A stretch of DNA of 64,000 nucleotides, taken from assembly GCF_001644575.1 (NCBI RefSeq), contig NZ_CP015597.1:186001-250000 (forward strand), written 5' to 3'. The notes beneath the pieces were generated by a model. The model was not told the origin of the DNA and made no database searches. It saw only the letters and a program-made list of their open reading frames with translations. This DNA is from Mycobacterium adipatum. GTDB lineage: Bacteria > Actinomycetota > Actinomycetes > Mycobacteriales > Mycobacteriaceae. A program made the position numbers and the translations under genes. This document shows positions 1 through 64,000 of the stretch, piece by piece; positions within the stretch are counted from its first letter, which is position 1, and every line of letters starts with the position of its first letter.

Positions 1-1
1 C

Positions 2-1120
2 CGCGAGGACAAGCGGGGCGTGATGATCGCCCTCGTTCCCGGCATGGGTGCCGGGCCGGACGAAATGCCGGTACTGGCAGATGATCCGACCCCGGCCCAG
101 CTCGCCCGCCGGCTGCAACTGCTCGCCGATGCGCTGCGGTTCCCCTGGAAGATCAACGCCGGCGTGACCGCTGTCGACCTGATGCTGCAGACCCGCACCA
201 AGAAGTGGTCACCTCAGGAGTGGAGGACGGTGGTGTTCGCGCCGTCGACGACGACACCGCCGTTCGGCATCGGCGACGTCGAATCGGACTTCGACTGGTC
301 GCGACCACCGACCGAGGCCGAGAGCCAGCGCCGATACCTGCACGCCTATGACCGCGGAGGGTCCTACGTGGCCGGCATCGCCGGTCTGGAACTGCCCATC
401 GGATCTCCGACGCATCACCCTGAAGGCGCCGAGTTCGACGCGAAGAAGCCGGGCTACTGGCTCGCCGAGATCCCTGAAGCCTCTGACTGGCGTATGCCGT
501 ATGTCCTCAATCCCAGGGGGATTCAGTTCACCGGGCCCAAGTGGGTCACCACGCCGACCATGGAGCGGGCGATCGCGCTGGGTTACCGACCCGAGATCCT
601 GGAGGCCTGGACTTGGCCGCAGCACGGCCGCGTTCTGCTCGGCTGGTACGAGCGGTTTCGCGACGCAAGCAGCTCGTTGGACATCGACGATCCCGACGCT
701 CAGGCAGCCCGTAACCAGGCCAAGGTGATCCGCACCCATGGCATCGGCATCATCGGCTCCGACGAGCATCTCAAGGGCAAGACGGCCTACAGCCCGGAGC
801 GTCGCCTGCACGTGCTTGCCAAAGCCAAGGCCAACATCGTCTACCGGCTGCAGCAGATCGGGGAGAAGAGCGGGCAGTGGCCGCTGGCGGTGGCCACCGA
901 CACGGTGCTCTACGCGTCCGACGATCCGGATCCGGTGACCGCCTGGCCCGGCGATCCCTCGACGTTTGGCCGCGGGTTCGGGCAGTACAAACCGGAAGGG
1001 TCCGCGCTGATGGCCGATCATCTCGACTACCTCAACGGCCGCGACTACCGCGGCAAACGCGACCTGATCCCCGCAGCGGAGTGGGCGACCGGCGGCGCCA
1101 ACGATGACGGGAGCACATGA
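2..1120 (+). CDS. Left-truncated protein with degenerate family-B DNA polymerase-like palm motifs
   Basis: The frame is open to the left window edge, so the true start is probably upstream; GTG 20 and ATG 23 are only internal candidates. About 370 residues are visible. Three spaced motifs resemble protein-primed family-B polymerases: DRGGSY near nt 350 (motif A pattern D-x4-Y), K-x3-N-x2-Y at nt 821-844 (motif B), and ATDT near nt 893-904 (motif C pattern xTDx, with the first Asp of DTD replaced by Ala). The 3' end overlaps the next gene as TGATG, so the two are probably coupled. The polymerase reading is inference from motif spacing; the altered motif C may mean an inactive or highly diverged enzyme. 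Confidence 0.45.
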   Translation, partial: REDKRGVMIALVPGMGAGPDEMPVLADDPTPAQLARRLQLLADALRFPWKINAGVTAVDLMLQTRTKKWSPQEWRTVVFAPSTTTPPFGIGDVESDFDWSRPPTEAESQRRYLHAYDRGGSYVAGIAGLELPIGSPTHHPEGAEFDAKKPGYWLAEIPEASDWRMPYVLNPRGIQFTGPKWVTTPTMERAIALGYRPEILEAWTWPQHGRVLLGWYERFRDASSSLDIDDPDAQAARNQAKVIRTHGIGIIGSDEHLKGKTAYSPERRLHVLAKAKANIVYRLQQIGEKSGQWPLAVATDTVLYASDDPDPVTAWPGDPSTFGRGFGQYKPEGSALMADHLDYLNGRDYRGKRDLIPAAEWATGGANDDGST

Positions 1121-1839
1121 TGGCGCGCACCAACCGACGGCGCAGCAGGGTCGACGCCAACGATCTGGCCGGCTACGGCTCGGTGGCTCACGGAACGGTC
1201 AACGTCGACCGCGCCGCCCGCGGTCTCGGTGCATCGAAAACCGAAGTGCGTCAGGCGTTGAGGCAAGCAGAAGCCACGCAGGCAAACACTTTCTATCGAC
1301 GGATCTCCGGAAAGTCCGAAGGGGACTCCACCGAGGGCACCAGCATGCGCGGAATGTTGCAGGCGGTGTTCGGCCGTGGCCCCCGCGGCGGCGCAGTCGA
1401 CACACGCGCCGCCGCTCAATCACTTGGAGTGTCGCCGGGAACGGTGCGCCGCTGGGCCGCCGGCACCCAGAAGCCCTCGCCCAGCCGCCTCGCGTCGATC
1501 CGGCAAGCAGCCCGCCGGGTCACCACCACGAAGAAGGGCCGCCGATCGGCCACCGCCGACTTCCGCGCCAGCGCCAAGGGCAGTCAGGCACTCAAGGGCG
1601 GCAGCAAGATCTGGGTCAGCGGTGAACAGGGCGTTGGCGGCTACGAGCAGGGGTACGCCCGTGACCGCCGAGTCGCCACCGACATCAGCCCCTCGGAGAT
1701 CGAGGCGATGCTGCGCGCCTACGAAGACGGCGGTGACAGCGGCTTGCGGGACTGGATGACGCAGTTCTTCGACGACAAGTACGTCGCCGGGTGGGATTTC
1801 GTCACGATCGACGACTTCGGCATCGGCACGCCTGAGTGA
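1120..1839 (+). CDS. HTH protein with two helix-turn-helix modules
   Basis: 239 residues from ATG 1120, which has GGGAG six bases upstream; ATG 1117 is the alternative. The protein carries an HTH-like segment near residues 25-50 (VNVDRAARGLGASKTEVRQA) and a clearer one near residues 90-125 (VDTRAAAQSLGVSPGTVRRW) followed by a basic tail. The second module resembles the N-terminal HTH of actinobacterial linear-replicon terminal proteins (Tpg), but it is also a generic plasmid HTH. The acidic C-terminus (EIEAMLRAYEDGGDSGLRDW) is unassigned. It sits in a three-gene coupled string with the polymerase-like gene before it and another HTH gene after it, suggesting a role in replication or its control. 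Function unproven. Confidence 0.55.
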   Translation: MARTNRRRSRVDANDLAGYGSVAHGTVNVDRAARGLGASKTEVRQALRQAEATQANTFYRRISGKSEGDSTEGTSMRGMLQAVFGRGPRGGAVDTRAAAQSLGVSPGTVRRWAAGTQKPSPSRLASIRQAARRVTTTKKGRRSATADFRASAKGSQALKGGSKIWVSGEQGVGGYEQGYARDRRVATDISPSEIEAMLRAYEDGGDSGLRDWMTQFFDDKYVAGWDFVTIDDFGIGTPE

Positions 1840-2513
1840 ACGCCGCAGCGGTGGTTCGGCCGGCGCGCGGCCCGCGGTGGACACGTACGCGGCTCGTCAC
1901 CATGCTGCTGGACTGCTACGGCCCCACACCCCGCGGCGCTGTGGACGTGGCGACAGTCGCGCACTACGCCGGCGTGTCCTCGTCCACGGTGCGCCGCTGG
2001 CTGGCCAAGAGCCCGGACGGGTCGCACCGCATGGCGATTCCGAAGCATCGACTACGCCAGTTACAGCGCGGCCCGGCAGAGGTGGAACGGCGAAATGCTC
2101 AGCAGTACGAGCATGCGCTGACTGCGCTCGCCTCGATCGAGGACGAGAACTCGGTGCTGCCGGTGTGGCGCGAACAGGGCTGGCTCGACCAGCACACCGT
2201 TGCCATCCTCGCGATCCATCAGCGCCCGTGGCGGCAGGTCACCGTAACCAACGGAACTCGGCGCGCCCTGGGGGAGGTGCACCGCCGCGGCGCCACCGTG
2301 GACCACCTGGTCCTCCCCACCCGCTTCCACGCCCAGGTGCTCGCTCACGCCGTTATGGTTCGCCAACAGGCCTGGCGGGTTCACCCCGTGACCCATCTCC
2401 TGGCCACCGGCCGTACCCAGGTGTGGATGGCCGACGGACCAGATGTCGATCTCGCCGCCTTGTCGGCCACCGTGCTCAGCAGAACTGCCGCTGGTGGCGT
2501 GCCGGCTGGTTAG
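1836..2513 (+). CDS. HTH protein, plasmid-type, unknown role
   Basis: GTG start overlapping the previous stop (GTGA), 225 residues. The segment near residues 33-56 (GAVDVATVAHYAGVSSSTVR) is the same HTH module as in the preceding protein, so the two genes share a duplicated DNA-binding unit. The C-terminal 130 residues show no motif I recognise. Coupling to its neighbours suggests one transcript from the left edge through 2513 or 2966. A DNA-binding role is inferred from the HTH only. Confidence 0.5.
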   Translation: MNAAAVVRPARGPRWTRTRLVTMLLDCYGPTPRGAVDVATVAHYAGVSSSTVRRWLAKSPDGSHRMAIPKHRLRQLQRGPAEVERRNAQQYEHALTALASIEDENSVLPVWREQGWLDQHTVAILAIHQRPWRQVTVTNGTRRALGEVHRRGATVDHLVLPTRFHAQVLAHAVMVRQQAWRVHPVTHLLATGRTQVWMADGPDVDLAALSATVLSRTAAGGVPAG

Positions 2514-2522
2514 GCTCACTCC

Positions 2523-2966
2523 GTGGCATTGATCAAGCGGCTATCCATGCGACGCCAGATACGGCGCACCGCCGAGCGATCGCTCGCGCAGAACCCGATT
2601 TTCACCGGGCCGGCGCCAGCCACGCCGCTGTATCACTCGGCCCCGCCGGAAGTGAACATAGCGCGACTCAGCACAGATAACCCTGATCAGCCGCCGGCAT
2701 CAGCAGCGGGCCACGCCCCCGAGGCCACCACCGCCGAAGGTTCTCGGCCGCCAGTGCCGGCCGAGCCGGGCCCGCCGTCGAGCGTCTCGTCGGTCGAAAC
2801 AGGCAGTGGGGACGCGGGCCAGCCGGCGCCGCGTGTACCGAAGCGTCCCAGCCCGCCGCCGGCGCCGGACACTCAGCAGGAGGAGTGGCAGCTGCCGCAA
2901 TGGCAGTACACGTCCAAGCGAGCACGGACCAACCAGCACCAGGAACAGCGCAAGAAACGGCGGTGA
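2523..2966 (+). CDS. Small proline-rich basic protein, unknown
   Basis: 147 residues from GTG 2523, nine bases after the previous stop. The N-terminus is basic (RRQIRRTAERS), the middle is a low-complexity Pro/Ala/Glu stretch, and the C-terminus is very basic (ends EQRKKRR). No domain is recognisable. It is the last gene of the left-hand plus-strand string and converges on csf3, leaving about 50 bp between the stops. A disordered nucleic-acid-binding protein is plausible. Confidence 0.4.
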   Translation: MALIKRLSMRRQIRRTAERSLAQNPIFTGPAPATPLYHSAPPEVNIARLSTDNPDQPPASAAGHAPEATTAEGSRPPVPAEPGPPSSVSSVETGSGDAGQPAPRVPKRPSPPPAPDTQQEEWQLPQWQYTSKRARTNQHQEQRKKRR

Positions 2967-3020
2967 CCGCGTGGTGTGCAACTGGTGATTTCTGCCCAGT
3001 TGCACACGTGGATGAGATGG

Positions 3021-3743
3021 TCAGCGGGCGGGCGAGTACGCCGTGGTTCTGCTGACCGGGTGCAGATAGGGCGGTCGTATGGTGGCCGACCCCATCGCTC
3101 CGGCCATGCAGCCGTCGCGCGCGTCGACGCAGCGCTGTGGGACGGTCCGGCCCAGGACGCCGGGTTCGTGTTCGTGGCCGGCCGTCCACATGGGCACGTC
3201 GGGTGTCTCCTCAACCTCCCAGCGGGTGACCAGCCCCTCACCCACTCCGCGATGCTTGCCGATGGAAGGCAGGTCGGTGAGCAGCTCACGGATGCGGTCG
3301 GGATCGCCCACAGCCCGCCACGTTAATCTGGTCGCGAGGTGGGCCATCACAGGGACCACGCGGCGTTGGTAGCGCCCCGTGCTGTCGGAGACCGCCTGGC
3401 TGCCGATGGACGGGCTGAGGTGCTGCAACCGGGATCGGTCGGTTCGCGATGTGCGCCAGCGCACGTCTGGATCGGGGATCTCATGCGGGCGGGGATGCCG
3501 GTCGGCGAAGGTGGCCATCCAGTGCCAGTCGTCATGCTCGGGAGAGCCGCAGCGAGCCAACGGCAGGTCGAGGTCTTCGGGAATCTGATCGTGCTGATAG
3601 GCGAAAAGTTCACCGGCGCTGCGGGCTTCCCATTTCTTTCGATGCCACAGCGCCGAGGCCAACAACCCGTCGAAGGCCACGCCCCACGGGCGGGACAGCA
3701 CGATTCCGTGAGGTGTGATGGCGGTTATCTGCAGCGCGATCAT
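3021..3743 (-). CDS. csf3: Csf3, Cas5-like subunit of type IV-B CRISPR-Cas
   Basis: Start ATG 3743 (MIALQITAITPHGI), eight bases after the csf2 stop; a longer reading frame upstream lies inside csf2 and is rejected. 240 residues. The first strand ALQITAITPHGI and a glycine-rich segment SIGKHRGVGEGLVTRW near residues 160-175 are typical of a RAMP/Cas5 fold. Csf3 is the Cas5-like subunit expected to cap the RNA end of the type IV complex. It is last in the minus-strand operon csf1-cas11-csf2-csf3, an order that supports the family call more than sequence alone. Confidence 0.8.
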   Translation of the reverse strand: MIALQITAITPHGIVLSRPWGVAFDGLLASALWHRKKWEARSAGELFAYQHDQIPEDLDLPLARCGSPEHDDWHWMATFADRHPRPHEIPDPDVRWRTSRTDRSRLQHLSPSIGSQAVSDSTGRYQRRVVPVMAHLATRLTWRAVGDPDRIRELLTDLPSIGKHRGVGEGLVTRWEVEETPDVPMWTAGHEHEPGVLGRTVPQRCVDARDGCMAGAMGSATIRPPYLHPVSRTTAYSPAR

Positions 3744-3751
3744 GTTCGGGC

Positions 3752-4618
3752 TCAGCTGAGTTGAGACAGCGCGGCGATCGCCTCGTCGCGGTGAGTGCCC
3801 AGTTCCTCGGCCCAATCGACTCCGGTGTCGGGAAGTCGGCCGCGCTGGACGGTTTCGGTGACGGTGGCGCTGACCTGGCCATGGCCGGCGGCGATGCGGC
3901 CACCCAGATGGCCGCGGGTGGCGAACGCGGCCAGGACGTCGCGGAAGAAGGCGGCCTGCGCCGCAGTGGCATTGGTGAGGCGCACCCAGCTCTGCAACCG
4001 GGTGCCGGCAGGAAGCGTCTCAACACCGAACCGGCCCAGCGGACTGCTGTTCTCGTCGAGATCGGCATTCGGCGACTGGGCCGTGCTGGTGCGGTGATCC
4101 GAGAGGTGGCTAAACGATTCCTCGGCGATCCCGAGCACGGCCGGCAGCGTGACCGAGCGGGCAGGCCTCGGCAACAGGTGGGACAGCTCGGCGATCTCGG
4201 GTAGCACCTTGCCGACGGTGAGCAGCCCGGACATGATGCGCCCAGAGGCGGCCCCGCCGAACACCGCGACCTGGGGCAACAGAGTCTTGAGGCGTCGCTC
4301 TTCCTCGTCGGTGAGGGGACGTGCGGACTTGGCGAGCCGGCCGCCGTTGGTGAGCAGGTGCGCTGCCGGGATGGGCAAGGCGGTGTCTTCGTAGTCGAGC
4401 ACGGCGGCGGTCAGTGCCTCACCGATGCGGCGCAGGATCCCGCGGAAGCTGCTACCTGACACGATCGGCACCTGCATCACCTCGCCGGTGGGACCGATGA
4501 TCTTCTCGCGGCGAAACAGCGCGAAGTTGTCGGTGCCGACTGCGCTGTAGTCCTCGCGGTGCACGATCGAGGACCGCGCCAGGATGTCGATGTCGAACTG
4601 AACGCTCAGCAGAGTCAT
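3752..4618 (-). CDS. csf2: Csf2, Cas7-like backbone subunit of type IV-B CRISPR-Cas
   Basis: Start ATG 4618 overlaps the cas11 stop (ATGA), which fixes it. 288 residues, RAMP type: an N-terminal strand (LLSVQFDIDILARS), a conserved FRREKIIGPTGEVMQVPIVS block followed by GSSFRGILRRIGEA, and a late glycine-rich GHLGGRIAAGHGQ segment near residue 255. The SGSSFRG element is characteristic of Cas7-type proteins that coat RNA. In the type IV-B complex described from a Mycobacterium, Cas7/Csf2 forms the helical backbone on RNA with Cas11. High confidence from motif plus operon context. Confidence 0.9.
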   Translation of the reverse strand: MTLLSVQFDIDILARSSIVHREDYSAVGTDNFALFRREKIIGPTGEVMQVPIVSGSSFRGILRRIGEALTAAVLDYEDTALPIPAAHLLTNGGRLAKSARPLTDEEERRLKTLLPQVAVFGGAASGRIMSGLLTVGKVLPEIAELSHLLPRPARSVTLPAVLGIAEESFSHLSDHRTSTAQSPNADLDENSSPLGRFGVETLPAGTRLQSWVRLTNATAAQAAFFRDVLAAFATRGHLGGRIAAGHGQVSATVTETVQRGRLPDTGVDWAEELGTHRDEAIAALSQLS

Positions 4619-5040
4619 CCGCGTGCCGCTTTCCGTTGATCGGCAACAGCTTCGGCGATGATGCGCACTCGCAGCAGCAACGCCGGCAGGCTGTCGCGAA
4701 GTACTGCGATGACGGGCAGTGGGGGCTCGCGGAGCAGTGTGGCCAGTTCGAGTCGACGGTCCCGCTGCCGCGGCGCAGGTGCGCCGAGCTGTCCGGACAC
4801 GTCGGACCACCAACGATCAAGGGTGTCGGCGCGATAGGCGGCGCGCCGGACTCGCCCGGGGAGTAACTCATCCCAGTAGGTCTTGCGGTAGCGGGGATCG
4901 GCGACCCAGCTGGTTTCCCAGTCGATCCCGTAGTGCAACAACAGCAGCAGCCGCTCGGCGATCGCGTGCGGTCCGTCGACGGGGGGAAGTTCGGGCACGG
5001 TGGCCTGCCACGCCTGTGTGGGGGTGAGGGCCGCGGTCAT
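4615..5040 (-). CDS. cas11: Cas11-like small subunit of type IV-B CRISPR-Cas
   Basis: 141 residues from ATG 5040; a GTG at 5127 overlapping the end of csf1 would add a low-complexity 29-residue extension. The protein is largely helical with Arg-rich segments (PRQRDRRLELATLLREPPLP; SLPALLLRVRIIAEAVADQR), as expected of a small subunit. Its position between csf1 and csf2 matches type IV-B gene order, where this small ORF is Cas11. The stop overlaps the csf2 start. The assignment rests mainly on size, helical character and order. Confidence 0.75.
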   Translation of the reverse strand: MTAALTPTQAWQATVPELPPVDGPHAIAERLLLLLHYGIDWETSWVADPRYRKTYWDELLPGRVRRAAYRADTLDRWWSDVSGQLGAPAPRQRDRRLELATLLREPPLPVIAVLRDSLPALLLRVRIIAEAVADQRKAARG

Positions 5041-5095
5041 GGCCGGAAGCGTAACGGCCGGTTCTGCCACGGCCGGCAAATGCGGTTTGGGTCTA

Positions 5096-5740
5096 CTACC
5101 GCGACTGGGGCGGGTTGGTGAGGACACGGGCGGCCGCCCACAGGGGTGGGACCGCGCGCCAAGGCTGCAGTGACGTCCAAGCGGACAGGACCCGCGGCCA
5201 CTGGTCGGCGGGCTGGGCGCTCAGCAACCGCGACGGCGGAGCTGAATGGTTCAGCTGGGGCCACGTGGCGCCGACGGTGGTACGCAGCCACACTAGGTCG
5301 GTGAGGCGGTCGGCCGCGGCGCTGTCCCATGTCACGACCAGGCCGTCGGTGGCGAGGTGGCCCCACTCGGCCGTCGGCAGGATGTGGCGCCGGCGCGCTG
5401 TCGGTAGGACCACGGCCTGGGTGCTCGTCAGCGGCGCCGAGGTGAGGACCGCGGCAAGGTCGGCGCCGGTGGAGTACTCCGTGACGGAGGTGTCGGTGAT
5501 CAGCAGTGAGGGCTGGGTGGTGGGTTGGCGGCTGTAAGCCCAGGCGCACGGCACGCACAGCCGGCGGGACCCGAACGGCCACGCGTCGAACCCGGTGAAC
5601 TTCTCGGAGATGATGCGTGAGCTGGTGACCGTCGGTCCGTTGTCGCCGCATCGACCGCAGCGTCCGTCGACCGGGGCAGGAGCATCGACGGCGGGTCGAC
5701 CGGCGGCAACCCACGCTGCGGCGGCGGGATCGGAAAGCAT
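5096..5740 (-). CDS. csf1: Csf1, large-subunit-like protein of type IV-B CRISPR-Cas
   Basis: 214 residues from ATG 5740. It shows a four-cysteine zinc-binding arrangement (C28-x2-C31 in RCGRCG, then C62-x2-C65 in LCVPC), the recognised feature of Csf1, the type IV signature protein in the Cas8/large-subunit position. It is the first gene of the four-gene operon, divergent from the small genes at 5.8 kb, so the operon promoter should lie in 5741-5810. No nuclease motif is seen, and no cas3, dinG, cas1/2 or cas6 is present in the window, which defines subtype B. Confidence 0.88.
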   Translation of the reverse strand: MLSDPAAAAWVAAGRPAVDAPAPVDGRCGRCGDNGPTVTSSRIISEKFTGFDAWPFGSRRLCVPCAWAYSRQPTTQPSLLITDTSVTEYSTGADLAAVLTSAPLTSTQAVVLPTARRRHILPTAEWGHLATDGLVVTWDSAAADRLTDLVWLRTTVGATWPQLNHSAPPSRLLSAQPADQWPRVLSAWTSLQPWRAVPPLWAAARVLTNPPQSR

Positions 5741-5809
5741 AGTGGGGCAAACCCTACGTCGATCTGATGATTGGCCGTGGTGTCATACGAAGCCGTTAAT
5801 GTCCAAGGC

Positions 5810-5953
5810 ATGACTGCCCCGACCCGTCTGGACATAATCGCTGATGGGTTGCAGTGCGACGCAGATGTGGCTAAGCGGTTCATCGAACTGGAGTTGAGGC
5901 ATCGACGGCCGGCGCGAGTGGCGACAGTCCGGGCCGCGGAAGCATACCGATAG
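5810..5953 (+). CDS. Possible small protein, unknown
   Basis: ATG 5810, 47 residues; an upstream in-frame start at 5771 would add 13. The sequence (TRLDIIADGLQCDADVAKRF and a basic tail) could form two short helices. It is divergent from csf1 with AAGG just upstream. No recognisable family. It could be a real micro-gene or a chance frame in the csf1 promoter region. Confidence 0.25.
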   Translation: MTAPTRLDIIADGLQCDADVAKRFIELELRHRRPARVATVRAAEAYR

Positions 5954-5977
5954 TGGTGCACCGCGACTCGTTCTAAC

Positions 5978-6313
5978 GTGCTCAACGTGAGGGTCGATCT
6001 TCCGGTCGACATCGACGCGCTGGAGAGCCAGTGGCGACTACGGGCGTATGCCTCCGAAGTTAGAGCAGTAGGCGTTGGCGTAATCACGCTCCAGCTCATG
6101 GTGATTGCGGCGCTCTTCGGAGGTGTGGTGTCGGCCTTGAAGGGAAGCTACGTCGCGGCGGCGATCGCGGCCTTGATCGCAATAGCCTGTTACCTAGTTG
6201 CGAGACGGGCCAAGCCAGTTCTGATGGTCGGCCCCGATGCCGCAGGCCCGCCGCCCTTTTGGTTTCCGGGAGGAAGCCAGCCGAAAAGGTGTCATCGAAG
6301 TGTCTTAAACTGA
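5978..6313 (+). CDS. Small two-helix membrane protein, unknown
   Basis: 111 residues from GTG 5978 (alternative GTG 5987). Two hydrophobic segments are visible: residues about 34-56 (VITLQLMVIAALFGGVVSAL) and 60-78 (VAAAIAALIAIACYLVARR), then a Pro/Gly-rich cytoplasmic-looking tail. It lies between the divergent csf1 promoter and the ART-like/CysH operon. No family assigned. Confidence 0.45.
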   Translation: MLNVRVDLPVDIDALESQWRLRAYASEVRAVGVGVITLQLMVIAALFGGVVSALKGSYVAAAIAALIAIACYLVARRAKPVLMVGPDAAGPPPFWFPGGSQPKRCHRSVLN

Positions 6314-6500
6314 ATTCACGAAACGCACACAGGGGTTGGGTGAGGGTTTCACCTGAGGCGGTTCCGGGCGGCTATCGACAGCTTCCAGGGGCCGCCTCCC
6401 TCCATTTCGCGGGCAAGCAGGCTGGCGGTGTTCGGCCTCGGTGTCCAGTTCGGCCCATAAACTGCGGTTTGACCATCCAGCTACGGAAGTCTGAGACCGC

Positions 6501-7385
6501 GTGGGCGCCAAGACCGCCAGACCCAACAGGGAGCAGCCCGTCGCCGTCGACGTCGAGGGCGGCGCCATCGGTGCGCGCGATGTCAAGGCTGCCCGCGAGG
6601 TCGCCGAGGACGCGATGACCGAGCGTTCATTCCAGCGCCTGGCCAACCAGATCACCGACGAGTTGCGCGATGAAGACACTGCCCTGACCCGTGCCGCACG
6701 CGACCGCGATCGAGCCACACCGCGCGACGTGAGCCATGCGTCCGGGCGACTGCGCGGTGACCTGCCCGCGCGCGAGGAGTTCCGCGAGATCCTCAGCGGC
6801 CGGCAACGCAAGATTCGCTCGACGGTCAAGAACCAGGTGATGGCTTCGGCGCCGGCATCACAGCATGCGGCGATCAACAGCATGCTCAGCAGCGAGGACC
6901 CCACTGAGTGGCGGCGCATCAACGAACGGCTGCACCTGGCCGCCGGTGACGCCCAGCAGCTAGTCGACACCGACCGCGCGAAGGTTCAGCGACTCGATCG
7001 GGCCATCCAGTCCTACGAGCGGCTCAACGACCGCACGCACCGCGTTTACGTGGCGGTGAGACTGCCCGACAACCACGGCGACATCACCAAGCCCTCCGAC
7101 CTGCCGACCAGCCTGCAACCGGGGGCTAGCGTCGCGTTCGATCAGTTCACCCTGACCCGGCACAACCTTCACGAGACACCGGGGCACGACAGCTCCCGGT
7201 ACGTGGTGTTCGAGGTCGTGACGAGCCGGGGCATGTACCTCGGCCGGTCCGACAGCGTGGAGGACACCGCCCACTTGCTCCCCAGAGGCATGCAGTTCGA
7301 CGTGGCGTCCGCCGAACACGTCGCCTACGCAACCCGCTCGGGAGGTTTCAACGAACGCGTCGTCTTGCAACTGAGGGAGCGGTGA
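6501..7385 (+). CDS. Helical protein with tentative ADP-ribosyltransferase-like C-terminal domain
   Basis: 294 residues from GTG 6501. The N-terminal two thirds is charged and helical. The last 110 residues resemble the ART fold used by phage and plasmid ADP-ribosyltransferases: RVYVAVRLP near residue 180, then a late block HLLPRGMQFDV resembling the ExE-V-LLPRGTxF signature. The Glu pair before LLPRG is not intact (EDTAH), so catalysis may be lost or the match may be wrong. TGATG overlap couples it to the next gene and, through it, to cysH, making it a candidate type IV-B accessory protein. Confidence 0.45.
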   Translation: MGAKTARPNREQPVAVDVEGGAIGARDVKAAREVAEDAMTERSFQRLANQITDELRDEDTALTRAARDRDRATPRDVSHASGRLRGDLPAREEFREILSGRQRKIRSTVKNQVMASAPASQHAAINSMLSSEDPTEWRRINERLHLAAGDAQQLVDTDRAKVQRLDRAIQSYERLNDRTHRVYVAVRLPDNHGDITKPSDLPTSLQPGASVAFDQFTLTRHNLHETPGHDSSRYVVFEVVTSRGMYLGRSDSVEDTAHLLPRGMQFDVASAEHVAYATRSGGFNERVVLQLRER

Positions 7386-7804
7386 TGACACGCACCGAAT
7401 GGATCGTGCACCCCAACCGATCGGACATCGGCTCCGACGAGCCCGGCCAGAACGGTCACTTCCGGTCGCTCACCCGACCCCGAACCTCAGCAACCGAACC
7501 GTGCCAGGCCCGAGTCAAGCTGCCGCGCCGGCTATCCGGTGTCGCCGACACCGACGGCACGGTGACCTTCGGCGGCAACGACTGGTGGTTCGTCGTGGGC
7601 GCCGCGCGCACCTTCGCCCGCGAGCACGTCGACCCCGACGTGCCGCCGCCGTTCGGATTCAAGCGCAATGGCCGCTGGCTGTGGTGGGACAACACCACCA
7701 CCGAAAAGTCCATCCTCGACGGTGCCGACGCCATCGACTACTTGCGCGAGTACCTCGCCCGCCTGTTTCCGAACATGACGATTACGGTCACCGACCAGCG
7801 ATGA
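7385..7804 (+). CDS. Unknown Trp-rich protein coupled to cysH
   Basis: 139 residues from ATG 7385, overlapping the previous stop; its own stop overlaps the cysH start (ATGA). The C-terminal half is aromatic-rich (NDWWFVVGAARTF; FKRNGRWLWWDN) and ends in a short helical segment. No family recognised. Tight coupling on both sides says it is made together with the ART-like and CysH-like proteins, so a joint role is likely. Confidence 0.55.
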   Translation: MTRTEWIVHPNRSDIGSDEPGQNGHFRSLTRPRTSATEPCQARVKLPRRLSGVADTDGTVTFGGNDWWFVVGAARTFAREHVDPDVPPPFGFKRNGRWLWWDNTTTEKSILDGADAIDYLREYLARLFPNMTITVTDQR

Positions 7805-8643
7805 CCGCCACGCCGGCCACCGGGCTGAACATGCAGACACTACGCGGTATCGCCGCGCGCCGGCGCGGGCTGCGGACCTACCAACACCTGCTCGACCGCA
7901 TCGCCGAACACCTCGACGAGCACGACGGCTTCGTGTCCTGGAGCGGCGGGAAGGACTCCACCGTCGTCGTCGACCTCGCCCGCCAGGTCGATCCGCACAT
8001 CCCCGTGGTGTTTTTCGACAGCGGGCTGCAGTTCCCCGAGACGATTCGCTACCTGGAGGATCTCGCTGAGGCGTGGCAGCTGAACTACCAGGTGATCACC
8101 GCGGATCCGGACCTGTTGACGGTGCTGATCGCCGGCGGCGGGTTCGATCACCAGGCAGTCGATCGCACATTGCGCGGGCAGCTGGCCGACATCATGATCA
8201 CCAGCCCCGCCCGAGAAGCACACCGCCGCCACGGCCGCGGCTCGTTGTGGGGTGTGCGCGCCGAAGAATCCCACGGCCGGCGGATGCTATATCGTCGCGG
8301 CCTGGCCGCCGAAACCCGTGCACGACAGAACAGTTCACGCAGCGATGTCCGCGCGCAGGCGGGAGGAGTGGTGCGCCGCGCCGACGGGACCATCACCTAC
8401 GGGCCGATCTGGGACTGGCAGCGAGCCCACGTCTTTGAGTACCTGGCCGGTCGGGGAATTCAACCCAACCCGCTCTACCGCAAGCTGGCAGAACTCGGTG
8501 TGCCCGAGGCGCAGATCCGCGTCGACTCGATCATCGACGCCTCCAAGCTGTCCAACGGCCACATCGCCTGGCTGCAGAAGGGATGGCCTGACCTGTTCGA
8601 TCGGTTGGCGCGGGCGTTGCCCAGATTGGCCGAATGGACGTGA
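7801..8643 (+). CDS. cysH: CysH-like PP-loop ATPase of type IV-B CRISPR-Cas neighbourhoods
   Basis: 280 residues from ATG 7801 (ATGA overlap with the previous gene). The PP-loop SGGKDS is at residues 48-53, followed by VVFFDSGLQFPET, as in PAPS reductase/ATP-pyrophosphatase family proteins. The C-terminal ECG-H cysteine motif of true sulfonucleotide reductases is absent, so assimilatory sulfate reduction is unlikely. CysH-like genes are the best known companions of type IV-B csf operons, and this one lies 2 kb from csf1 on the opposite strand. Its role there is unknown; nucleotide or base modification is an inference from the PP-loop family. Confidence 0.85.
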   Translation: MTATPATGLNMQTLRGIAARRRGLRTYQHLLDRIAEHLDEHDGFVSWSGGKDSTVVVDLARQVDPHIPVVFFDSGLQFPETIRYLEDLAEAWQLNYQVITADPDLLTVLIAGGGFDHQAVDRTLRGQLADIMITSPAREAHRRHGRGSLWGVRAEESHGRRMLYRRGLAAETRARQNSSRSDVRAQAGGVVRRADGTITYGPIWDWQRAHVFEYLAGRGIQPNPLYRKLAELGVPEAQIRVDSIIDASKLSNGHIAWLQKGWPDLFDRLARALPRLAEWT

Positions 8644-8678
8644 ATCATGATGTGCCGCAGATCGTCAGCGATTGTCAG

Positions 8679-8748
8679 TTCTCACACGACATGTCACATT
8701 CTCAAACTCGATGTCACACCGATGTCCAGAGTGACAAACGATTGAGAA
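8679..8748. repeat. GTGACA-N5-7-TGAGAA repeat cluster 1 (3 copies)
   Basis: Two copies lie on the minus strand at 8679-8697 and 8699-8717, exactly 20 bp apart, and one on the plus strand at 8731-8748 (GTGACAAACGATTGAGAA). The conserved half-elements are GTGACA and TGAGAA, separated by 6-7 bases. They sit in the gap between cysH and the RusA-like gene. Iteron or operator function is inferred. Confidence 0.75.
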
Positions 8749-8814
8749 TCCGTAGGTCATGCGAGGTCTCCAGAACAATGTTTCGGGGCCGCCCCACCAG
8801 GCAAAAACCTAGGT

Positions 8815-9984
8815 TCAGCCCGTCGACGCCGGGCTGCAGGTCCCGCACGTCTCGATCGGCCCGGGCACCACGGTGGCCGCCCAGTGTTGGAGGTCGGCCA
8901 ATCGGTCTGCGCAGATCTTCACGTACTGGCCCTCGGTCCACGAGGCAGCGCGTAGGCCCGGGCGGCTCACCGTCCAACAACCCGCACGGTGAATGCGTGC
9001 ACCGCCAGGGGTGTGGCCGCGCACGATATTGATCACGTAGCCGTCGGGATGATCGGCGATCCAGGCCAAATAGCCGTCATCATCGTCACGGAACTCACGC
9101 GCATCCCCACCGCTCACCGCAGCGGCCCCCGGTCGTTGATCGTCGACGACACCCACGACCGCCGGCGGCGCATCCGCCTGCGCCGAATCATCAACGCCTG
9201 CTGAGCCGTTCGTGCCACGCGCGCCGGAGCTGGGCTGGTCGATGAGAACTGCATCGCCGACAAGGACGCTCGCGCGCGGGCTGACGCGCATGCTGCCAGG
9301 TGCGGCATGGATGCCGATCACAACCTTGTTGCCGGCGCTCGGGTCGACCTCGACGTGCAGCCCCAGTTCGGTGATCCGGCCATCGAGCGGGTGACTGGAC
9401 CGGTGGGGGTCGGTTCGACCCAAAACTGAATCAAGAGAGTCGATCGTCTGCTTCCACAAGTTCGGCCAGATCCGCTGCGGACCGACCACGAAAGACAACT
9501 CCAGCCTGACCGGTTGGCTCGCGGGCAGCGCCGGCGCGTCGGCGACGGCGGCCATGATCTGCTTCTGGGCGGGGCTACCACCGCGGCGACTCTCCCATGA
9601 CGCGGTCGTTTCGACGACCAGGACATCCGCCGGCCCGGGCACCTCGCGGGCAGAGTCCACGCGTACGTACGAGTGCGCAGCGTGCTCCTTGGTGCACCAG
9701 ACCGACACCAACTCCCCGTCCAGCAAGCGCTTTGCGAGCGGGTAGGCGTAATTGTCGAGGTCGGCCTGGTCGAGTAAATCCCGATCGGCCGGGCGCCCGA
9801 CGTCCAGGCGTAACGTCCACGGGCCCTGGACTTTTGAAGCGGAGAGGAGGTCTTCGGTGTCATTCAGATATTTGCGTAGCCGAACCTGATCCGGATGAGC
9901 GGCCGCGTCCCAGGCCGCCAACCGCGGCGCGACCCGCAACTGCAGGGCGTCGTTCTCCGGGCGGGCAAACCAGCGCATTCCCAC
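8815..9984 (-). CDS. RusA-like protein with C-terminal Cys-containing domain
   Basis: 389 residues from ATG 9984. The N-terminal part contains ADLDNYAYPLAKRLLDGEL near residues 74-92, resembling the D-x-DN core of RusA-type Holliday junction resolvases. The C-terminal 85 residues (HPDGYVINIVRG ... GCWTVSR ... YVKICAD ... CGTC) match a domain frequently seen at the ends of actinobacterial mobile-element proteins, with Cys residues that may bind metal. It lies alone on the minus strand between two clusters of the same repeat, which may be its regulatory sites. Functional confidence is modest. Confidence 0.45.
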   Translation of the reverse strand: MGMRWFARPENDALQLRVAPRLAAWDAAAHPDQVRLRKYLNDTEDLLSASKVQGPWTLRLDVGRPADRDLLDQADLDNYAYPLAKRLLDGELVSVWCTKEHAAHSYVRVDSAREVPGPADVLVVETTASWESRRGGSPAQKQIMAAVADAPALPASQPVRLELSFVVGPQRIWPNLWKQTIDSLDSVLGRTDPHRSSHPLDGRITELGLHVEVDPSAGNKVVIGIHAAPGSMRVSPRASVLVGDAVLIDQPSSGARGTNGSAGVDDSAQADAPPAVVGVVDDQRPGAAAVSGGDAREFRDDDDGYLAWIADHPDGYVINIVRGHTPGGARIHRAGCWTVSRPGLRAASWTEGQYVKICADRLADLQHWAATVVPGPIETCGTCSPASTG

Positions 9985-10226
9985 AAGCTATAGCAGAGCT
10001 CCGACACGTCGGCCGTGAGGCGTTTGGGCGGGCCTACTCTAAACAGCTGTAAGCCGGATCCGGTGTACGCCCGTAGGTGGAAATGCCGCCTAGCTGCGCT
10101 GATGGTGCACTGGCCATGTGTACTAGAAGATCTCCTTGAAACCGCAGACGCGACGGTGGCATCGCGCTACTCCGCTAAGCGCCATGAGACAGCACAACTA
10201 AGCGGCCGTCAGGCCCGGCGCGAAAA

Positions 10227-10396
10227 GTGACACAGATCTGAGAAAGTCTGGGGTGACATCCCATGAGAACGGAGCCATCAACCCAGTTCAAAGTGCTGGG
10301 GGATGACACGGCATTTGAGAACTGACAGCGATTCTCAATCTGCGTGGCGGTGTCTCACTTGAGATGTCGCTGTCGCATGCGACACGTGAGTGAGAA
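10227..10396. repeat. GTGACA-N5-7-TGAGAA repeat cluster 2 (4 copies)
   Basis: Plus-strand copies lie at 10227-10244, 10253-10269, 10303-10321 and a one-mismatch copy at 10379-10396 (GCGACA-N6-TGAGAA). The string TGAGAACTGACA at 10315-10326 also occurs inverted near 8674-8685, tying this cluster to the first. The 590-bp gap 9985-10574 that holds them contains no convincing gene. Confidence 0.75.
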
Positions 10397-10574
10397 ACTA
10401 GTCAGCTGGCCTTTGCGCCAGTCGGAAAGATCGTCCGTGTTATTGCCGCCGCCGTTTGGGCTGGGCGCGTCGGCTGGTCACTGCAGGTGCGACTCGGCAG
10501 TCCGGCCACCCGGGACAGGGCGGTGCGCCGTCACGGGGGCCGGCATAGCGTGCAGTCGTTATCGGCCACGGTGG

Positions 10575-11087
10575 TCACGTTGGAGGAAGAGAACCCGAGA
10601 ATTGCGGGCAGAACATCCTCACCATTTCGATCCAGTCTGAGGCGGCGCTTTCGCTGATAGGGATTTCACCCGTTTCAACATTCTTGCACGCACCGGTGCC
10701 CAGGTAGACGGCCATTCCGACCATAAGTCCTCGATCAGCTTCCGGCACCGAGCCTGCGATTTTGCTACAGGCCAACTTCACATAAGCTTCGACGGATCCA
10801 GGTATCAACTGTTGGTAGTAGTAGTCGAACAAATGATCAATCTCAACGGCTTGAAATGCTGCGGCATCAGGGTATGCATCTTTGATCCGTTGCGCCTCGC
10901 GGCGGGCCTCGGCCAGCGTCGGGTTCGGCCCGCGGAATCCGCAGGTTGTGTCTTGTAGCGACGGCTGTTGCTGCGCTGAACCCGGGGTATTTGCGGGCGA
11001 AACAGACGACGGACCGCTACAAGCTCCTAACGCAGCAACTAATAACGCGCAGACGACCGCCGCGCGGATAAGCGGCTGTCCGTCCAT
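10575..11087 (-). CDS. Secreted lipoprotein, mycobacterial type
   Basis: Start ATG 11087 gives 170 residues with a classical lipoprotein signal: charged start, hydrophobic core (AAVVCALLVAALGAC) and lipobox L-G-A-C near residue 23. A longer frame upstream adds 32 basic residues before the signal and is less likely. The mature part is acidic/helical with several Cys (CGFRG, CSKI, CKNV, CPQF) that could pair outside the membrane. No defined family; a helical secreted protein anchored at the cell surface is the most that can be said. Confidence 0.55.
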   Translation of the reverse strand: MDGQPLIRAAVVCALLVAALGACSGPSSVSPANTPGSAQQQPSLQDTTCGFRGPNPTLAEARREAQRIKDAYPDAAAFQAVEIDHLFDYYYQQLIPGSVEAYVKLACSKIAGSVPEADRGLMVGMAVYLGTGACKNVETGEIPISESAASDWIEMVRMFCPQFSGSLPPT

Positions 11088-11309
11088 CAAAATGGTGCTT
11101 CGTAACTCATGCCGGACTCTGCCGGTATCGATGCGGTCTAGCACCTTCACCGACCGGTAGCGCCCGAACGATGTGCCTCTCATGTAGGCCTCCCAGCAAA
11201 CTGCGGTCAGGTCACGATACGCCCCCGCTGCCGGGCGTGGCAGCGATCGGATCCGCGGCAGCGCGATTGACCGGCGGCGTCCGATGCCGGGAGTAGCATC
11301 ATGAACCGA

Positions 11310-11333
11310 GGGCAGGCCAACACGGGTCGGCCC
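11310..11333 (+). promoter_or_regulatory. Cassette leader hairpin, copy 1
   Basis: GGGCAGGCC (11310-11318) and GGTCGGCCC (11325-11333) form the mismatched inverted repeat seen before nine other genes in the window; here one C-G pair is a G-T wobble. GGAAGGGA at 11342-11349 precedes ATG 11360. The upstream promoter-like box is the most diverged of the set (TAGCAT at 11294). Confidence 0.7.
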
Positions 11334-11359
11334 AACATCTCCGGAAGGGAGAAGGGATC

Positions 11360-12205
11360 ATGGGTGTTGGACTAGCGGGTACGTTGCCCGCTGCTGTGTA
11401 CGACCAGGAGGACGACATCAGCGAGGCCCCGTACCTGTGGTCGGACCTGTTGGCGCGGCGCAACGCGCTCAGCCTGCGGGTCGAGGACCTCGTGCCGGTG
11501 CTGCGGGTGGATCTACGTAAGTACCGTTCCCGCGAAACCGGCGCCCTAGAAGTCAGCGCCGAACTCGTCGACGAGCTGATCGCAATGGAGGAGTTCATCG
11601 CCGGCGAGGTCGCCAGGATGCTCAATACGGCGCCGGCCGAAGGCACGGTGCGCCTGGAGGCCGCCGTCGACCAGACGGAGTTCGAGGACGCCTACCCAGA
11701 TGCGCGAACACTGCGCGACCTCGTCCCGTACCTGATGTCCCTGCAACACGTGGCGGTCGGCCGCGCCGCTGCAGAGCTGAGCCGCCGTGGCCACGACGTG
11801 GAGGTGTACCGCGGTGAACAGCGCGGGGATCTCACCGTGCGCCGGCTGGCGGCCGGCCTGCTCAAAGAGGAAACCGCCCGGCTGCTCGGTATCGACGTGA
11901 AGCGATACGCGAAGTTCGAGCGCAGCACCTCGGCGCCGCCGGCGGGACTGGTCGCCGAACTGCAGGCCATCGACGACTTCATCGCCAGCAGTGCCGGTCA
12001 GCTCGACGTCACCGACCTCGATGGTGTGAGCGTTGTGGTGATGGTCGACGACCAGGCCGACTTCGAGCGGATCTATCCGCAGGCCCGCACCAAGCGCGAC
12101 GGCCTGGTGTACCCGCGTCGAGTGCATCGCGTGGCGGCCGCGCGTCGGGCGCACGAACTCGAGGCCGCCGGCAACTCGGTACGGATCCTGGTCGCCGATA
12201 CCTAG
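11360..12205 (+). CDS. Internally duplicated HTH-like plasmid protein
   Basis: 281 residues from ATG 11360 behind leader copy 1. The two halves are repeats of each other: each has an HTH-like region (ARRNALSLRVEDLVPVLRVD; LLKEETARLLGIDVKRYAKF), a helical FIA...FIAS segment, then DQTEFEDAYPDARTLRD or DQADFERIYPQARTKRD and a final RR.HDVEVYRG or A.GNSVRILV strand. The HTH parts resemble phage-repressor-like plasmid proteins. The duplication suggests a pseudo-dimeric DNA-binding protein, possibly a regulator of the cassette array, but nothing shows its target. Confidence 0.55.
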   Translation: MGVGLAGTLPAAVYDQEDDISEAPYLWSDLLARRNALSLRVEDLVPVLRVDLRKYRSRETGALEVSAELVDELIAMEEFIAGEVARMLNTAPAEGTVRLEAAVDQTEFEDAYPDARTLRDLVPYLMSLQHVAVGRAAAELSRRGHDVEVYRGEQRGDLTVRRLAAGLLKEETARLLGIDVKRYAKFERSTSAPPAGLVAELQAIDDFIASSAGQLDVTDLDGVSVVVMVDDQADFERIYPQARTKRDGLVYPRRVHRVAAARRAHELEAAGNSVRILVADT

Positions 12206-12494
12206 ACCTGGCACGTGTTTCGGCGGAAATCCAACGACAGCACCAAACGCGTCGTGTCACCGCAGCTGACGATGTTGGTCATCGCTGACGTCAGACCTGA
12301 TATCGGCGATCGGGCTCTCGTCCCCGATGTTGAAGGACCGGGGCATCTCCTCAGATAACCGCGAGCATCACCCTCGTGGCTGGCCGTTGGTTCCGTGAGC
12401 AAACGTTGCTATCTGTTCGATAGCGGCCCGACTTCGGATAAATGCGGGCCTGAAGCCGATCGCAGCAAGCCATCTGGCGTTTAGCATTCAGCAC

Positions 12495-13622
12495 ATGCGA
12501 AAGACTCGGGGTCCCCGCATGATCGTCATAGCTGCAGGGGCGGCGGCGGTACTACTGATGGGGTGTTCGACGGACCTACCGCCTGGGGGCAGCTCTTCTT
12601 CTGTGGACTCCCCACCGCCGCCAGAGCGGTACGCCGACTATCCACTCACCCTCAGATGCGAGGTGAAGTATGAACCCGGCAGTCGGGATGCCGAGCTGCC
12701 GAGCTACGTCCACATCAGGCGGGCCACCGTCGAACATCTCGGAGGCGATCGGATCGCCATCAATCTCACGTTTCCCGGTGACGTGCCGCAAAGCTCATCT
12801 TCGCTGCAGGCCGGATCGCTTGTGTACAGCATCCTGCTGCTGGTGGGCCCCGACTCGGGTTACATCACAATGAGCGAGAAGGACGGCGAGTGGCAGTCGC
12901 ACGACATAAACCTTCGTTCCTGGGCTGGCCTTGACACCGAAGATTTCGACTCTCCGCTGTTGGTTGCCGAGAACGTGAAGCGAAATCAGCTGAGACTCGA
13001 ACTAGATATGAGTGCTCAGCAAGAGTTCCTGGAATCGGAACATTTTGAGCCGGTCATCGCGTTCGACGCGGGTTTTCGGAGCGGCCAGAACGATGGCCCA
13101 CTAGGAGCTCCAGGACTGATTCCCGCTGATAAACAGACTTGTAACGTGGCCCATGGCCAATCGAGCGGCACGCCGACAGCTTCGCCGCCGACTTCCACGA
13201 GGGTGCCGAGGACGACAACGCGCAAAGCTCCACCGACGTCGGAACGCCCCCGTGGGGGATCATCTCCGATGAGGCGGGCCTTCCAGTCGGCCACCGGGAA
13301 TATCGCTTGCACGTTGGTGGACAACGGTGACAAGGCCCAAGCCTCGTGCGAGGTTAAGGAGAATCGCTACGGCAGGTATCCAGTCGAAGGATGTTCACCG
13401 GCCACGCCGATTGTCTTCACTATCGGTCAGGGAGAGGACCCGAAGATCCGATGCACTTCGCGGAGCTACTACCCAGATTCATTGCCCGTTCAGGGATACG
13501 GACGCCCGATATCGGTAGGAACGATCACTTGCACCATTCACGAACGCTCTGGCGTTCACTGCAGGGACCAATCCACGGGCAGATTCTTTGAGGTTTCACG
13601 GGAGGAAGGGCAGTGGGGATGA
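12495..13622 (+). CDS. Lipoprotein with C-terminal actinobacterial DUF6636-like domain
   Basis: 375 residues from ATG 12495. Signal peptide with lipobox LMGC near residue 24, a Ser/Pro linker, a 170-residue beta-rich domain, a second Thr/Pro-rich linker, then a C-terminal domain starting FQSATGNIACTL and ending with ITCTIHERSGVHCRDQSTGR. That last pattern (GNI-C ... G-x-C ... C-x-TG-x-F) matches the secreted actinobacterial domain known as DUF6636, with paired Cys. Likely a surface-exposed lipoprotein. The 290 bp before it (12206-12494) show no gene. Confidence 0.6.
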   Translation: MRKTRGPRMIVIAAGAAAVLLMGCSTDLPPGGSSSSVDSPPPPERYADYPLTLRCEVKYEPGSRDAELPSYVHIRRATVEHLGGDRIAINLTFPGDVPQSSSSLQAGSLVYSILLLVGPDSGYITMSEKDGEWQSHDINLRSWAGLDTEDFDSPLLVAENVKRNQLRLELDMSAQQEFLESEHFEPVIAFDAGFRSGQNDGPLGAPGLIPADKQTCNVAHGQSSGTPTASPPTSTRVPRTTTRKAPPTSERPRGGSSPMRRAFQSATGNIACTLVDNGDKAQASCEVKENRYGRYPVEGCSPATPIVFTIGQGEDPKIRCTSRSYYPDSLPVQGYGRPISVGTITCTIHERSGVHCRDQSTGRFFEVSREEGQWG

Positions 13623-13870
13623 GTAGCCGCAGATTGGTTTCGCGACGCACAGCCCGCCGGCTGGCGTGAACGAAGATCCGGTGAATGAGGCCCACGCAGG
13701 CATCGTGGCGCTGCGTCACTGCGTTGACCGCACGTCGCCGATGATGCTGATCCACAGCCACACTTATCCGCGGGTTCCGGTCACCGCTACGGAGCCACCC
13801 TGCGGGAGTACGTCCGCGGCGCTCGCCTTGTGACCCGCTGACCTCCTGTGGTCCGCTTGTGCGGAGGGCG
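13623..13870. other. Gap with no convincing gene
   Basis: Between the lipoprotein stop and the next terminator there is only a 55-codon frame (GTG 13666 to 13833) with no recognisable product. I see no other feature. Confidence 0.3.
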
Positions 13871-13913
13871 ACACCCACTCCCCACCCGGCACAGGGGTGG
13901 GGAGCGGGTGTCT
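13871..13913 (+). terminator. GGCACA-loop hairpin, copy 1
   Basis: Long stem of the form CTCCCCACCC / GGGGTGGGGAG, with the constant loop bases GGCACA, closed by ACACCC/GGGTGT, then TCTAAA. This is the first of eight hairpins with the same loop that separate the cassette genes. Terminator role is inferred from position. Confidence 0.7.
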
Positions 13914-13949
13914 AAAGGCGCTGCGGGGGAGTGCATTTGGAAGGATCGG

Positions 13950-14005
13950 CTGTCGGTGCTGGGTTGTAGGATCGTGGTGTTGGGCAGGCCGAGAGGGGCA
14001 GGCCC
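13950..14005 (+). promoter_or_regulatory. Cassette promoter-like box and leader hairpin, copy 2
   Basis: CTGTCGGTG at 13950, TAGGAT at 13967, then GGGCAGGCC at 13982 with its partner arm ending GGCCC at 14005. Ribosome site GGAAGGGG at 14016-14023, eight bases before ATG 14032. Confidence 0.75.
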
Positions 14006-14031
14006 ATTGAGCCCAGGAAGGGGCGTTGGAC

Positions 14032-14850
14032 ATGGGGCATGAGGATTCGCGGCGGGGATCGGAGTCGGAGGCGCGCGCGGCGGTGTTGGCCGAGACGCGA
14101 GTGAAGGTCGCTGAGCATGGATGGACGGTCTTGGCGGTGTTTCCGACGGCTGGAGATCAGGGTCCGTCGTTCGCCTACACGGTGGGTCTGTCGGCGCAGT
14201 CGCTGCCGGAATTGGCGATCTATGGGCTGCCGGGCCAGGTGGCGCACAGCGTGCTCAACCAGGTGGCCCGCCGGATGGTGGCCGCAGGCCAGGGGTTGGC
14301 CACCGGCGATCGGATCGAGGGGGTCCTGGTCGACGATGTGGCGCTGGTGGCGGTCGAGATGACCGATGCGCGGGATCTGAATCTGGTGAGGGAGTGCTAC
14401 GGCGCGGTCGCGGCGGCGGTGCAGGTGGTGTGGCCGGATGCCGACGGGGTGTTGCCGTGGGAAGCCGGATCGCGCATCGGGGACGCGCAGCAGCCGCTGC
14501 GTGGGCGCCCGCCGCAGGCGCGGCCGGTGTATCACGCGCAGCGGGTGGCGGCGTCGACGGCGCAGGAGCTGGCCGATCTGATCGCTGAGCAGCCGCGGAA
14601 AAGCGTCGTGGCCGGTGATGGCTCTGACCCGCAGCGCGACAGCGATATTCGCGCTGGCTGGGCGGCGCGGGCGCTGGTTGCCTACGCCGAGCACCTGGGC
14701 GGATCCAGCCTGACTGAGGATGTCGCTACGGCGGCGACCGACCTGTTGTCGGACTTACGGCACCTGTTCGATGCGCTCGGCGTCGAATGGGAGCAGGCGG
14801 TCGCGTCCTCAGACGGCTACTACCGCGATGAGATCTTCGGGCAGCTCTGA
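14032..14850 (+). CDS. DUF4262 family protein
   Basis: 272 residues from ATG 14032 (TTG 14026 is possible but too close to GGAAGGGG). Residues about 20-165 match DUF4262: HGWTVLAVF, FAYTVGLS, PELAIYGLP, LNQVARRMV and VVWPDADGVLPWE are all typical. The last 100 residues are an added helical region. DUF4262 proteins are common on actinobacterial plasmids; the biochemical role is unknown. Single-gene cassette bounded by leader copy 2 and the hairpin at 14899. Confidence 0.8.
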   Translation: MGHEDSRRGSESEARAAVLAETRVKVAEHGWTVLAVFPTAGDQGPSFAYTVGLSAQSLPELAIYGLPGQVAHSVLNQVARRMVAAGQGLATGDRIEGVLVDDVALVAVEMTDARDLNLVRECYGAVAAAVQVVWPDADGVLPWEAGSRIGDAQQPLRGRPPQARPVYHAQRVAASTAQELADLIAEQPRKSVVAGDGSDPQRDSDIRAGWAARALVAYAEHLGGSSLTEDVATAATDLLSDLRHLFDALGVEWEQAVASSDGYYRDEIFGQL

Positions 14851-14898
14851 GAAGCCTTCTGCGCGACAGGTGGTGTGTGTCGGGTTCCGGCCTGGCGC

Positions 14899-14939
14899 AC
14901 ACCACCACCCCACCCGGCACAGGGGTGGGGTGGTGGTGT
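14899..14939 (+). terminator. GGCACA-loop hairpin, copy 2
   Basis: Near-perfect stem ACACCACCACCCCACCC against GGGGTGGGGTGGTGGTGT around the loop GGCACA, 48 bp after the DUF4262 stop. Confidence 0.75.
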
Positions 14940-14977
14940 CTATTCCGTTGGCGTGCAGGTGATTCGAGGAACAATTG

Positions 14978-15035
14978 TTGTCGGTGGCGGTTGGTAGTGT
15001 CGTCAATGTACGGGCAGGCCGTTGGGGGCCGGCCC
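14978..15035 (+). promoter_or_regulatory. Cassette promoter-like box and leader hairpin, copy 3
   Basis: TTGTCGGTG at 14978, TAGTGT at 14995, hairpin arms GGGCAGGCC (15012-15020) and GGCCGGCCC (15027-15035). The arms pair fully except the central A opposite G. GGAGG precedes ATG 15056. Confidence 0.8.
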
Positions 15036-15055
15036 ACTCACCCCGGAGGTTGGGA

Positions 15056-15322
15056 ATGGTCGTTTACGTTGATGATGTCGAGCCGGTCGATGTCGAGTTG
15101 TTGAGTCTCGATGAGGCGAGGATGGTGTTGGCGCGCTCGCAGGCCGAGTTGCCGATTGCGTTCAACTCGGCGCACGCCGCGACACTGCGGATGGAGATCG
15201 CGGAAGTTGAGGATCAGATTGCGTGGCTGGAATCGGAGGCGGCGGCCGAGGCGTTGGAGGACGCCGCCGTGGAGCACGCCAGCGATCTGTGGGCGGACTA
15301 CGACTTGGGAATCCCGGCGTGA
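15056..15322 (+). CDS. Small acidic helical protein, unknown
   Basis: 88 residues from ATG 15056 after leader copy 3. Strongly acidic, with a long amphipathic helix (RMEIAEVEDQIAWLESEAAA) likely to form a coiled coil. GTGA overlap couples it to the next gene. No family recognised. Confidence 0.55.
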   Translation: MVVYVDDVEPVDVELLSLDEARMVLARSQAELPIAFNSAHAATLRMEIAEVEDQIAWLESEAAAEALEDAAVEHASDLWADYDLGIPA

Positions 15323-15708
15323 GCGCGGGCAGCGCCGGTGCGGGCGACAGCGCTCTGGTTGATGACGGCGGATACCCCACTGAGTGGGGGATCGCCGCTG
15401 TGCGGGGTTTTCACGGCTCGCCTGCTGCGATGGTGGATCTGCTGGAGCAGATGTGGTGGACACCGACGCTGATGACGGTGGATGAGTGGCTGGACGGCCA
15501 GTTGCGGACGGTTGTGAGGGTGTCGCTGGTGACGGGCGGCTGGAGCGGCAACGAGCAGCTCATCGACTCCCTCGTCGGGTCGATGTTTCACCTGCGGTTC
15601 TGGGAGTCCAGCCATCGCGGCGGGCTGCATGTCTACGAGGTTCCGAAGCGGGAGTGGGAGGTGGCCGGTCCGCTCGGTGCGATCGCGGCCGAGGGGGACC
15701 GAGGGTAG
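15319..15708 (+). CDS. Hypothetical protein, second gene of a two-gene cassette
   Basis: 129 residues from GTG 15319, overlapping the previous stop. The sequence has aromatic-rich segments (EQMWWTPTLM; MFHLRFWESSHRGG) and looks like a small globular alpha/beta protein. No family recognised. It ends shortly before the hairpin at 15751, so it shares its transcript with the 88-residue acidic protein. Confidence 0.5.
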   Translation: MSAGSAGAGDSALVDDGGYPTEWGIAAVRGFHGSPAAMVDLLEQMWWTPTLMTVDEWLDGQLRTVVRVSLVTGGWSGNEQLIDSLVGSMFHLRFWESSHRGGLHVYEVPKREWEVAGPLGAIAAEGDRG

Positions 15709-15750
15709 ATCGGCGCTGTGGCCGGCGTTTCGGTGCCGGCCACGAAGGCT

Positions 15751-15790
15751 CACCACCACCCGACCCGGCACAGGGGTCGGGTGGGGGTGT
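15751..15790 (+). terminator. GGCACA-loop hairpin, copy 3
   Basis: The stem reads CCCGACCC/GGGGTCGGG instead of CCCCACCC/GGGGTGGGG, a compensatory change on both arms that keeps pairing around the same GGCACA loop. Confidence 0.75.
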
Positions 15791-15834
15791 CTATTGTGCT
15801 GCAATGGCACGGGTTTTCGCGGGTGATCGCGGAT

Positions 15835-15892
15835 TTGTCGGTGGGCAGCGGTAGTGTCCTGTGATGTGAGGACGGGCCATCGGGGCCGGTCC
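15835..15892 (+). promoter_or_regulatory. Cassette promoter-like box and leader hairpin, copy 4
   Basis: TTGTCGGTG at 15835, TAGTGT at 15852, arms GGACGGGCC (15870-15878) and GGCCGGTCC (15884-15892). Relative to other copies GGGC/GCCC has become GGAC/GTCC, a paired change. GGGAGGGG precedes ATG 15919. Confidence 0.8.
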
Positions 15893-15918
15893 GCTACTCC
15901 TCGGGAGGGGATTCGGCT

Positions 15919-17025
15919 ATGACCGATTTGGACACGACCGTGACGGTGATTGATGCTGCGGCCCGCGCTCATGTGCCGGTGTTGTTGTGGAGCGATCCCG
16001 GCATGGGTAAGTCATCCATCGTGCGGGCGTTGGCCGCTGCCGATGGTGTGCCGGTGGAGACGGTGATCGGGTCGCAGCGTGAGCCTGTGGACATTGCGGG
16101 ATGGCCGGTGGTCACCGATGGTGCGGTGCAGACGTTGGCGTTGCCTGATTGGGCGCGAACACTTTTGGACGCCAAGGGCGGTTATCTGCTGCTGGACGAA
16201 ATTTCGACGTGCTCGGCGTCGGTGCAGGCGGCGATGCTGACGGTGGCGTTGGAGCGGGTGGTCGGACGAACCAAGCTGCCTGATGAGGTTCGGATCGTGG
16301 CCGCTGCCAATCCTCCCGACCGGAGTGCTGGTGGTGTCGATCTGACGCCGCCGATGGCGAACCGTTTTCTGCACGTGGATTTCGAGCCGACTGCCGAGGA
16401 ATGGCTGACCGGCATGCGGTCGTCGTTCGCCACGTTGCCCGCTTCGCGGGGCATCGCCGCCGACGATCTGCGCCGCGCCGACGAAATCGGCGCTGTTTGT
16501 GCCTTCATCGAAGCGCGCCCTGGCCTGCTGCACGCTTACCCCGACACTGACGAGGCCGCAGGGCGGGCGTGGCCGTCGCGGCGCTCCTGGGAGGCGATGG
16601 CGCGGGTGTTGGCGCATCTGCGCCGCGATGACACCGCTGCGATCAGCACGGTTGCGCTGGGCCTGGTCGGTGACGGCGCGGGCAGTGAGTTCATGGAATG
16701 GCGGGCCAGCATGGACCTACCCGCCGTCGCGGACGTGATCGCGGACCCGAGCATTGTTGAGTGGGCGACGGCCCGCCCCGATCAGGTGTGGGCGGTGTTG
16801 TCCGGTGTGGTCGCGTGGGCGTCGGGCAAGGGCACCAAGGATGCGTGGATGACCGCGTGGGGTCCGCTGGTCGAGGCTGCGACCCACGGTGCTCCCGATG
16901 TGGCGGGGGCGGCGGCGCGTTCTTTGAGCGTGGCGATGCCTGCTGGTGCGAAACCGCCTGCGGCGGCGCGCAAGTTCAAAGACGTGATGATTGCGGCGGG
17001 CCTCGACGTGGGGAGTGCAGCGTGA
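15919..17025 (+). CDS. MoxR-type AAA+ ATPase
   Basis: 368 residues from ATG 15919. Walker A DPGMGKSS near residues 28-35, Walker B LLLDEIS near 92-98, and sensor-1 region VAAANPPD near 128-135 are clear. MoxR ATPases work with VWA-domain partners in chaperone-like metal-insertion or complex-remodelling tasks, and the next gene (GTGA overlap) is such a VWA protein. It heads a coupled operon through 19698 plus the disrupted helicase. The cellular target is unknown. Confidence 0.85.
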   Translation: MTDLDTTVTVIDAAARAHVPVLLWSDPGMGKSSIVRALAAADGVPVETVIGSQREPVDIAGWPVVTDGAVQTLALPDWARTLLDAKGGYLLLDEISTCSASVQAAMLTVALERVVGRTKLPDEVRIVAAANPPDRSAGGVDLTPPMANRFLHVDFEPTAEEWLTGMRSSFATLPASRGIAADDLRRADEIGAVCAFIEARPGLLHAYPDTDEAAGRAWPSRRSWEAMARVLAHLRRDDTAAISTVALGLVGDGAGSEFMEWRASMDLPAVADVIADPSIVEWATARPDQVWAVLSGVVAWASGKGTKDAWMTAWGPLVEAATHGAPDVAGAAARSLSVAMPAGAKPPAAARKFKDVMIAAGLDVGSAA

Positions 17026-18290
17026 CCGAGGTCAGGGCGCTCACTGCTGATGAGTGGCGGCGGCTGCGACTGGCGCGGATGGCCGCAGTCGAGGCGATGC
17101 CGTACTTCGCGCGGGCGTTGTTCGCGTTGTCGCCGGTGGCGGCACCCGGTTTGAAAACGTTTGCGGTGGACAAGTATTGGCGGCTGTATGTCGATCCGGC
17201 GATGTTGGGCACCGATGACGGGTGGAGCATTGCAACGTCAGGGGCCGTTTTGCTGCACGAAGTCGGGCATGTGCTGCGGGATCACGGTGGCCGCGCCGAG
17301 ACGGTGGCCTCTTCGGTGGACCGCACCATGTGGAACTACGCCGCTGACGCCGAAATCAACGATGACCTGATCGCGGCGGGGGTGCGCCTGCCAGCGGGTG
17401 TGGTGACACCGGCAGGGCTGGGCTGCGAGGACGGTCACGCCGCTGAGGTCTACTACCGGCACCTGGTGCCGCCCGGTGCGCCGCCGCCCACCGGGGCTGA
17501 CGGTGATCCCGGTGACGGTGAGGATGACGGCTATGGCTGCGGGTCCGGTGCCGGGGATGCGGTGCCGGGGGAACTGCCCGCCGCTGCCGACGTGGGAGGC
17601 AGCAAGGGGCTGTCCCGTGCGGCTTCCGATCTGGTGAAAGTCGCCGTCGCCCGCGAGGTTCAACGGGAGTTGGCGCACGGCGGGGCGGGTCGCGGGAGCA
17701 TGCCTGCGGGCCTGGCGCGGTGGGCCGCTGCCCAACTCGCCCCGGCTGTCGTGCCGTGGCCGAAGGTGCTGCGCGCGGCGGTGCGCCGCGCCGTCGAGGA
17801 CCAGGCGGGCCAGGTGCACCACTCCTGGCGACGGCCCAACCGGCGCGCTCCCAAGGGTGTGCTGCTGCCGACGCTGCGGGCACCGAAGATCGCGGTCGAT
17901 CTGATCATTGACACGTCGGGGTCGATGGGGGAAGAAGATCTGGCGGCGGCGCTGTCGGAGACACGGGCGGTGTTGCGGCGCACGGGCGCCACGGTGCGGG
18001 TGTTGTGCTGCGATGCTGCGGCCAGCGCGCCGCGCCCCGTGCGGTCGATCAGCGATGTTGTCCTGACCGGAGGCGGGGGCACCGATCTGCGGGTCGGTAT
18101 CGACGCCGCGCTCGCGGCGCGGCCAGCGGCCAACGTGGTCGTGGCGTTCACCGATGGCGGGACACCCTGGCCCGAGCGTCGGCTGCCGGTGCCGCTGATC
18201 GTGGCGCTGATCGGCACGCACGCCGCCGACACCGCTCCCGCGTGGGCCAAGACGGTGTGCGTCACTCCCGCAGCGGCGGTGGCGGCGTGA
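17022..18290 (+). CDS. VWA-domain protein with zinc-peptidase-like HEVGH motif (DUF2201-like)
   Basis: 422 residues from GTG 17022 (GTGA overlap). The N-terminal half has HEVGHVLRDH near residue 82, a gluzincin-like motif, followed by NYAADAEINDDL. After a Gly/Asp-rich linker, the C-terminal domain has DTSGSMGEED near residue 300, the MIDAS motif of VWA domains, and TGGGGTDLR. This is the DUF2201 layout (peptidase-like plus VWA) typically encoded next to a MoxR ATPase, as here. Cytoplasmic; probable partner of the preceding ATPase. Confidence 0.8.
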   Translation: MTEVRALTADEWRRLRLARMAAVEAMPYFARALFALSPVAAPGLKTFAVDKYWRLYVDPAMLGTDDGWSIATSGAVLLHEVGHVLRDHGGRAETVASSVDRTMWNYAADAEINDDLIAAGVRLPAGVVTPAGLGCEDGHAAEVYYRHLVPPGAPPPTGADGDPGDGEDDGYGCGSGAGDAVPGELPAAADVGGSKGLSRAASDLVKVAVAREVQRELAHGGAGRGSMPAGLARWAAAQLAPAVVPWPKVLRAAVRRAVEDQAGQVHHSWRRPNRRAPKGVLLPTLRAPKIAVDLIIDTSGSMGEEDLAAALSETRAVLRRTGATVRVLCCDAAASAPRPVRSISDVVLTGGGGTDLRVGIDAALAARPAANVVVAFTDGGTPWPERRLPVPLIVALIGTHAADTAPAWAKTVCVTPAAAVAA

Positions 18291-18487
18291 GCAAGCGGGC
18301 CGGGGCAGGTGACTTCGCGCAGTGGGCCGAGTCGGTGCTGTCAGGCACCGGCTGGACGGCGGTCACGGTGCGTGGCGCTGCACAACGAGGGTGCTCCGAT
18401 CTGGCGACGGCGGCGCTGGCCGATGGATTCGCCGCCGCTGCTCGCGGGTTGAGTGAGGTCGCGCAGAGCCGCGACGGTGCCGCGTGA
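18287..18487 (+). CDS. Small hypothetical protein
   Basis: 66 residues from GTG 18287, overlapping both the VWA gene and the next gene by GTGA junctions, which supports it as real. Ala-rich and helical with no motif. Its position suggests an adaptor or accessory of the MoxR/VWA set. Confidence 0.5.
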   Translation: MSKRAGAGDFAQWAESVLSGTGWTAVTVRGAAQRGCSDLATAALADGFAAAARGLSEVAQSRDGAA

Positions 18488-19698
18488 GCGCCGCGCTGTT
18501 CGACCTCGCACTGCGGGTGGCTGCACGCGATGCCGGTGGGCCGGTGCCTCGGCTGCTGCACAACCCGGCACCGTCGCGGGACGTGAAGGTCGCCGTCGCG
18601 GCGCGGCGCACCGGGCCGGTGGTGCACGTGCAGGCCGTGGGGCCTGATGGGCGCACCCACTCCGGCACCGGGGCCGAGGGACTGGCCGCGCTTGCCCGCG
18701 CCGCCGGGTGCGTGTCCGGTGACCTCGGCACCGGCGCGACGGCGCTGGTCGATACGCCTGCCACGCTGCGGGCGCTGGCGGGGTTGGCGCGCAGCTTCGC
18801 CGACCCGGCGCGAAGTGCCGGCCTTGACGTGGCGGCAGGGTCGGCGCTGGCCGGATGGTGGGCAGAGCGCGCCGCGCATCCCGGTACCTCGGCAGTCACC
18901 GACGTGCTGGGCACCACCCGTACCCGGTTCATGCTCGGTGCGGCTCCCGGTGAGGATCACGCGGTCGCGTGGCGCGCGGCGCTGTCGGTGCCCAACGGGG
19001 TGGGTGGGCTGCACATCTGGCATCACGCGGTGACTGGTGGGCCGCTGCTGCCGGGGCTGGACGCGCTGCGTGAGGACGACGAATGGCAGTTGGAGGCCAT
19101 GCAGGAGGCCGTGAGTGAACAGCGCAGTTGGGACCGACCCGAAACGCTGCACCTGGCGGCGGCGCGGTTGATGAGCCGCTGCGATGCCGCAGACCTCTAC
19201 GAGGCCGCGCTGCTGGCCGATCCGCTGTGGCGGGCGCGGGGCGTGCATACCGGGTTCGTCTGCCACGGGCAGGCCGTGACGGGGGCGGGCCAGGCAGGCA
19301 ACCGCGTGACGGTGCGCGCCGATCGGCTCGACACCCGATTGAAAGCCGGTAGCGCGGTCACGGGGTGGGCGGGGGAGCCGATGGCGGCGATGCCGGATGC
19401 GGAGAACCGTTTCGGCGGTGAGGTTTTCGCCACCGGAGTGGGTGAGGACGGCGCGCTGACGGTAACCATCGGTGGTCTGCGTAAGACGGGTTACCGGCCC
19501 GTTGCCGGGGAGACGGTGACGGTGATTCCCGCGCCGCCCTCGGTGTCCACAATCCGGTCGCGGCGCACGGCGGTGGCGCGGCTGTACAGGCGGCGCTTCT
19601 CCTGGCTGTCACAGGGCAGCACGCCGACCGCGAGCCGCCGCCCGGTTCCGCTGGCGGTCATGATCGCCGCCGCTGACGACGAGACACCCGAGGACTGA
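18484..19698 (+). CDS. Hypothetical protein of MoxR/VWA operon
   Basis: 404 residues from GTG 18484. No recognisable catalytic motif; the middle is helical (LHLAAARLMSRCDAADLYEA) and the C-terminal 130 residues are beta-rich with a VTVRADRLDTRLKAGSAVTG stretch that could be an OB-like or barrel domain, ending in a basic segment (RSRRTAVARLYRRRFSW). Coupled to upstream genes and one base before the helicase start, so it belongs to the same operon. A nucleic-acid-related role is only a guess. Confidence 0.5.
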   Translation: MSAALFDLALRVAARDAGGPVPRLLHNPAPSRDVKVAVAARRTGPVVHVQAVGPDGRTHSGTGAEGLAALARAAGCVSGDLGTGATALVDTPATLRALAGLARSFADPARSAGLDVAAGSALAGWWAERAAHPGTSAVTDVLGTTRTRFMLGAAPGEDHAVAWRAALSVPNGVGGLHIWHHAVTGGPLLPGLDALREDDEWQLEAMQEAVSEQRSWDRPETLHLAAARLMSRCDAADLYEAALLADPLWRARGVHTGFVCHGQAVTGAGQAGNRVTVRADRLDTRLKAGSAVTGWAGEPMAAMPDAENRFGGEVFATGVGEDGALTVTIGGLRKTGYRPVAGETVTVIPAPPSVSTIRSRRTAVARLYRRRFSWLSQGSTPTASRRPVPLAVMIAAADDETPED

Positions 19699-19699
19699 G

Positions 19700-20821
19700 A
19701 TGCGTACCCTGCCCAAGCGATTCACTGCGAGTGCCGCCGCCGATGATGCTGCTGTGCCCGCTGCGGTACCGGCGACCCCGGCGTTGCCGACCGCCGCGCC
19801 GATGGCCGAGGACTGGCCGGGGCGTGACCTGTTGGACACACCGATGCTGGCGCGGGTGCTGCTGGCTGCGTGGGGCGGTGATGCGGCGATCTGCGTTCCC
19901 GCTTGTCCCGGTGCGGGCAAGAGTCGCCTGGTGGCGCTGCTGGCCGGTGCGCTGGCGCATCGGGTGGGACTGCGGGTGGCGGTCGCCGCGCAGACCCGCG
20001 AGCAAGCCGCCGAGCTGTCCCGACGCATCGCCGCTGTCAGTGACCGTTCCTCGCTGATCGTGTCGGGGGCGGGTAAGAAGCCGGTCACCGTGGACGGCAT
20101 TCGCACCGTGGCGGGTCGCAGCGTGCGATGGCAGCACTCGACGGGAGGCGAAATCCTGATCGGCACCGCCGCGCGCTGGCTCTACGTTGATCCCAACCTG
20201 GCAGGGGCCGACGTGCTGCTGGTCGATGAGGCGTGGCAGTGCACGTACGGCGACCTGGGTGCCCTCGGTGCGTTGGCTCGCCAGGTGGTCTGCGTCGGTG
20301 ATCCCGGCCAGGTGTCTCCGGTGGTGACCGGCTCGACCGAGAAGTGGGAGGGGCAGGCCACCGGGCCGCATCAACCTGCCCCGGCTGCGCTGCTGGCCGC
20401 GCACGGTGAGGCGGCGGTCACGGTGCACGAACTGACGAACTCATGGCGACTCGGACCGCAGACCTGCGCGCTGGTGTCGGCGCACTTCTACCCGCAGATG
20501 CCGTTCACGTCGCGCCGCCCCGACGAGGCCGTGATCGCACCGGATGGCACGGTGCTACCCGAAATCGTCAACCGCCCCACCGAAGCGCGCAACGGCCCGA
20601 CCGATCCGGCGCTGCTGACGGCGCTGGCCGAGCGGGTGCGCGAACTGACGTGGCATGACTACCGGCGCGGCGGTGTGCGTGAGGCGTTGACCGCCCGCGA
20701 CATAGCCGTTGTGGTGCCCCACGTGGCCCAAGCGGGGGCCGTGCGGGCGCTGTTGGCCGATATGCCCGATGTGCTGATCGGCACTGTCAACGCGCTGCAA
20801 GGCTTGGAGCGGCCCGCTGTC
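19700..20821 (+). pseudogene. Superfamily 1 helicase/AAA ATPase, 5' part, interrupted by transposon
   Basis: Starts ATG 19700. Walker A CPGAGKSRLVALL near residue 73, Walker B LLVDEAWQ near 174, and the late NALQGLERPAV segment, which in SF1B helicases precedes the final motifs. The frame then runs into the transposon (stop at 20872). Joining 20821 to 40768 restores an in-frame LERPAV-VALYPMAGYR and a complete protein of about 438 residues. The last helicase motifs (GRMCVTLSRHRAHL) are therefore stranded 20 kb away, so the gene is presumably inactive. Confidence 0.9.
20816..20821. repeat. Left copy of 6-bp insertion repeat GCTGTC
   Basis: GCTGTC abuts the left end of the element and recurs at 40762-40767 abutting the right end. 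One copy remains when the helicase is reconstituted, as expected for a recombination core or target duplication. Confidence 0.85.
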
Positions 20822-20834
20822 TTATCCGTAGCTG
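20822..20834 (+). repeat. Left terminal inverted repeat
   Basis: TTATCCGTAGCTG, matching the right end in 12 of 13 positions; the 156 bp that follow, up to tnpA, contain no other gene. Confidence 0.85.
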
Positions 20835-20990
20835 ACCGTCACTGCCATCCATGTCGCCGAGTAGCTCTCTGAGGGGCCGTTTTCGCATGTCGGCGGCACG
20901 CGTATCCGTTGTTCGTAGGCACTGTCATCGACAGCGTTCACACCGCGTGTCCAACTTGTTGTCTAAGTTTCGCCACCAGGAGGTGTCGGA

Positions 20991-22164
20991 ATGGCGGCTA
21001 CGCAACGCGTGGTGATCGGCGAGGAGTCGACCTGGACGGTCGTGTCGAAGTCGTTCGCAGTGGTCGAACCGATCGAGAGTTATCTCGAATTCGGCCGTCA
21101 GGGCGGGCTCGCCGCGAACACCGTGAAGGCGTACGCCAAGGGGCTTGCACAATGGTGGACGTATCTCGAAAACACCGCGCGAAGCTGGGAGTCGGTCGAC
21201 ATCCGAGACTTCGGAAGGTTCCTTTTCGCATTGCGGCACAACGAATTCGAACCTGAGGTCACATCACTCATTCGAGAAGTAGTGGTCGCCGAAAGCACTG
21301 TCCAACTCCGACTCCGTGCCGTGACAAGCTTCTACCGGTATCACGCGGGGTGCGGGAACGACGTGGCCCCGTTTCTGTACCGCCAGGTTAGTGGGCGATT
21401 TCGGAAGGGTCATTCCTTTCTCGAACACATTGCCCGTAGACGGCCCCACTCGGTGAGTACAGTCAAGGTTCGGGTGCCCTCGAAGGGACCTTCCGATCCT
21501 GACACCCGACATCGTCGGGCACCTCCTCAATGCCGAGGCCACGTTTTCGAGCGCGACCGGTGATTGGCACGGAGATCTTCGCTACCGACTGTTGTGGTCG
21601 GTCCTCGCAGAAACGGGGATGCGCCTGGGCGAAGCACTAGCACTGCAGCACCGAGATTGGATGACTGGGAAGGCTTCAACCGCCACCGTTAAGGTCACCG
21701 ATCGCCCTCATCCACACGGCCTCTCCGCCAAGACTGGACGGCGCACGATACATATCGGGAGCCGGCTGGACCGCCTATACGGCGATTACGTCTGGTGGCT
21801 CTGCGACCGCGGCGGCGATGCAGCGATCGACGACTGGGACTCCAGCTACATCTTCTGCAACACGCGGCGCGGGACGATGTACGCGCCGTTGCGTCCCGAA
21901 TCCGCGTACGCGCACTTGCGGAGTGTGAAACGCCGGGTGCACGATCTGCCGAAAGCTATGACGCCACACTGGTTTCGGCATACGCATGCGTCAGCGCTGC
22001 TGCTCTCCGGCATTCCACTTCACGTTGTCAGCCGGCGCTTGGGCCATCAGAACATTCAAACGACAATCGACACCTATGGACACGTCACAGAAGACGCCGA
22101 ACTCGAAGCGCTTGCTAACTGGCGAGACGTGGTGGCGGGATGGAGTAACGCCGATGGCCAGTAG
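20991..22164 (+). pseudogene. tnpA: TnpA-like tyrosine recombinase, frameshifted
   Basis: The first part (ATG 20991) is a phage-integrase N-terminal DNA-binding domain (NTVKAYAKGLAQWWTYL). Near 21,470-21,500 the coding frame changes; the continuation PILTPDIVGHLLNAEATFS leads into the catalytic domain with TGMRLGEAL (Arg), HWFRHTHAS (His-x-x-Arg), LGHQNIQTT (His) and DTYGHV (Tyr). All catalytic residues remain, but the two halves are in different frames. A one-base indel, a sequencing error or programmed frameshifting would all fit. The end overlaps the next gene by 11 bases. Confidence 0.8.
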
Positions 22165-24355
22165 CGATCAGGCAGTTGTCTATCCGCGATCACCGAAGCG
22201 CAATGCGCGCCGCGATCCTCGGCTGCCCATCGCTGATCTGTTTGACCCCGCTGTGGCCGAACAGATGTGGCAGTCGCTACCCGACGAATGCCGCGTGGAC
22301 CACTTCGGCAAGAACGACGTTCCGTCGCTTTATCGGGGCGCCGTAAGAAGGGAGATAACCGGCAGCCTGCCGGCAAAGGCCGAGACACCCCGCTTCACCA
22401 CCTGTTACCTCAACTTCCGCGGATTGCCGCAACCCATGATTTGGGAGTTGGCCTGGTTGGTCCACCGCGAGGTTGAGCTAGGTCGGTTCATATTTCCAAG
22501 CGTGTACAACGCGACCACGCGCCTGCTGCGAGCGGCGACCACGCACGGTAGCAAACGCGGACGCGTGGCTCCTACGCTTCTGGCACTTAGTCCGGAGGAG
22601 TGGATCCGTGAGGCACAGATCGCGCGTATGAATGGGAGCGATCTCGGTCCGAGCAACGACAGACACGCTCTGGCTCGCCTCAGGGAGTTCCACGATCTTC
22701 TTGTGTACCCGTACCACAGAGGCGCCTGGTCCGAGCTGGACGTATGGAACCCTCTCCTAGACAGGAGGATTCCGCAACGTCCTCATGAACCCCACGGCCG
22801 CAACATCGTTAATTTCAGTCATCTCACCAGTGAGTGGCTGCGCGAAGGAGCCAAACTCTGGCTCGCCGCGAACCTCTCTAGTGGAACGATGACGTGGAGC
22901 ACCGTCAAGACCCGACTCAACAATCTGAAGTGGTTTCAGCGATACATCAATCGCTACGGGGATCACGGACCACTTCTGACTGCCGAGCCACAGGAACTTC
23001 GGCCATTCATACGAGGCTTCTGCGACATGCTCCAGGCGTATCGCATCACCGGCAATGGACCCAGTGCCGGCCAGCCTCTGAAAAAGAACCCTCGGCGGCA
23101 GATCATGGTCACGATCGAACGATTCTTCCAGTGGATGTACGACCACCGAGAGGAAGGAGCGGAGGCCCATAAGGACTGGGCGAATTTGAGAACTGAGCAC
23201 ACCGCACTGTTTCGACCAGACGACAAGCCGCGCCTGACCAACAAGAAATCCAGCGAGGACATGGTTCTCGAAGATTCGGTCGTCGAGCGGATTGCCGAAG
23301 GCAGCGAACTCCTCGCGCGCCCGAAGGAGGATGGGGGCTTCGGCGACATTCAGGCTTTTCATGCGTTGATGTTGCTCATTAGGACCGGGCGCAGGATCAA
23401 CGAGGTGCTCATGATGGACTTCGACCCGTTGATTCCGCTTCAGAATCGCCGAGGAAGGAATCTCGATGAGGACGGCACGGGCTTCGTCGCACGTATGCAT
23501 TATCAGCAGACTAAAGTTGATGCAGGACAACGTAATTCAATTCCAATCGACGCCGAGCTCGTGGCGATTATCAGAAGTCAACAGAACGTTGCGCGACAGT
23601 TGATGATCGATATGGGCGCTACCGCCGATACAACGCCGCGTTACTTGTTCTTGGGTAGGAGAACCAATCGGAACGGCATTGCACCGTACCCACGGGTCAC
23701 TCTGCATCAGACGCTCAAGAGACTGGCCGATAGGCTCGACATCAAGGATTCCGTGGGGCGTCGAGTAGCGATCAGCAAGACTCACCGCTTCCGACATACG
23801 GCAGCGACGAACCTCATCAACGCCGGTGTGCCACTGCACGTCGTAATGCGTTACTTCGGTCACGTCACACCGGAGATGACGCTTCACTATGCGGTAACGC
23901 GCGACCAGACGATGGAAGAAGAGTTTCTGAAGTTCAAGAAGGTGAAGCGCGATGGCCGAACCGTAGACGTTGAAGCCTCCGATCTGTACGAGCTGATTCA
24001 GCTCGACAAGCGAGCTGATCGGGTGCTCCCGAATGGATGGTGCGTCCTTCCTCCAAAAATGTTGTGCGACAAAGGCAATGCCTGCATATCCTGCGATAAG
24101 TTCGTCACCGATGTTACGCACTCCGCCGAACTACGGCGCCAACTGGAATCGACGGAGAGCCTGGTCCGCATTCGCCAGGAAGCCTTCGTAACGAAGTACG
24201 GCAGCCCGATGGGCGACGAGAACATCTGGCTACAGGGACGCCGCGAAGAAATCGCGTCGTTGAATCGCATACTGCTTTCCATCACTGACATCACCGATCG
24301 CGCGGTGCGCGGTGCGGGATCGGCCCAGCGGCCCACGGATCAGAAAGATGCCTGA
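22154..24355 (+). CDS. tnpB: TnpB-like tyrosine recombinase of Tn554-type element
   Basis: 733 residues from ATG 22154. The C-terminal third has the tyrosine-recombinase residues: RTGRRINEVLMM (Arg), THRFRHTAATN (His-x-x-Arg), MRYFGHVTPEM (His) and LHYAVTRD (Tyr). A Cys cluster (CVLPPKMLCDKGNACISCD) follows the catalytic core, as in Tn554-type TnpB proteins, and may bind zinc. Unusually long N-terminal half, helical. Reads intact, unlike tnpA. Confidence 0.9.
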   Translation: MASSDQAVVYPRSPKRNARRDPRLPIADLFDPAVAEQMWQSLPDECRVDHFGKNDVPSLYRGAVRREITGSLPAKAETPRFTTCYLNFRGLPQPMIWELAWLVHREVELGRFIFPSVYNATTRLLRAATTHGSKRGRVAPTLLALSPEEWIREAQIARMNGSDLGPSNDRHALARLREFHDLLVYPYHRGAWSELDVWNPLLDRRIPQRPHEPHGRNIVNFSHLTSEWLREGAKLWLAANLSSGTMTWSTVKTRLNNLKWFQRYINRYGDHGPLLTAEPQELRPFIRGFCDMLQAYRITGNGPSAGQPLKKNPRRQIMVTIERFFQWMYDHREEGAEAHKDWANLRTEHTALFRPDDKPRLTNKKSSEDMVLEDSVVERIAEGSELLARPKEDGGFGDIQAFHALMLLIRTGRRINEVLMMDFDPLIPLQNRRGRNLDEDGTGFVARMHYQQTKVDAGQRNSIPIDAELVAIIRSQQNVARQLMIDMGATADTTPRYLFLGRRTNRNGIAPYPRVTLHQTLKRLADRLDIKDSVGRRVAISKTHRFRHTAATNLINAGVPLHVVMRYFGHVTPEMTLHYAVTRDQTMEEEFLKFKKVKRDGRTVDVEASDLYELIQLDKRADRVLPNGWCVLPPKMLCDKGNACISCDKFVTDVTHSAELRRQLESTESLVRIRQEAFVTKYGSPMGDENIWLQGRREEIASLNRILLSITDITDRAVRGAGSAQRPTDQKDA

Positions 24356-24740
24356 CCATCTGCGCGATGCTGCGCGCAAGCGTCACGACGACGCGGTCAT
24401 CCGCGCTGACCGGGCCGTATCCGCTCTGGCCAGGCGCGGCGCGCCAATCAACTTCGTCCAGGTTGCTCGTGAGGCAGGCGTCTCGACCGATTTTCTGTAC
24501 CGCCAGCCAGAACTCCGGCGACGCATTGAACAACTACGCGTTCCCAGGTCTCGTCCCACCGGTTCAGGTGGCAAAGCCGATGAGCCAGCGACCACCTCGT
24601 CTGCAGTACGTGCTCTGTCGGCACAGATCAAACAGTTGCGCAGAAAGCACCGCGACGAGGTCACACGACTGAAGGATGCGTTGGCGGTGGCTCACGGAGA
24701 GAACCTCGCGCTTCGCAGGCGGCTGGCGACATACGAGTGA
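24348..24740 (+). CDS. tnpC: TnpC-like accessory protein (DUF6262)
   Basis: 130 residues from ATG 24348, overlapping the tnpB stop. N-terminal helical HTH-like segment (INFVQVAREAGVSTDFLYRQ) followed by a coiled coil (LSAQIKQLRRKHRDEVTRLK), matching the small third protein of Tn554-like modules, which affects orientation and efficiency of transposition. It completes the recombinase trio. Confidence 0.85.
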   Translation: MPDHLRDAARKRHDDAVIRADRAVSALARRGAPINFVQVAREAGVSTDFLYRQPELRRRIEQLRVPRSRPTGSGGKADEPATTSSAVRALSAQIKQLRRKHRDEVTRLKDALAVAHGENLALRRRLATYE

Positions 24741-24751
24741 GTGGCCCGGAA

Positions 24752-25006
24752 CTACTGGGTGTCCAGATTCGACGAGCGATGCGCGAATTCCTCCTGATGC
24801 CGCAAGCGGCCCTGAACAAGCTCGTCCAGGTATCGCTGCGCTGCCGCACTTCGCACGAAGCCATCGGGAACCACATGCCCCTCCAAGGCGTACGACGCCC
24901 TCGTTGACCGCCTGGCGGCTTCTCTCACAGCCGCCTGGCTGACGACGACCCGCTTCGCCACTACCGACCTCCTGATGCGCCTGTCGATGCTAGCGCCGCG
25001 CATCAA
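24752..25006 (-). CDS. Possible small antitoxin-like protein
   Basis: About 84 residues on the opposite strand, converging on tnpC. Basic helix (RRSVVAKRVVVSQAAVREAA) then SYALEGHVVPDGF and a charged C-terminal helix, broadly like VbhA-type antitoxins. No toxin partner is adjacent. Weak evidence; could be a chance frame, though the composition looks protein-like. Confidence 0.35.
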   Translation of the reverse strand: MMRGASIDRRIRRSVVAKRVVVSQAAVREAARRSTRASYALEGHVVPDGFVRSAAAQRYLDELVQGRLRHQEEFAHRSSNLDTQ

Positions 25007-25048
25007 GTTCGCCCACAGGTTTTTCGAGTTGCGGCCTCGGTTGTGGAG

Positions 25049-26290
25049 TCACTCTCCGGCGCTCCCGGCAAGCCACTGGTCCCAAGGCAGGCTCCAGTCT
25101 CCGTTCTGCCACACCTGGAGGGGACGGCCGCCGGTGTTGCGGACTTCGACGACGTCGCCGGGTTGGGAGAAGTCGTAGAACCACTGCGCGTTGTCGGAGT
25201 TCACGTTGAGGCAACCGTGCGAGACGTTCGTGTTGCCCTGCGCCCAGACGGTGCTGTCGAGTTGATGAATGTAGATGCCGTCGTTGCTCAGCCGCACCGC
25301 GTAGTTGATCGCCTCCTTGTAGCCGAGGCGCGAGTTGATCGGCAAGCCGTAGGTGGAGGAATCCATGATGACCGGGTTGGCCTTGTCCATGACAGTGTAA
25401 GTACCAGGTTGTGTCCAGAACGAGAGCGTCTGATCGCCAACGGTTTCCGTGCCGCCCATGCCCATCGACGTCGGGATGGTGCGGACGAGTTGTCCGTTCT
25501 CGTACACGCTGATGGTCTTGGTGGCGTCGTCGGCGATCGAGACGTGGGAGGCGCCGATCGTGAACGACACCCGCTCGTCTTCCTGGCCGTAGAGGCCGCC
25601 CCCGAGGTCGGCCCCGTAGATGTTCGCCGCGACCGTCACTTTCGTTTCCGCCGCGTAGTACTGCTGTGGACGCCAGTGCGCGTTCTGGTCGTCGATCCAG
25701 AACCACGATCCCTGCACGGCGGGGTCAGTAGTCACGGCGAGGCGTTTCTGCGCCGCCGCACGGTCGGCGATGGGTTCGTCGAAATGGGCGACGATCACGG
25801 TGCCCACACCGTAGGTGCCGCCGTCGGTCAACGCCGCCCCGGAGGTGGTCGTCAACGTCGCCTTCGTCTGGTTGCTCGGTGTGAGCGTGGTGAACGCGGA
25901 CGTCTGGGTCGCCGGGACGCCGCCGAGTCCGCGACTGGTCACGGTGAGCGTGTACGTACGCCCGTATCCCAGCGGCACGGTGGGTTTCCACGTCTCGGCG
26001 TCGGGCGTGAGGACGCCGGGAACGGGCGCGTTGCCGTCGTTGGTCATGCGCACGTCGGTGAGGGTGCCGTCGGCCGCGGTCACCCGCACCGCGCTGAGGG
26101 GGTCGACGCCGGTGGCGTCGGGACCGGGCACGATCGTCACCCGCGCAGGGTCCGGCGACGGGGGCGCTGCGGTGGGAGTGCCGGTGACAGGGCGTGCGGC
26201 GGCCCACCAGCCGAGCGTCGCGGCGATCAGTACTACGACGGCCGCTGTGGCGACGGTGACGATCAGTGGTCGAGTTCGGACGACCAACAC
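25049..26290 (-). CDS. ldt: L,D-transpeptidase (LdtMt2 type)
   Basis: 413 residues from GTG 26290, with GAGGAG upstream. N-terminal membrane anchor (residues about 8-30), two immunoglobulin-like domains, then a YkuD catalytic domain with IYIHQLDS and the active-site SHGCLNV (Cys360), and the C-terminal WNG-type segment typical of mycobacterial LdtMt2. It makes 3-3 peptidoglycan cross-links outside the membrane. It is transposon cargo, next to but not obviously part of the sulfur genes; a periplasmic thiol enzyme could be a target of persulfide stress, which is inference. Confidence 0.9.
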   Translation of the reverse strand: MLVVRTRPLIVTVATAAVVVLIAATLGWWAAARPVTGTPTAAPPSPDPARVTIVPGPDATGVDPLSAVRVTAADGTLTDVRMTNDGNAPVPGVLTPDAETWKPTVPLGYGRTYTLTVTSRGLGGVPATQTSAFTTLTPSNQTKATLTTTSGAALTDGGTYGVGTVIVAHFDEPIADRAAAQKRLAVTTDPAVQGSWFWIDDQNAHWRPQQYYAAETKVTVAANIYGADLGGGLYGQEDERVSFTIGASHVSIADDATKTISVYENGQLVRTIPTSMGMGGTETVGDQTLSFWTQPGTYTVMDKANPVIMDSSTYGLPINSRLGYKEAINYAVRLSNDGIYIHQLDSTVWAQGNTNVSHGCLNVNSDNAQWFYDFSQPGDVVEVRNTGGRPLQVWQNGDWSLPWDQWLAGSAGE

Positions 26291-26332
26291 GGAACTCCTC
26301 GAATGTGTTTGCAGGGCAGTGCCATCGACCGG

Positions 26333-27676
26333 CTACGTCGTCAGATCATCAGCGGCGTTGTCGAACTGGTCGTCGACGAGAATCACGGTGCGGTCCGGGG
26401 ATTCGATCAGTGATGCGGCGATCGAGGCGCGGTAGCCGGATCCGCAGTGCACCCAGACCTGTCCGCGGGGCACCTCGTCGAGACGGCCGATCAGTTCGTG
26501 CAGCGGGATGTTGATCGCCTTGGCGATGTGGCTGTCGTCGAACTCGCCGGCCTGGCGGACGTCGAGGACGGTGAGGTCCTCGACGCCGTACACCTCGGCG
26601 AGGTCGGCGAAGTCGGCTATGCGGTAGGAGGACAGTGGAGTGTTCTCGGCGAGCGTTCGGACGTCACCGGTGGCGGATCCTGTGACGTTGTCGACGCCGA
26701 TGCGGGACAGTTCGCGGCGGGCGTTAAGGATCTGGTCGGTGTTTTCGCCGATGAGGGTCAGCGGGGCGCCCCAGGCGTAGAGCCAGCCCAGGTAGGTGAC
26801 GAACTGGGTGGACAGTTCGAAGCCCTTCGTGCCGGCGAGGTGCCCGGCGGCGAAGGCGGTGCGGTTGCGCAGATCGACGACCCATTCGCCGGCGTCGATG
26901 CGGCGGCGCAGCTCGGCGGCGTCCACGGGGTCGGGCAGCGACAGGTCGACCGGGGCGGGGCCCTCGGCGTTGATGACGCCCATGTGCGCGTAGTACGCGG
27001 GGTAGGCCGACAGGCCGGCAATCAGCTCGTCGACGTAGGTCTGTTCGTCGTTGCTCAGTGCGGGGTTGGTGTTGCGCTGCTCGGCGATCGTGGACGAGTC
27101 TCCGCTGGCGGGGCTGGCCGAGCAGAAGCTGCCGAATCCGTGCGTCGGGTAGACCTGCACGTCGTCGGGGAGTTCGGCGGCGAGGCGTCGCACGGAGTGG
27201 AACTGCGCGCGGGTCAGTTCCTCGGTGTGCTCGTCGCCGATCAGGTCGGTGCGTCCGGTGGTGCCGTGCAGCATCGATCCGCCGGAGAACACCCCTACGG
27301 CGGTTCCGGAGCCGTCCTGCAGGACGTAGCTCACGTGATGGTGGGTGTGTCCGGGGGTGTGCAACACCTGGAAGCGGAACGGGCCGACGTCGACGACGTC
27401 CCCGTCGGTGACGGGGCGTCGGTCATACGACACTTCATCACCGGCGGCCACTACGTACTGGGCGTCGAGCAGCCGTGCCAGTTCCAGTCCACCGGTGACG
27501 TAGTCGTTGTGGATGTGGGTCTCCAGCACGTGGGTGATGGTCACGCCGTGATCGGCAGCCAGGGCTAACACGCGGTCGATGTCGCGTTGCGGGTCGATGA
27601 CCGCAGCGACGCCGTCCTGGCTGACCAGGTAGCTGCGATCTCCGAGTCCCGAGGTGTCAATGATGGTTACGTCCAT
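26333..27676 (-). CDS. cstB: Persulfide dioxygenase-rhodanese (CstB/ETHE1-like)
   Basis: 447 residues from ATG 27676 with GGAGAAG upstream. N-terminal metallo-beta-lactamase domain with THIHNDYVTGG and HTPGHTHHH iron ligands, a middle rhodanese-like domain lacking the Cys (WVVDLRNRTAFAAGHL), and a C-terminal rhodanese with active Cys411 in VHCGSGYRAS. This three-domain layout is that of CstB, which oxidises persulfides to sulfite/thiosulfate in the cytoplasm. Same strand as the TauE/SafE, DUF302 and CstR-like genes, likely one operon. Confidence 0.88.
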   Translation of the reverse strand: MDVTIIDTSGLGDRSYLVSQDGVAAVIDPQRDIDRVLALAADHGVTITHVLETHIHNDYVTGGLELARLLDAQYVVAAGDEVSYDRRPVTDGDVVDVGPFRFQVLHTPGHTHHHVSYVLQDGSGTAVGVFSGGSMLHGTTGRTDLIGDEHTEELTRAQFHSVRRLAAELPDDVQVYPTHGFGSFCSASPASGDSSTIAEQRNTNPALSNDEQTYVDELIAGLSAYPAYYAHMGVINAEGPAPVDLSLPDPVDAAELRRRIDAGEWVVDLRNRTAFAAGHLAGTKGFELSTQFVTYLGWLYAWGAPLTLIGENTDQILNARRELSRIGVDNVTGSATGDVRTLAENTPLSSYRIADFADLAEVYGVEDLTVLDVRQAGEFDDSHIAKAINIPLHELIGRLDEVPRGQVWVHCGSGYRASIAASLIESPDRTVILVDDQFDNAADDLTT

Positions 27677-27721
27677 GATGTGCTTCTCCAATTCAAAGGT
27701 GTTGTGAGGGAACGTCGTAGG

Positions 27722-28492
27722 TCATCGCAGCAAGAGGGTGTCGATGACGACGAAGGCGGCGACGGCGAAGACCAGCAGGGCGAACCAGCGCTGCAGCCGG
27801 TCGGTGTTCAGTCGGGTGCCCAGGTGGCCGGCGATGAGCGAGGCCGCGGTGGCGGTTCCAGCGAACGCCGCGGCGATCGCCCAGTTGATGTGCAGGCCGT
27901 GCAGGTGCGAGACCACTCCGGCAGCCGAGTTCGCGGTGATGATCAGCAGTGAGGTGCCCACGGCGATCGGCATGTCGACACCGAGCATCAGCACCAGCGC
28001 CGGGATGATGAGGAATCCGCCTCCGACGCCGAACAGGCCGGTCAGCAGGCCCACCGCCAGCCCTGCTGGGATGGAGCGGGGGGCGCAGCGTCGCCAGTCG
28101 ATCCCGCCGTCGGTGTCGCATGCCGTCCCGGTGGGGCCGTCGTCGCGCAGCATGCGGATCCCGGCGAGCACCATCACCGCGGCGAATCCGAGCAGAAGGG
28201 CCGACTGCGGGAGGTGCGATCCGATCGCGGCACCGGCGAAGGTGGCCGGGATGCCCGCTGCAGCGAAGATCGCGGCGAGGCGCCACTGGACGTGGCCGGC
28301 TCGGATCTTGGGGAGCGCTCCGACCGCGGACGCGACGCCGATCACGATGAGCGACACCGGGATCGCCTGATCCATGTCCAGTCCGACGGCGTAGACCAGC
28401 GCCGGTACGGCCAGGATCGATCCGCCGCCGCCCAGCAGACCGAGGAGGACGCCGATGATAGCTCCGAACAGCAGGGCCAGGGTGATCGTCAT
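27722..28492 (-). CDS. TauE/SafE family permease
   Basis: 256 residues from ATG 28492, almost entirely hydrophobic with about seven or eight membrane helices. The repeated [17 protein letters not shown] and [17 protein letters not shown] glycine motifs are the family signature. TauE/SafE permeases move sulfite, sulfonates or related organosulfur anions; next to a persulfide dioxygenase the likely job is exporting sulfite or thiosulfate (the CstA-type neighbourhood often includes one). 30 bp upstream of cstB's leader region. Confidence 0.88.
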   Translation of the reverse strand: MTITLALLFGAIIGVLLGLLGGGGSILAVPALVYAVGLDMDQAIPVSLIVIGVASAVGALPKIRAGHVQWRLAAIFAAAGIPATFAGAAIGSHLPQSALLLGFAAVMVLAGIRMLRDDGPTGTACDTDGGIDWRRCAPRSIPAGLAVGLLTGLFGVGGGFLIIPALVLMLGVDMPIAVGTSLLIITANSAAGVVSHLHGLHINWAIAAAFAGTATAASLIAGHLGTRLNTDRLQRWFALLVFAVAAFVVIDTLLLR

Positions 28493-28526
28493 GACCGCGT
28501 GGTGTTGTCATGGGGGCTCGGGCTAT

Positions 28527-28931
28527 TCACGGCGAGGTGGTGAGCGCGGCGATGGCGGCGCGCAGGCGCGTGGCGGCGTCATCGGCGACCGGTTGCAGGT
28601 CGGGTTGTTCGGCGACCTGGACCATGATCTGCGGGTCCATCGCCTCCACGAGTACCGAGCCCGGATGGTCGGTGTCGGTGCGGACGACGACGTTGCACGG
28701 CAGCAGCAAGCCGATCTGGCGGTCCACACTGAGTGCCCGATGGGCCAGCGGTGGGTTGCACGCCCCGAGGATGAGGTAGTCCTCCACGTCCTCGTCGAGT
28801 TTCTGCTTCAGCGTCGAGGTCACGTCGATTTCGGTCAGCACGCCGAAACCTTGATCGGACAACGCCTTTCGGGCCCTGTCGACGGCCTGGGCGAACGAGG
28901 TTTTGAGTGTAGTCGATATCGCCATCGACAT
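28527..28931 (-). CDS. DUF302 family protein
   Basis: 134 residues from ATG 28931. Matches DUF302: AISTTLKTSFAQAVDRARKAL, then GFGVLTEIDV, LGACNPPLAHRAL and LLPCNVVVR. DUF302 proteins are small cytoplasmic proteins frequently found beside CsoR/CstR repressors and sulfurtransferases; the molecular role is not established. Two Cys (in GACNP and LPCN) are conserved in the family and could carry sulfur or metal. Confidence 0.85.
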   Translation of the reverse strand: MSMAISTTLKTSFAQAVDRARKALSDQGFGVLTEIDVTSTLKQKLDEDVEDYLILGACNPPLAHRALSVDRQIGLLLPCNVVVRTDTDHPGSVLVEAMDPQIMVQVAEQPDLQPVADDAATRLRAAIAALTTSP

Positions 28932-28963
28932 GGTGTGTTCTCCTTAAGTCGTGGAATCTCCGG

Positions 28964-29329
<366 letters not shown>

Positions 29330-31072
29330 CTAGCTGCGGTCAGGCTCGGTGCGGGGTCCGAAGCCCTCAGGTGATTCGAGAGCCGTCGCGTGTTTACCGA
29401 TGTGCGCCTCGGACCGCATCCGCTCGACCATGTGCGGGTAGTGCAGTTCGAACGCGGGCCGTTCGGAACGGATGCGGGGCAGTTCGGTGAAGTTGTGCCG
29501 CGGCGGCGGGCAGCTGGTGGCCCATTCCAGCGAATTGCCGTATCCCCACGGGTCGTCCACTGTCACCGGTTCGCCATAGCGGTAGCTCTTGAATGCGTTC
29601 CACAGAAAGAACAGGGTTGATATCCCGAGGATGAACGATCCGATGGTGGAAATGACGTTGAGTGTGGTGAAGCCGTCGGAGGGCAGGTAGTCGGCGTAGC
29701 GGCGCGGCATCCCCTCATCGCCGAGCCAGTGCTGCACCAGAAAAGTGGCGTGGAAGCCGATGAAGGTCAGCCAGAAGTGCAGCTTGCCGAGCCGCTCGTC
29801 CATGAGCCGGCCGGTGATCTTCGGGAACCAGAAGTAGAAGCCGCCGAACATCGAGAACACGATGGTGCCGAACAGCACGTAATGGAAGTGAGCAATGAGG
29901 AAGTAGCTGTCGGTGACGTGGAAGTCCAGCGGCGGGCTGGCCAGGATGACCCCCGACAGACCGCCGAGCAGGAACGTGACGAGGAACCCGACCGCCCACA
30001 GCATCGGCGTTTCGAACGTGATCTGCCCTTTCCACATGGTACCGATCCAGTTGACGAACTTGATGCCGGTCGGCACTGCGATCAGGTAGGACATGAAGGC
30101 GAAGAACGGCAACAGCACCGCGCCGGTCGCGTACATGTGGTGCGCCCACACCGCCACCGACAGCGCCATGATCCCGATGGTGGCGTAGACGATGGTGGTG
30201 TAGCCGAAGATGGGTTTGCGGGAGAACACCGGGATGATCTCGGTGATCACGCCGAAAAATGGCAAGGCCACGATGTAGACCTCGGGGTGGCCGAAGAACC
30301 AGAACAGGTGCTGCCACAGCAGCACGCCGCCGTTAGCCGGGTCGTAGACGTGGGCACCGAGGTGGCGATCGGCGGCCAGCCCGAACAACGCTGCGGTCAG
30401 GATCGGGAAGGCAACAAGAATGAGGACGCTGGTGATCAAAACGTCCCAGGTGAAGACCGGCATCCGGAACATCGTCATGCCGGGAGCGCGCATGCAGACC
30501 ACCGTGGTGATCATGTTGACCGCACCGAGGATGGTGCCCAGTCCGGACACGATCAGGCCCATGATCCACAGGTCGCCACCGGCCCCGGGTGAATGGATGG
30601 CGTCGCTGAGCGGCGCGTAGGCGGTCCACCCGAAGTCGGCGGCGCCACCGGGGGTGATGAACCCGGCCAGCACGATTAAGCCGCCAAACAGGAACAGCCA
30701 GAACGAGAATGCGTTGAGACGTGGGAACGCCACATCGGGGGCACCGATCTGCAGCGGCAGCACCAGATTGGCGAAGGCGAAGACCATCGGGGTGGCGAAC
30801 AGCAGCAGCATCAACGTGCCGTGCATCGTGAACAACTGGTTGTACTGCTCGTTGGACAGGAACTGCAGTCCTGGGGTGGCCAGTTCGGTGCGGATGAACA
30901 AGGCCATCAGTCCACCGGCGAGAAAGAATCCGAACGTGCCCACGAAGTACATCTGCCCGATCAGCTTGTGATCAGTGGTCGTGATCAGCCGATAGATCAG
31001 GGTGCCTTTGAGCTGATAACGCGCCGGGAACGGACGTGTCGCCTTCAGCTCTTGAATGACGGTGTCGGTCAT
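29330..31072 (-). CDS. ctaD: Cytochrome c oxidase subunit I (aa3 type), extra copy
   Basis: 580 residues from ATG 31072, about twelve membrane helices. Heme and copper ligands are visible: [13 protein letters not shown] near residue 80, [17 protein letters not shown] near 250, the His pair VWAHHMY near 305, and AHFHYVLFG near 390. Subunit I of a mycobacterial aa3 oxidase. No subunit II, III or assembly gene accompanies it, so it must use host partners. An ATACCC-N4-GGGTAY operator upstream ties it to the sulfide regulon; since sulfide poisons heme-copper oxidases, a replacement subunit is a plausible function. Confidence 0.92.
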
Positions 31073-31179
31073 CTTTCTCCCCTGCCTCAGGACGCTCTCA
31101 CGCCGCTCAAATTCTTCGCTGCCAGCGATTAGGCCTGTCGCTGGAACTACCTTTTCCCTACGCCGAAACAGGGACGGTG

Positions 31180-31195
31180 CTACCCCCTGGGGTAC
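31180..31195. promoter_or_regulatory. CstR-type operator 2, upstream of ctaD
   Basis: CTACCC-CCTG-GGGTAC, 108 bp upstream of the ctaD start, same 16-bp dyad as at 29269 with one changed outer base. Confidence 0.7.
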
Positions 31196-31263
31196 GAGCC
31201 AAACCTACTGTTGGGGTGATCTTTCGTCGCTCATCGAGGTTGGTCGCAGCACTTACACCGCTG

Positions 31264-32463
31264 TCATGCTCGGCCCTTGAGGATGAGGTTCCAGTACATC
31301 GCGGGTAGCCCGTAGCGCTTGAGCAGCCACATGTCGCGGCGTTCGTGGGTGGTGTCGATGAACGGGATCGACGGCGCTGGTTTCATGGTGTAGTCGAATT
31401 CGGCGAGCAGCATCTTGTCGCGTGCGGTGGTCAGCGGACACGACGCGTAGCCGCCGTAGGAGCCCGACAGCGGGCGACCGGCCATGCTGTCGGCGAGGTT
31501 GGCGGCGACCACCGGGGCTTGTTTGCGGATGGCGGCTCCGGTCTTGGAGTTCGGGGTCGAGCCGGCGTCGCCGAGGGCGAAGACGTTGTCGAACTGGTTG
31601 TGCCGCATGGTGTTCTTGTCCACGTCCACGTAACCCCCCGGATTGTCGGCGGCGCGCAGCGGGCTGGACTTGATCCAGTCGGGCGCCGATTGGCGCGGGA
31701 CGACGTGCAGCATGTCGTAACCGACCTCGCTGGTGGTGTCGGCGGAGTTGTCGGTGATGGTCACGGTGCGGGTGTCGGGGTTGACGGTGGTGACCTCGCT
31801 GTTCTTGTGCACTTCGATTCCGTAGCGCGCGACCACGCGTTCCAGTTCGTCGGCGAACTCCTTGACCCCAAACATGCCCGGCGTCGGCAGTACGAGCACG
31901 ACGCGGATGTTCGACAGCACGCCCTGGCGTCGCCAGTAGTCGGCGGCCAGGTAGGCGATCTTCTGCGGTGCGCCGGCGCATTTGATCGGACCCGACGGCA
32001 TCGTGAAGATCGCCGTGCCCGAGCGCATCGACTTGATCAGCTCCCAGGTCTTGGGCGCCAGATCGTAACGGTAGTTGCTCGACACGGCCGGCGAGTCGAG
32101 CGATTCGGCCATGCCGGGCACGGCGGTCCAGTCGAGTTGGATGCCGGGGCACACGACTAGGTGGTCGTAGCCGACCGTGACGCCTCCCTCGGTGGTGACG
32201 CGCTGCTTCTCCGGGTCGATCTCACAGGCCCGGTCCTTGATCCATCCCACCCCCTGCGGCATTACCGACGCCTGCGGCCGCGCGCTGGCGTCGGCCTTGA
32301 CGCATCCGCCGCCGACCAGCGTCCACAGCGGTTGGTAGTAGTGCGTGTCGGAGGGTTCGATGACGCCGATGTCGTTGACGCCCGCGTGCCGAAGTCGCGC
32401 GGCGAGTGACACACCCGCGTTGCCACCGCCGACGACGACGATCTGATGTCCCACTGCAGTCAC
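31264..32463 (-). CDS. sqr: Sulfide:quinone oxidoreductase (type II-like)
   Basis: 399 residues from GTG 32463, with AGGAGG seven bases upstream, which settles the start. N-terminal FAD-binding VVVGGGNAGVSLA, HYYQPLWTLVGGG, the conserved Cys162 in KCAGAPQKIAYLA, FALGDAGSTPNSKTG near residue 300, and a second Cys in GGYASCPLTT, as in mitochondrial-type SQR. Oxidises sulfide to protein/acceptor persulfide and reduces quinone at the membrane face. It is divergent from gntR with a palindrome between them, and supplies substrate for the persulfide dioxygenases. Confidence 0.92.
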   Translation of the reverse strand: MTAVGHQIVVVGGGNAGVSLAARLRHAGVNDIGVIEPSDTHYYQPLWTLVGGGCVKADASARPQASVMPQGVGWIKDRACEIDPEKQRVTTEGGVTVGYDHLVVCPGIQLDWTAVPGMAESLDSPAVSSNYRYDLAPKTWELIKSMRSGTAIFTMPSGPIKCAGAPQKIAYLAADYWRRQGVLSNIRVVLVLPTPGMFGVKEFADELERVVARYGIEVHKNSEVTTVNPDTRTVTITDNSADTTSEVGYDMLHVVPRQSAPDWIKSSPLRAADNPGGYVDVDKNTMRHNQFDNVFALGDAGSTPNSKTGAAIRKQAPVVAANLADSMAGRPLSGSYGGYASCPLTTARDKMLLAEFDYTMKPAPSIPFIDTTHERRDMWLLKRYGLPAMYWNLILKGRA

Positions 32464-32565
32464 TGTTCGACCTCCTGATGCCTCGAATCGGATGTGCGCA
32501 TCCCCATCGCGACGCTGCTCGACGAGCGCATCGGCGGAATCGACCACGACGATCCCGACTTGTAG

Positions 32566-32581
32566 GGATGTACGTACATCC
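32566..32581. promoter_or_regulatory. GntR-type operator in sqr-gntR intergenic region
   Basis: Perfect 16-bp palindrome GGATGTACGTACATCC between divergent sqr and gntR; core ATGTACGTACAT recurs at 35528. Probable binding site of the adjacent GntR protein. Confidence 0.7.
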
Positions 32582-32660
32582 GCCTAGGCTAGCGTGTCAC
32601 GGGCGGTAACGCACTAGTGCGCGTGACAATGGACGGTGAGATGGTGGCGAGGAGGTCGTG

Positions 32661-33452
32661 GTGGTCGCGGAGGATGACCTGTCGGCGCATGTCGACCGCA
32701 ACAGTGCCCTGCCGCTGTGGGCGCAGGTGCACGCCGATCTGCTGGCGCGCATCCAGGCCGGGGAGTTCACCGAGGGATTCCCCGGCGAGCACTCCCTGAC
32801 GACGAGCTACGGCGTGAGCCGGCACACGATACGTGAAGCGCTGCGCCATCTGCGGCACGCCGGGGTGTTGATCGCCGAGCGGGGGCGAGCCACCCGGCTC
32901 GCCGACGTCCCAGTCATCGAACAGCCCCTGGGCGCGCTGTACAGCCTGTTCGCGGCGGTCGAGGCCACCGGCGTCTCGCAGCACAGTGTCGTGCGCGTTC
33001 TCGACGTCCGGCGCGATCCGACCGTGGCGCAGACGCTGGAACTGCCCTCAGATGCGCCGTTGGTTTACCTGGAACGTCTGCGCATGGCCGGCGAGCACCC
33101 CCTGGCGCTCGACTTCGCCTGGCTGCCCGCCGAGATCGCCGAGCCGCTGCTCGAGGCCAACTTCACCCACACCGCGCTCTACATCGAACTCGAGGCGCGC
33201 TGCGGCGTCCGGCTGACGGGTGGCCGCGAGGACATCACCGCCGTGGTCCCGGAGCCGAGTGAGGCCAAGTTGCTGGCACTCGACGAGCGCTGCGCCGCGC
33301 TGGCGATCCGTCGCCTCAGCTGTGTGGACGAGCGTCCAGTCGAGTTGCGGCACACGTTGATTCGCGCGGACCGGTTCACTGTCAGCGCCCGCTTCTCCCC
33401 CACCGAGGGCTACCGGTTCCTGACGTCGGACGCCCTGTCATTGAGCGGCTGA
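32661..33452 (+). CDS. GntR/HutC-type transcriptional regulator
   Basis: 263 residues from GTG 32661 (GGAGG five bases upstream; GTG 32658 is the alternative). N-terminal winged HTH (LTTSYGVSRHTIREALRHLR near residue 48) and C-terminal UTRA ligand domain (LYSLFAAVEATGV; LVYLERLRMAGEHPLALDFA). HutC-type GntR proteins sense small metabolites. The palindromes at 32566 and 35528 suggest it controls sqr, itself and the rhodanese genes, a second layer beside CstR. Ligand unknown. Confidence 0.85.
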   Translation: MVAEDDLSAHVDRNSALPLWAQVHADLLARIQAGEFTEGFPGEHSLTTSYGVSRHTIREALRHLRHAGVLIAERGRATRLADVPVIEQPLGALYSLFAAVEATGVSQHSVVRVLDVRRDPTVAQTLELPSDAPLVYLERLRMAGEHPLALDFAWLPAEIAEPLLEANFTHTALYIELEARCGVRLTGGREDITAVVPEPSEAKLLALDERCAALAIRRLSCVDERPVELRHTLIRADRFTVSARFSPTEGYRFLTSDALSLSG

Positions 33453-34829
33453 CTCGGCCGCGCACGTCTCCTGCCACGCACCGAATCCGCCCAGCACGTC
33501 GCTGACGTCGGTCGCGCCGTACCGGCGCAACACGCTGGCGGCGACCGAGGAACGGTATCCCCCTGCGCAGTAGACGACGGTGGGCGCGGTCAGATCGAGT
33601 TCCCCGATACGGTCGGGCAACTCACCCACTGGGATCGTGAGCGCTCCCTCGATGACTCCATCGGACGTCTCGCCGGGGTTGCGGACGTCGACGAGTTGGA
33701 CGCCTGCGCCGTCGGTGATACGGCGCGCGACGGCGTCCGCGGTCAGTCGTGAGGCGACTTCGACGTCGCCGGGATGCTCGATCATCGCGCGGTCGGGGTC
33801 GGCGAGGTGCCCGATGACGCGGTCGAATCCGATGCGCGCCAGGCGGTTCTTGGCTTCACGCTCCTGACCCGGCTCGACGATCAGTACGACGTCGACGTCG
33901 GGTCGCAGGACCGAGCCCGCGAACTGCGCGTAGCGACCGTCGAGACCAACGTTGATCGAACCGCGCAGGTGCCCTCGCGCGAACTCCTCGGGACCGCGAC
34001 CGTCGAGGAGCACGGCGCCGGTGGCCGTCGCCGCGTGCACCTCGTCGTAGGTCATGGGTGCGGGCGGTTCGGCTTCGGCGAGCAACTCGCGATGCAGGCC
34101 GTTGAGCGCGGCGTCGTAGGAGAAGTAGCCGGGGGCGGGTGGCTGTCCTTCGGTGACCAGCTGCACGAACGCGTCCCTGTCGGGCGTGCGCAACGCGTAG
34201 TTGGTCCTACGCTGCTCGCCGATCGTCGAGCTGCGTTCCGTCGACAGGTTCTTGCCGCACGCGGATCCCGCCCCGTGGGCCGGGAAGACCCGCGTCGCAT
34301 CGGGCAGAGTCAGCAGTTTGGCCTGTATCGAGTCGTACAGCATGCCGGCCAACTGCTCATCGGTGAAGCCGGCCGATGCCAGCAGGTCGGGGCGGCCCAC
34401 GTCGCCGATGAACAACGTGTCACCGGTCAGCACGCCGTAGGGAGCGACCGCATCGGCGTGCTCGAAGACGACCACCGACATCGACTCCGGTGTGTGTCCC
34501 GGAGTGTGCCGGAATTCGAGGACGACGTCTCCGAGCGCGTAGCGATCGCCGTCCTCGACGGCCGTCGATGCGAACTGCGTGTCGGCCACCGACGAGTACG
34601 CGATGGCCGCACCGGTCGCATCGGCCAGTTCCAGGTGGCCCGAGACGAAGTCGGCGTGGAAGTGGGTCTCGACGACCAGTTCGATGCTCAACCCGTGCTG
34701 CTGTGCGTCGGCGAGGTACTCGGCGACGTCGCGCTGCGGATCCACCACCACCGCCCGCCCCGTCGTCTCGTCGCCGATGAGATACGACGCATGGGACAGG
34801 CAGTCGAGGTAATACTGAATGAACCTCAT
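33438..34829 (-). CDS. Second persulfide dioxygenase-rhodanese fusion
   Basis: 463 residues from ATG 34829. Metallo-beta-lactamase domain with ETHFHADFVSGHLE and HTPGHTPESM, then GDTLFIGDVGRPDLL, a middle rhodanese-like domain without Cys (VLLDGRGPEEFARGHLRGSI), and a C-terminal rhodanese with Cys421 (VYCAGGYRSS). Related to the 26.3-kb protein but clearly diverged. Tail-to-tail overlap of 15 bp with gntR. Probably co-transcribed with the upstream rhodanese-DUF2892 gene from the 35.5-kb promoter. Confidence 0.88.
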   Translation of the reverse strand: MRFIQYYLDCLSHASYLIGDETTGRAVVVDPQRDVAEYLADAQQHGLSIELVVETHFHADFVSGHLELADATGAAIAYSSVADTQFASTAVEDGDRYALGDVVLEFRHTPGHTPESMSVVVFEHADAVAPYGVLTGDTLFIGDVGRPDLLASAGFTDEQLAGMLYDSIQAKLLTLPDATRVFPAHGAGSACGKNLSTERSSTIGEQRRTNYALRTPDRDAFVQLVTEGQPPAPGYFSYDAALNGLHRELLAEAEPPAPMTYDEVHAATATGAVLLDGRGPEEFARGHLRGSINVGLDGRYAQFAGSVLRPDVDVVLIVEPGQEREAKNRLARIGFDRVIGHLADPDRAMIEHPGDVEVASRLTADAVARRITDGAGVQLVDVRNPGETSDGVIEGALTIPVGELPDRIGELDLTAPTVVYCAGGYRSSVAASVLRRYGATDVSDVLGGFGAWQETCAAESAAQ

Positions 34830-34853
34830 GGACAGAACCTTTCGTGTGCGGCG

Positions 34854-35435
34854 CTAGCGGCGCGACGACAGCTGGGCGACGATCGTCTCCGCGTCACAGG
34901 ACACGCCGCGGTTGTAGGGCAGCTTGGCGAGTATCATTCCCATCGCACAGGTGTTGGACACCGCGGCGAAGGTCAGTCCGCCGCCGATGCCCGCGGCGAC
35001 CCACTTCAGCTTCGGGGCGGCGACGCTGGCCAGCACACTGCTCAACACGATGGACCCGGCGACCAGGCGGACCTGGCGTTCCAACTCCCACCGCTCCCGA
35101 CCGCGGTTGACCGCAAGGCCGCGGCTCTCCCACGCCGTCATCCCGCCGTCGAGGATGTGCAGATTCGGCAGACCCACCCCGCGCAGGGCCTCCTCGGCCT
35201 GCGCGGCGCGTTGGCCCGACCGGCACACCAGCACCACGTCCTCGTCGAGGTGACGCGCGATGTCGTCGCGGTGCTCGCGCAACAGGTCCAGCGGCACGTT
35301 GTAGGAACCGCCGATGTGAACGGTCTCGAACTCGCCCGGCGTCCGGACGTCCAGCACGCGTGGCGGAGCACTCGAGGTCAGCATCGCGTCGAGTTCCGAC
35401 GGGTCGATCACGGCTGCGGGATTCGAAGTCGGCAT
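34854..35435 (-). CDS. Rhodanese-DUF2892 fusion sulfurtransferase
   Basis: 193 residues from ATG 35435 with GGAG upstream; GTG 35453 would add six residues. Rhodanese domain with active Cys71 (VLVCRSGQRAA) followed by a C-terminal membrane-associated domain (QVRLVAGSIVLSSVLASV) of DUF2892 type and two late Cys (NTCAMG, VSCDAE). Carries sulfane sulfur, possibly at the membrane beside SQR. First gene of the operon behind operators at 35476 and 35528. Confidence 0.85.
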   Translation of the reverse strand: MPTSNPAAVIDPSELDAMLTSSAPPRVLDVRTPGEFETVHIGGSYNVPLDLLREHRDDIARHLDEDVVLVCRSGQRAAQAEEALRGVGLPNLHILDGGMTAWESRGLAVNRGRERWELERQVRLVAGSIVLSSVLASVAAPKLKWVAAGIGGGLTFAAVSNTCAMGMILAKLPYNRGVSCDAETIVAQLSSRR

Positions 35436-35475
35436 CGGAAACAGCTCCTTCACGAGGTTGTGGGCGGGGGTTGAG

Positions 35476-35491
35476 ATACCCGCGGGGGTAT
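35476..35491. promoter_or_regulatory. CstR-type operator 3
   Basis: ATACCC-GCGG-GGGTAT, 41 bp upstream of the rhodanese-DUF2892 start, in the divergent region; matches the dyads at 29269 and 31180. Confidence 0.75.
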
Positions 35492-35527
35492 GACGGCCAC
35501 CGTAGCACGGGTTGCTCGCTCATCCGG

Positions 35528-35539
35528 ATGTACGTACAT
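35528..35539. promoter_or_regulatory. GntR-type operator 2
   Basis: ATGTACGTACAT, identical to the core of the sqr-gntR palindrome, in the divergent promoter region of the two rhodanese genes. Confidence 0.65.
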
Positions 35540-35614
35540 TTACTACCACGGTTGGTGGGCTTACCGCACGGTGCGCAGCCGCCGGCACGACTCGGTCGTC
35601 GAGAGGAAGCAGCC

Positions 35615-35953
35615 ATGTCCGCCGAAGTACCCGACATCGACATCGCCCGCGCGATCACCATGATCAGCCGCGAGGACGTGCGATTACTCGACGTACGAGA
35701 AGACGACGAATGGGAGGCGGGTCACGCCGCCGACGCCGAGCACGTCCGGTTGGGCGATCTCGACGTCAGCGCGTTCGCCGGGCCCGGCACCGTCGTCGTG
35801 ACGTGCCGGTCGGGCAACCGGTCCCGCAAGGCCGCCGCCGCACTCGTCGGCGCCGGCGTCGACGCGGTCAACCTCGACGGCGGAATGAAGGCCTGGGCCG
35901 AGGCCGGTCATCCCCTGATCCGCGACGACGGCACGCCCGGCACGGTGGTCTGA
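35615..35953 (+). CDS. Single-domain rhodanese
   Basis: 112 residues from ATG 35615 with GAGAGGAAG upstream. Rhodanese fold with LLDVREDDEWEAGH and active Cys64 in VVTCRSGNRSRKAA, ending in NLDGGMKAWAEAG. A small sulfurtransferase that can move sulfane sulfur between SQR product and acceptors. One base before the next gene, so it leads the plus-strand export/oxidation operon. Confidence 0.9.
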   Translation: MSAEVPDIDIARAITMISREDVRLLDVREDDEWEAGHAADAEHVRLGDLDVSAFAGPGTVVVTCRSGNRSRKAAAALVGAGVDAVNLDGGMKAWAEAGHPLIRDDGTPGTVV

Positions 35954-35954
35954 C

Positions 35955-36791
35955 ATGGCGCCGCTGCTGATCGCCCTGGCCGCCGGAGCCGTCATCGGAC
36001 TGTGCCTCGGCGCTCTCGGCGGCGGCGGCTCCATCTTGACCGTCCCCGTGCTGGTGTCGTTGCTGCACCTCGACCCGCACGCCGCGACCTGTGCGGCGTT
36101 GATCATCGTGGGACTGAGCGCCCTGACCGCGACCATCGGCCACGCCCGCGCGGGCCACGTCGACTGGAGGGCCGCCGCGATCTTCGGCGTCGTCGCCTCG
36201 GTGACGGCGTTCGGCGGGTCGATCGCCAACCGCGCGGCCGACCCCGAGGTGCTGATGCTGGCACTGTCGGTGGTGATGCTGCTGGCGGCGGGCGCCATGC
36301 TCTACCGGACCCGACGCACCGCCCCCGGGCCCGACACCTCCGAACCGCCCGACAAACAACACGTTTCGGGTGGCACCACCACGCTCACCCGCACCGGCAC
36401 CCGGACCCGCGCCGCCACGCGGATCGCGCGGGTGCTCGCCGTGGCGCTGGTCGTCGGGTTCCTCACCGGATTCCTCGGCGTGGGAGGCGGCTTCCTCATC
36501 GTGCCGGCACTCGTGCTGGCACTGGGCTTCTCGATGCCGGTCGCCGTCGGCACCTCGCTGGTGATCATCGTCATCACCACGGCCGGTGCGTTCGCCGAAC
36601 GCATCGGATCCACAACCGTCGACTGGCACGTGGTGCTCCCGTTCACCGTGGCCGCGATCGCCGCATCGTTCTTCGGCACGCGCATCAGCGAACGCGTCTC
36701 GCCCACCGCTCTAACGCGCAGCTTCGCCATCGTGTTGATCGCGGTCGCCGCGTTCGTCGCCGCCGACACCGTGTTCGCGCTACCGATGTAG
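35955..36791 (+). CDS. TauE/SafE family permease, second copy
   Basis: 278 residues from ATG 35955, about eight membrane helices with the doubled [16 protein letters not shown] and [17 protein letters not shown] motifs; a hydrophilic loop (residues about 120-150) separates the halves. Placed between a rhodanese and a sulfite oxidase-like gene, so sulfite or sulfate-related anion export is likely. It is a diverged paralogue of the 27.7-kb permease. Confidence 0.88.
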
Positions 36792-36842
36792 ACGCGGCGG
36801 GTACACCCGAGTGACCGTCGAATCCGATCGGAAGGACATCCC

Positions 36843-37928
36843 ATGTGGGACAAGCGCTCCGACATGATCGTTCACGAACAGGACCCCTTCAACGCAGAAC
36901 CCACCCCGCAGGTGCTGGCCGAGAGTGACATCACCCCCGTCGACGCCTTCTACAGCCGTAACCACGGCCCGATACCCGCCATCACCGCCGACGACTGGCG
37001 ACTCGACGTCAGCGGTCGCGTCGAACGACCGCACGTGTTCAACCTCGACGAGATCCGACAGCGGTTCACCACCCACGCGGTGACCGCGACACTGCAGTGC
37101 GCGGGAAACCGCCGCGCCGGACTGATCGACGTCCGCCCCATCCCAGGGGAGGACCCGTGGGGATCCGGCGCGGTGTCGACCGCCGAATGGCGCGGCGCGC
37201 GCCTGGCCGACATCCTCGACGCCGTCGGGGCCGAGGACGATCCGGACCTGCACGTCGCGTTCACGGGACCCGACGTGTCCGAGGTGGCCACCCCGCCGCA
37301 GCCCTACGGCAGCTCCATCGACATCGCCAAGGCCCGCAGCGGCGAAGTACTGCTCGCCTGGGGTATGAACTGTCAGCCGCTGCCCCGCATTCACGGCGGG
37401 CCCGTCCGCATCGTCGTCCCTGGCTACATCGGTGCCCGCAGCGTCAAATGGGTCACCGCGATCACCGTCATCGACGCCCCCACCGACAACTACTTCCAGG
37501 CCAGCGCCTACCGCATCCTCGCCCCCGACGCGGACCCCGGAGCCGCCGGCCCCGGTGACGGGATCTCGCTGTCGACGCTCCCGTTGAACTGCGACGTCCT
37601 CACCCACTCCGACGGCGATCGCGTGCCGGCCGGGCCAGTCACCGTCGGCGGCTACGCCCAACCCGGCAACGGCCGCCGCATCGAGCGGGTCGACGTCTCC
37701 ACCGACGGCGGAACCACCTGGAACCAGGCCGAACTCGACCTGCCCTATGGTCCGTGGGCGTGGTGCCGTTGGACTCACACCCTGTGCGCAAGACCGGGGC
37801 CGCTGTCCCTGGTGATCCGGGCATTCGACGACACCGCCACAACCCAGCCGGAAACCCCTGCTGCAGTGTGGAATCCGAAGGGCTACCTGAACAACTCCTG
37901 GCCCCGGATGACGCTCCACGTCACCTGA
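36843..37928 (+). CDS. Sulfite oxidase-like molybdopterin enzyme
   Basis: 361 residues from ATG 36843. Sulfite oxidase molybdopterin domain with the Mo-ligand Cys86 ([11 protein letters not shown]), [10 protein letters not shown] near residue 37 and [13 protein letters not shown] near residue 198, then the C-terminal Mo-co dimerisation domain. No heme domain, signal peptide or twin-arginine motif is seen, so it is probably cytoplasmic and needs a separate electron acceptor. Would oxidise the sulfite made by the persulfide dioxygenases to sulfate. Confidence 0.9.
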
Positions 37929-37964
37929 ATCCGACAAAACACCGACGGAAGGACGATCAGCCGT

Positions 37965-38738
37965 ATGCCAGTATCTTCTCCCACCAACCGGACTCGACGA
38001 CGGGACCTCATCCTGCTCGGCGTCGCCGTGGTCGTCGCCGTGATCCTGGCCGCCGTCCTTGCGATCCGGCACGTCGGCATCGACGACGCGGTGACGCCGT
38101 CGCGCTCGGACGTCGGCTCCGCGGCGGCACCTCCGCCGCCGGTCGCCGCTGCTCCTCAACCTTCAATCGGCCCGCTCGGCGACCTGGCCCGGCGGAACCC
38201 CGACGATCCGCTGGCCCAGGGCTCGGTCACCGCACCCATCGTGCTGATCGAATTCGCCGACCTGCGCTGCCCGTTCTGCGCTGAGTTCTCCCGTCAGACC
38301 GAACCCGTCCTCGTCGAGCGGTACGTCGACACGGGACTTCTCCGCATCGAATGGCGCGACATGGCCATCTTCGGGCCCCAGTCCACCGATGCCGCCCGCG
38401 CCGCACGCGCGGCCGCCGCGCAGGGCCGGTTCTGGCCCTTCATCCAAACCGTCTACGCCGCAGCCCCACCCAAGGGACACCCCGACCTCACCGCGGCCGC
38501 GCTGCACGACTTCGCCCGACAGGCCGGCGTGCCCGACCTGAACCGATTCGACGCCGACGCCGCAGCCACCCGGTACGACGCCGCCATCCACGCCGACCTC
38601 GTGCAGGCACAGGGCCTCGGAATCCCCTCCACTCCTGCGTTTTCCATCAACGGACACCCCGTGCTGGGCGCGCAACCCACCGACACCTTCACCACACTCA
38701 TCGACGACCTCGCTGCCGGAAAGAACGTCACCCCGTGA
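37965..38738 (+). CDS. DsbA-like thioredoxin-fold protein
   Basis: 257 residues from ATG 37965. Membrane anchor at residues about 15-34, Pro-rich linker, then a DsbA/thioredoxin domain with C102-P-F-C105 (FADLRCPFCAEFS) and the cis-Pro region GIPSTPAFSINGHPVLG. An exported thiol-disulfide protein, overlapping the next gene by GTGA. With the CcdA-like protein it forms a reductant/oxidant pair across the membrane, perhaps protecting or reducing extracytoplasmic persulfides. Confidence 0.88.
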   Translation: MPVSSPTNRTRRRDLILLGVAVVVAVILAAVLAIRHVGIDDAVTPSRSDVGSAAAPPPPVAAAPQPSIGPLGDLARRNPDDPLAQGSVTAPIVLIEFADLRCPFCAEFSRQTEPVLVERYVDTGLLRIEWRDMAIFGPQSTDAARAARAAAAQGRFWPFIQTVYAAAPPKGHPDLTAAALHDFARQAGVPDLNRFDADAAATRYDAAIHADLVQAQGLGIPSTPAFSINGHPVLGAQPTDTFTTLIDDLAAGKNVTP

Positions 38739-39619
38739 CTCAGATCGGCATCCTCGGTGCCTTCCTCGGCGGAGTGCTGGCACTGCTGAGCCCGTGCTCG
38801 GCACTGCTGTTGCCGTCGTTCTTCGCCTACGCCTTCACGGACTGGGGAACCACCGCGGCCCGCACCGCGGTGTTCCTCCTCGGCCTGGCCGCCGTGTTGG
38901 TGCCACTGGGTGCAGGCGTCGGTGCCGTCGGCGCCGCCATCACCGCCTACCGAGCGCAAACCACGCTGGCGGCCGCCGTCGTCATCATTGCGTTCGGCAT
39001 CGTGATGATCCTCGGCAAGGGCTTCACCATCCGACCGGCAGAACGTGCGGCCGGATCATTGCGCATCAACACCCCTCTGTCGGTGTTCGCGCTCGGCGCC
39101 GTCTACGGACTGGCCGGTTTCTGTTCGGGGCCGCTCCTCGGCGCAGTCCTCACCGTCGCCGTCACCGGAGGGGATCCGCTCTACGGCGCACTCCTCATGG
39201 CCGTTTACGCATTTGGGATGACGACGCCGCTCGCCCTGCTCGCGCTGCTGTGGGACCGGTTGCACCTGAACGAGAAGTCATGGCTGCGCGGGCGACCGCT
39301 GCACATCGGCCCCGTGCACACCCACACCACGTCGCTCATCTCCGGGACACTCTTCATCGGCATCGGCGTGCTGTTCCTCGCCACCGCCGGTACCGCCAAC
39401 CTCGGCGGCATCCTCAGCGCCGAAACCCAAGTCGCGCTACAGGGCCGGCTCGGCCGAGTCGCCGCCGAGACCAACACTCTGCTGGCTCTCGGGCTCGTCG
39501 CCGCCCTCGTCGCCATAGCCGTTCTTATCGCACGGATACGTCGGAAGCCTCGCGAGCCACCGGCAGAGGAACACCCACCCTGTACCAACGAAGTCAACGT
39601 CCATGGAAAGGGGTACTGA
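38735..39619 (+). CDS. ccdA: CcdA/DsbD-like membrane thiol transporter
   Basis: 294 residues from GTG 38735. About seven helices; LLSPCSALLLPSF near residue 19 and GLAGFCSGPLLGAV near residue 130 hold the paired membrane Cys of the CcdA family, which shuttles electrons from cytoplasmic thioredoxin outward. Long C-terminal hydrophilic tail. GTGA-coupled to the DsbA-like gene, its likely partner. Confidence 0.88.
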   Translation: MTQIGILGAFLGGVLALLSPCSALLLPSFFAYAFTDWGTTAARTAVFLLGLAAVLVPLGAGVGAVGAAITAYRAQTTLAAAVVIIAFGIVMILGKGFTIRPAERAAGSLRINTPLSVFALGAVYGLAGFCSGPLLGAVLTVAVTGGDPLYGALLMAVYAFGMTTPLALLALLWDRLHLNEKSWLRGRPLHIGPVHTHTTSLISGTLFIGIGVLFLATAGTANLGGILSAETQVALQGRLGRVAAETNTLLALGLVAALVAIAVLIARIRRKPREPPAEEHPPCTNEVNVHGKGY

Positions 39620-39625
39620 ATCAGC

Positions 39626-39937
39626 ATGGGAGATAGAGCCGACGACCCAGTCGACCACGCACGCACTACCCGCAAGCACGCCGGGCAGAACTGGAAAAAC
39701 ACCCGAGCTATGCCGGCGCTCATCGCCGTCGGCGCCGCCAGTGCCTTCATCTTCGCGGCCCTCTACGCGTTTGCCACGGGCTATCCCACTATTGGCATCG
39801 TCTGCGCCGTAATCGCAGCCGCGCTGCTAACCGGAGGGCTTGGCTGGCTCAGCCGCGAACGTCGCCGAGTTCGACACATCGAAGCCGAGTATCTAAGACA
39901 ACACCCAGAAGCAGACGCTCAACCCCCCGCGAGCTGA
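39626..39937 (+). CDS. Small two-helix membrane protein
   Basis: 103 residues from ATG 39626, six bases after ccdA. Hydrophilic start, two membrane helices (residues about 32-52 and 58-75), basic tail. No family known. Probably co-transcribed with the DsbA/CcdA genes. Confidence 0.55.
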   Translation: MGDRADDPVDHARTTRKHAGQNWKNTRAMPALIAVGAASAFIFAALYAFATGYPTIGIVCAVIAAALLTGGLGWLSRERRRVRHIEAEYLRQHPEADAQPPAS

Positions 39938-39946
39938 CGAAGGTCT

Positions 39947-40657
39947 TTAGCCGACGGGACACGTGTGGGCAGCTTGCTGCAGTGGTTGGACAGATAGCGC
40001 ATCGACCGGCAGCCCGTATCCCCGCATGACCGCGATGAACTGCATCGCGTACTGACAGTGGAAGGCCTCATTGGGTGGCATCCACAGCGCCGGCTCCTTA
40101 TCGCCCTTGTCCTGGTTCGCTTGTCCCTGCACCGCAACAAGATTCGCCGGATCGTTGGCAAAGCGCACGCGCAAGGCGTCCGTCCATATCCGCGCGCCTT
40201 GGTCCCAGGCGTAGGCGAGGGGCACGATGTGCTCGATCTGGACGGCGGCCCCCGTCTGGTTGCCGCGAGTAAATGGGATCGTGAGGCTCGTATAGGGGTC
40301 GTGCAGAACTCCGGTTGCGACCGCCGTCGGGCACCGGCTGATCGCAACGTATGTCTTCTCCACCAGGTCGCGATCCAAGATGTCGTTGCGGGTGTCGCAT
40401 CCGTTGTGACCGCCAGGCGCATCGTTGTCGTCGGTCCACGACTCGCCGAACGCGGCGCGCCGGTAATCCTGGCTCCGAACCCGAAGCGGGACCACCGCGA
40501 CGCCGGCAAGCACGTCCTCACCCGGAGCCACCGTGGGGACATCCGCGGCCGCGATGAACTGAGCCGACTGCTCAGCCGCCGAGACCACCGTCTGATAAGC
40601 CACCAAGACCGAGACCGCCGCGAACAGCGCCAGCCATATCGTCCGCGCGCGGGTCAT
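39947..40657 (-). CDS. Secreted HNH-family nuclease (DUF1524-like)
   Basis: 236 residues from ATG 40657; the longer frame adds 51 residues outside a clear signal peptide and is rejected. Signal/anchor (ARTIWLALFAAVSVLVAYQT), then a GmrSD-C/DUF1524-like core with QIEHIVPLAYAWDQGA (HNH His), DPANLVAV and NQDKGDKEPALWMPP. Exported nuclease of a type common in actinobacteria. It is the last gene before the right transposon end, on the strand opposite the sulfur genes. Confidence 0.82.
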   Translation of the reverse strand: MTRARTIWLALFAAVSVLVAYQTVVSAAEQSAQFIAAADVPTVAPGEDVLAGVAVVPLRVRSQDYRRAAFGESWTDDNDAPGGHNGCDTRNDILDRDLVEKTYVAISRCPTAVATGVLHDPYTSLTIPFTRGNQTGAAVQIEHIVPLAYAWDQGARIWTDALRVRFANDPANLVAVQGQANQDKGDKEPALWMPPNEAFHCQYAMQFIAVMRGYGLPVDALSVQPLQQAAHTCPVG

Positions 40658-40748
40658 CAGATCGCCCCTCGTCCGCGACACACCCCGTCGCACGTAGACG
40701 ATATGCCGTCGACGCGCTGAACAGTACAAACGACGCCCAGTCCCGTGA

Positions 40749-40761
40749 CAGTTACGGATAA
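40749..40761 (-). repeat. Right terminal inverted repeat
   Basis: Reads inward TTATCCGTAACTG, one mismatch with the left end; immediately followed by GCTGTC at 40762. Confidence 0.85.
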
Positions 40762-40767
40762 GCTGTC
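40762..40767. repeat. Right copy of 6-bp insertion repeat GCTGTC
   Basis: Direct copy of 20816-20821; joins the helicase halves in frame when one copy is kept. Confidence 0.85.
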
Positions 40768-40962
40768 GTGGCACTGTACCCGATGGCCGGGTACCGCAGC
40801 GCGGAGTCATTCGCCCTCGACGCGGGCCGCATGTGCGTGACGCTGAGTCGGCACCGCGCGCACCTGACGATCCTCACCGATCCGGCGACCGGACCGCTGC
40901 TGGATGCTGCCACCGACAACCCGCAGGCTGTGCACGCACTGGCGGTGTTGGCCGCGCTCTGA
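40768..40962 (+). pseudogene. Superfamily 1 helicase, 3' fragment
   Basis: 64 codons beginning VALYPMAGYRSAESFALDAG and including GRMCVTLSRHRAHLTIL, the helicase motif VI region missing from the gene that stops at 20.8 kb. In frame with it across the 6-bp repeat. It has no start signal of its own. Confidence 0.88.
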
Positions 40963-40998
40963 CGGGCGCGGCCCGCCGTTGGGCCGGTGCGATCTGAT

Positions 40999-41030
40999 CA
41001 CCCCACCCCATCCGGCACAGGGTGGGGTGG
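40999..41030 (+). terminator. GGCACA-loop hairpin, copy 4
   Basis: CACCCCACCC and GGGTGGGGTGG arms around the CCGGCACAGG loop, 36 bp after the helicase fragment; it would terminate the operon begun at 15.9 kb before the insertion. Confidence 0.7.
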
Positions 41031-41062
41031 AGGTTCGGTATCCGTTGTGCGGTAAGGGGTTC

Positions 41063-41118
41063 TTGTCGGTGGTGCCCGGTAGTGTCAGGGGTGTCGAGCA
41101 AGTCGTTGGGGCGGGCTC
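41063..41118 (+). promoter_or_regulatory. Cassette promoter-like box and leader hairpin, copy 5
   Basis: TTGTCGGTG at 41063, TAGTGT at 41080, arms GAGCAAGTC (41096-41104) and GGCGGGCTC (41110-41118). GGGC/GCCC has become GAGC/GCTC, again a paired change. GGAAGGGG precedes ATG 41140. Confidence 0.78.
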
Positions 41119-41139
41119 AGTTTCGGAAGGGGAACAATC

Positions 41140-41382
41140 ATGGCGGTCTATGGCGATGGGGATTGCTTGGACGGGCCGGAAGGCTGCACGGGGGAGACGT
41201 TCGCGCGCTCGACGCTGAGCGGGAGTGGAGACGCTTACTACCGCTGCGATGGGCACTACGACGCGTACGTCGAGCGGGTCCAGCCGCGCATGGATGAAAT
41301 CCGCCGGCGGCATCCCGAGCACGCTCCGAGCGACTTCGATCCCGCGTATGCCGGAGAGTCCTGGGATGAGGACGGCTGGTAG
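41140..41382 (+). CDS. Small Cys-rich actinophage/plasmid protein
   Basis: 80 residues from ATG 41140. Acidic with Cys pairs (GDCLDGPEGCTG; YRCDGHYD) and a C-terminal block DFDPAYAGESWDEDGW. Small proteins with this ending are widespread in actinobacteriophages and plasmids; I know no function. Possibly binds zinc. Own leader (copy 5) and terminator (41451). Confidence 0.7.
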   Translation: MAVYGDGDCLDGPEGCTGETFARSTLSGSGDAYYRCDGHYDAYVERVQPRMDEIRRRHPEHAPSDFDPAYAGESWDEDGW

Positions 41383-41407
41383 GCCGGCCGGCACTTTGTC
41401 CGGGCGC

Positions 41408-41485
41408 TGGGCGCCGGCCCGTCACGTATGGGCCGGCGCCCAGTCGCATACCCCCTCCCCACCCGGCACGGGGTGGGGAGGGGGT
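41408..41485 (+). terminator. Double hairpin: 13-bp GC stem plus GGCACA-loop hairpin, copy 5
   Basis: TGGGCGCCGGCCC (41408-41420) pairs with GGGCCGGCGCCCA (41430-41442); then CCCCCTCCCC-ACCC and GGGGTGGGGAGGGGG flank the GGCACG loop (41451-41485). Confidence 0.75.
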
Positions 41486-41534
41486 TCTGAAAGTCTGACG
41501 AAAGATGCGTGGTGCGTGGCGGATTCGACTGCGG

Positions 41535-41590
41535 TTGTCGGTGGTGTCGGATAGGCTTCACGTTGTTGGGCAGGTCAGTGGGACCGGCCC
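41535..41590 (+). promoter_or_regulatory. Cassette promoter-like box and leader hairpin, copy 6
   Basis: TTGTCGGTG at 41535, TAGGCT at 41552, arms GGGCAGGTC (41568-41576) and GACCGGCCC (41582-41590): GGCC/GGCC has become GGTC/GACC on both arms. GGAAGGGG precedes ATG 41614. Confidence 0.8.
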
Positions 41591-41613
41591 TCTATTCCCG
41601 GAAGGGGAGTGCA

Positions 41614-42579
41614 ATGCACGCAATCAAGGCACTGGGAGCCGTTATCTCGAACCTGTTGGGGGTGCTGGGGTTTCGTCCGGTCGAGTCGCTGGTGGTGGTG
41701 GCGGTGCAGGACGGTGAGGCGGGTTGCGTGATGCGCCTGGACCTCAGTGACGCGGCGTCGCCGGATGCTCCGGAGAGGTTGGCCGATTTGGTCGTGGGCG
41801 GTGGTGCTCAGGGCGCGGTGGCGGTGTTCGTGTCGGCTGAGAACGCCTCGTGTGCGATGTGCGCGGACGAATTCGGTGAGCAGGCGCGCAAACTGTCGGC
41901 GGCGCTGGAGCGACGCGGTGCGCAGTTGCTCGATGCGGTGGTGGTCGATCGGATCGAGGCGGGTGGGCGTTGGCGCTGCGTCGACAACTGCGGCAAGGGC
42001 GGGATCGTCGACGATCCTGCGACGTCGGCGGCGGCGGCTGCTGCGGTGGTGGCGGGTCACCGGATGTACGGCAGCCGGGAGGAGTTGAAGGCGACGGTTG
42101 CTGTTGATGTGGCGCGGGCTGCGGTGCTGGAGCCCATGCTGGCCGGTGCCGGTGGTCCCGTCGAGGACGTGGCTGTGGCGGTTCGTGCGGCGGTGGCGCT
42201 GGTGCGGCGCGTAGGTGAGGGGGCGGTGCTCTCGGATGTCGAGCTGGCGGCCGTCGGTGCGATGCTGGTGGATCTGCGGGTGCGTGATGCGCTGATGACG
42301 CTGGTCGACTGCGACGAGGCAGGGGCGGCCGATCAGCTGTGGTCGCAGCTGGTGCGGGTGCTGCCCCAGCCGTTCCGCTCCGAGGCGCTGGTCTTGAAGT
42401 CGCATGCGGCCTACGTGCGGGGTGAGGGGCCGCTGGCGGGGGTGTGCCTGGAAGCTGTACAGGCCGAGGACCCGACCCACCGCATGGCCGAGCTGCTCGA
42501 CACTGCGCTGCAGAGCGGTGTCCGGCCCGAGGCGATCCGCGGGCTGACTGCGGCGCTGCCCCCGGCGGTGTCGGTGTAG
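41614..42579 (+). CDS. DUF4192-like protein
   Basis: 321 residues from ATG 41614. Opening VLGFRPVESLVVVAVQDGEA and the later AAVALVRRVGEGAVLSDVE, LWSQLVRVLPQPFRSEALVL and GEGPLAGVCLEAVQAEDP match the DUF4192 family, which occurs in actinobacterial chromosomes, plasmids and phages; function unknown. Single-gene cassette between leader copy 6 and the hairpin at 42636. Confidence 0.75.
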   Translation: MHAIKALGAVISNLLGVLGFRPVESLVVVAVQDGEAGCVMRLDLSDAASPDAPERLADLVVGGGAQGAVAVFVSAENASCAMCADEFGEQARKLSAALERRGAQLLDAVVVDRIEAGGRWRCVDNCGKGGIVDDPATSAAAAAAVVAGHRMYGSREELKATVAVDVARAAVLEPMLAGAGGPVEDVAVAVRAAVALVRRVGEGAVLSDVELAAVGAMLVDLRVRDALMTLVDCDEAGAADQLWSQLVRVLPQPFRSEALVLKSHAAYVRGEGPLAGVCLEAVQAEDPTHRMAELLDTALQSGVRPEAIRGLTAALPPAVSV

Positions 42580-42635
42580 GCGCTGCGGGTTGTTAGTGGG
42601 CGTCGGTCCTGGTGGCCGGCGCCCACCGTCGTCGA

Positions 42636-42669
42636 ACCACCCCACCCGGCACAGGTGTGGGGTGGGGGT
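42636..42669 (+). terminator. GGCACA-loop hairpin, copy 6
   Basis: ACCACCCCACCC against GGTGTGGGGTGGGGGT around GGCACA, 57 bp after the DUF4192-like stop. Confidence 0.7.
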
Positions 42670-42707
42670 ATCAAAAGTGTTGCCGAGAGGTCTGTTTCGG
42701 CTTCGGG

Positions 42708-42763
42708 TTGTCGGTGGTGCTCGGTAGAATCACGGGTGTAGGGCAGGTCAGTCGGACCGGCCC
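42708..42763 (+). promoter_or_regulatory. Cassette promoter-like box and leader hairpin, copy 7
   Basis: TTGTCGGTG at 42708, TAGAAT at 42725, arms GGGCAGGTC (42741-42749) and GACCGGCCC (42755-42763). GGAAGGGG then GTG 42788; the nearer ATG 42783 hits a stop after two codons. Confidence 0.8.
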
Positions 42764-42787
42764 ACGGTTCCCAGGAAGGGGAATGTC

Positions 42788-43444
42788 GTGACTGCTGTGG
42801 TTGAGGGTTCGGTGGCTGTGGTGTCACGTTCGGTGTCCGAGGCGTTGCAGGGCGGGGTGCCGGCCGGCGCGGTGGTGTGCGCGTCGCTGGCTGATGGTCC
42901 GGTGCCGGGCTGGCTGGTCGTCGAGGAGACTGCGGCGGCGGGGGCGCAGCGACAGTGCGCGATCGTCAGGCTCGATGGATGTTCGGTGGTGGCGGCCGGC
43001 GCGCTGTCGGAGGTCAACGTGGCCGGCGATCCGGTACCGACCGAAGGGGAGATGCCGGCGTGGGCTCCGGCGCTGGCTGGTTCGTTCTGGGCGGCCCGGC
43101 GAGCGCGCGGCGAGGCGGAAGCGACGCGTTCGGCGCTGACGGCGCTGCAGCGGCGCTTGGCGAACATCGTCGATGCGGCGCATGAGTACGCCGATGAGAA
43201 CAGCCTCTGCGAACGCTTCGACGATTTCATGATGGAGCAGGGGTTGCGGCCGCGGTCGCGCGAGTACATGTGCGTGGTGGACGTGACGGTTCGGGTGCGG
43301 ATCCCGGCGTCCGGGCGCAACGCTGAAGCCGCGGGCGGCGAGGTCACCGACGAGATGGTCGCCGATGCGGTTCAGGGTCTGGGCGCGCGAATGATGACCG
43401 ACGCGATCCAGGACCACGACGTCGTGGACATCGAGGAGGCCTGA
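42788..43444 (+). CDS. Hypothetical cassette protein
   Basis: 218 residues from GTG 42788. An N-terminal beta-rich domain, a helical stretch (RSALTALQRRLANIVDAAHE) and a C-terminal domain with EYMCVVDVTVRVRIPASGRN and a closing acidic segment. The last part resembles a small ferredoxin-like or DNA-mimic fold but I cannot assign it. Converges on the minus-strand gene at 43535, with two hairpins between. Confidence 0.55.
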   Translation: MTAVVEGSVAVVSRSVSEALQGGVPAGAVVCASLADGPVPGWLVVEETAAAGAQRQCAIVRLDGCSVVAAGALSEVNVAGDPVPTEGEMPAWAPALAGSFWAARRARGEAEATRSALTALQRRLANIVDAAHEYADENSLCERFDDFMMEQGLRPRSREYMCVVDVTVRVRIPASGRNAEAAGGEVTDEMVADAVQGLGARMMTDAIQDHDVVDIEEA

Positions 43445-43450
43445 GAGCTG

Positions 43451-43526
43451 ACCTGGTGGCCGGTCGTCAGGCCCGCCACCAGGTCGCACCGCTCACTTGC
43501 CCACCTCGGCACAGGGGTGGGGTGCT
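43451..43526. terminator. Double hairpin between convergent genes (GGCACA-loop copy 7)
   Basis: ACCTGGTGGC (43451-43460) pairs with GCCACCAGGT (43474-43483); a weaker GGCACA-loop hairpin follows at 43499-43526. Both directions could use the pair. Confidence 0.65.
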
Positions 43527-43534
43527 GGGTGTTC

Positions 43535-43888
43535 CTATTGCCGATCGACGGCGCGCAGTGGACGGCCGGTGTGGTCGAACTCGTCGAGCAGGGCGCAGAA
43601 CGCGTCCCAGGTGGCGGCGGCGGTGTGGTGCAGGCGGCGCAGCTCGGTTGCTTGGGGGCTGGTGCGGCCGAGTTGGCGCGCGTTGGCGAGGTCGTCGGGC
43701 GACGGGGGCCGCGGGTGGTCGCAGCGAGTCCAGAGGGCGTGCTCGGGGTGGAAACGGTGCGGGGAGTCGAGGTAGTCGAGTGCATCGCGGGCAGTCGTCA
43801 GGGTGCCGGCGGCGGTCAGGACGGCGGCGAAGTCGAGCACCTGGTGGTGCTCGGTGTGCCACGGCGGGGTGTCGGTCGGGTCGGTCAC
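43535..43888 (-). CDS. Small hypothetical protein on the opposite strand
   Basis: 117 residues from GTG 43888 with AGAGAGGA upstream. His/Trp-rich start (TDTPPWHTEHHQ), helical middle (FAAVLTAAGTLTTARDALDY) and a PSPDDLANARQLGRTSPQAT segment. No leader hairpin precedes it, unlike its neighbours. Family unknown. Confidence 0.5.
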   Translation of the reverse strand: MTDPTDTPPWHTEHHQVLDFAAVLTAAGTLTTARDALDYLDSPHRFHPEHALWTRCDHPRPPSPDDLANARQLGRTSPQATELRRLHHTAAATWDAFCALLDEFDHTGRPLRAVDRQ

Positions 43889-44007
43889 GGATCGTGGTCC
43901 TCTCTGTTCACGTACGTGTGAAGCGTTGGCAGACAGCACATCCCGTGCGGGTACCCGGGCGCAACATGGTGAAGTGATAAGGGGACTTATCGCCGCACCG
44001 AGAGAAC

Positions 44008-44064
44008 TTGTCGGTGGGGGCCGGTAGTGTTCTCGATGTAGGGCAGGCCAGTTGGGGCCGGCCC
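44008..44064 (+). promoter_or_regulatory. Cassette promoter-like box and leader hairpin, copy 8
   Basis: TTGTCGGTG at 44008, TAGTGT at 44025, arms GGGCAGGCC (44041-44049) and GGCCGGCCC (44056-44064). GGAAGGGG precedes ATG 44088. Confidence 0.82.
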
Positions 44065-44087
44065 CGAAATCCCGGAAGGGGACTGTC

Positions 44088-44927
44088 ATGACTGCAGCAA
44101 CAATTGAGCGGTTTTCGCCGGCAGCTGTCGACGAGGACGGCCAGGTCGACTGGCGCGTGCTGCTCGAACAGGCGATGACGATGCCGGGGCACCTCGGAGA
44201 CACCTACTGCCGGTTCTACCAGTACTCGCTGCAAAACCAGATCCTGCTGTGGTCGCAGGGCGTCACGGAACCGTGCGCACCGTTCAGCGTCTGGAAGGCC
44301 CTGGGCCGAATCCCTGTCAAGGGTGGCGGCCGTGCGGTGCTGCATCCGCGGCCGATCCGCAAGACCGACGAGGAGAGCGGCGAAAAGGTCGTCGTGGCAA
44401 TGCGGTTCAGGCTGAAGAGGTCCACTTTTCCCTATAGCAACACTGTCGGGCCCGAGGTGGATTGGCCTGAGCTGCCCGAGTGGGACGCGCAACGCGCACT
44501 GGCAGCGCTGGACATCGTGCAGGTGCCCTACGCGTCGATCGACGGCAATTGCCAGGGCTACTCGTTCGCCCGGAATGTGGCGGTGAGCCCGGTCGCGAAG
44601 TATCCGCTGAAGACGTTCTTTCACGAGCTGGGCCACGTGATGCTGGGACATACCACCGACAGCGCCGAGGGCGAGAGCCCCTGCAGCCGCGGGGTCGCGG
44701 AGTTCCAAGCGGAGGCGGCGGCGTACCTGCTGGCGCACAACCTCGAGTTGAGCGAGTGGGCGCCGGCGGAGTCGCGTGCCTACATCCAGCACTGGCTGGG
44801 GGATGAGCAGGTCACCGAGGCTCACATCCGGGCGGTGTTCACCGCGGTGGACAAGATCCTGAGGGCCGGCCGAACGGTCGCCGACGCCGACGTCGACGAG
44901 GAGGCCGGCGAGGCGATCGCCTCATAA
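44088..44927 (+). CDS. ArdC-like antirestriction protein with zinc-peptidase motif
   Basis: 279 residues from ATG 44088. The N-terminal part (FYQYSLQNQILLWSQG; PFSVWKALGRIPVKGG) matches the ArdC-type ssDNA-binding domain, and FFHELGHVMLGHT near residue 186 plus EFQAEAAAYLLAHN form a gluzincin-like metalloprotease domain. ArdC proteins protect incoming conjugative DNA from restriction, so this supports a conjugative or transmissible replicon. Confidence 0.82.
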   Translation: MTAATIERFSPAAVDEDGQVDWRVLLEQAMTMPGHLGDTYCRFYQYSLQNQILLWSQGVTEPCAPFSVWKALGRIPVKGGGRAVLHPRPIRKTDEESGEKVVVAMRFRLKRSTFPYSNTVGPEVDWPELPEWDAQRALAALDIVQVPYASIDGNCQGYSFARNVAVSPVAKYPLKTFFHELGHVMLGHTTDSAEGESPCSRGVAEFQAEAAAYLLAHNLELSEWAPAESRAYIQHWLGDEQVTEAHIRAVFTAVDKILRAGRTVADADVDEEAGEAIAS

Positions 44928-45065
44928 GCCGCGGGCCGCTGGGCGCGCGCCGGAGAGTTCCCCAACACTTCCCCTCCGGCAGCTGCGCCGGCGGCCTGCC
45001 CTCGCGGTGCCCGCCTGGCGATCCCCCCGTCGCCAGGCGGGCACTGTCGTCTGTGCGCTGCGCGA

Positions 45066-45102
45066 ACCACCACCCCACCCGACACAGGGGCGGGGCGGTG
45101 GT
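45066..45102 (+). terminator. GACACA-loop hairpin, copy 8
   Basis: ACCACCACCCCACCC and GGGGCGGGGCGGTGGT arms; the loop differs by one base (GACACA). A second GC-rich hairpin (CGCCAGGCGGGC region, 45010-45042) lies just before it. Confidence 0.7.
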
Positions 45103-45143
45103 CGGTACATGCGCTGCGGCGGTGCGGGTTTGGTGTGTTCGGC

Positions 45144-45199
45144 TTGTCGGTGCTCGGCGGTAGAGTCATAGGTGTTGGGCAGGCCAGTCGGGTCGGCCC
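45144..45199 (+). promoter_or_regulatory. Cassette promoter-like box and leader hairpin, copy 9
   Basis: TTGTCGGTG at 45144, TAGAGT at 45161, arms GGGCAGGCC (45177-45185) and GGTCGGCCC (45191-45199), with a G-T wobble. GGAAGGGG precedes GTG 45225; the nearer ATG 45220 hits a stop. Confidence 0.8.
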
Positions 45200-45224
45200 T
45201 GGGTTCCCAGGGAAGGGGAATGTC

Positions 45225-45665
45225 GTGAGCGTTGTCGAGAATGCGCCGGTGGGGCTGCGGGTGGACAAGGACGGGTCGGCGCGGCGGGTGCCGCTGACGG
45301 TCGACCAGTACGGCAGTCCGATCGGGATGCTGTGTGAACAGATCGGATGCCAGGTGGTGCAGCTGGTGCGGTTGGCCGGTGGGCTGGATCTGTGGCTCGA
45401 TGAGGAGGCGTTGGTGTTCCTGGACCTCAACGACCGGGCCGCGGTGACCGCAGCGGTCAATCCGGTCGCGACGATGATCGCGAGCCGGACAGCTCCGCTG
45501 CGTCAGCCGATCTTCGGGGTCGCGGTGTTCCTGGGCGGTGACGGGGAGACCAGCGCGGGGCTGTCGGTCGAGCAGCTCGACGAGTTGGAGCGCCTTGTGG
45601 CGCTGTCGACCGAAATCGTGGCGCGTGGACAGTCGTTGGCCGCGCACGTGGGCGGGGCCCACTGA
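45225..45665 (+). CDS. DUF3846-like small plasmid protein
   Basis: 146 residues from GTG 45225. VGLRVDKDGSARRVPLTV, SPIGMLCEQIGCQVVQLVRL and LDLWLDEEALVFLDLNDRAA, followed by PIFGVAVFLG, match the DUF3846 pattern found on actinobacterial plasmids and phages. TGATG junction couples it to the next gene. Role unknown. Confidence 0.7.
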   Translation: MSVVENAPVGLRVDKDGSARRVPLTVDQYGSPIGMLCEQIGCQVVQLVRLAGGLDLWLDEEALVFLDLNDRAAVTAAVNPVATMIASRTAPLRQPIFGVAVFLGGDGETSAGLSVEQLDELERLVALSTEIVARGQSLAAHVGGAH

Positions 45666-45910
45666 TGGCGCTGAACCTGACGATCAAGGTGGAGAACACC
45701 TACAGCGACGGCCACGAGTCCGAGCAGACCCATGCGCTGACGTTGGATCGGTTCCGCGGCGAGGAGGATCTGTGGGACCACCTGTTCGACTACACCGGCG
45801 ACGGTCACGGCGCGGGTGAGGGCAGCGACCTCGGATCGCTGTACACGGTGACGGTGCTGGCCTGCCCTGAGTATCCCGAGCTGGTGGGGCTGAGCAATGA
45901 GTGGGGCTGA
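45665..45910 (+). CDS. Small hypothetical protein
   Basis: 81 residues from ATG 45665, overlapping the previous stop. Beta-rich with LNLTIKVENTYSDGHESEQT and VTVLACPEYPELVGLS. The 3' end overlaps the next frame by 14 bases. No family known. Confidence 0.55.
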   Translation: MALNLTIKVENTYSDGHESEQTHALTLDRFRGEEDLWDHLFDYTGDGHGAGEGSDLGSLYTVTVLACPEYPELVGLSNEWG

Positions 45911-46626
45911 GGTGGATTCTGCGGCCTTGCCGGTCGGCGCATCCGTCGAGGCCGTGGAGGATCTGCGCAGCGGACGCCTGGACGGCCCGCTGTACCGCGT
46001 TGTGGCGGCACAGGGTGCTCTGCGCGACGTCCGGCGGATTGAGGCCACCACGGGCGCCCTGGACGGCCTAGAGATGCGGTTCCTGGTCGCTGAGTTGCGC
46101 CCCGTCAGGCCCTCAGTGGCGCGGCGCTATGAGGCACTGCGGACGCGGCGCGTGCTGGCGCAGTGGCGGCATGCTGCGGCCACTGATGCCGAGGACTTCG
46201 GCATTGTCGAGGACCTTCTGGACAGCGCGCAGCGGTTGGCGGCGCTGGTGCTCGAGGGGCGGCCCCGAGGACCAGGACGACGCGGTGATGGTGAGCGGGT
46301 TTGTCAGCGACCTCGACGCTGCGCACGTCGTGCAGATCGACACCACCGAGAGCACGGGTCGGGTGCGGGTCTTCATCGACGATGGGACCGTCTACGACGG
46401 CGATCCGGAGACGGACGCGCCGCCTGGGGCGCACTACCGCGGTCCTGGCTGGGACGACAACCGCCGGCTCTTTGGCGTGCGGAGCCTGATGACGGGGGAG
46501 ACCTCGACGTTTCGGGCCACCGGTGAAGCAGATGCCACGGCGCAGTACCTCGATGTCGTCGCGTCCAACCTGCTGGTGTGGCCTGACCCCGACGTCGAGC
46601 CCGGTGATGTCGGTGCCCAGCGGTAA
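45897..46626 (+). pseudogene. Frameshifted two-part cassette protein
   Basis: From ATG 45897 one frame codes plausibly to LLDSAQRLAALVLEG near 46260. The sequence then looks coding in another frame (GPEDQDDAVMVSGFVSDLDA to 46626), while the first frame degenerates into Arg-rich text. The switch lies in GGGGCGGCCCC at 46257-46267. A one-base indel in a homopolymer, a sequencing error or a second gene starting ATG 46288 would all explain it. The second part (VFIDDGTVYDGDPETD) resembles proteins of actinobacterial phages and plasmids. Confidence 0.55.
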
Positions 46627-46663
46627 CGTCTCTAGGTGTTGGGCAAGCCAGTGGGGCGGGCCT
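46607..46663 (+). promoter_or_regulatory. Cassette promoter-like box and leader hairpin, copy 10
   Basis: ATGTCGGTG at 46607 lies inside the end of the preceding frame; TAACGT at 46624; arms GGGCAAGCC (46641-46649) and GGCGGGCCT (46655-46663), the weakest of the set. AGGGGAG precedes ATG 46693. Confidence 0.65.
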
Positions 46664-46692
46664 ACGGTTCTCAACATAGGGGAGTGACGAAC

Positions 46693-46848
46693 ATGGCCGA
46701 GGTAACCAAGACCGCCGGAGTGACCGCCTGGACGGGCGCGTGGCGGCTGCCCACCAATAAGCGTGATCACCAGCGGGCGGTGCGCAAGCAGCGCCGCAAG
46801 GACCGTCGTGACGTGGCGAACCTGCGACGCGATTACGACCGCCGCTAG
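46693..46848 (+). CDS. Small basic protein at end of cassette array
   Basis: 51 residues from ATG 46693. The C-terminal 30 residues are extremely basic (RAVRKQRRKDRRDVANLRRD), suggesting nucleic-acid binding. Last gene of the array, closed by the strong hairpin at 46885. Confidence 0.6.
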   Translation: MAEVTKTAGVTAWTGAWRLPTNKRDHQRAVRKQRRKDRRDVANLRRDYDRR

Positions 46849-46884
46849 ACCCCTGGGCGTGCGCCAGCGCGTCACCCCCCAACT

Positions 46885-46918
46885 GGTGCCCCGCAGGTTC
46901 CTCCGCCTGCGGGGCACC
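46885..46918 (+). terminator. Strong intrinsic-type hairpin
   Basis: GGTGCCCCGCAGG (46885-46897) pairs perfectly with CCTGCGGGGCACC (46906-46918), then ACCATATTTCT. A different sequence from the GGCACA-loop family, marking the end of the array. Confidence 0.8.
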
Positions 46919-46919
46919 A

Positions 46920-47903
46920 CCATATTTCTGTCGCTTATCTGAGCTGTTGCTTAGCTTGCCGCTGGATAGCCTGATCGCCCCATGTAGAACGAAGTATACC
47001 GGGGGCGGAGCACAACAACAGGTCACGGGGGCGCCATCTGCTCGATTCACGGCTGGCCGACAGTTGACAAGCGCCAGAATCAGTCGTAGCGGTTTCGGCC
47101 TCACGGGCGGCGTTGGGTGGCAATGTATTGCTGCACCGCCGCGGATCGCACATGTCTAGGCGGCACTTGACGATTCTCGAGTTTGGCCAAGGCCCGTCGT
47201 AGACCGCACACCGGCGGCCTTATTTGGCTTCCACTATCACAATTTTGACGCTTCATGTCCCCACCCTTTTCACGCGTCGAGGGGAATGGGGTTCAGCGGT
47301 AGCCGTGGGCCCCCCGGCCAACATCTGCCGGGCACCGTCGCGAACGATCTCATCCAACAACGACCGATGACCAGCCGCCTCGTCGTTGGCCTCGGCGCCA
47401 TCGTTAACTACCGTGAGCATGGGCGTACCTTGCCAGCCAGCGCGCCAAAGCCGGTCTTGATCAGAGCTACTGGACTTTCAGATCATCCTCGGGAAGGTGC
47501 ACCCACTTTCACGCCCCCTCACCGAGGCTCATCCTCTGGTACTGATCATTGCTCGGCAGCCGAATCGCCAATGTCGTCGGCGAGGAATCCTGTGTCCACC
47601 CAGTCCAAGGGGTGGCGAATTGGTTCGCGATCCCGGCCAGATGGTCACGATCTCGGGACACTAGCGGTCGCGCTGTACCGGGACACCACGGGGTTCGACG
47701 ATCGCAGTGATTGCCGCTGGATTCGGCGCTTGACGTGGGAGTCGTGGCGTAACGCATGCGCAATCTCCAGTGACGGCTAGGTAACAGGAGCCCAAAACAA
47801 TCGTGCTGCATCCGCTGTTGCATGTAGTCGGCCGCCGCTGTATCCCCCGATCGAGGAGAATTGATGATGCTTCACCAAGCCGCATTTAGTACAGGTTGTT
47901 GCG
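46920..47903. other. 1-kb gap without convincing gene
   Basis: No reading frame here shows a family match, ribosome site and coding-like composition together. The longest plus frame (47286-47780) is Arg/Pro/Ser-rich and unconvincing. The last part should contain the promoter of the ABC transporter operon. The lower GC near 47,220-47,270 marks a boundary between the array and the accessory DNA. Confidence 0.5.
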
Positions 47904-48662
47904 ATGAGTGAACCCCGCAGTATGGAAGCGATTCTGGTCGCCGATCGCCTCAAAGTCGGATACCGAGTCGACGGCACCTTTCGGGTTGCCCTCGACGACG
48001 TGAGTTTTGAGATTCGCCCGCAGGAACGGGTGATGCTGATCGGTGCGTCAGGATGTGGGAAATCGACGCTACTCAAAACCATCGCAGGCTTCATCACACC
48101 GATGTCCGGTGAGGTGAGAGTCCGCGGAGTCAGTTCTCCTGGTCCAGGGCCTGACCGCGGAGTGGTGTTTCAGGAACTCGACCAACTGTTTCCGTGGAAA
48201 ACCGCCATCGACAACATCCGTTATGCAGTACGGGCCGTAGGCCGGTCCAAGGCAGCGGCTACCGAGACTTCTGAGCGCTACCTAGACCTGATGGGACTCA
48301 GTACGGCGGCCGGGCTCTACCCCCACCAACTGTCCGGCGGCATGAAACAGCGAGTGGCCATCGCCCGGGCCTTGGCAATCGAACCGGCGATCCTGTTGAT
48401 GGACGAACCGTTCGCTGCTCTCGACGCGCTGACCCGCCAACGTCTTCAGGCCGAACTCCGGCGTGTCATGGATCAGACGAAGTCCACCTTGCTGTTCGTG
48501 ACCCACAGCATCGACGAAGCGCTACGCCTGGGTGATCGCATCATCGTCCTGGGCGATTCTCCATCGCACGTGCAAGAGATCGTTGACGTCTCAACGCGCG
48601 ACCTCGACGGGCCAGGATTTGAAACAGCAGAGCGTCATCTGCGAGAACTGCTGACGAGTTAG
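47904..48662 (+). CDS. ssuB: ABC transporter ATPase, nitrate/sulfonate/taurine type
   Basis: 252 residues from ATG 47904. Walker A GASGCGKST near residue 52, signature LSGGMKQRVAIARAL near 146, Walker B ILLMDEPFAALD near 168 and the H-loop VTHSID. Closest to SsuB/TauB ATPases. Heads a four-gene plus-strand operon with permease, binding protein and phosphoesterase. The exact substrate is not readable; symbol is provisional. Confidence 0.85.
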   Translation: MSEPRSMEAILVADRLKVGYRVDGTFRVALDDVSFEIRPQERVMLIGASGCGKSTLLKTIAGFITPMSGEVRVRGVSSPGPGPDRGVVFQELDQLFPWKTAIDNIRYAVRAVGRSKAAATETSERYLDLMGLSTAAGLYPHQLSGGMKQRVAIARALAIEPAILLMDEPFAALDALTRQRLQAELRRVMDQTKSTLLFVTHSIDEALRLGDRIIVLGDSPSHVQEIVDVSTRDLDGPGFETAERHLRELLTS

Positions 48663-48674
48663 GAGCGTAGCGTT

Positions 48675-49505
48675 GTGATTTCGATCAAACCTACTGAACG
48701 TACACAGGCGCGGTTCGGCGCCCAGTCGGCCGGGGCGCGAGCTGCCGGTGCCAAGATAACTCTAATCTGCGGTTTCCTTTTGGCGTGGCAGATCTACGCC
48801 GCGGTGGGCGGTGTCGACAGCCTAGTCTTCGCGAGTCCTGTCCAAGTGCTCGAGGCAATTTGGAACGGGTTGCTTACCGGCTCGCTCGTGGATGCCACCC
48901 TTGGAACATTTCGTTTTCTGGCAATCGGACTAGGCGTCGGTGTCACGGCCGCGGTCATCATGACCATCCTGGCCACCTGGAGTAAGTGGTGCGAATACGC
49001 CCTGTCGCTGGCCACCTCGACGCTCACTCCGCTCCCAGCTATCGCCATCCTGCCACTGGTCATCCTGTGGTTCGGCATTGGACCTCTGGCGCTCAGCATC
49101 GTCATCGCCAACTCTGTGGTGTGGCCCGTAGCGCTGAATATCAGCGCGGGATTCCGTTCCGTCAACCCAACCATGGTCATGGTAGGTAACGTATTGGGCC
49201 TCAACAAGTTTCGGCTGGCTCGCGACATTCTACTACCGGCTGCGCTGCCCTATACCTTTACCGGCCTCAAAACTGGATGGGCGTTTGCGTGGCGCACACT
49301 GATCGGTGCCGAGCTGGTGTTCGGGGCATCCGGCCAGGGCGGCGGCCTGGGCTTCTACATCAACAATGCCAGCATGTTCATGCGTGTCGACGAGGTCTTC
49401 GCCGGCCTAGTGACAATTGCTATTACAGGAGTCCTTGTCGAAGCACTATTCAAAGTGCTTGAGCGTCGAACACTCGTCCGCTGGGGCATGTCGGCGCCAG
49501 CCTGA
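48675..49505 (+). CDS. ssuC: ABC transporter permease, SsuC/TauC type
   Basis: 276 residues from GTG 48675, 12 bp after the ATPase. About six membrane helices with the EAA-type loop NVLGLNKFRLARDILLPAAL near residue 175 that contacts the ATPase. Typical of sulfonate, taurine or nitrate importers. Confidence 0.88.
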   Translation: MISIKPTERTQARFGAQSAGARAAGAKITLICGFLLAWQIYAAVGGVDSLVFASPVQVLEAIWNGLLTGSLVDATLGTFRFLAIGLGVGVTAAVIMTILATWSKWCEYALSLATSTLTPLPAIAILPLVILWFGIGPLALSIVIANSVVWPVALNISAGFRSVNPTMVMVGNVLGLNKFRLARDILLPAALPYTFTGLKTGWAFAWRTLIGAELVFGASGQGGGLGFYINNASMFMRVDEVFAGLVTIAITGVLVEALFKVLERRTLVRWGMSAPA

Positions 49506-49539
49506 CAGCCACGCAATAAAATTGGAAGAAAGATACCCT

Positions 49540-50544
49540 ATGCGAATCGATGGTTCGGGTACTGCACGGATAGTTTTCTCGCGCAGGCGATTTGGAATTG
49601 TTGCCGCGGCAACCGGCGCCGCTTTTGCGGCCGCAGCGTGCGGCTCCAACGATGCCGGTGAGGCCAGAGCCGGCCAATCCACGCTCAAGATCGCCTATCA
49701 GCCGAACTTCGGCTACGCCCCCTTGATGATCCTCAAAAGTAAGAACTGGCTGCAAGAGTCGCTCCCCAACCACGATGTGTCGTATCAAACAGTCAACTCC
49801 GGGGCGTTGATCAGGTCCGGAATGATCTCCGGCGACATCCAGGTTGGCGCGCTGGCATTGTCTCCGTTCCTGGTTGGATGGGATAACGGAATGGACTGGC
49901 GGGTCGTCAGCGGCTTGTCTGATATTGATCAGTGGCTGATGGTAAAGGATCCACGGCTCACCTCACTGGCCGACTTCACCCCAAACGACAAGATCGCGGT
50001 TCTATCGGCGGACAACAATCAGGCAATACTTTTGCGTATAGCTGCCAAGCAGCAACTCGGTAACGCAGATGCGCTGAAGGTGAACGAGGTGTACATGCCA
50101 CACGACACGGGTGTGCAGTCCCTGCTCACCGGGCGCGTCGCAGCCCAGTTCACCAATCCGCCGTATCAGTTCTCGGATCGCGAGGGCGGAGCACGCAAGC
50201 TCCTCGGGAGCTACGACATTTTCGAAGGGTCAGAGAATCCGATCTTCGGCGCAGTCGCCGTGCGGCAGTCCTATATCGACGCCAATCCCGAAGTGATCGA
50301 AGCACTGAGGGCTGGCATACGCCAGTCTGTCGACTTCATCACGTCCGACCCGGATGAGTCGGCCGCGATCCTAGCTGCCGAGTTCGGTGAAGACCCTTCA
50401 ACAATGGCAGCCCAACTACAGGAGGAATCAGTGAAGTTCACACCCGCTGCTACGGGTGTCGCAGTGATGGCGAAAGCAATGCAGGAAATCGGCGTAATCA
50501 ACAAAGCACCCACATCTGACAGCGAGGTCACACTTCCATCATGA
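49540..50544 (+). CDS. ssuA: ABC transporter substrate-binding lipoprotein, NitT/TauT type
   Basis: 334 residues from ATG 49540 with GGAAGAAAG upstream. Signal with SRRRFG (possible twin-arginine) and lipobox AAAC near residue 29, then KIAYQPNFGYAPLMILKSKN typical of the NMT1/TauA family. Tethered outside the membrane to capture substrate for the permease. Stop overlaps the next start (ATGA). Confidence 0.88.
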   Translation: MRIDGSGTARIVFSRRRFGIVAAATGAAFAAAACGSNDAGEARAGQSTLKIAYQPNFGYAPLMILKSKNWLQESLPNHDVSYQTVNSGALIRSGMISGDIQVGALALSPFLVGWDNGMDWRVVSGLSDIDQWLMVKDPRLTSLADFTPNDKIAVLSADNNQAILLRIAAKQQLGNADALKVNEVYMPHDTGVQSLLTGRVAAQFTNPPYQFSDREGGARKLLGSYDIFEGSENPIFGAVAVRQSYIDANPEVIEALRAGIRQSVDFITSDPDESAAILAAEFGEDPSTMAAQLQEESVKFTPAATGVAVMAKAMQEIGVINKAPTSDSEVTLPS

Positions 50545-51626
50545 CGAACCAGGAACGCGAGTTCAATCTCTGGGCTTTCGGCGACGCACACGTCGGCACA
50601 GACATCGAGTACGGCCGGGAAAGCCTGGCGGAGGCAATTCGGCATTCGGAGTTTGGCGGTTCCGAGGGCGGTTCAGCCTTCGACTGGGACATCGCCATCG
50701 ATGCCGGCGACATGTCGGGCACGCACCTGGGTCTGCCGGCCGATGAGGAAGGTGTGGAGATCCGCCGTCAGTTCTCCGCGATGCGGAAGCACCGCCGCGA
50801 GGATGTCTACAGCGTGTCGGGTAATCACGATCGCAGCGGCTTGACAGAAACCGCTGGATGGTGGTGGCAGAAGTGGATCGATCCTCTAGGTCTTCACACG
50901 GAGCATTCCGGCGTCGACCCGGCCGCCAGGACCTATCCCGTTGAAGGCACTTGGGAGCGGTACTCATTCCGGGTAGGAAACATCCTATTCCTCATGATGA
51001 GCGACATCAACGAGCCCACCCAGGTCGTCGGCCGTGGTGACCTGGGCGGCAATCCTGGGGGCGTGGTGTCAGCGGAGACATTCGACTGGTGGAAACGCAA
51101 TGTCGAGGCCAATCCCGAATCGATCATCATCACTGTGCACCACTATGTCCTCAAAGACACGACCGTCGCCTCCGGGGAATGGGAGGGCGTACGCGTCGCT
51201 GACGACGGCAGTTTACACGAGCATTACCACCGTCCATTCCAGCAAGGTACGCCGAATGGGGCTTCCTACCTCTACTGGGTTGGGAGCAAGCCGGATTCGG
51301 GGGCATTCGAGAATTACCTAGAAGAGCATCCCGGTTCTGTTGCGTTGTGGATCGCGGGGCACACGCACACTCATCCCGATGATTCTCACGGCGGTAAGAC
51401 GCATATCGAACAACGCTATGGCGGAACCTATTTCATGAATGCCGCATCGCTAAGCCAACACCACATGCCAATCACCACCCTTCCGATCAGTCGGCTGCTC
51501 ACCTTCACCCCGGGCAGCGCCGAGGTACGGGCTCAGTGCTATCTGCACACCAGCAGCCACGCACCGCAGGGGTTCTACGAAAAGGCCGAATGCACAATGC
51601 AGCTCAACAAGCGCTTCAGCTGGTAG
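50541..51626 (+). CDS. Metallophosphoesterase coupled to ABC importer
   Basis: 361 residues from ATG 50541 (ATGA overlap). Calcineurin-like motifs: FGDAHVG (D-x-H), DAGDMSG (GD), SGNHDR (GNH[DE]), TVHHYV and GHTHTH. No signal peptide, so cytoplasmic. Coupling to the binding-protein gene suggests it processes the imported compound, perhaps a phospho- or sulfo-ester. The product of the pair is not known. Confidence 0.85.
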   Translation: MTNQEREFNLWAFGDAHVGTDIEYGRESLAEAIRHSEFGGSEGGSAFDWDIAIDAGDMSGTHLGLPADEEGVEIRRQFSAMRKHRREDVYSVSGNHDRSGLTETAGWWWQKWIDPLGLHTEHSGVDPAARTYPVEGTWERYSFRVGNILFLMMSDINEPTQVVGRGDLGGNPGGVVSAETFDWWKRNVEANPESIIITVHHYVLKDTTVASGEWEGVRVADDGSLHEHYHRPFQQGTPNGASYLYWVGSKPDSGAFENYLEEHPGSVALWIAGHTHTHPDDSHGGKTHIEQRYGGTYFMNAASLSQHHMPITTLPISRLLTFTPGSAEVRAQCYLHTSSHAPQGFYEKAECTMQLNKRFSW

Positions 51627-51824
51627 CCGCTAGCTCCTTCGACCTGAAAGTCGGGCGTGGCTTTGGGCCCGTCCGTTGGGCTAATACTGCAGCCGTAGAT
51701 CTAGTCTAGTGGGATTCGGCGTGCCTGGGCCGGGTCAGAGTGGTGACCGCGGCATTGTTCGGAGTTCTTAACTACATCAGAATATGCCGCGGCCACCGCG
51801 GTTCATAGCGTAGAACCGTGACCG

Positions 51825-53012
51825 ATGGCAGACCGCGTTCTCCGCAGTGTGTTGGATCGGATCGCGCCGCGTTTCGCGCGGTACGAGCCGTTGCGCCATG
51901 CCGGTGAACTGATGGCCGGGATAGTTGCTGCGCCTGGATCGCAAGAATTGCTGGACCATCGCCGAGCACCGCGGCACGGTCACCCCCGACGGGTTGCAGC
52001 ACCTGCTGGCCCGGGCCAGCTGGGACGCCGAAGGTCCGTGACGATCTGCGTGACTACGTCATTGGCGCCTTCGGTGATCCAGGCGCGATCCTGGTCGTCG
52101 ATGAGACCGGCGATGTGAAGAAAGGCACCCAGTCAGTCGGCGTGCAGCGCCAGTATTCAGGCACGGCCGGGCGCATCGAGAACTCCCAAGTCGCGGTGTA
52201 CGTGACCTACGCCGCGCCGCGCGGGCACGCCTTAATCGACCGGGCTCCCTACCTGCCCAAGTCCTGGACCGAGGATGCTGAACGCTGCAATGACGCGGGA
52301 ATCCCGGCAGCAAGACAGGGGCATTGCGACCAAGCCGACCCTCGCCACAGCATTGATCGACCGGGCGGTCGACGCCGGCGTACCTGCCGGCTGGGTAGCC
52401 GGTGACGAAGTCTATGGCGCTGACCCCCGGGTTGCGGGGCGCCGTCCGCGGCCACCGGCTGGGGTATGTGCTGGCGATGGCGGCCAACCGCCGAGTGCCC
52501 ACTGACGCCGGCCCGATCCGTGTCGACGCGCTGCCGGCACTGATCCCGACGCATGCCTGGCAGAAACACTCCGCCGGAGCGGGAGCGCACGGACCGCGGC
52601 TGTACTCGTGGGCGTGGTTTCGGCTCTTACCGAAGATGATGGCGATACCGGGATGCATCATTTGCTGATCCGCCGCAACGACCGCACCGGCGAGCACGCC
52701 TACCTGCGCTGCTACACCCCCCGCCCGGTCCCGCTACGCAGCCCTCGTGCGGTTGTCCCGCCAGCGTTGGCGCATCGAGGAATCCTTCCAAGCCGCCAAA
52801 GGGCTGGTCGGGCTCGATCAACACCAAGTCCGGCGCTGGAAATCCTGATACCGCCGGACCACCCTGGCCATGCTCGCGCATGGCCTTCCTAGCCCAGGCC
52901 GCCGCGGTCGAACGCGACACCACACCCACCCCGGCAGGGCTGATCACGTTGACCATCAACGAGTTTCGCCGACTCTTCGACGCTCTCGTGCTGACCAACC
53001 AAACAAACCATC
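51825..53012 (+). pseudogene. Decayed IS701-like DDE transposase
   Basis: Recognisable transposase segments appear in succession but in different frames: [57 protein letters not shown] (DDE Asp), [54 protein letters not shown] and LAQAAAVERD near the end. At least four frameshifts and an in-frame stop break it. No clear terminal repeats were found around it. Confidence 0.8.
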
Positions 53013-53127
53013 GCTACCCTGCTGGCATGGTCACGACGGCGAAGACGACACCAATACCGAGCCCGACAATCCCACTATCGACGACGCCATAATCAATGAT
53101 CCCGATCAACGGCGCAGTACTATGAAA

Positions 53128-54627
53128 CTAGATGCCCAGCCGGCCGGAGAGTTTGGCGAGGCGTTCGAGGCTGGCACCGTCGAGGCCAGTGATCCGTACA
53201 CTCTTGCCGCGGGCGGCGTATTTGCTGCGGATGGCGTCAAGAGTGGCGACCGCGGAGGCGTCCCAGACGTCGGTGCCCGACAGGTCGATCACGACGTCGT
53301 CAGGGTCGTTGGCGTAATCGAACCGATGAATCAGGTCGTTGCTCGATGCGAAGAAAAGCTCACCGCGCACGCGGTAAGTCCGCGGCTCGGAGTCCGAGTC
53401 GCACTCCACGATCGTCATATGGGCGACGCGTCGCGCGAACCCGACCATCGCGGCCAGCACTCCCAGTGAAACTCCGATCGCGAGGTTGCCCGTCGCGACG
53501 GTCACGACGACCGTCACCACCATGACCGCTGTCTCGCTGCGCGGCATGACCTTCAGCGTGCGCGGCCCAATACTGTGCCAGTCCATCGTCGCGACGGACA
53601 CCACGATCATGACTGCCACCAGCGCTGCCATCGGGATCATTCCGACGACGGGTCCGAGCGCAAGGACGAGCACCAGGATGAAGGCTCCGGCTAGAAACGT
53701 TGACAGGCGCGTGCGGGCGCCTGCGACCTTGACGTTCATCATCGTCTGGCCGATGACCGCGCAGCCGCCCATGCCGCCGAACATCGCGGTGACGATGTTG
53801 GCCGTGCCCTGCCCCCACGCCTCGCGGGTCTTGTTCGACGGTGTTTCGGTGATGTCGTCGACTAGCTTCGCCGTCATCAGCGACTCCAGCAGCCCCACCA
53901 AGGCCGCGCCGAGCGCGTACGGTGTGATGATCTGCAGCGTCTGCCACGTGAGTGGCACATCTGGAATGCCCGGCAGTGGAATCGAATCCGGCAGTGCACC
54001 CTGATCGCCAACGTCGGGCACGTTCCATCCTAACAACGCCACCGCGGCCGTCAGCAGCACGACGACCACCAGTGGCGCAGGCACCACCGTCGTGACCTTC
54101 GGCAACAGCGCCATCACCACGATGCCGACCGCGGTGAGCGGATACACCAGCCATGGCACGCCGAGCAGGTGCGGGACTTGTGAGACGAACACCAGGATGG
54201 CAAGTGCGTTGACGAAGCCGATCATCACGCTGCGCGGAATGAAGCGCATCAGCTTCGCGACACCGAGGATTGCCAGCAGCACCTGCAACAGGCCGGCCAG
54301 CACGATCGTCGCCACCAGGTAGCCGACTCCGTGCTCGTGCGCGACCGGCGCGACGACGAGCGCTACCGCCGCCGTCGCCGCCGAGATCATCGCCGGCCGA
54401 CCGCCGGCGATCGCGATAGTAATCGCCATTGTCACCGAGGAGAACAGCCCGATCCGCGGGTCGACGCCCGCGATCACCGAGAAGGCGATCGCTTCCGGAA
54501 TGAGGGCCAGCGCCACCACCAGCCCTGCCAGCACCTCGGTGCGCAGCAGCGCCGGCGACCGAAGTGCCTGCAGAACAGACGCTTTCGCGGGGGTGTGGTC
54601 CCGTAGCGCGGGAAGGGTGGCGCTCAC
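53128..54627 (-). CDS. SulP family anion transporter with STAS domain
   Basis: 499 residues from GTG 54627. About eleven membrane helices with the SulP motif VALALIPEAIAFSVIAGVDP near residue 40, GGMGGCAVIGQTMMNVK near 280, and a C-terminal STAS domain (ELFFASSNDLI; VIDLSGTDVWDASAV). SulP proteins carry sulfate, bicarbonate or related anions. In a stretch with a sulfatase and sulfonate importer remnants, sulfate is the likely cargo. Confidence 0.9.
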   Translation of the reverse strand: MSATLPALRDHTPAKASVLQALRSPALLRTEVLAGLVVALALIPEAIAFSVIAGVDPRIGLFSSVTMAITIAIAGGRPAMISAATAAVALVVAPVAHEHGVGYLVATIVLAGLLQVLLAILGVAKLMRFIPRSVMIGFVNALAILVFVSQVPHLLGVPWLVYPLTAVGIVVMALLPKVTTVVPAPLVVVVLLTAAVALLGWNVPDVGDQGALPDSIPLPGIPDVPLTWQTLQIITPYALGAALVGLLESLMTAKLVDDITETPSNKTREAWGQGTANIVTAMFGGMGGCAVIGQTMMNVKVAGARTRLSTFLAGAFILVLVLALGPVVGMIPMAALVAVMIVVSVATMDWHSIGPRTLKVMPRSETAVMVVTVVVTVATGNLAIGVSLGVLAAMVGFARRVAHMTIVECDSDSEPRTYRVRGELFFASSNDLIHRFDYANDPDDVVIDLSGTDVWDASAVATLDAIRSKYAARGKSVRITGLDGASLERLAKLSGRLGI

Positions 54628-54723
54628 GAACTTCTCCTAGTGAATGGCCGGTTCAGGCGCACTGCGCGGGGCTCTGGCCGAGGAAGTCGAGCTTCTGCTT
54701 GTCGAGGTTGATTGCTCCTGTGC

Positions 54724-54912
54724 TCATCCGGCGGCCCTCGGCAGCCACCGGCTGACGCGACGGCCCACGTAGTCGACGAGCCGCGCGGTGACCAGTCCGT
54801 CCGCGCCGATCGAAAGCATGCCAACGTCGGCGCCTGCGTACTCGAGCAGGCGGCGGGACTGCCAGGTGTAATACCCGAGGCCGAACTGGCGGGAGATCAT
54901 CTCCGCACTCAC
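54724..54912 (-). CDS. Small unknown protein or gene fragment
   Basis: 62 residues from GTG 54912, overlapping the stop of an upstream remnant. Contains GLGYYTWQSRRLLEYAGADV and LVDYVGRRVSRWLP. The abrupt start and neighbours suggest it is the tail of a longer decayed gene. A 24-codon frame (MSTGAINLDKQKLDFLG) follows toward sulP. Confidence 0.3.
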   Translation of the reverse strand: MSAEMISRQFGLGYYTWQSRRLLEYAGADVGMLSIGADGLVTARLVDYVGRRVSRWLPRAAG

Positions 54913-55127
54913 GACGCGAGCGCGTCTTCGAATGCCCGGCTGTCACGCTGCAGTGTCCCAGCGTTGACGGTGTTGATCGCCTTCGACTCATAGCCGACGT
55001 TGACGGTGACCGTCGGATCGGTCAGCAGCCCGCAGCCCGTCGGCGCCTGGGCACCCACTGTGGCCAGCGCCACGAGCAAGACGACGACGAGGCGGCGCCT
55101 GGTCGGTGAGGTATGTGTCTGGATCGT
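54909..55127 (-). pseudogene. Remnant of a sulfonate-type substrate-binding protein gene
   Basis: A frame with no usable start codon (a TGA precedes it) encodes a signal-peptide-like stretch (TRRRLVVVLLVALATVGA), Cys, then VTVNVGYESKAINTVNAGTL before stopping. That opening resembles NitT/TauT or sulfonate-binding lipoproteins (VNVGYQSK-type). The rest of the gene is missing, so this is probably a 5' remnant. Inference from a short match. Confidence 0.4.
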
Positions 55128-55398
55128 TCACATGTACCAGGGTTTACGGCTTCTGTTACCTCACCGTCACGGGAGGTTGCACGCCAGTTACGCCATCGAC
55201 GTAGGTCATCTGAGGTGTGAATGCGAAAGTGGCCGCGCGGCCGACCGGCACTCCGCCAGTTCACCTCACCTGTACCCCGGATCGCCGCGCCGATGAACTC
55301 TCGGTTACGCCACCAGCAGGCTACTGGCGATGCACCGCGCGCACGCGAACACTGGGACGGTGACTACCGAAGCTGTTGCAGGCAACAATAACTCGGAG

Positions 55399-55734
55399 AT
55401 GATCGAGCCAGACTACCGGTTCACTCTCGCCAACGAGAGGACATTTCTGGCATGGCAGCGGACAGCGCTCGGACTACTGGCCGCCGCCGTCGCGGTGGCG
55501 CAGTTCCTGCCTGAGTTGGGGCTGCCGGGTCTGCGGCACGCGCTCGGCGCGGCGGTCGGGCTTCTCGCCGTCCTGACCGCCGGTGTGGGACTGCACCGGT
55601 GGCATCAGGTGGACTACGCCATGCGCCGTGACCGCCCGTTGCCGCGCCCATCGACCCCGGTCTATCTGACCCTCGGACTTGTGATCATCGGCCTGGTGAC
55701 ACTGACGCTCGTCGTCGCGGCCGGTGGGCGATGA
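55399..55734 (+). CDS. DUF202 membrane protein (YidH-like)
   Basis: 111 residues from ATG 55399; an upstream ATG at 55330 would add 23 residues. [20 protein letters not shown] is the standard DUF202 start, followed by three hydrophobic helices. DUF202 proteins are small inner-membrane proteins of unknown role, often in pairs, as here. ATGA overlap with the next gene. Confidence 0.85.
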
Positions 55735-56063
55735 CGCGCGAGGCGCTCGCCCAAGACCGCGGCCTCCAGCCCGAGCGGACGGACCTGGCGTGGACGCGAA
55801 CGTCGCTGGCTGTACTGGTCGCCGGGGGGCTGCTGCTGGTCAAAGACCACGACCTCGCCGCGGTGGCCGATCATCGCGGTCGGCTGGTGGTGGGGATCGC
55901 CGCCGCCGTCGTGACCGTCGTGGTGTTCCTCATCGGCGTCCGACGCCGACGCCGACTCACCTCCCGACCGCGTACCGCCCGACGCGAGATCCTCGGCGCC
56001 GGATCAGCGGTGCTGGCGTTGTCCGTCCTGGTGGTCGCCTACCTGGCTCTGCCGCTGGTCTGA
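55731..56063 (+). CDS. DUF202 membrane protein, second
   Basis: 110 residues from ATG 55731. [20 protein letters not shown] is a DUF202 start; three helices follow. Coupled to the first DUF202 gene. Its stop faces the gyrB-like stop five bases away. Confidence 0.82.
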
Positions 56064-56067
56064 CGTT

Positions 56068-57999
<1,932 letters not shown>

Positions 58000-59352
58000 C
58001 TACTGTGCGCGCGCAGGCACGAAGTCGATGGGCGCACCGGAGGGGATCAGCTCCTCGACCTTGACGCTCTCATCGAACTCCTGGATGAAGCGGTAGGCGT
58101 GCTGCATGACCCACCACCGCACCCAGGTCTGATTTACGGCCTCGCGCTCTTTCGGATCCTCCAGCAGGTTGGTGATGCGGGCGAAGCCCAACGGAATCTC
58201 CGGATCGTGGAAGTGTTGCTGCCGCTTGAAGTTGATCTTGAATTGCGACCACTTCACGGCATGCAGCTCCTCGTTGAGCCATACCATGCAGCCCTCGCGC
58301 TTGGATTCATCTGCGCCCGAGAAGAACTCGCGCTGATCGATGCCGTCGATGATCCGGTCGTCCGGAATATCTGCCCCAGCCCAGCGCAGCAGTGTCGGGA
58401 ACATGTCGGTGACGTGCACCATCTCATTGCTCTCGCGCGGCGCCACCTTGCCCGGCCAACGGATGAGGCACGGGGTGCGGATGCCGCCCTCGGCGGAGCT
58501 GAAGTACGACCCGTCGAAGAAGCCCGCGGTGCCGCGGCCGGCCAGGTGGTCCTCCGCGCCGTTGTCGCCGGCGAAGACGACGATCGTATTGTCCTCGATG
58601 CCCAGCTCGGTGAGGGCGTCGAGGATGCTGCCGAAGTCGTGGTCCAGCATCAGCAGCGAGTCGCCCCAGGCACCGTTGCTGCTCCTGCCCTTGAACTCGT
58701 CGCGCACCTCCATCGGGAAGTGCATCAGCGAATGGTTGTGGTACAGGTAGAACGGCTTGCCCGCCTCGACGCTGCGCTTCATGAACGCCTTGGCGCGGCG
58801 GTCGTATTCGCCGTCCATCTGGCCCTTGAGCTTCACGGTCAGCTGCTCGTCGGTGGCGTGGACGCCGTCGGCCTTGGTGCCCTCGTACATGTAGGAGTAG
58901 CCGTCGCGGTCGCCGTCGTACCAGGGATCGTCGGGCCACAGGCACTCGTCGTAGGTGCGGGCCGGGCCGTACCACTCGTCGAATCCGTGGTCGGTCGGCC
59001 AGCGGCCGTCCTCGGCGCCGATGTGCCACTTCCCGAAACACGCCGTCGCATAACCGGCTTCGGAAAGGATGTCGCCCATCGTGCGTTCCCAGGCGACGAT
59101 ACCGCCGCCGTTGCCGCCGAGGGCGATGGTGTGGTTGCCCGACCGGATCGGATACCGGCCGGTCATCAGCGCCGACCGCGTCGGAGTGCACTGCGGCTCC
59201 ACGACGAAGTGCGACAACTTCAGCGACTCCGCGGCGAAGGCATCCGCGCGGGCGGTGTCGGCACCGCGCAGGATGCCGCCGCCGTAGCAGCCGAGCTCAC
59301 CCATGCCGAGGTTGTCGACGTGGAAGTACACGATGTTGGGTTGTTCGGGCAT
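58000..59352 (-). CDS. Type I sulfatase (formylglycine-dependent)
   Basis: 450 residues from ATG 59352. N-terminal NIVYFHVDNLGMGELGCYGG metal site, the modification motif C-T-P-T-R with Cys55 (converted to formylglycine), GKWHIGAEDGRWPTDHGFDE and VVFAGDNGAEDH. No signal peptide, so cytoplasmic. The matching FGE gene lies 1 kb upstream, with a GntR regulator between them. Hydrolyses sulfate esters; substrate unknown (arylsulfatase-like). Confidence 0.9.
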   Translation of the reverse strand: MPEQPNIVYFHVDNLGMGELGCYGGGILRGADTARADAFAAESLKLSHFVVEPQCTPTRSALMTGRYPIRSGNHTIALGGNGGGIVAWERTMGDILSEAGYATACFGKWHIGAEDGRWPTDHGFDEWYGPARTYDECLWPDDPWYDGDRDGYSYMYEGTKADGVHATDEQLTVKLKGQMDGEYDRRAKAFMKRSVEAGKPFYLYHNHSLMHFPMEVRDEFKGRSSNGAWGDSLLMLDHDFGSILDALTELGIEDNTIVVFAGDNGAEDHLAGRGTAGFFDGSYFSSAEGGIRTPCLIRWPGKVAPRESNEMVHVTDMFPTLLRWAGADIPDDRIIDGIDQREFFSGADESKREGCMVWLNEELHAVKWSQFKINFKRQQHFHDPEIPLGFARITNLLEDPKEREAVNQTWVRWWVMQHAYRFIQEFDESVKVEELIPSGAPIDFVPARAQ

Positions 59353-59422
59353 GCTGAATACACCTTTCGATTCGGTTGCGAATGAACCCTTGCGGGCGTG
59401 ACGGACGGGTGACGCCGGGGTG

Positions 59423-60223
59423 TTACGGAGTGGGAGCGTCCCCGCGTGCGGCGGTGGTCACCAATGAACACCGGTCTCCGCGGTAGCGAACAGTCTCGAG
59501 GTCGAACGGAGTGCCGTCCTCGAGATGGGTGAGGCGGTGGAGCAGCAGCAGTGGTGCACCGGTTCGGATTTTGAGCAGTTCAGCGGTGCGCGAGTCAGCG
59601 GCGACGGATTCGACGGTTATCTCCGCCCAGCCCAACCGCACACCGAGTTCACGCTCGATCAGCGCGAAGACGTCCTGCTTGCCGAGTTCGGCATCGACGG
59701 GGATCGCTCCCATGCGCAGCGATGTGGTGTCGAGCGAGAGCGGCAACCCACCCACCGACCGCAGCCGCTCGATGAAGACGATCGGAGCGTTCTCGGGCAG
59801 CTCGAGTTTGGCGGCGACGAACGGCGTCGCGGTGGACTCGCGCACCGACAGGACTTCGTTGTCGACGGGGAGTTGATGCCCGGCAAGCGATTCCGCGAGA
59901 CCCTCGAGCCGGTCGAGGTGCTGGCGGAGCTTGGCGCCGGTGACGAAGGTGCCCGAGCCTTGGATGCGGGTGATCAGGCCTTCGCCGCGCAGCAGCTCCA
60001 ACGCTTCCCGGATGGCGTTACGGCTGACGCCGAGTTCGGCGGCGAGTTCGGATTCCGACGGCAGCGCCGGACGAGCTGCCGCCAGACCACCGAAGGCGCC
60101 TTCGAGAATCTGGCTGCGCAGCACGTCGCGCACCCACCGCGCCGCATCGGCCCGGGTACCCGCGTACTCCCGGACCGAAGGACGGGGAAAGTCCTTCGGA
60201 GGGATCTTGGGTCGCCGTGGCAT
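59423..60223 (-). CDS. GntR-family regulator with UTRA-like domain
   Basis: 266 residues from ATG 60223. Winged HTH PSESELAAELGVSRNAIREA near residue 53, then a UTRA ligand domain (LPENAPIVFIERLRSVGGLP; LSLDTTSL). Located between the sulfatase and FGE genes on the same strand; probably controls this cluster. Differs from the gntR in the transposon and no shared palindrome was seen here. Confidence 0.85.
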   Translation of the reverse strand: MPRRPKIPPKDFPRPSVREYAGTRADAARWVRDVLRSQILEGAFGGLAAARPALPSESELAAELGVSRNAIREALELLRGEGLITRIQGSGTFVTGAKLRQHLDRLEGLAESLAGHQLPVDNEVLSVRESTATPFVAAKLELPENAPIVFIERLRSVGGLPLSLDTTSLRMGAIPVDAELGKQDVFALIERELGVRLGWAEITVESVAADSRTAELLKIRTGAPLLLLHRLTHLEDGTPFDLETVRYRGDRCSLVTTAARGDAPTP

Positions 60224-60346
60224 GCACTCACTGTGCCACCCGGAGCGGCCGGTGGCGGATTACCGAATGTTACGCCACCTACTGCCTGGGAAACGCCGAG
60301 GCCAGCGCGTTCGCAACGGCGGAACTCGAATTGTTTCGCCACCGCG

Positions 60347-61225
60347 TCAGGCGATGCAGCGGAACCCGATGTGGGTGGTCGCGCTGTCCTGCGACTGCGA
60401 CGACCGGGCGGCCGGGCGGTAGCGGTGGCAGTACTCGGGCGCGCACAGGTGTGAGCCACCCTTGAGCGCTTGGTTGACGGAAGGGTCGCCGGACGGCGAC
60501 GGCGGTGGGCAGCAGCCTTCGGCGGGCTGGTCGACCCGGTGCTGACGGGCGTATCGCGTCGTCGTCCACTCCCAAACATTGCCGATCATGTCCAGCAGCC
60601 CGAAAGCGTTGGGCGGGAAGGTCCCGACCGGAGAGGTGCCGACCCAACCCCGGGCGCCGTCGTTGAGGTACGGGAACCGGCCCTGCCAGGTGTTGGCCAT
60701 CAGCTGCCCGTCGGGGCGGACGTCGTCGCCCCAGGCATAGGCGGTGGTGGAACCGGCTCTCGCGGCGTACTCCCACTGCGCCTCGGTGGGCAGCCGGCGG
60801 CCGGCCCAGGCGGCGTAGGCGGCCGCGTCCGGGTAGGCAACTTGCACCACGGGGTGATCGAGGCGGCCCTCGATCGTGGAGTCATGCCCGAACGGGTGCC
60901 GCCAGCACGCGCCGGGCTCCCACGTCCACCACTGGCGCCAGTCGCGCAGATTGACCGGTCCGGCCGTCGCGCGGAACACCAGCGCGCCGGGAACCAGCTC
61001 GTCCTCCGGGACACCGGGGAAGTCGGCGGGATCGAGCGCGCGTTCGGCGACGGTGACATAACCGGTGTCGGAAACGAATTCGGCGAACTGGGCGTTCGTC
61101 ACCGGGTGCCGCTCGATCGCGAAGGGCGCCACCGACACGGTATGGACAGGCGCCTCCTCCGGATAGAAATCGATCGACCCCATCCGGAACGCGCCGCCGG
61201 GCAGATCAACAAGGTCGGTCAGCAT
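60347..61225 (-). CDS. Formylglycine-generating enzyme (sulfatase maturation)
   Basis: 292 residues from ATG 61225; a longer frame adds 20 residues with no ribosome site. Matches the FGE/SUMF1 family: LPGGAFRMGSIDFYPEEAP, HPVTNAQFAEFV, RLPTEAQWEYAARAG, GNVWEWT and the active-site pair Cys261 and Cys266 in GGSHLCAPEYCHRYRPAAR. It converts the sulfatase Cys to formylglycine. Pairing with the sulfatase makes a functional set. Confidence 0.92.
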   Translation of the reverse strand: MLTDLVDLPGGAFRMGSIDFYPEEAPVHTVSVAPFAIERHPVTNAQFAEFVSDTGYVTVAERALDPADFPGVPEDELVPGALVFRATAGPVNLRDWRQWWTWEPGACWRHPFGHDSTIEGRLDHPVVQVAYPDAAAYAAWAGRRLPTEAQWEYAARAGSTTAYAWGDDVRPDGQLMANTWQGRFPYLNDGARGWVGTSPVGTFPPNAFGLLDMIGNVWEWTTTRYARQHRVDQPAEGCCPPPSPSGDPSVNQALKGGSHLCAPEYCHRYRPAARSSQSQDSATTHIGFRCIA

Positions 61226-61890
61226 CCCGTCAGCGTAGGGCACGCGGCACATAACAAGGTGTGCATCAAACATGCATCGAAACACGGGTGGTTCAGGGTG
61301 CCGTTATCGTCGCGGGGGATGTCGCGGTAGGCGGGGCGTATCCCTAGGGCCTGAAACTGCGGGCTCATGGTCTCTGGAAACGCCGGGACGAGTCACCCGC
61401 CCACCGCAGAATCAGTTAGCGAACGGTACATGACAACTTCCTGAGACAGATGACAACCGAACAAGGCGGCAGTCTGCGCTGTCGATGTAGCGCCTATCGG
61501 CCTCGACCAGACAAGCCGGTTGACCTCCAGTCGGCCGGATGCGATTCTGGTCGGCTGCCCTGTCCCCGACACCACCGAATTGATGACCCTCACCGACGAT
61601 CAGACCGACCCGACCGCGCCACCGTCCTCAACCCGTATAGGGGTCGCGCAGTGCGCGCGACTTACGATCATGGGCTGAGCTTGTTCGGTCATCGATCTAG
61701 CCTTCACCCTGACACGCGCCACCGTAATCGTGCCCGACGAAGTGTGGACCGAGGTCGACCTCGGCGTGAGCGCCGTGCGCGACCACCACGGCCTGCCTAT
61801 CGAGATGCGGGGTTGATGAAGCCGCCGAGTGCTATCTGGTGGCCCCCAACGTGTGTCCTCAGCAGCACGAGGTGCCCGCGGTTGGCGACA
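61226..61890. other. 665-bp gap with short decayed frames
   Basis: No complete gene. A plus frame around 61,690-61,815 (TLTRATVIVPDEVWTEVDLG) looks coding for 35 residues but has no start, and a 31-codon frame begins ATG 61583. They may be leftovers of a gene cut by the neighbouring recombinase element. Confidence 0.4.
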
Positions 61891-62307
61891 TCATCGATCG
61901 CCGCCACGCCGGACATGGATGTCTGCCACAGCGGCGGTGGTCGTCTTGGCAGCTTGTTTTTCTAGCGATAGCACGTTGATGACGGTGGCATAGACCTGCA
62001 GCCGTTCCTCCAGCTCGGCGCAGTGAGCAATGAGCTTGGCGTGCACAGCTTTTAGGTTCTCAAACTCGCTGAGTCGACTCGTGAACGCCGCTGGAGTGTT
62101 GGCGGCGCTGGCGACACGTGCTTGGAATTGTTCCTTGAGATCGAGGTGCTGATGGGTGAGATGCCAGCGACCCACACCAGCTTCCACGGCCAGCTGCGAC
62201 ACGCTCAGCCGCCCCGTAGAACGCAGCGGTGTACCGGCCAGGAGCCGGTCCATAGCGGCGATAATCTTCGCGCGGATGGGATCATGGTTCGGGTCTGTTG
62301 GCGTCAT
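61891..62307 (-). CDS. TnpC-like accessory protein, second element
   Basis: 138 residues from ATG 62307, which overlaps the recombinase gene before it by 26 bases. HTH-like segment (RLSVSQLAVEAGVGRWHLTH near residue 35) and coiled coil (LSEFENLKAVHAKLIAHCAE), as in TnpC/DUF6262 proteins. Same partner order as in the transposon at 21-25 kb but reversed in strand and with little sequence identity. Confidence 0.75.
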   Translation of the reverse strand: MTPTDPNHDPIRAKIIAAMDRLLAGTPLRSTGRLSVSQLAVEAGVGRWHLTHQHLDLKEQFQARVASAANTPAAFTSRLSEFENLKAVHAKLIAHCAELEERLQVYATVINVLSLEKQAAKTTTAAVADIHVRRGGDR

Positions 62308-64000
62308 CGTGGGTCTCCAAAATGGTGGTGATTCGCCGTAATTCGGCTTGGTCGCGTTCGCAACGGATCGGTGGAGCCAAGGTGTCATCCACGATCAGGG
62401 TCAGGCGGTCGCGGCGGGTACGCAGCGCGGCGATGTCGCGGTCAGTGCGGGCGATGTTGCGGCACCAGGGCCGGCAGTCATCAATCTGAGGGGTCACCAA
62501 GGGATCCTCAGCAGTGCCGCGCAGTTGGCAGGCGGCCACCGTCGCGTCGAAGACGCACGTCATCGCGTCGCCGTGGTAGATCTGCAGCGCAGGGTTGGTG
62601 AGCAGGTCACGGGCTTGTCTGTTGCTGGTGAGTACGTGGCCGGCGAACTGGCGGGTAGCTGCGGCGACGCGGTGTCGGTAGGTCTGGGCGGCGGGGTCGG
62701 ACACCGTTTCCCCCGCCCGCAGCGCCTTTTCATCCTCGGCCAGTTGCTCAAGGCGGGCCAGGAAGTCTTCGAAGGCGAGTTCGTCGATGAATCCCGCGTC
62801 GTATCCGCCGGCGTAACCCTGCAGCAACCGGGTGTGGACGTGGCCGTACTGGATCGAGCCGGCGACCAGGCCACGCGGACGCCGGCGGATGAACCAGGCC
62901 AGGGTGCGCCGAAACCGGGTGATGTTCAGTGGTCCTTGGGAATCGAGAGGGATGGCAAGCGCTGCCCGGTGTGCGCAGCGCGTGTTGACCCACTCCACGA
63001 ACGCGGCGAGGTCGTCGGCGCAACGTGCTGGGATGCGGGCGTTGCCTTTGCGGCGGGTGTTCGTGCGTTGGCGGTGGGCCTCGATAATGCTGGGAAACAG
63101 CAATTGGTGATCGTGGAGGCGTTCGAGGACGGCCACGGCATCGGCGACGGGTTTGACGACCACCCACGGATCGCGGCGTTGCAGCCCGGCAGGGAGCTTG
63201 TTGCCGTTAGCGTCGACCGCGTTCTTGAAGAACACTCCGGTCATCAGCCACATGTCGTTGATGGCGTCGTGCTCGATGCAACCTCGACGGAGGTTGAGAA
63301 CCTCTCCTGGCCGGGCGCCGGAGAGGTAGGCAATGACCACTAGGCAGGCGGTACTCAGGTGCCGCGCCAGGTGGCGCGCTCGATTATTCGGGATCGGGCC
63401 CTGGTGCCAGGGCGCGTCGTCGATGCGGGCGGTGATGGGGGTGTCCAGGAAGGCGTCCTCGGCGATGGGCAGGCCCGAGTCCAGCAGCAGCTGGCCTGCC
63501 CGGCCGCTGGCCAGGCTCGACTCGCTGGTGTAGTCAAGGACCTTGGTCAGGTGACGCCAGTCGATGCGAACCTCGCCGTTGGCGACGAGTTTGCCTGGCA
63601 ATGAGCCATTTTCGCGCCGGAGTTTGTCGATGTATAACGCCACACGTTGATGGACTTGCCCGTCAGGAGCGCGGGTCACGACGCCTCGGCCGGGTTGGCG
63701 ACCACGGAAGTGCAGGTACAGGTATTCGGTGTGGGCCGCCAGGATGTCGTCGGCGAAGTCTTCGACAAAGCGCAGTGACCACCACAACAGGGCGCGCATG
63801 GTGCCTTCGGTGATCCGCGGGGTCAGGTTCTCCCGCTTGGCGCGCACCGCGCCGAGCAGGACCCGTGCCGAGTCGCCGCCCCACGGCGGCATCGTCGGCA
63901 GTCGCATGTCCTCGGGTAGCAGCAGCCGATAGCTCCACAGTCGCCTGATCTCAACGATGCGGCGGTACTTCAGCCCTAATGCGATATCGCAGTTGCCCAC
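62282..64000 (-). CDS. Tyrosine recombinase (TnpB-like), cut by window edge
   Basis: About 570 residues visible; the N-terminus lies beyond 64000. Catalytic residues: AYLSGARPGEVLNLRRG (Arg), then TRFRRTLAWFIRRRPRGLVA (His-x-x-Arg position, His not obvious), and a late HVHTRLLQGYAGGY (His/Tyr). A Cys-bearing tail (CVFDATVAACQLRG; CRPWCRN) follows, as in TnpB. Probably part of a second Tn554-like or related module whose third gene lies outside the window. Confidence 0.78.
   Translation of the reverse strand: MGNCDIALGLKYRRIVEIRRLWSYRLLLPEDMRLPTMPPWGGDSARVLLGAVRAKRENLTPRITEGTMRALLWWSLRFVEDFADDILAAHTEYLYLHFRGRQPGRGVVTRAPDGQVHQRVALYIDKLRRENGSLPGKLVANGEVRIDWRHLTKVLDYTSESSLASGRAGQLLLDSGLPIAEDAFLDTPITARIDDAPWHQGPIPNNRARHLARHLSTACLVVIAYLSGARPGEVLNLRRGCIEHDAINDMWLMTGVFFKNAVDANGNKLPAGLQRRDPWVVVKPVADAVAVLERLHDHQLLFPSIIEAHRQRTNTRRKGNARIPARCADDLAAFVEWVNTRCAHRAALAIPLDSQGPLNITRFRRTLAWFIRRRPRGLVAGSIQYGHVHTRLLQGYAGGYDAGFIDELAFEDFLARLEQLAEDEKALRAGETVSDPAAQTYRHRVAAATRQFAGHVLTSNRQARDLLTNPALQIYHGDAMTCVFDATVAACQLRGTAEDPLVTPQIDDCRPWCRNIARTDRDIAALRTRRDRLTLIVDDTLAPPIRCERDQAELRRITTILETHDDANRPEP

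Follow-up and report, generated by a model that had tools for sequence, protein, structure and literature searches.

A plasmid-borne array of RecA-NDp-type promoters joined to a putative two-hairpin RNA leader in Mycobacterium adipatum

The window, by which we mean the whole 64,000-nucleotide stretch of Mycobacterium adipatum DNA that was analysed, holds ten units on the forward strand, each reading, in order, box, inverted repeat (H1), GGAAGGGG-like Shine-Dalgarno sequence (SD) and start, which bears out the repeated cassette of the original prediction. Four further copies outside the window bring the count to 14 on the 252,568-bp plasmid contig, which carries all 14 matches of this genome to our covariance model R1, the chromosome having none. 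Unit 1 (11277..12205) combines a degenerate box (11277-11299) with H1 at 11310-11333 and a gene for 281 amino acids without a Pfam hit (11360-12205). Unit 2 (13950..14850) has a RecA-NDp box at 13950-13972, H1 at 13982-14005 (mismatches A.G/G.A) and a DUF4262 gene (14032-14850), and unit 3 (14978..15708) a box at 14978-15000, H1 at 15012-15035 and two genes without a Pfam hit (15056-15322 and 15319-15708). In unit 4 (15835..18290), the box (15835-15857) and H1 (15870-15892, arms GGAC/GTCC, mismatch G.G) precede an AAA ATPase gene (15919-17025) and a second gene, a VWA-like DUF2201, ending at 18290.

The ten units are split by a 19,940-bp insertion (20822..40761) that is not part of the system; it is missing in a relative 93-97% identical, has TTATCCGTA ends in inverted orientation and is flanked on both sides by the 6-bp repeat GCTGTC. 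Beyond it lie unit 5 (41063..41382; box 41063-41085, H1 41096-41118 with arms GAGC/GCTC and tandem A.G, gene 41140-41382 for 80 amino acids), unit 6 (41535..42579; box 41535-41557, H1 41568-41590 with arms GGTC/GACC, DUF4192 gene 41614-42579) and unit 7 (42708..43444; box 42708-42730, H1 42741-42763, again GGTC/GACC, gene 42788-43444 without a Pfam hit). Unit 8 (44008..44927; box 44008-44030, H1 44041-44064) carries an ArdC-like gene (44088-44927), unit 9 (45144..46526; box 45144-45166, H1 45177-45199) three genes (45225-45665, DUF3846-like with a match slightly under the Pfam cut-off, 45665-45910 and 45897-46526), and unit 10 (46607..46848; box 46607-46629, H1 46641-46663 with tandem A.G) a gene for 51 amino acids (46693-46848). 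Upstream of units 2-9 stand eight copies of a terminator-like hairpin of the CACCCCACCCGGCACAGGGGTGGGGTGG type, at least 61% identical, on the same strand (13869..45109; starts 13869, 14897, 15748, 40995, 41446, 42629, 43489 and 45062). Some units are clearly related to one another by duplication.

Most of the unit genes are without known function, and NCBIfam named none of them above its cut-off. The product of the unit 8 gene contains HELGH, an HExxH motif, and matches PF08401 below the cut-off (E 0.055), while many of its relatives at 43-52% identity carry PF08401; a sequence search against solved structures up to E 1 gave no match. ArdC of R388 is needed in the recipient, according to PMC7213743.

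The published RecA-NDp consensus, tTGTCRgtg-8 nt-TannnT, is found in nine of the ten window copies, whereas of the 12 positions scored the box of unit 1 agrees at only 7. Across the genus we searched 396 genomes, scoring R1, which was built from promoter-chosen copies, on no more than 15 candidates in each. The search with such a model that the original prediction had proposed yielded 181 matches, of which the best 150 (137 distinct), fitted to the model, constitute alignment A2; three of its rows (L110, L113 and L114) lack a box and are likely to be false, but they were kept in the counts. A box scoring at least 9/12 precedes 130 of the 137 distinct copies, its -10 element ending 9-13 nt before H1. 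Only 89 copies, found by the model and not used for it, test the promoter link independently, and 83 of these have such a box upstream, compared to 86 of 3000 random stretches from the same loci. Judged by sequence, assignment of the units' promoters to the RecA-NDp class is thus well supported. PafBC activates this promoter and is itself activated by single-stranded DNA (PMC11804915). The chromosome of M. adipatum has two adjacent WYL-domain frames (C1:3513779 and C1:3514759) in the arrangement expected of pafB-pafC, which are candidates only. Since the box is that of a known promoter, the set is undescribed only in part, contrary to the original prediction; for the leaders, we found no description in the accessible portions of the open-licence literature.

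We then turned to the covariation of H1. Alignment A1 comprises 50 rows, namely 49 box hits with a scored stem and the copy at 11310; the hits were drawn from 67 with a scored stem (one further hit had none), leaving out seven judged unrelated, three near-duplicates, two with shifted stems and six of a variant, M2. The MAFFT alignment of these copies has 29 two-sided cells, compared to 9.1 +/- 2.1 in shuffles, none of 500 reaching as high, and in A2 65 compared to 25.1, again unmatched, though the shuffles ignore the relatedness of copies; the five A2 pairs with two-sided change were equalled in 52 of 500 shuffles. The paired arm changes noted at 15870, 41096, 41568 and 42741 were correct. The original prediction had a central A.G nearly always kept, which is so in nine of the ten window copies (three of them, at 13982, 41096 and 46641, with tandem A.G/A.G or A.G/G.A) but not at 15870; of the 137 distinct copies, 132 have a purine.purine mismatch and five have T.G. 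In the same copies pairs 4 and 9 hardly vary, and the loop is mostly of 5-6 nt (range 4 to 7).

The substitutions also distinguish between the two strands. Outside the variable position 6, G.U pairs outnumber A.C pairs 64 to 1 over the 137 copies (70 to 6 including it), and 42 to 0 among copies outside A1, a bias that indicates folding of the sense strand as RNA. The selected structure that had been proposed, as either RNA or DNA, is borne out by the covariation and settled as RNA by this bias, and folding of the leader as sense-strand RNA is well supported by sequence. The predicted place of H1 is at or near the 5' end of the mRNA, which agrees with the original prediction. Downstream of H1, and overlooked before, is a short second hairpin, H2, which holds the SD and likewise covaries: 99 of the 137 leaders have a 4-bp stem, compared to 20.2 in letter shuffles, and its closing pair (T-A 69, A-T 10, G-C 9) is formed in 88 of 97, compared to 58.7 +/- 3.0. 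The window's own boxes give a weak folding z (-0.74; n=10, including a spurious one and excluding unit 1), so the case for the M1 leader rests on covariation. The Rfam 15 covariance models, run on positions 9500-48000 of the window up to E 1, matched only Ms_AS-8 at 47456 and none of the leaders, a strongly covarying family of RNA leaders that these models do not cover.

Of 77 exact boxes on 17 plasmid records, 62 are no further than 20 kb from an end of their record, where record length alone would predict 16.6; the count is from a non-random sample, the records having been picked via array genes or csf2. Of these 62 boxes, 59 point outward. The record of the M. adipatum plasmid has no terminal repeat, so this plasmid may not be linear. 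For pS2b-type linear plasmids, PMC12803027 reports that no relaxase homologue is present and considers double-strand transfer. A pattern scan of genome contigs (at least 120 stretches, 80 of them listed) was too loose, and R1 was used to re-score 51 of those 80 loci together with nine viral ones. E values below 0.0001 came only from Mycobacterium, Mycolicibacterium or one Actinomycetes metagenome bin, with one weak match in an Actinopolyspora locus (E 0.0067) and none in the nine viral loci up to E 0.1. An order-wide search of 397 genomes gave seven single matches outside the genus (E 0.0001-0.001). When stretches of two Rhodococcus csf2 plasmids were searched for repeats, none of the 20 families listed for each plasmid was of the promoter-leader kind. 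Gordonia and M. avium plasmids have other hairpins at the place of H1. Mean folding z after RecA-NDp boxes was -2.12 for two Gordonia plasmids (n=9), -1.94 for M2 loci (n=10) and -1.75 for pS2b (n=7), compared to -0.14 on the M. adipatum chromosome (n=16) and -0.04 for 27 boxes of five other genomes; M. abscessus, with -0.98 (n=5), and pFiD188, with -1.18 (n=2), gave weak values.

Taken together, we consider it fairly probable that the array is a plasmid establishment regulon, switched by PafBC and further controlled through the two hairpins of its RNA leader. A unit runs from a RecA-NDp promoter of the host type through H1, predicted to lie at or close to the 5' end of the mRNA, and H2 with the SD to between one and a few genes; terminator-like hairpins often separate the units. 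Single-stranded DNA arising from plasmid entry, end resection or damage would activate PafBC and induce all units at once; early proteins, the ArdC relative among them, would then be made soon after arrival, and H1 and H2 may set the amount and duration of translation. That the H1 sequence is conserved within a plasmid lineage while other lineages have different hairpins at its place suggests a lineage-specific, plasmid-borne partner; we infer both this partner and the induction on entry. If correct, these plasmids tap a host regulator activated by single-stranded DNA to time their early genes.

The same features could be read otherwise. Operators often sit just downstream of a promoter, and the inverted repeat, which has that position, could be a DNA operator for a dimeric repressor; a dyad, too, yields paired changes, but it predicts equal numbers of G.U and A.C, and the loop of varying length and the kept stem mismatch also speak against it, making this reading very improbable. 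It is scarcely credible that a single promoter segment was duplicated and its copies hitchhiked, with a functionless leader: the duplication origin of some units is plain, but 15 of 25 sources (of which G327 is probably a false match) have two-sided arm changes, and H2 shows paired change as well. A more serious contender, which we nonetheless regard as unlikely, is that H1 does no more than stabilise the mRNA, its stem slowing decay from the extreme 5' end without a specific partner. Its location near the 5' end, the diverse sequences of the pS2b hairpins at this place and the other sequences in Gordonia and M2 agree with this, whereas the nearly constant purine.purine mismatch and near-invariant pairs 4 and 9 of M1 are more than a bare stem requires, and H2 over the SD also weighs against it.

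The leaders could also have as natural RNA partner the CRISPR-less type IV-B complex, whose Csf proteins would bind H1 and regulate or collect the leaders, a possibility we consider doubtful. The module's csf2 gene (Cas7-like, RAMP; 3755..4618, reverse strand) lies on the same plasmid outside the units and is co-distributed with them, being found in 13 of 15 genomes with at least two R1 matches compared to 6 of 381 others; moreover, variant M2 occurs in two of the five csf2 genomes without an R1 match (G188, and G227, whose box places on contig C3 are those of NZ_CP025548). The RNA bound in E. coli is ~55-60 nt long (PMC7937560). However, co-inheritance of csf2 and the units on one plasmid family explains the pattern. 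pS2b has units without csf2 (66 csf2-match records include three from Mycobacterium and none from pS2b), and G254 and G355, both fragmented assemblies, have arrays without it. The csf2 genomes G082, G293 (74% complete) and G341 lacked an array in the stretches examined, and in four Rhodococcus csf2 plasmids the numbers of exact boxes near an end were 0, 0, 1 and 2. If this reading were true, a CRISPR-derived, CRISPR-less ribonucleoprotein would read the 5' hairpin of damage-induced plasmid mRNAs and time establishment genes, and hairpin and Csf lineages would have changed together.

Several known systems come closest to the regulon that we favour. The start-associated sequences (SAS) of cluster K mycobacteriophages, originally named as the nearest parallel, are so in architecture only. 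According to PMC3203893, SAS and ESAS are repeated elements that precede many starts, about half of them with inverted repeats upstream; we read in the SAS a short inverted repeat around the SD, where that paper terms it asymmetric. Their sequences are unlike those of the leaders, the 13-bp GGGATAGGAGCCC of the SAS being absent by eye from all ten window leaders, and 15 SAS-like sites in part of phage Anaya (bases 30000-60800) lacked a RecA-NDp box above 9/12 within 120 nt upstream. In the Frpo/ssi single-stranded promoter, the promoter is inside the folded strand, whereas H1 lies 9-13 nt past the -10 element and has a sense-strand wobble bias. One early-gene system that we compared shares early genes with anti-restriction functions and a uniform orientation, but here the hairpin would be in the transcript, downstream of the -10, and the switch would be host PafBC. 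Type IV-B CRISPR complexes (PMC7937560 and PMC8175902) occur on the same plasmids, and the leaders are only a candidate for their RNA partner, albeit a testable one. Finally, the RecA-NDp or P1 promoters of the PafBC regulon share the box sequence, the 8-nt spacing and the -10 element with the units described here, in which they lie on plasmids and lead into a conserved leader with two hairpins.

The window, bases 186001-250000 of the 252,568 bp plasmid contig of this two-contig genome, carries ten plus-strand units (window 11277-46848) that share a promoter-like box, a hairpin, a Shine-Dalgarno site (SD) and a start, and a terminator-like hairpin occurs in eight copies, upstream of units 2 to 9. 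Four further leader copies lie on the same contig at 2.4-7.3 kb, on the opposite strand. The box takes the form TTGTCGGTG-8 nt-TAGNNT, and LexA/RecA-independent damage promoters of mycobacteria have the consensus tTGTCRgtg-8 nt-TannnT (PMC5656591), a motif named RecA-NDp and activated by PafBC (PMC6789036), which is itself activated by binding single-stranded DNA (PMC11804915). Exact matches to TGTCRGTG-8 nt-TANNNT number 28 in this genome, compared to 2 for the reversed pattern, and 12 of the 28 fall on the plasmid contig. The motif comparison thus supports assigning the units to the known RecA-NDp promoter class. Separately, an Rfam match to Ms_AS-8 (94 bits) was observed on the plasmid contig at window 47456-47529.

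The hairpin predicted to lie at or near the mRNA 5' end (H1) was assessed in an alignment of 50 copies made without any structure model, in which 92.0% of pair cells held standard pairs and six of the eight pairs showed two-sided change. Two-sided cells numbered 29, compared to 9.1 in shuffles, and fell to 3 when the partner was slid by one base; among 137 distinct copies aligned with a covariance model they numbered 65 compared to 25.1, with five of eight pairs showing two-sided change (as many were reached in 52 of 500 shuffles), figures that are not probabilities because the shuffles ignore the relatedness of the copies. Several plasmids contribute paired changes: G-C becomes A-U at position 2 in six sources, position 3 shows paired change in seven, and C-G becomes U-A at position 8 in seven. 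Position 5 holds a purine.purine mismatch in 132 of 137 copies. With position 6 left out, G.U outnumbered A.C by 64 to 1, or 36 to 1 when counted once per source and position (70 to 6 across all 137 copies with position 6 included), and the sense strand is therefore the folding strand. The original prediction, that paired arm changes argue for a selected structure of either RNA or DNA, is borne out as to covariation, and the wobble bias supports a leader that folds as RNA. H1 is followed by CCC, then a short loop, then the SD's G run. Of the 137 leaders, 97 match this pattern, and in 88 of those the base preceding CCC pairs with the one following the G run, with three pair types in use (58.7 in shuffles); the SD thus occupies the loop and the 3' arm of a second, short stem.

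Of 396 genomes in the genus, 26 matched the covariance model, 15 of them at least twice; in a search of 397 genomes of the order, the matches outside the genus were only single and near-threshold. Related plasmids carry different hairpins in H1's place: variant M2 in genome G188 and in plasmids of M. paragordonae and M. intracellulare, another with its own paired changes in two Gordonia plasmids, and one common to two units in pFiD188. In pS2b (L300, 1-20000) the RecA-NDp units have diverse H1 hairpins, and a second conserved element resembling AGTCCCGGCCGGTAGCCGGGACGTGAGCCCGGGAAGG lies at or beside the SD.

Of the 77 exact boxes in 17 plasmid records, 62 are located within 20 kb of a record end (16.6 expected by length); 59 of these point outward and 3 inward, two of the latter on MF600313. 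Inverted repeats were found at the record ends of 9 of 18 plasmids compared; five of these (L303/L304, L309/L310, L313/L314, L317/L318 and L327/L328) are recorded as circular but, given such end repeats, may be linear. The plasmid pS2b is reported as linear (PMC12803027), and no terminal repeat was found in its record compared here or at the ends of the present plasmid's own record. Taken inward from its end, NZ_CP122996 opens with the same sequence as NZ_CP122997 does at its start (L312, L315), and the two records may represent arms or parts of a single plasmid. A 19,940-bp insertion with inverted TTATCCGTA ends and a 6-bp flanking repeat occupies window 20822-40761 and contains a phage-integrase family gene (21986-24355). 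The closest relative among those compared, contig C369 of genome G257 (93-97% match), lacks the insertion, indicating that the ancestral array was contiguous; its start is a telomere-like sequence, whose first base is 282 bases past the point, window 46928, where the match ends. From such comparisons, the ancestral array probably ended near a plasmid end. At window 46925-46928, homology to the relatives' plasmid ends ceases ~280-300 bp before their telomere-like ends, with different sequence beyond.

The Cas7-like gene csf2 from a type IV-B module occupies window 3755-4618, within a type IV-B-like region (2972-8637) homologous to a region of NZ_CP126902, where the neighbours of csf2 and a cysH-like region are putatively assigned by synteny alone. 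Of the same 396 genomes, 19 have csf2, among them 13 of the 15 that matched the model at least twice, a pattern that a functional link and co-inheritance explain equally well; a strict link is opposed by pS2b and by three csf2 genomes that showed no array in the stretches examined. G341 is a single 6.4-Mb contig, so its csf2 (C1:2882128-2882991) is perhaps chromosomally integrated; no array was seen within about 20 kb of it.

Among the unit genes, domain calls gave DUF4262, DUF4192 and an AAA ATPase accompanied by a VWA-like partner; a DUF3846 match fell slightly under the cut-off, a chain of homology makes the gene at 44088 a probable ArdC relative, and the remaining genes mostly matched no family. 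The units are best read as an establishment regulon switched by PafBC, its mRNAs having a structured leader in common. Induction would occur at plasmid entry, for which end resection or damage would supply enough single-stranded DNA and single-strand transfer would not be required, and the leader would presumably act in the regulon's expression; this role for the leader and promoter set is coherent but unproven. No description of the leader was found in the open-licence papers searched. On sequence grounds, the leader is a real, selected RNA of mycobacterial plasmids, joined to a known class of promoter.
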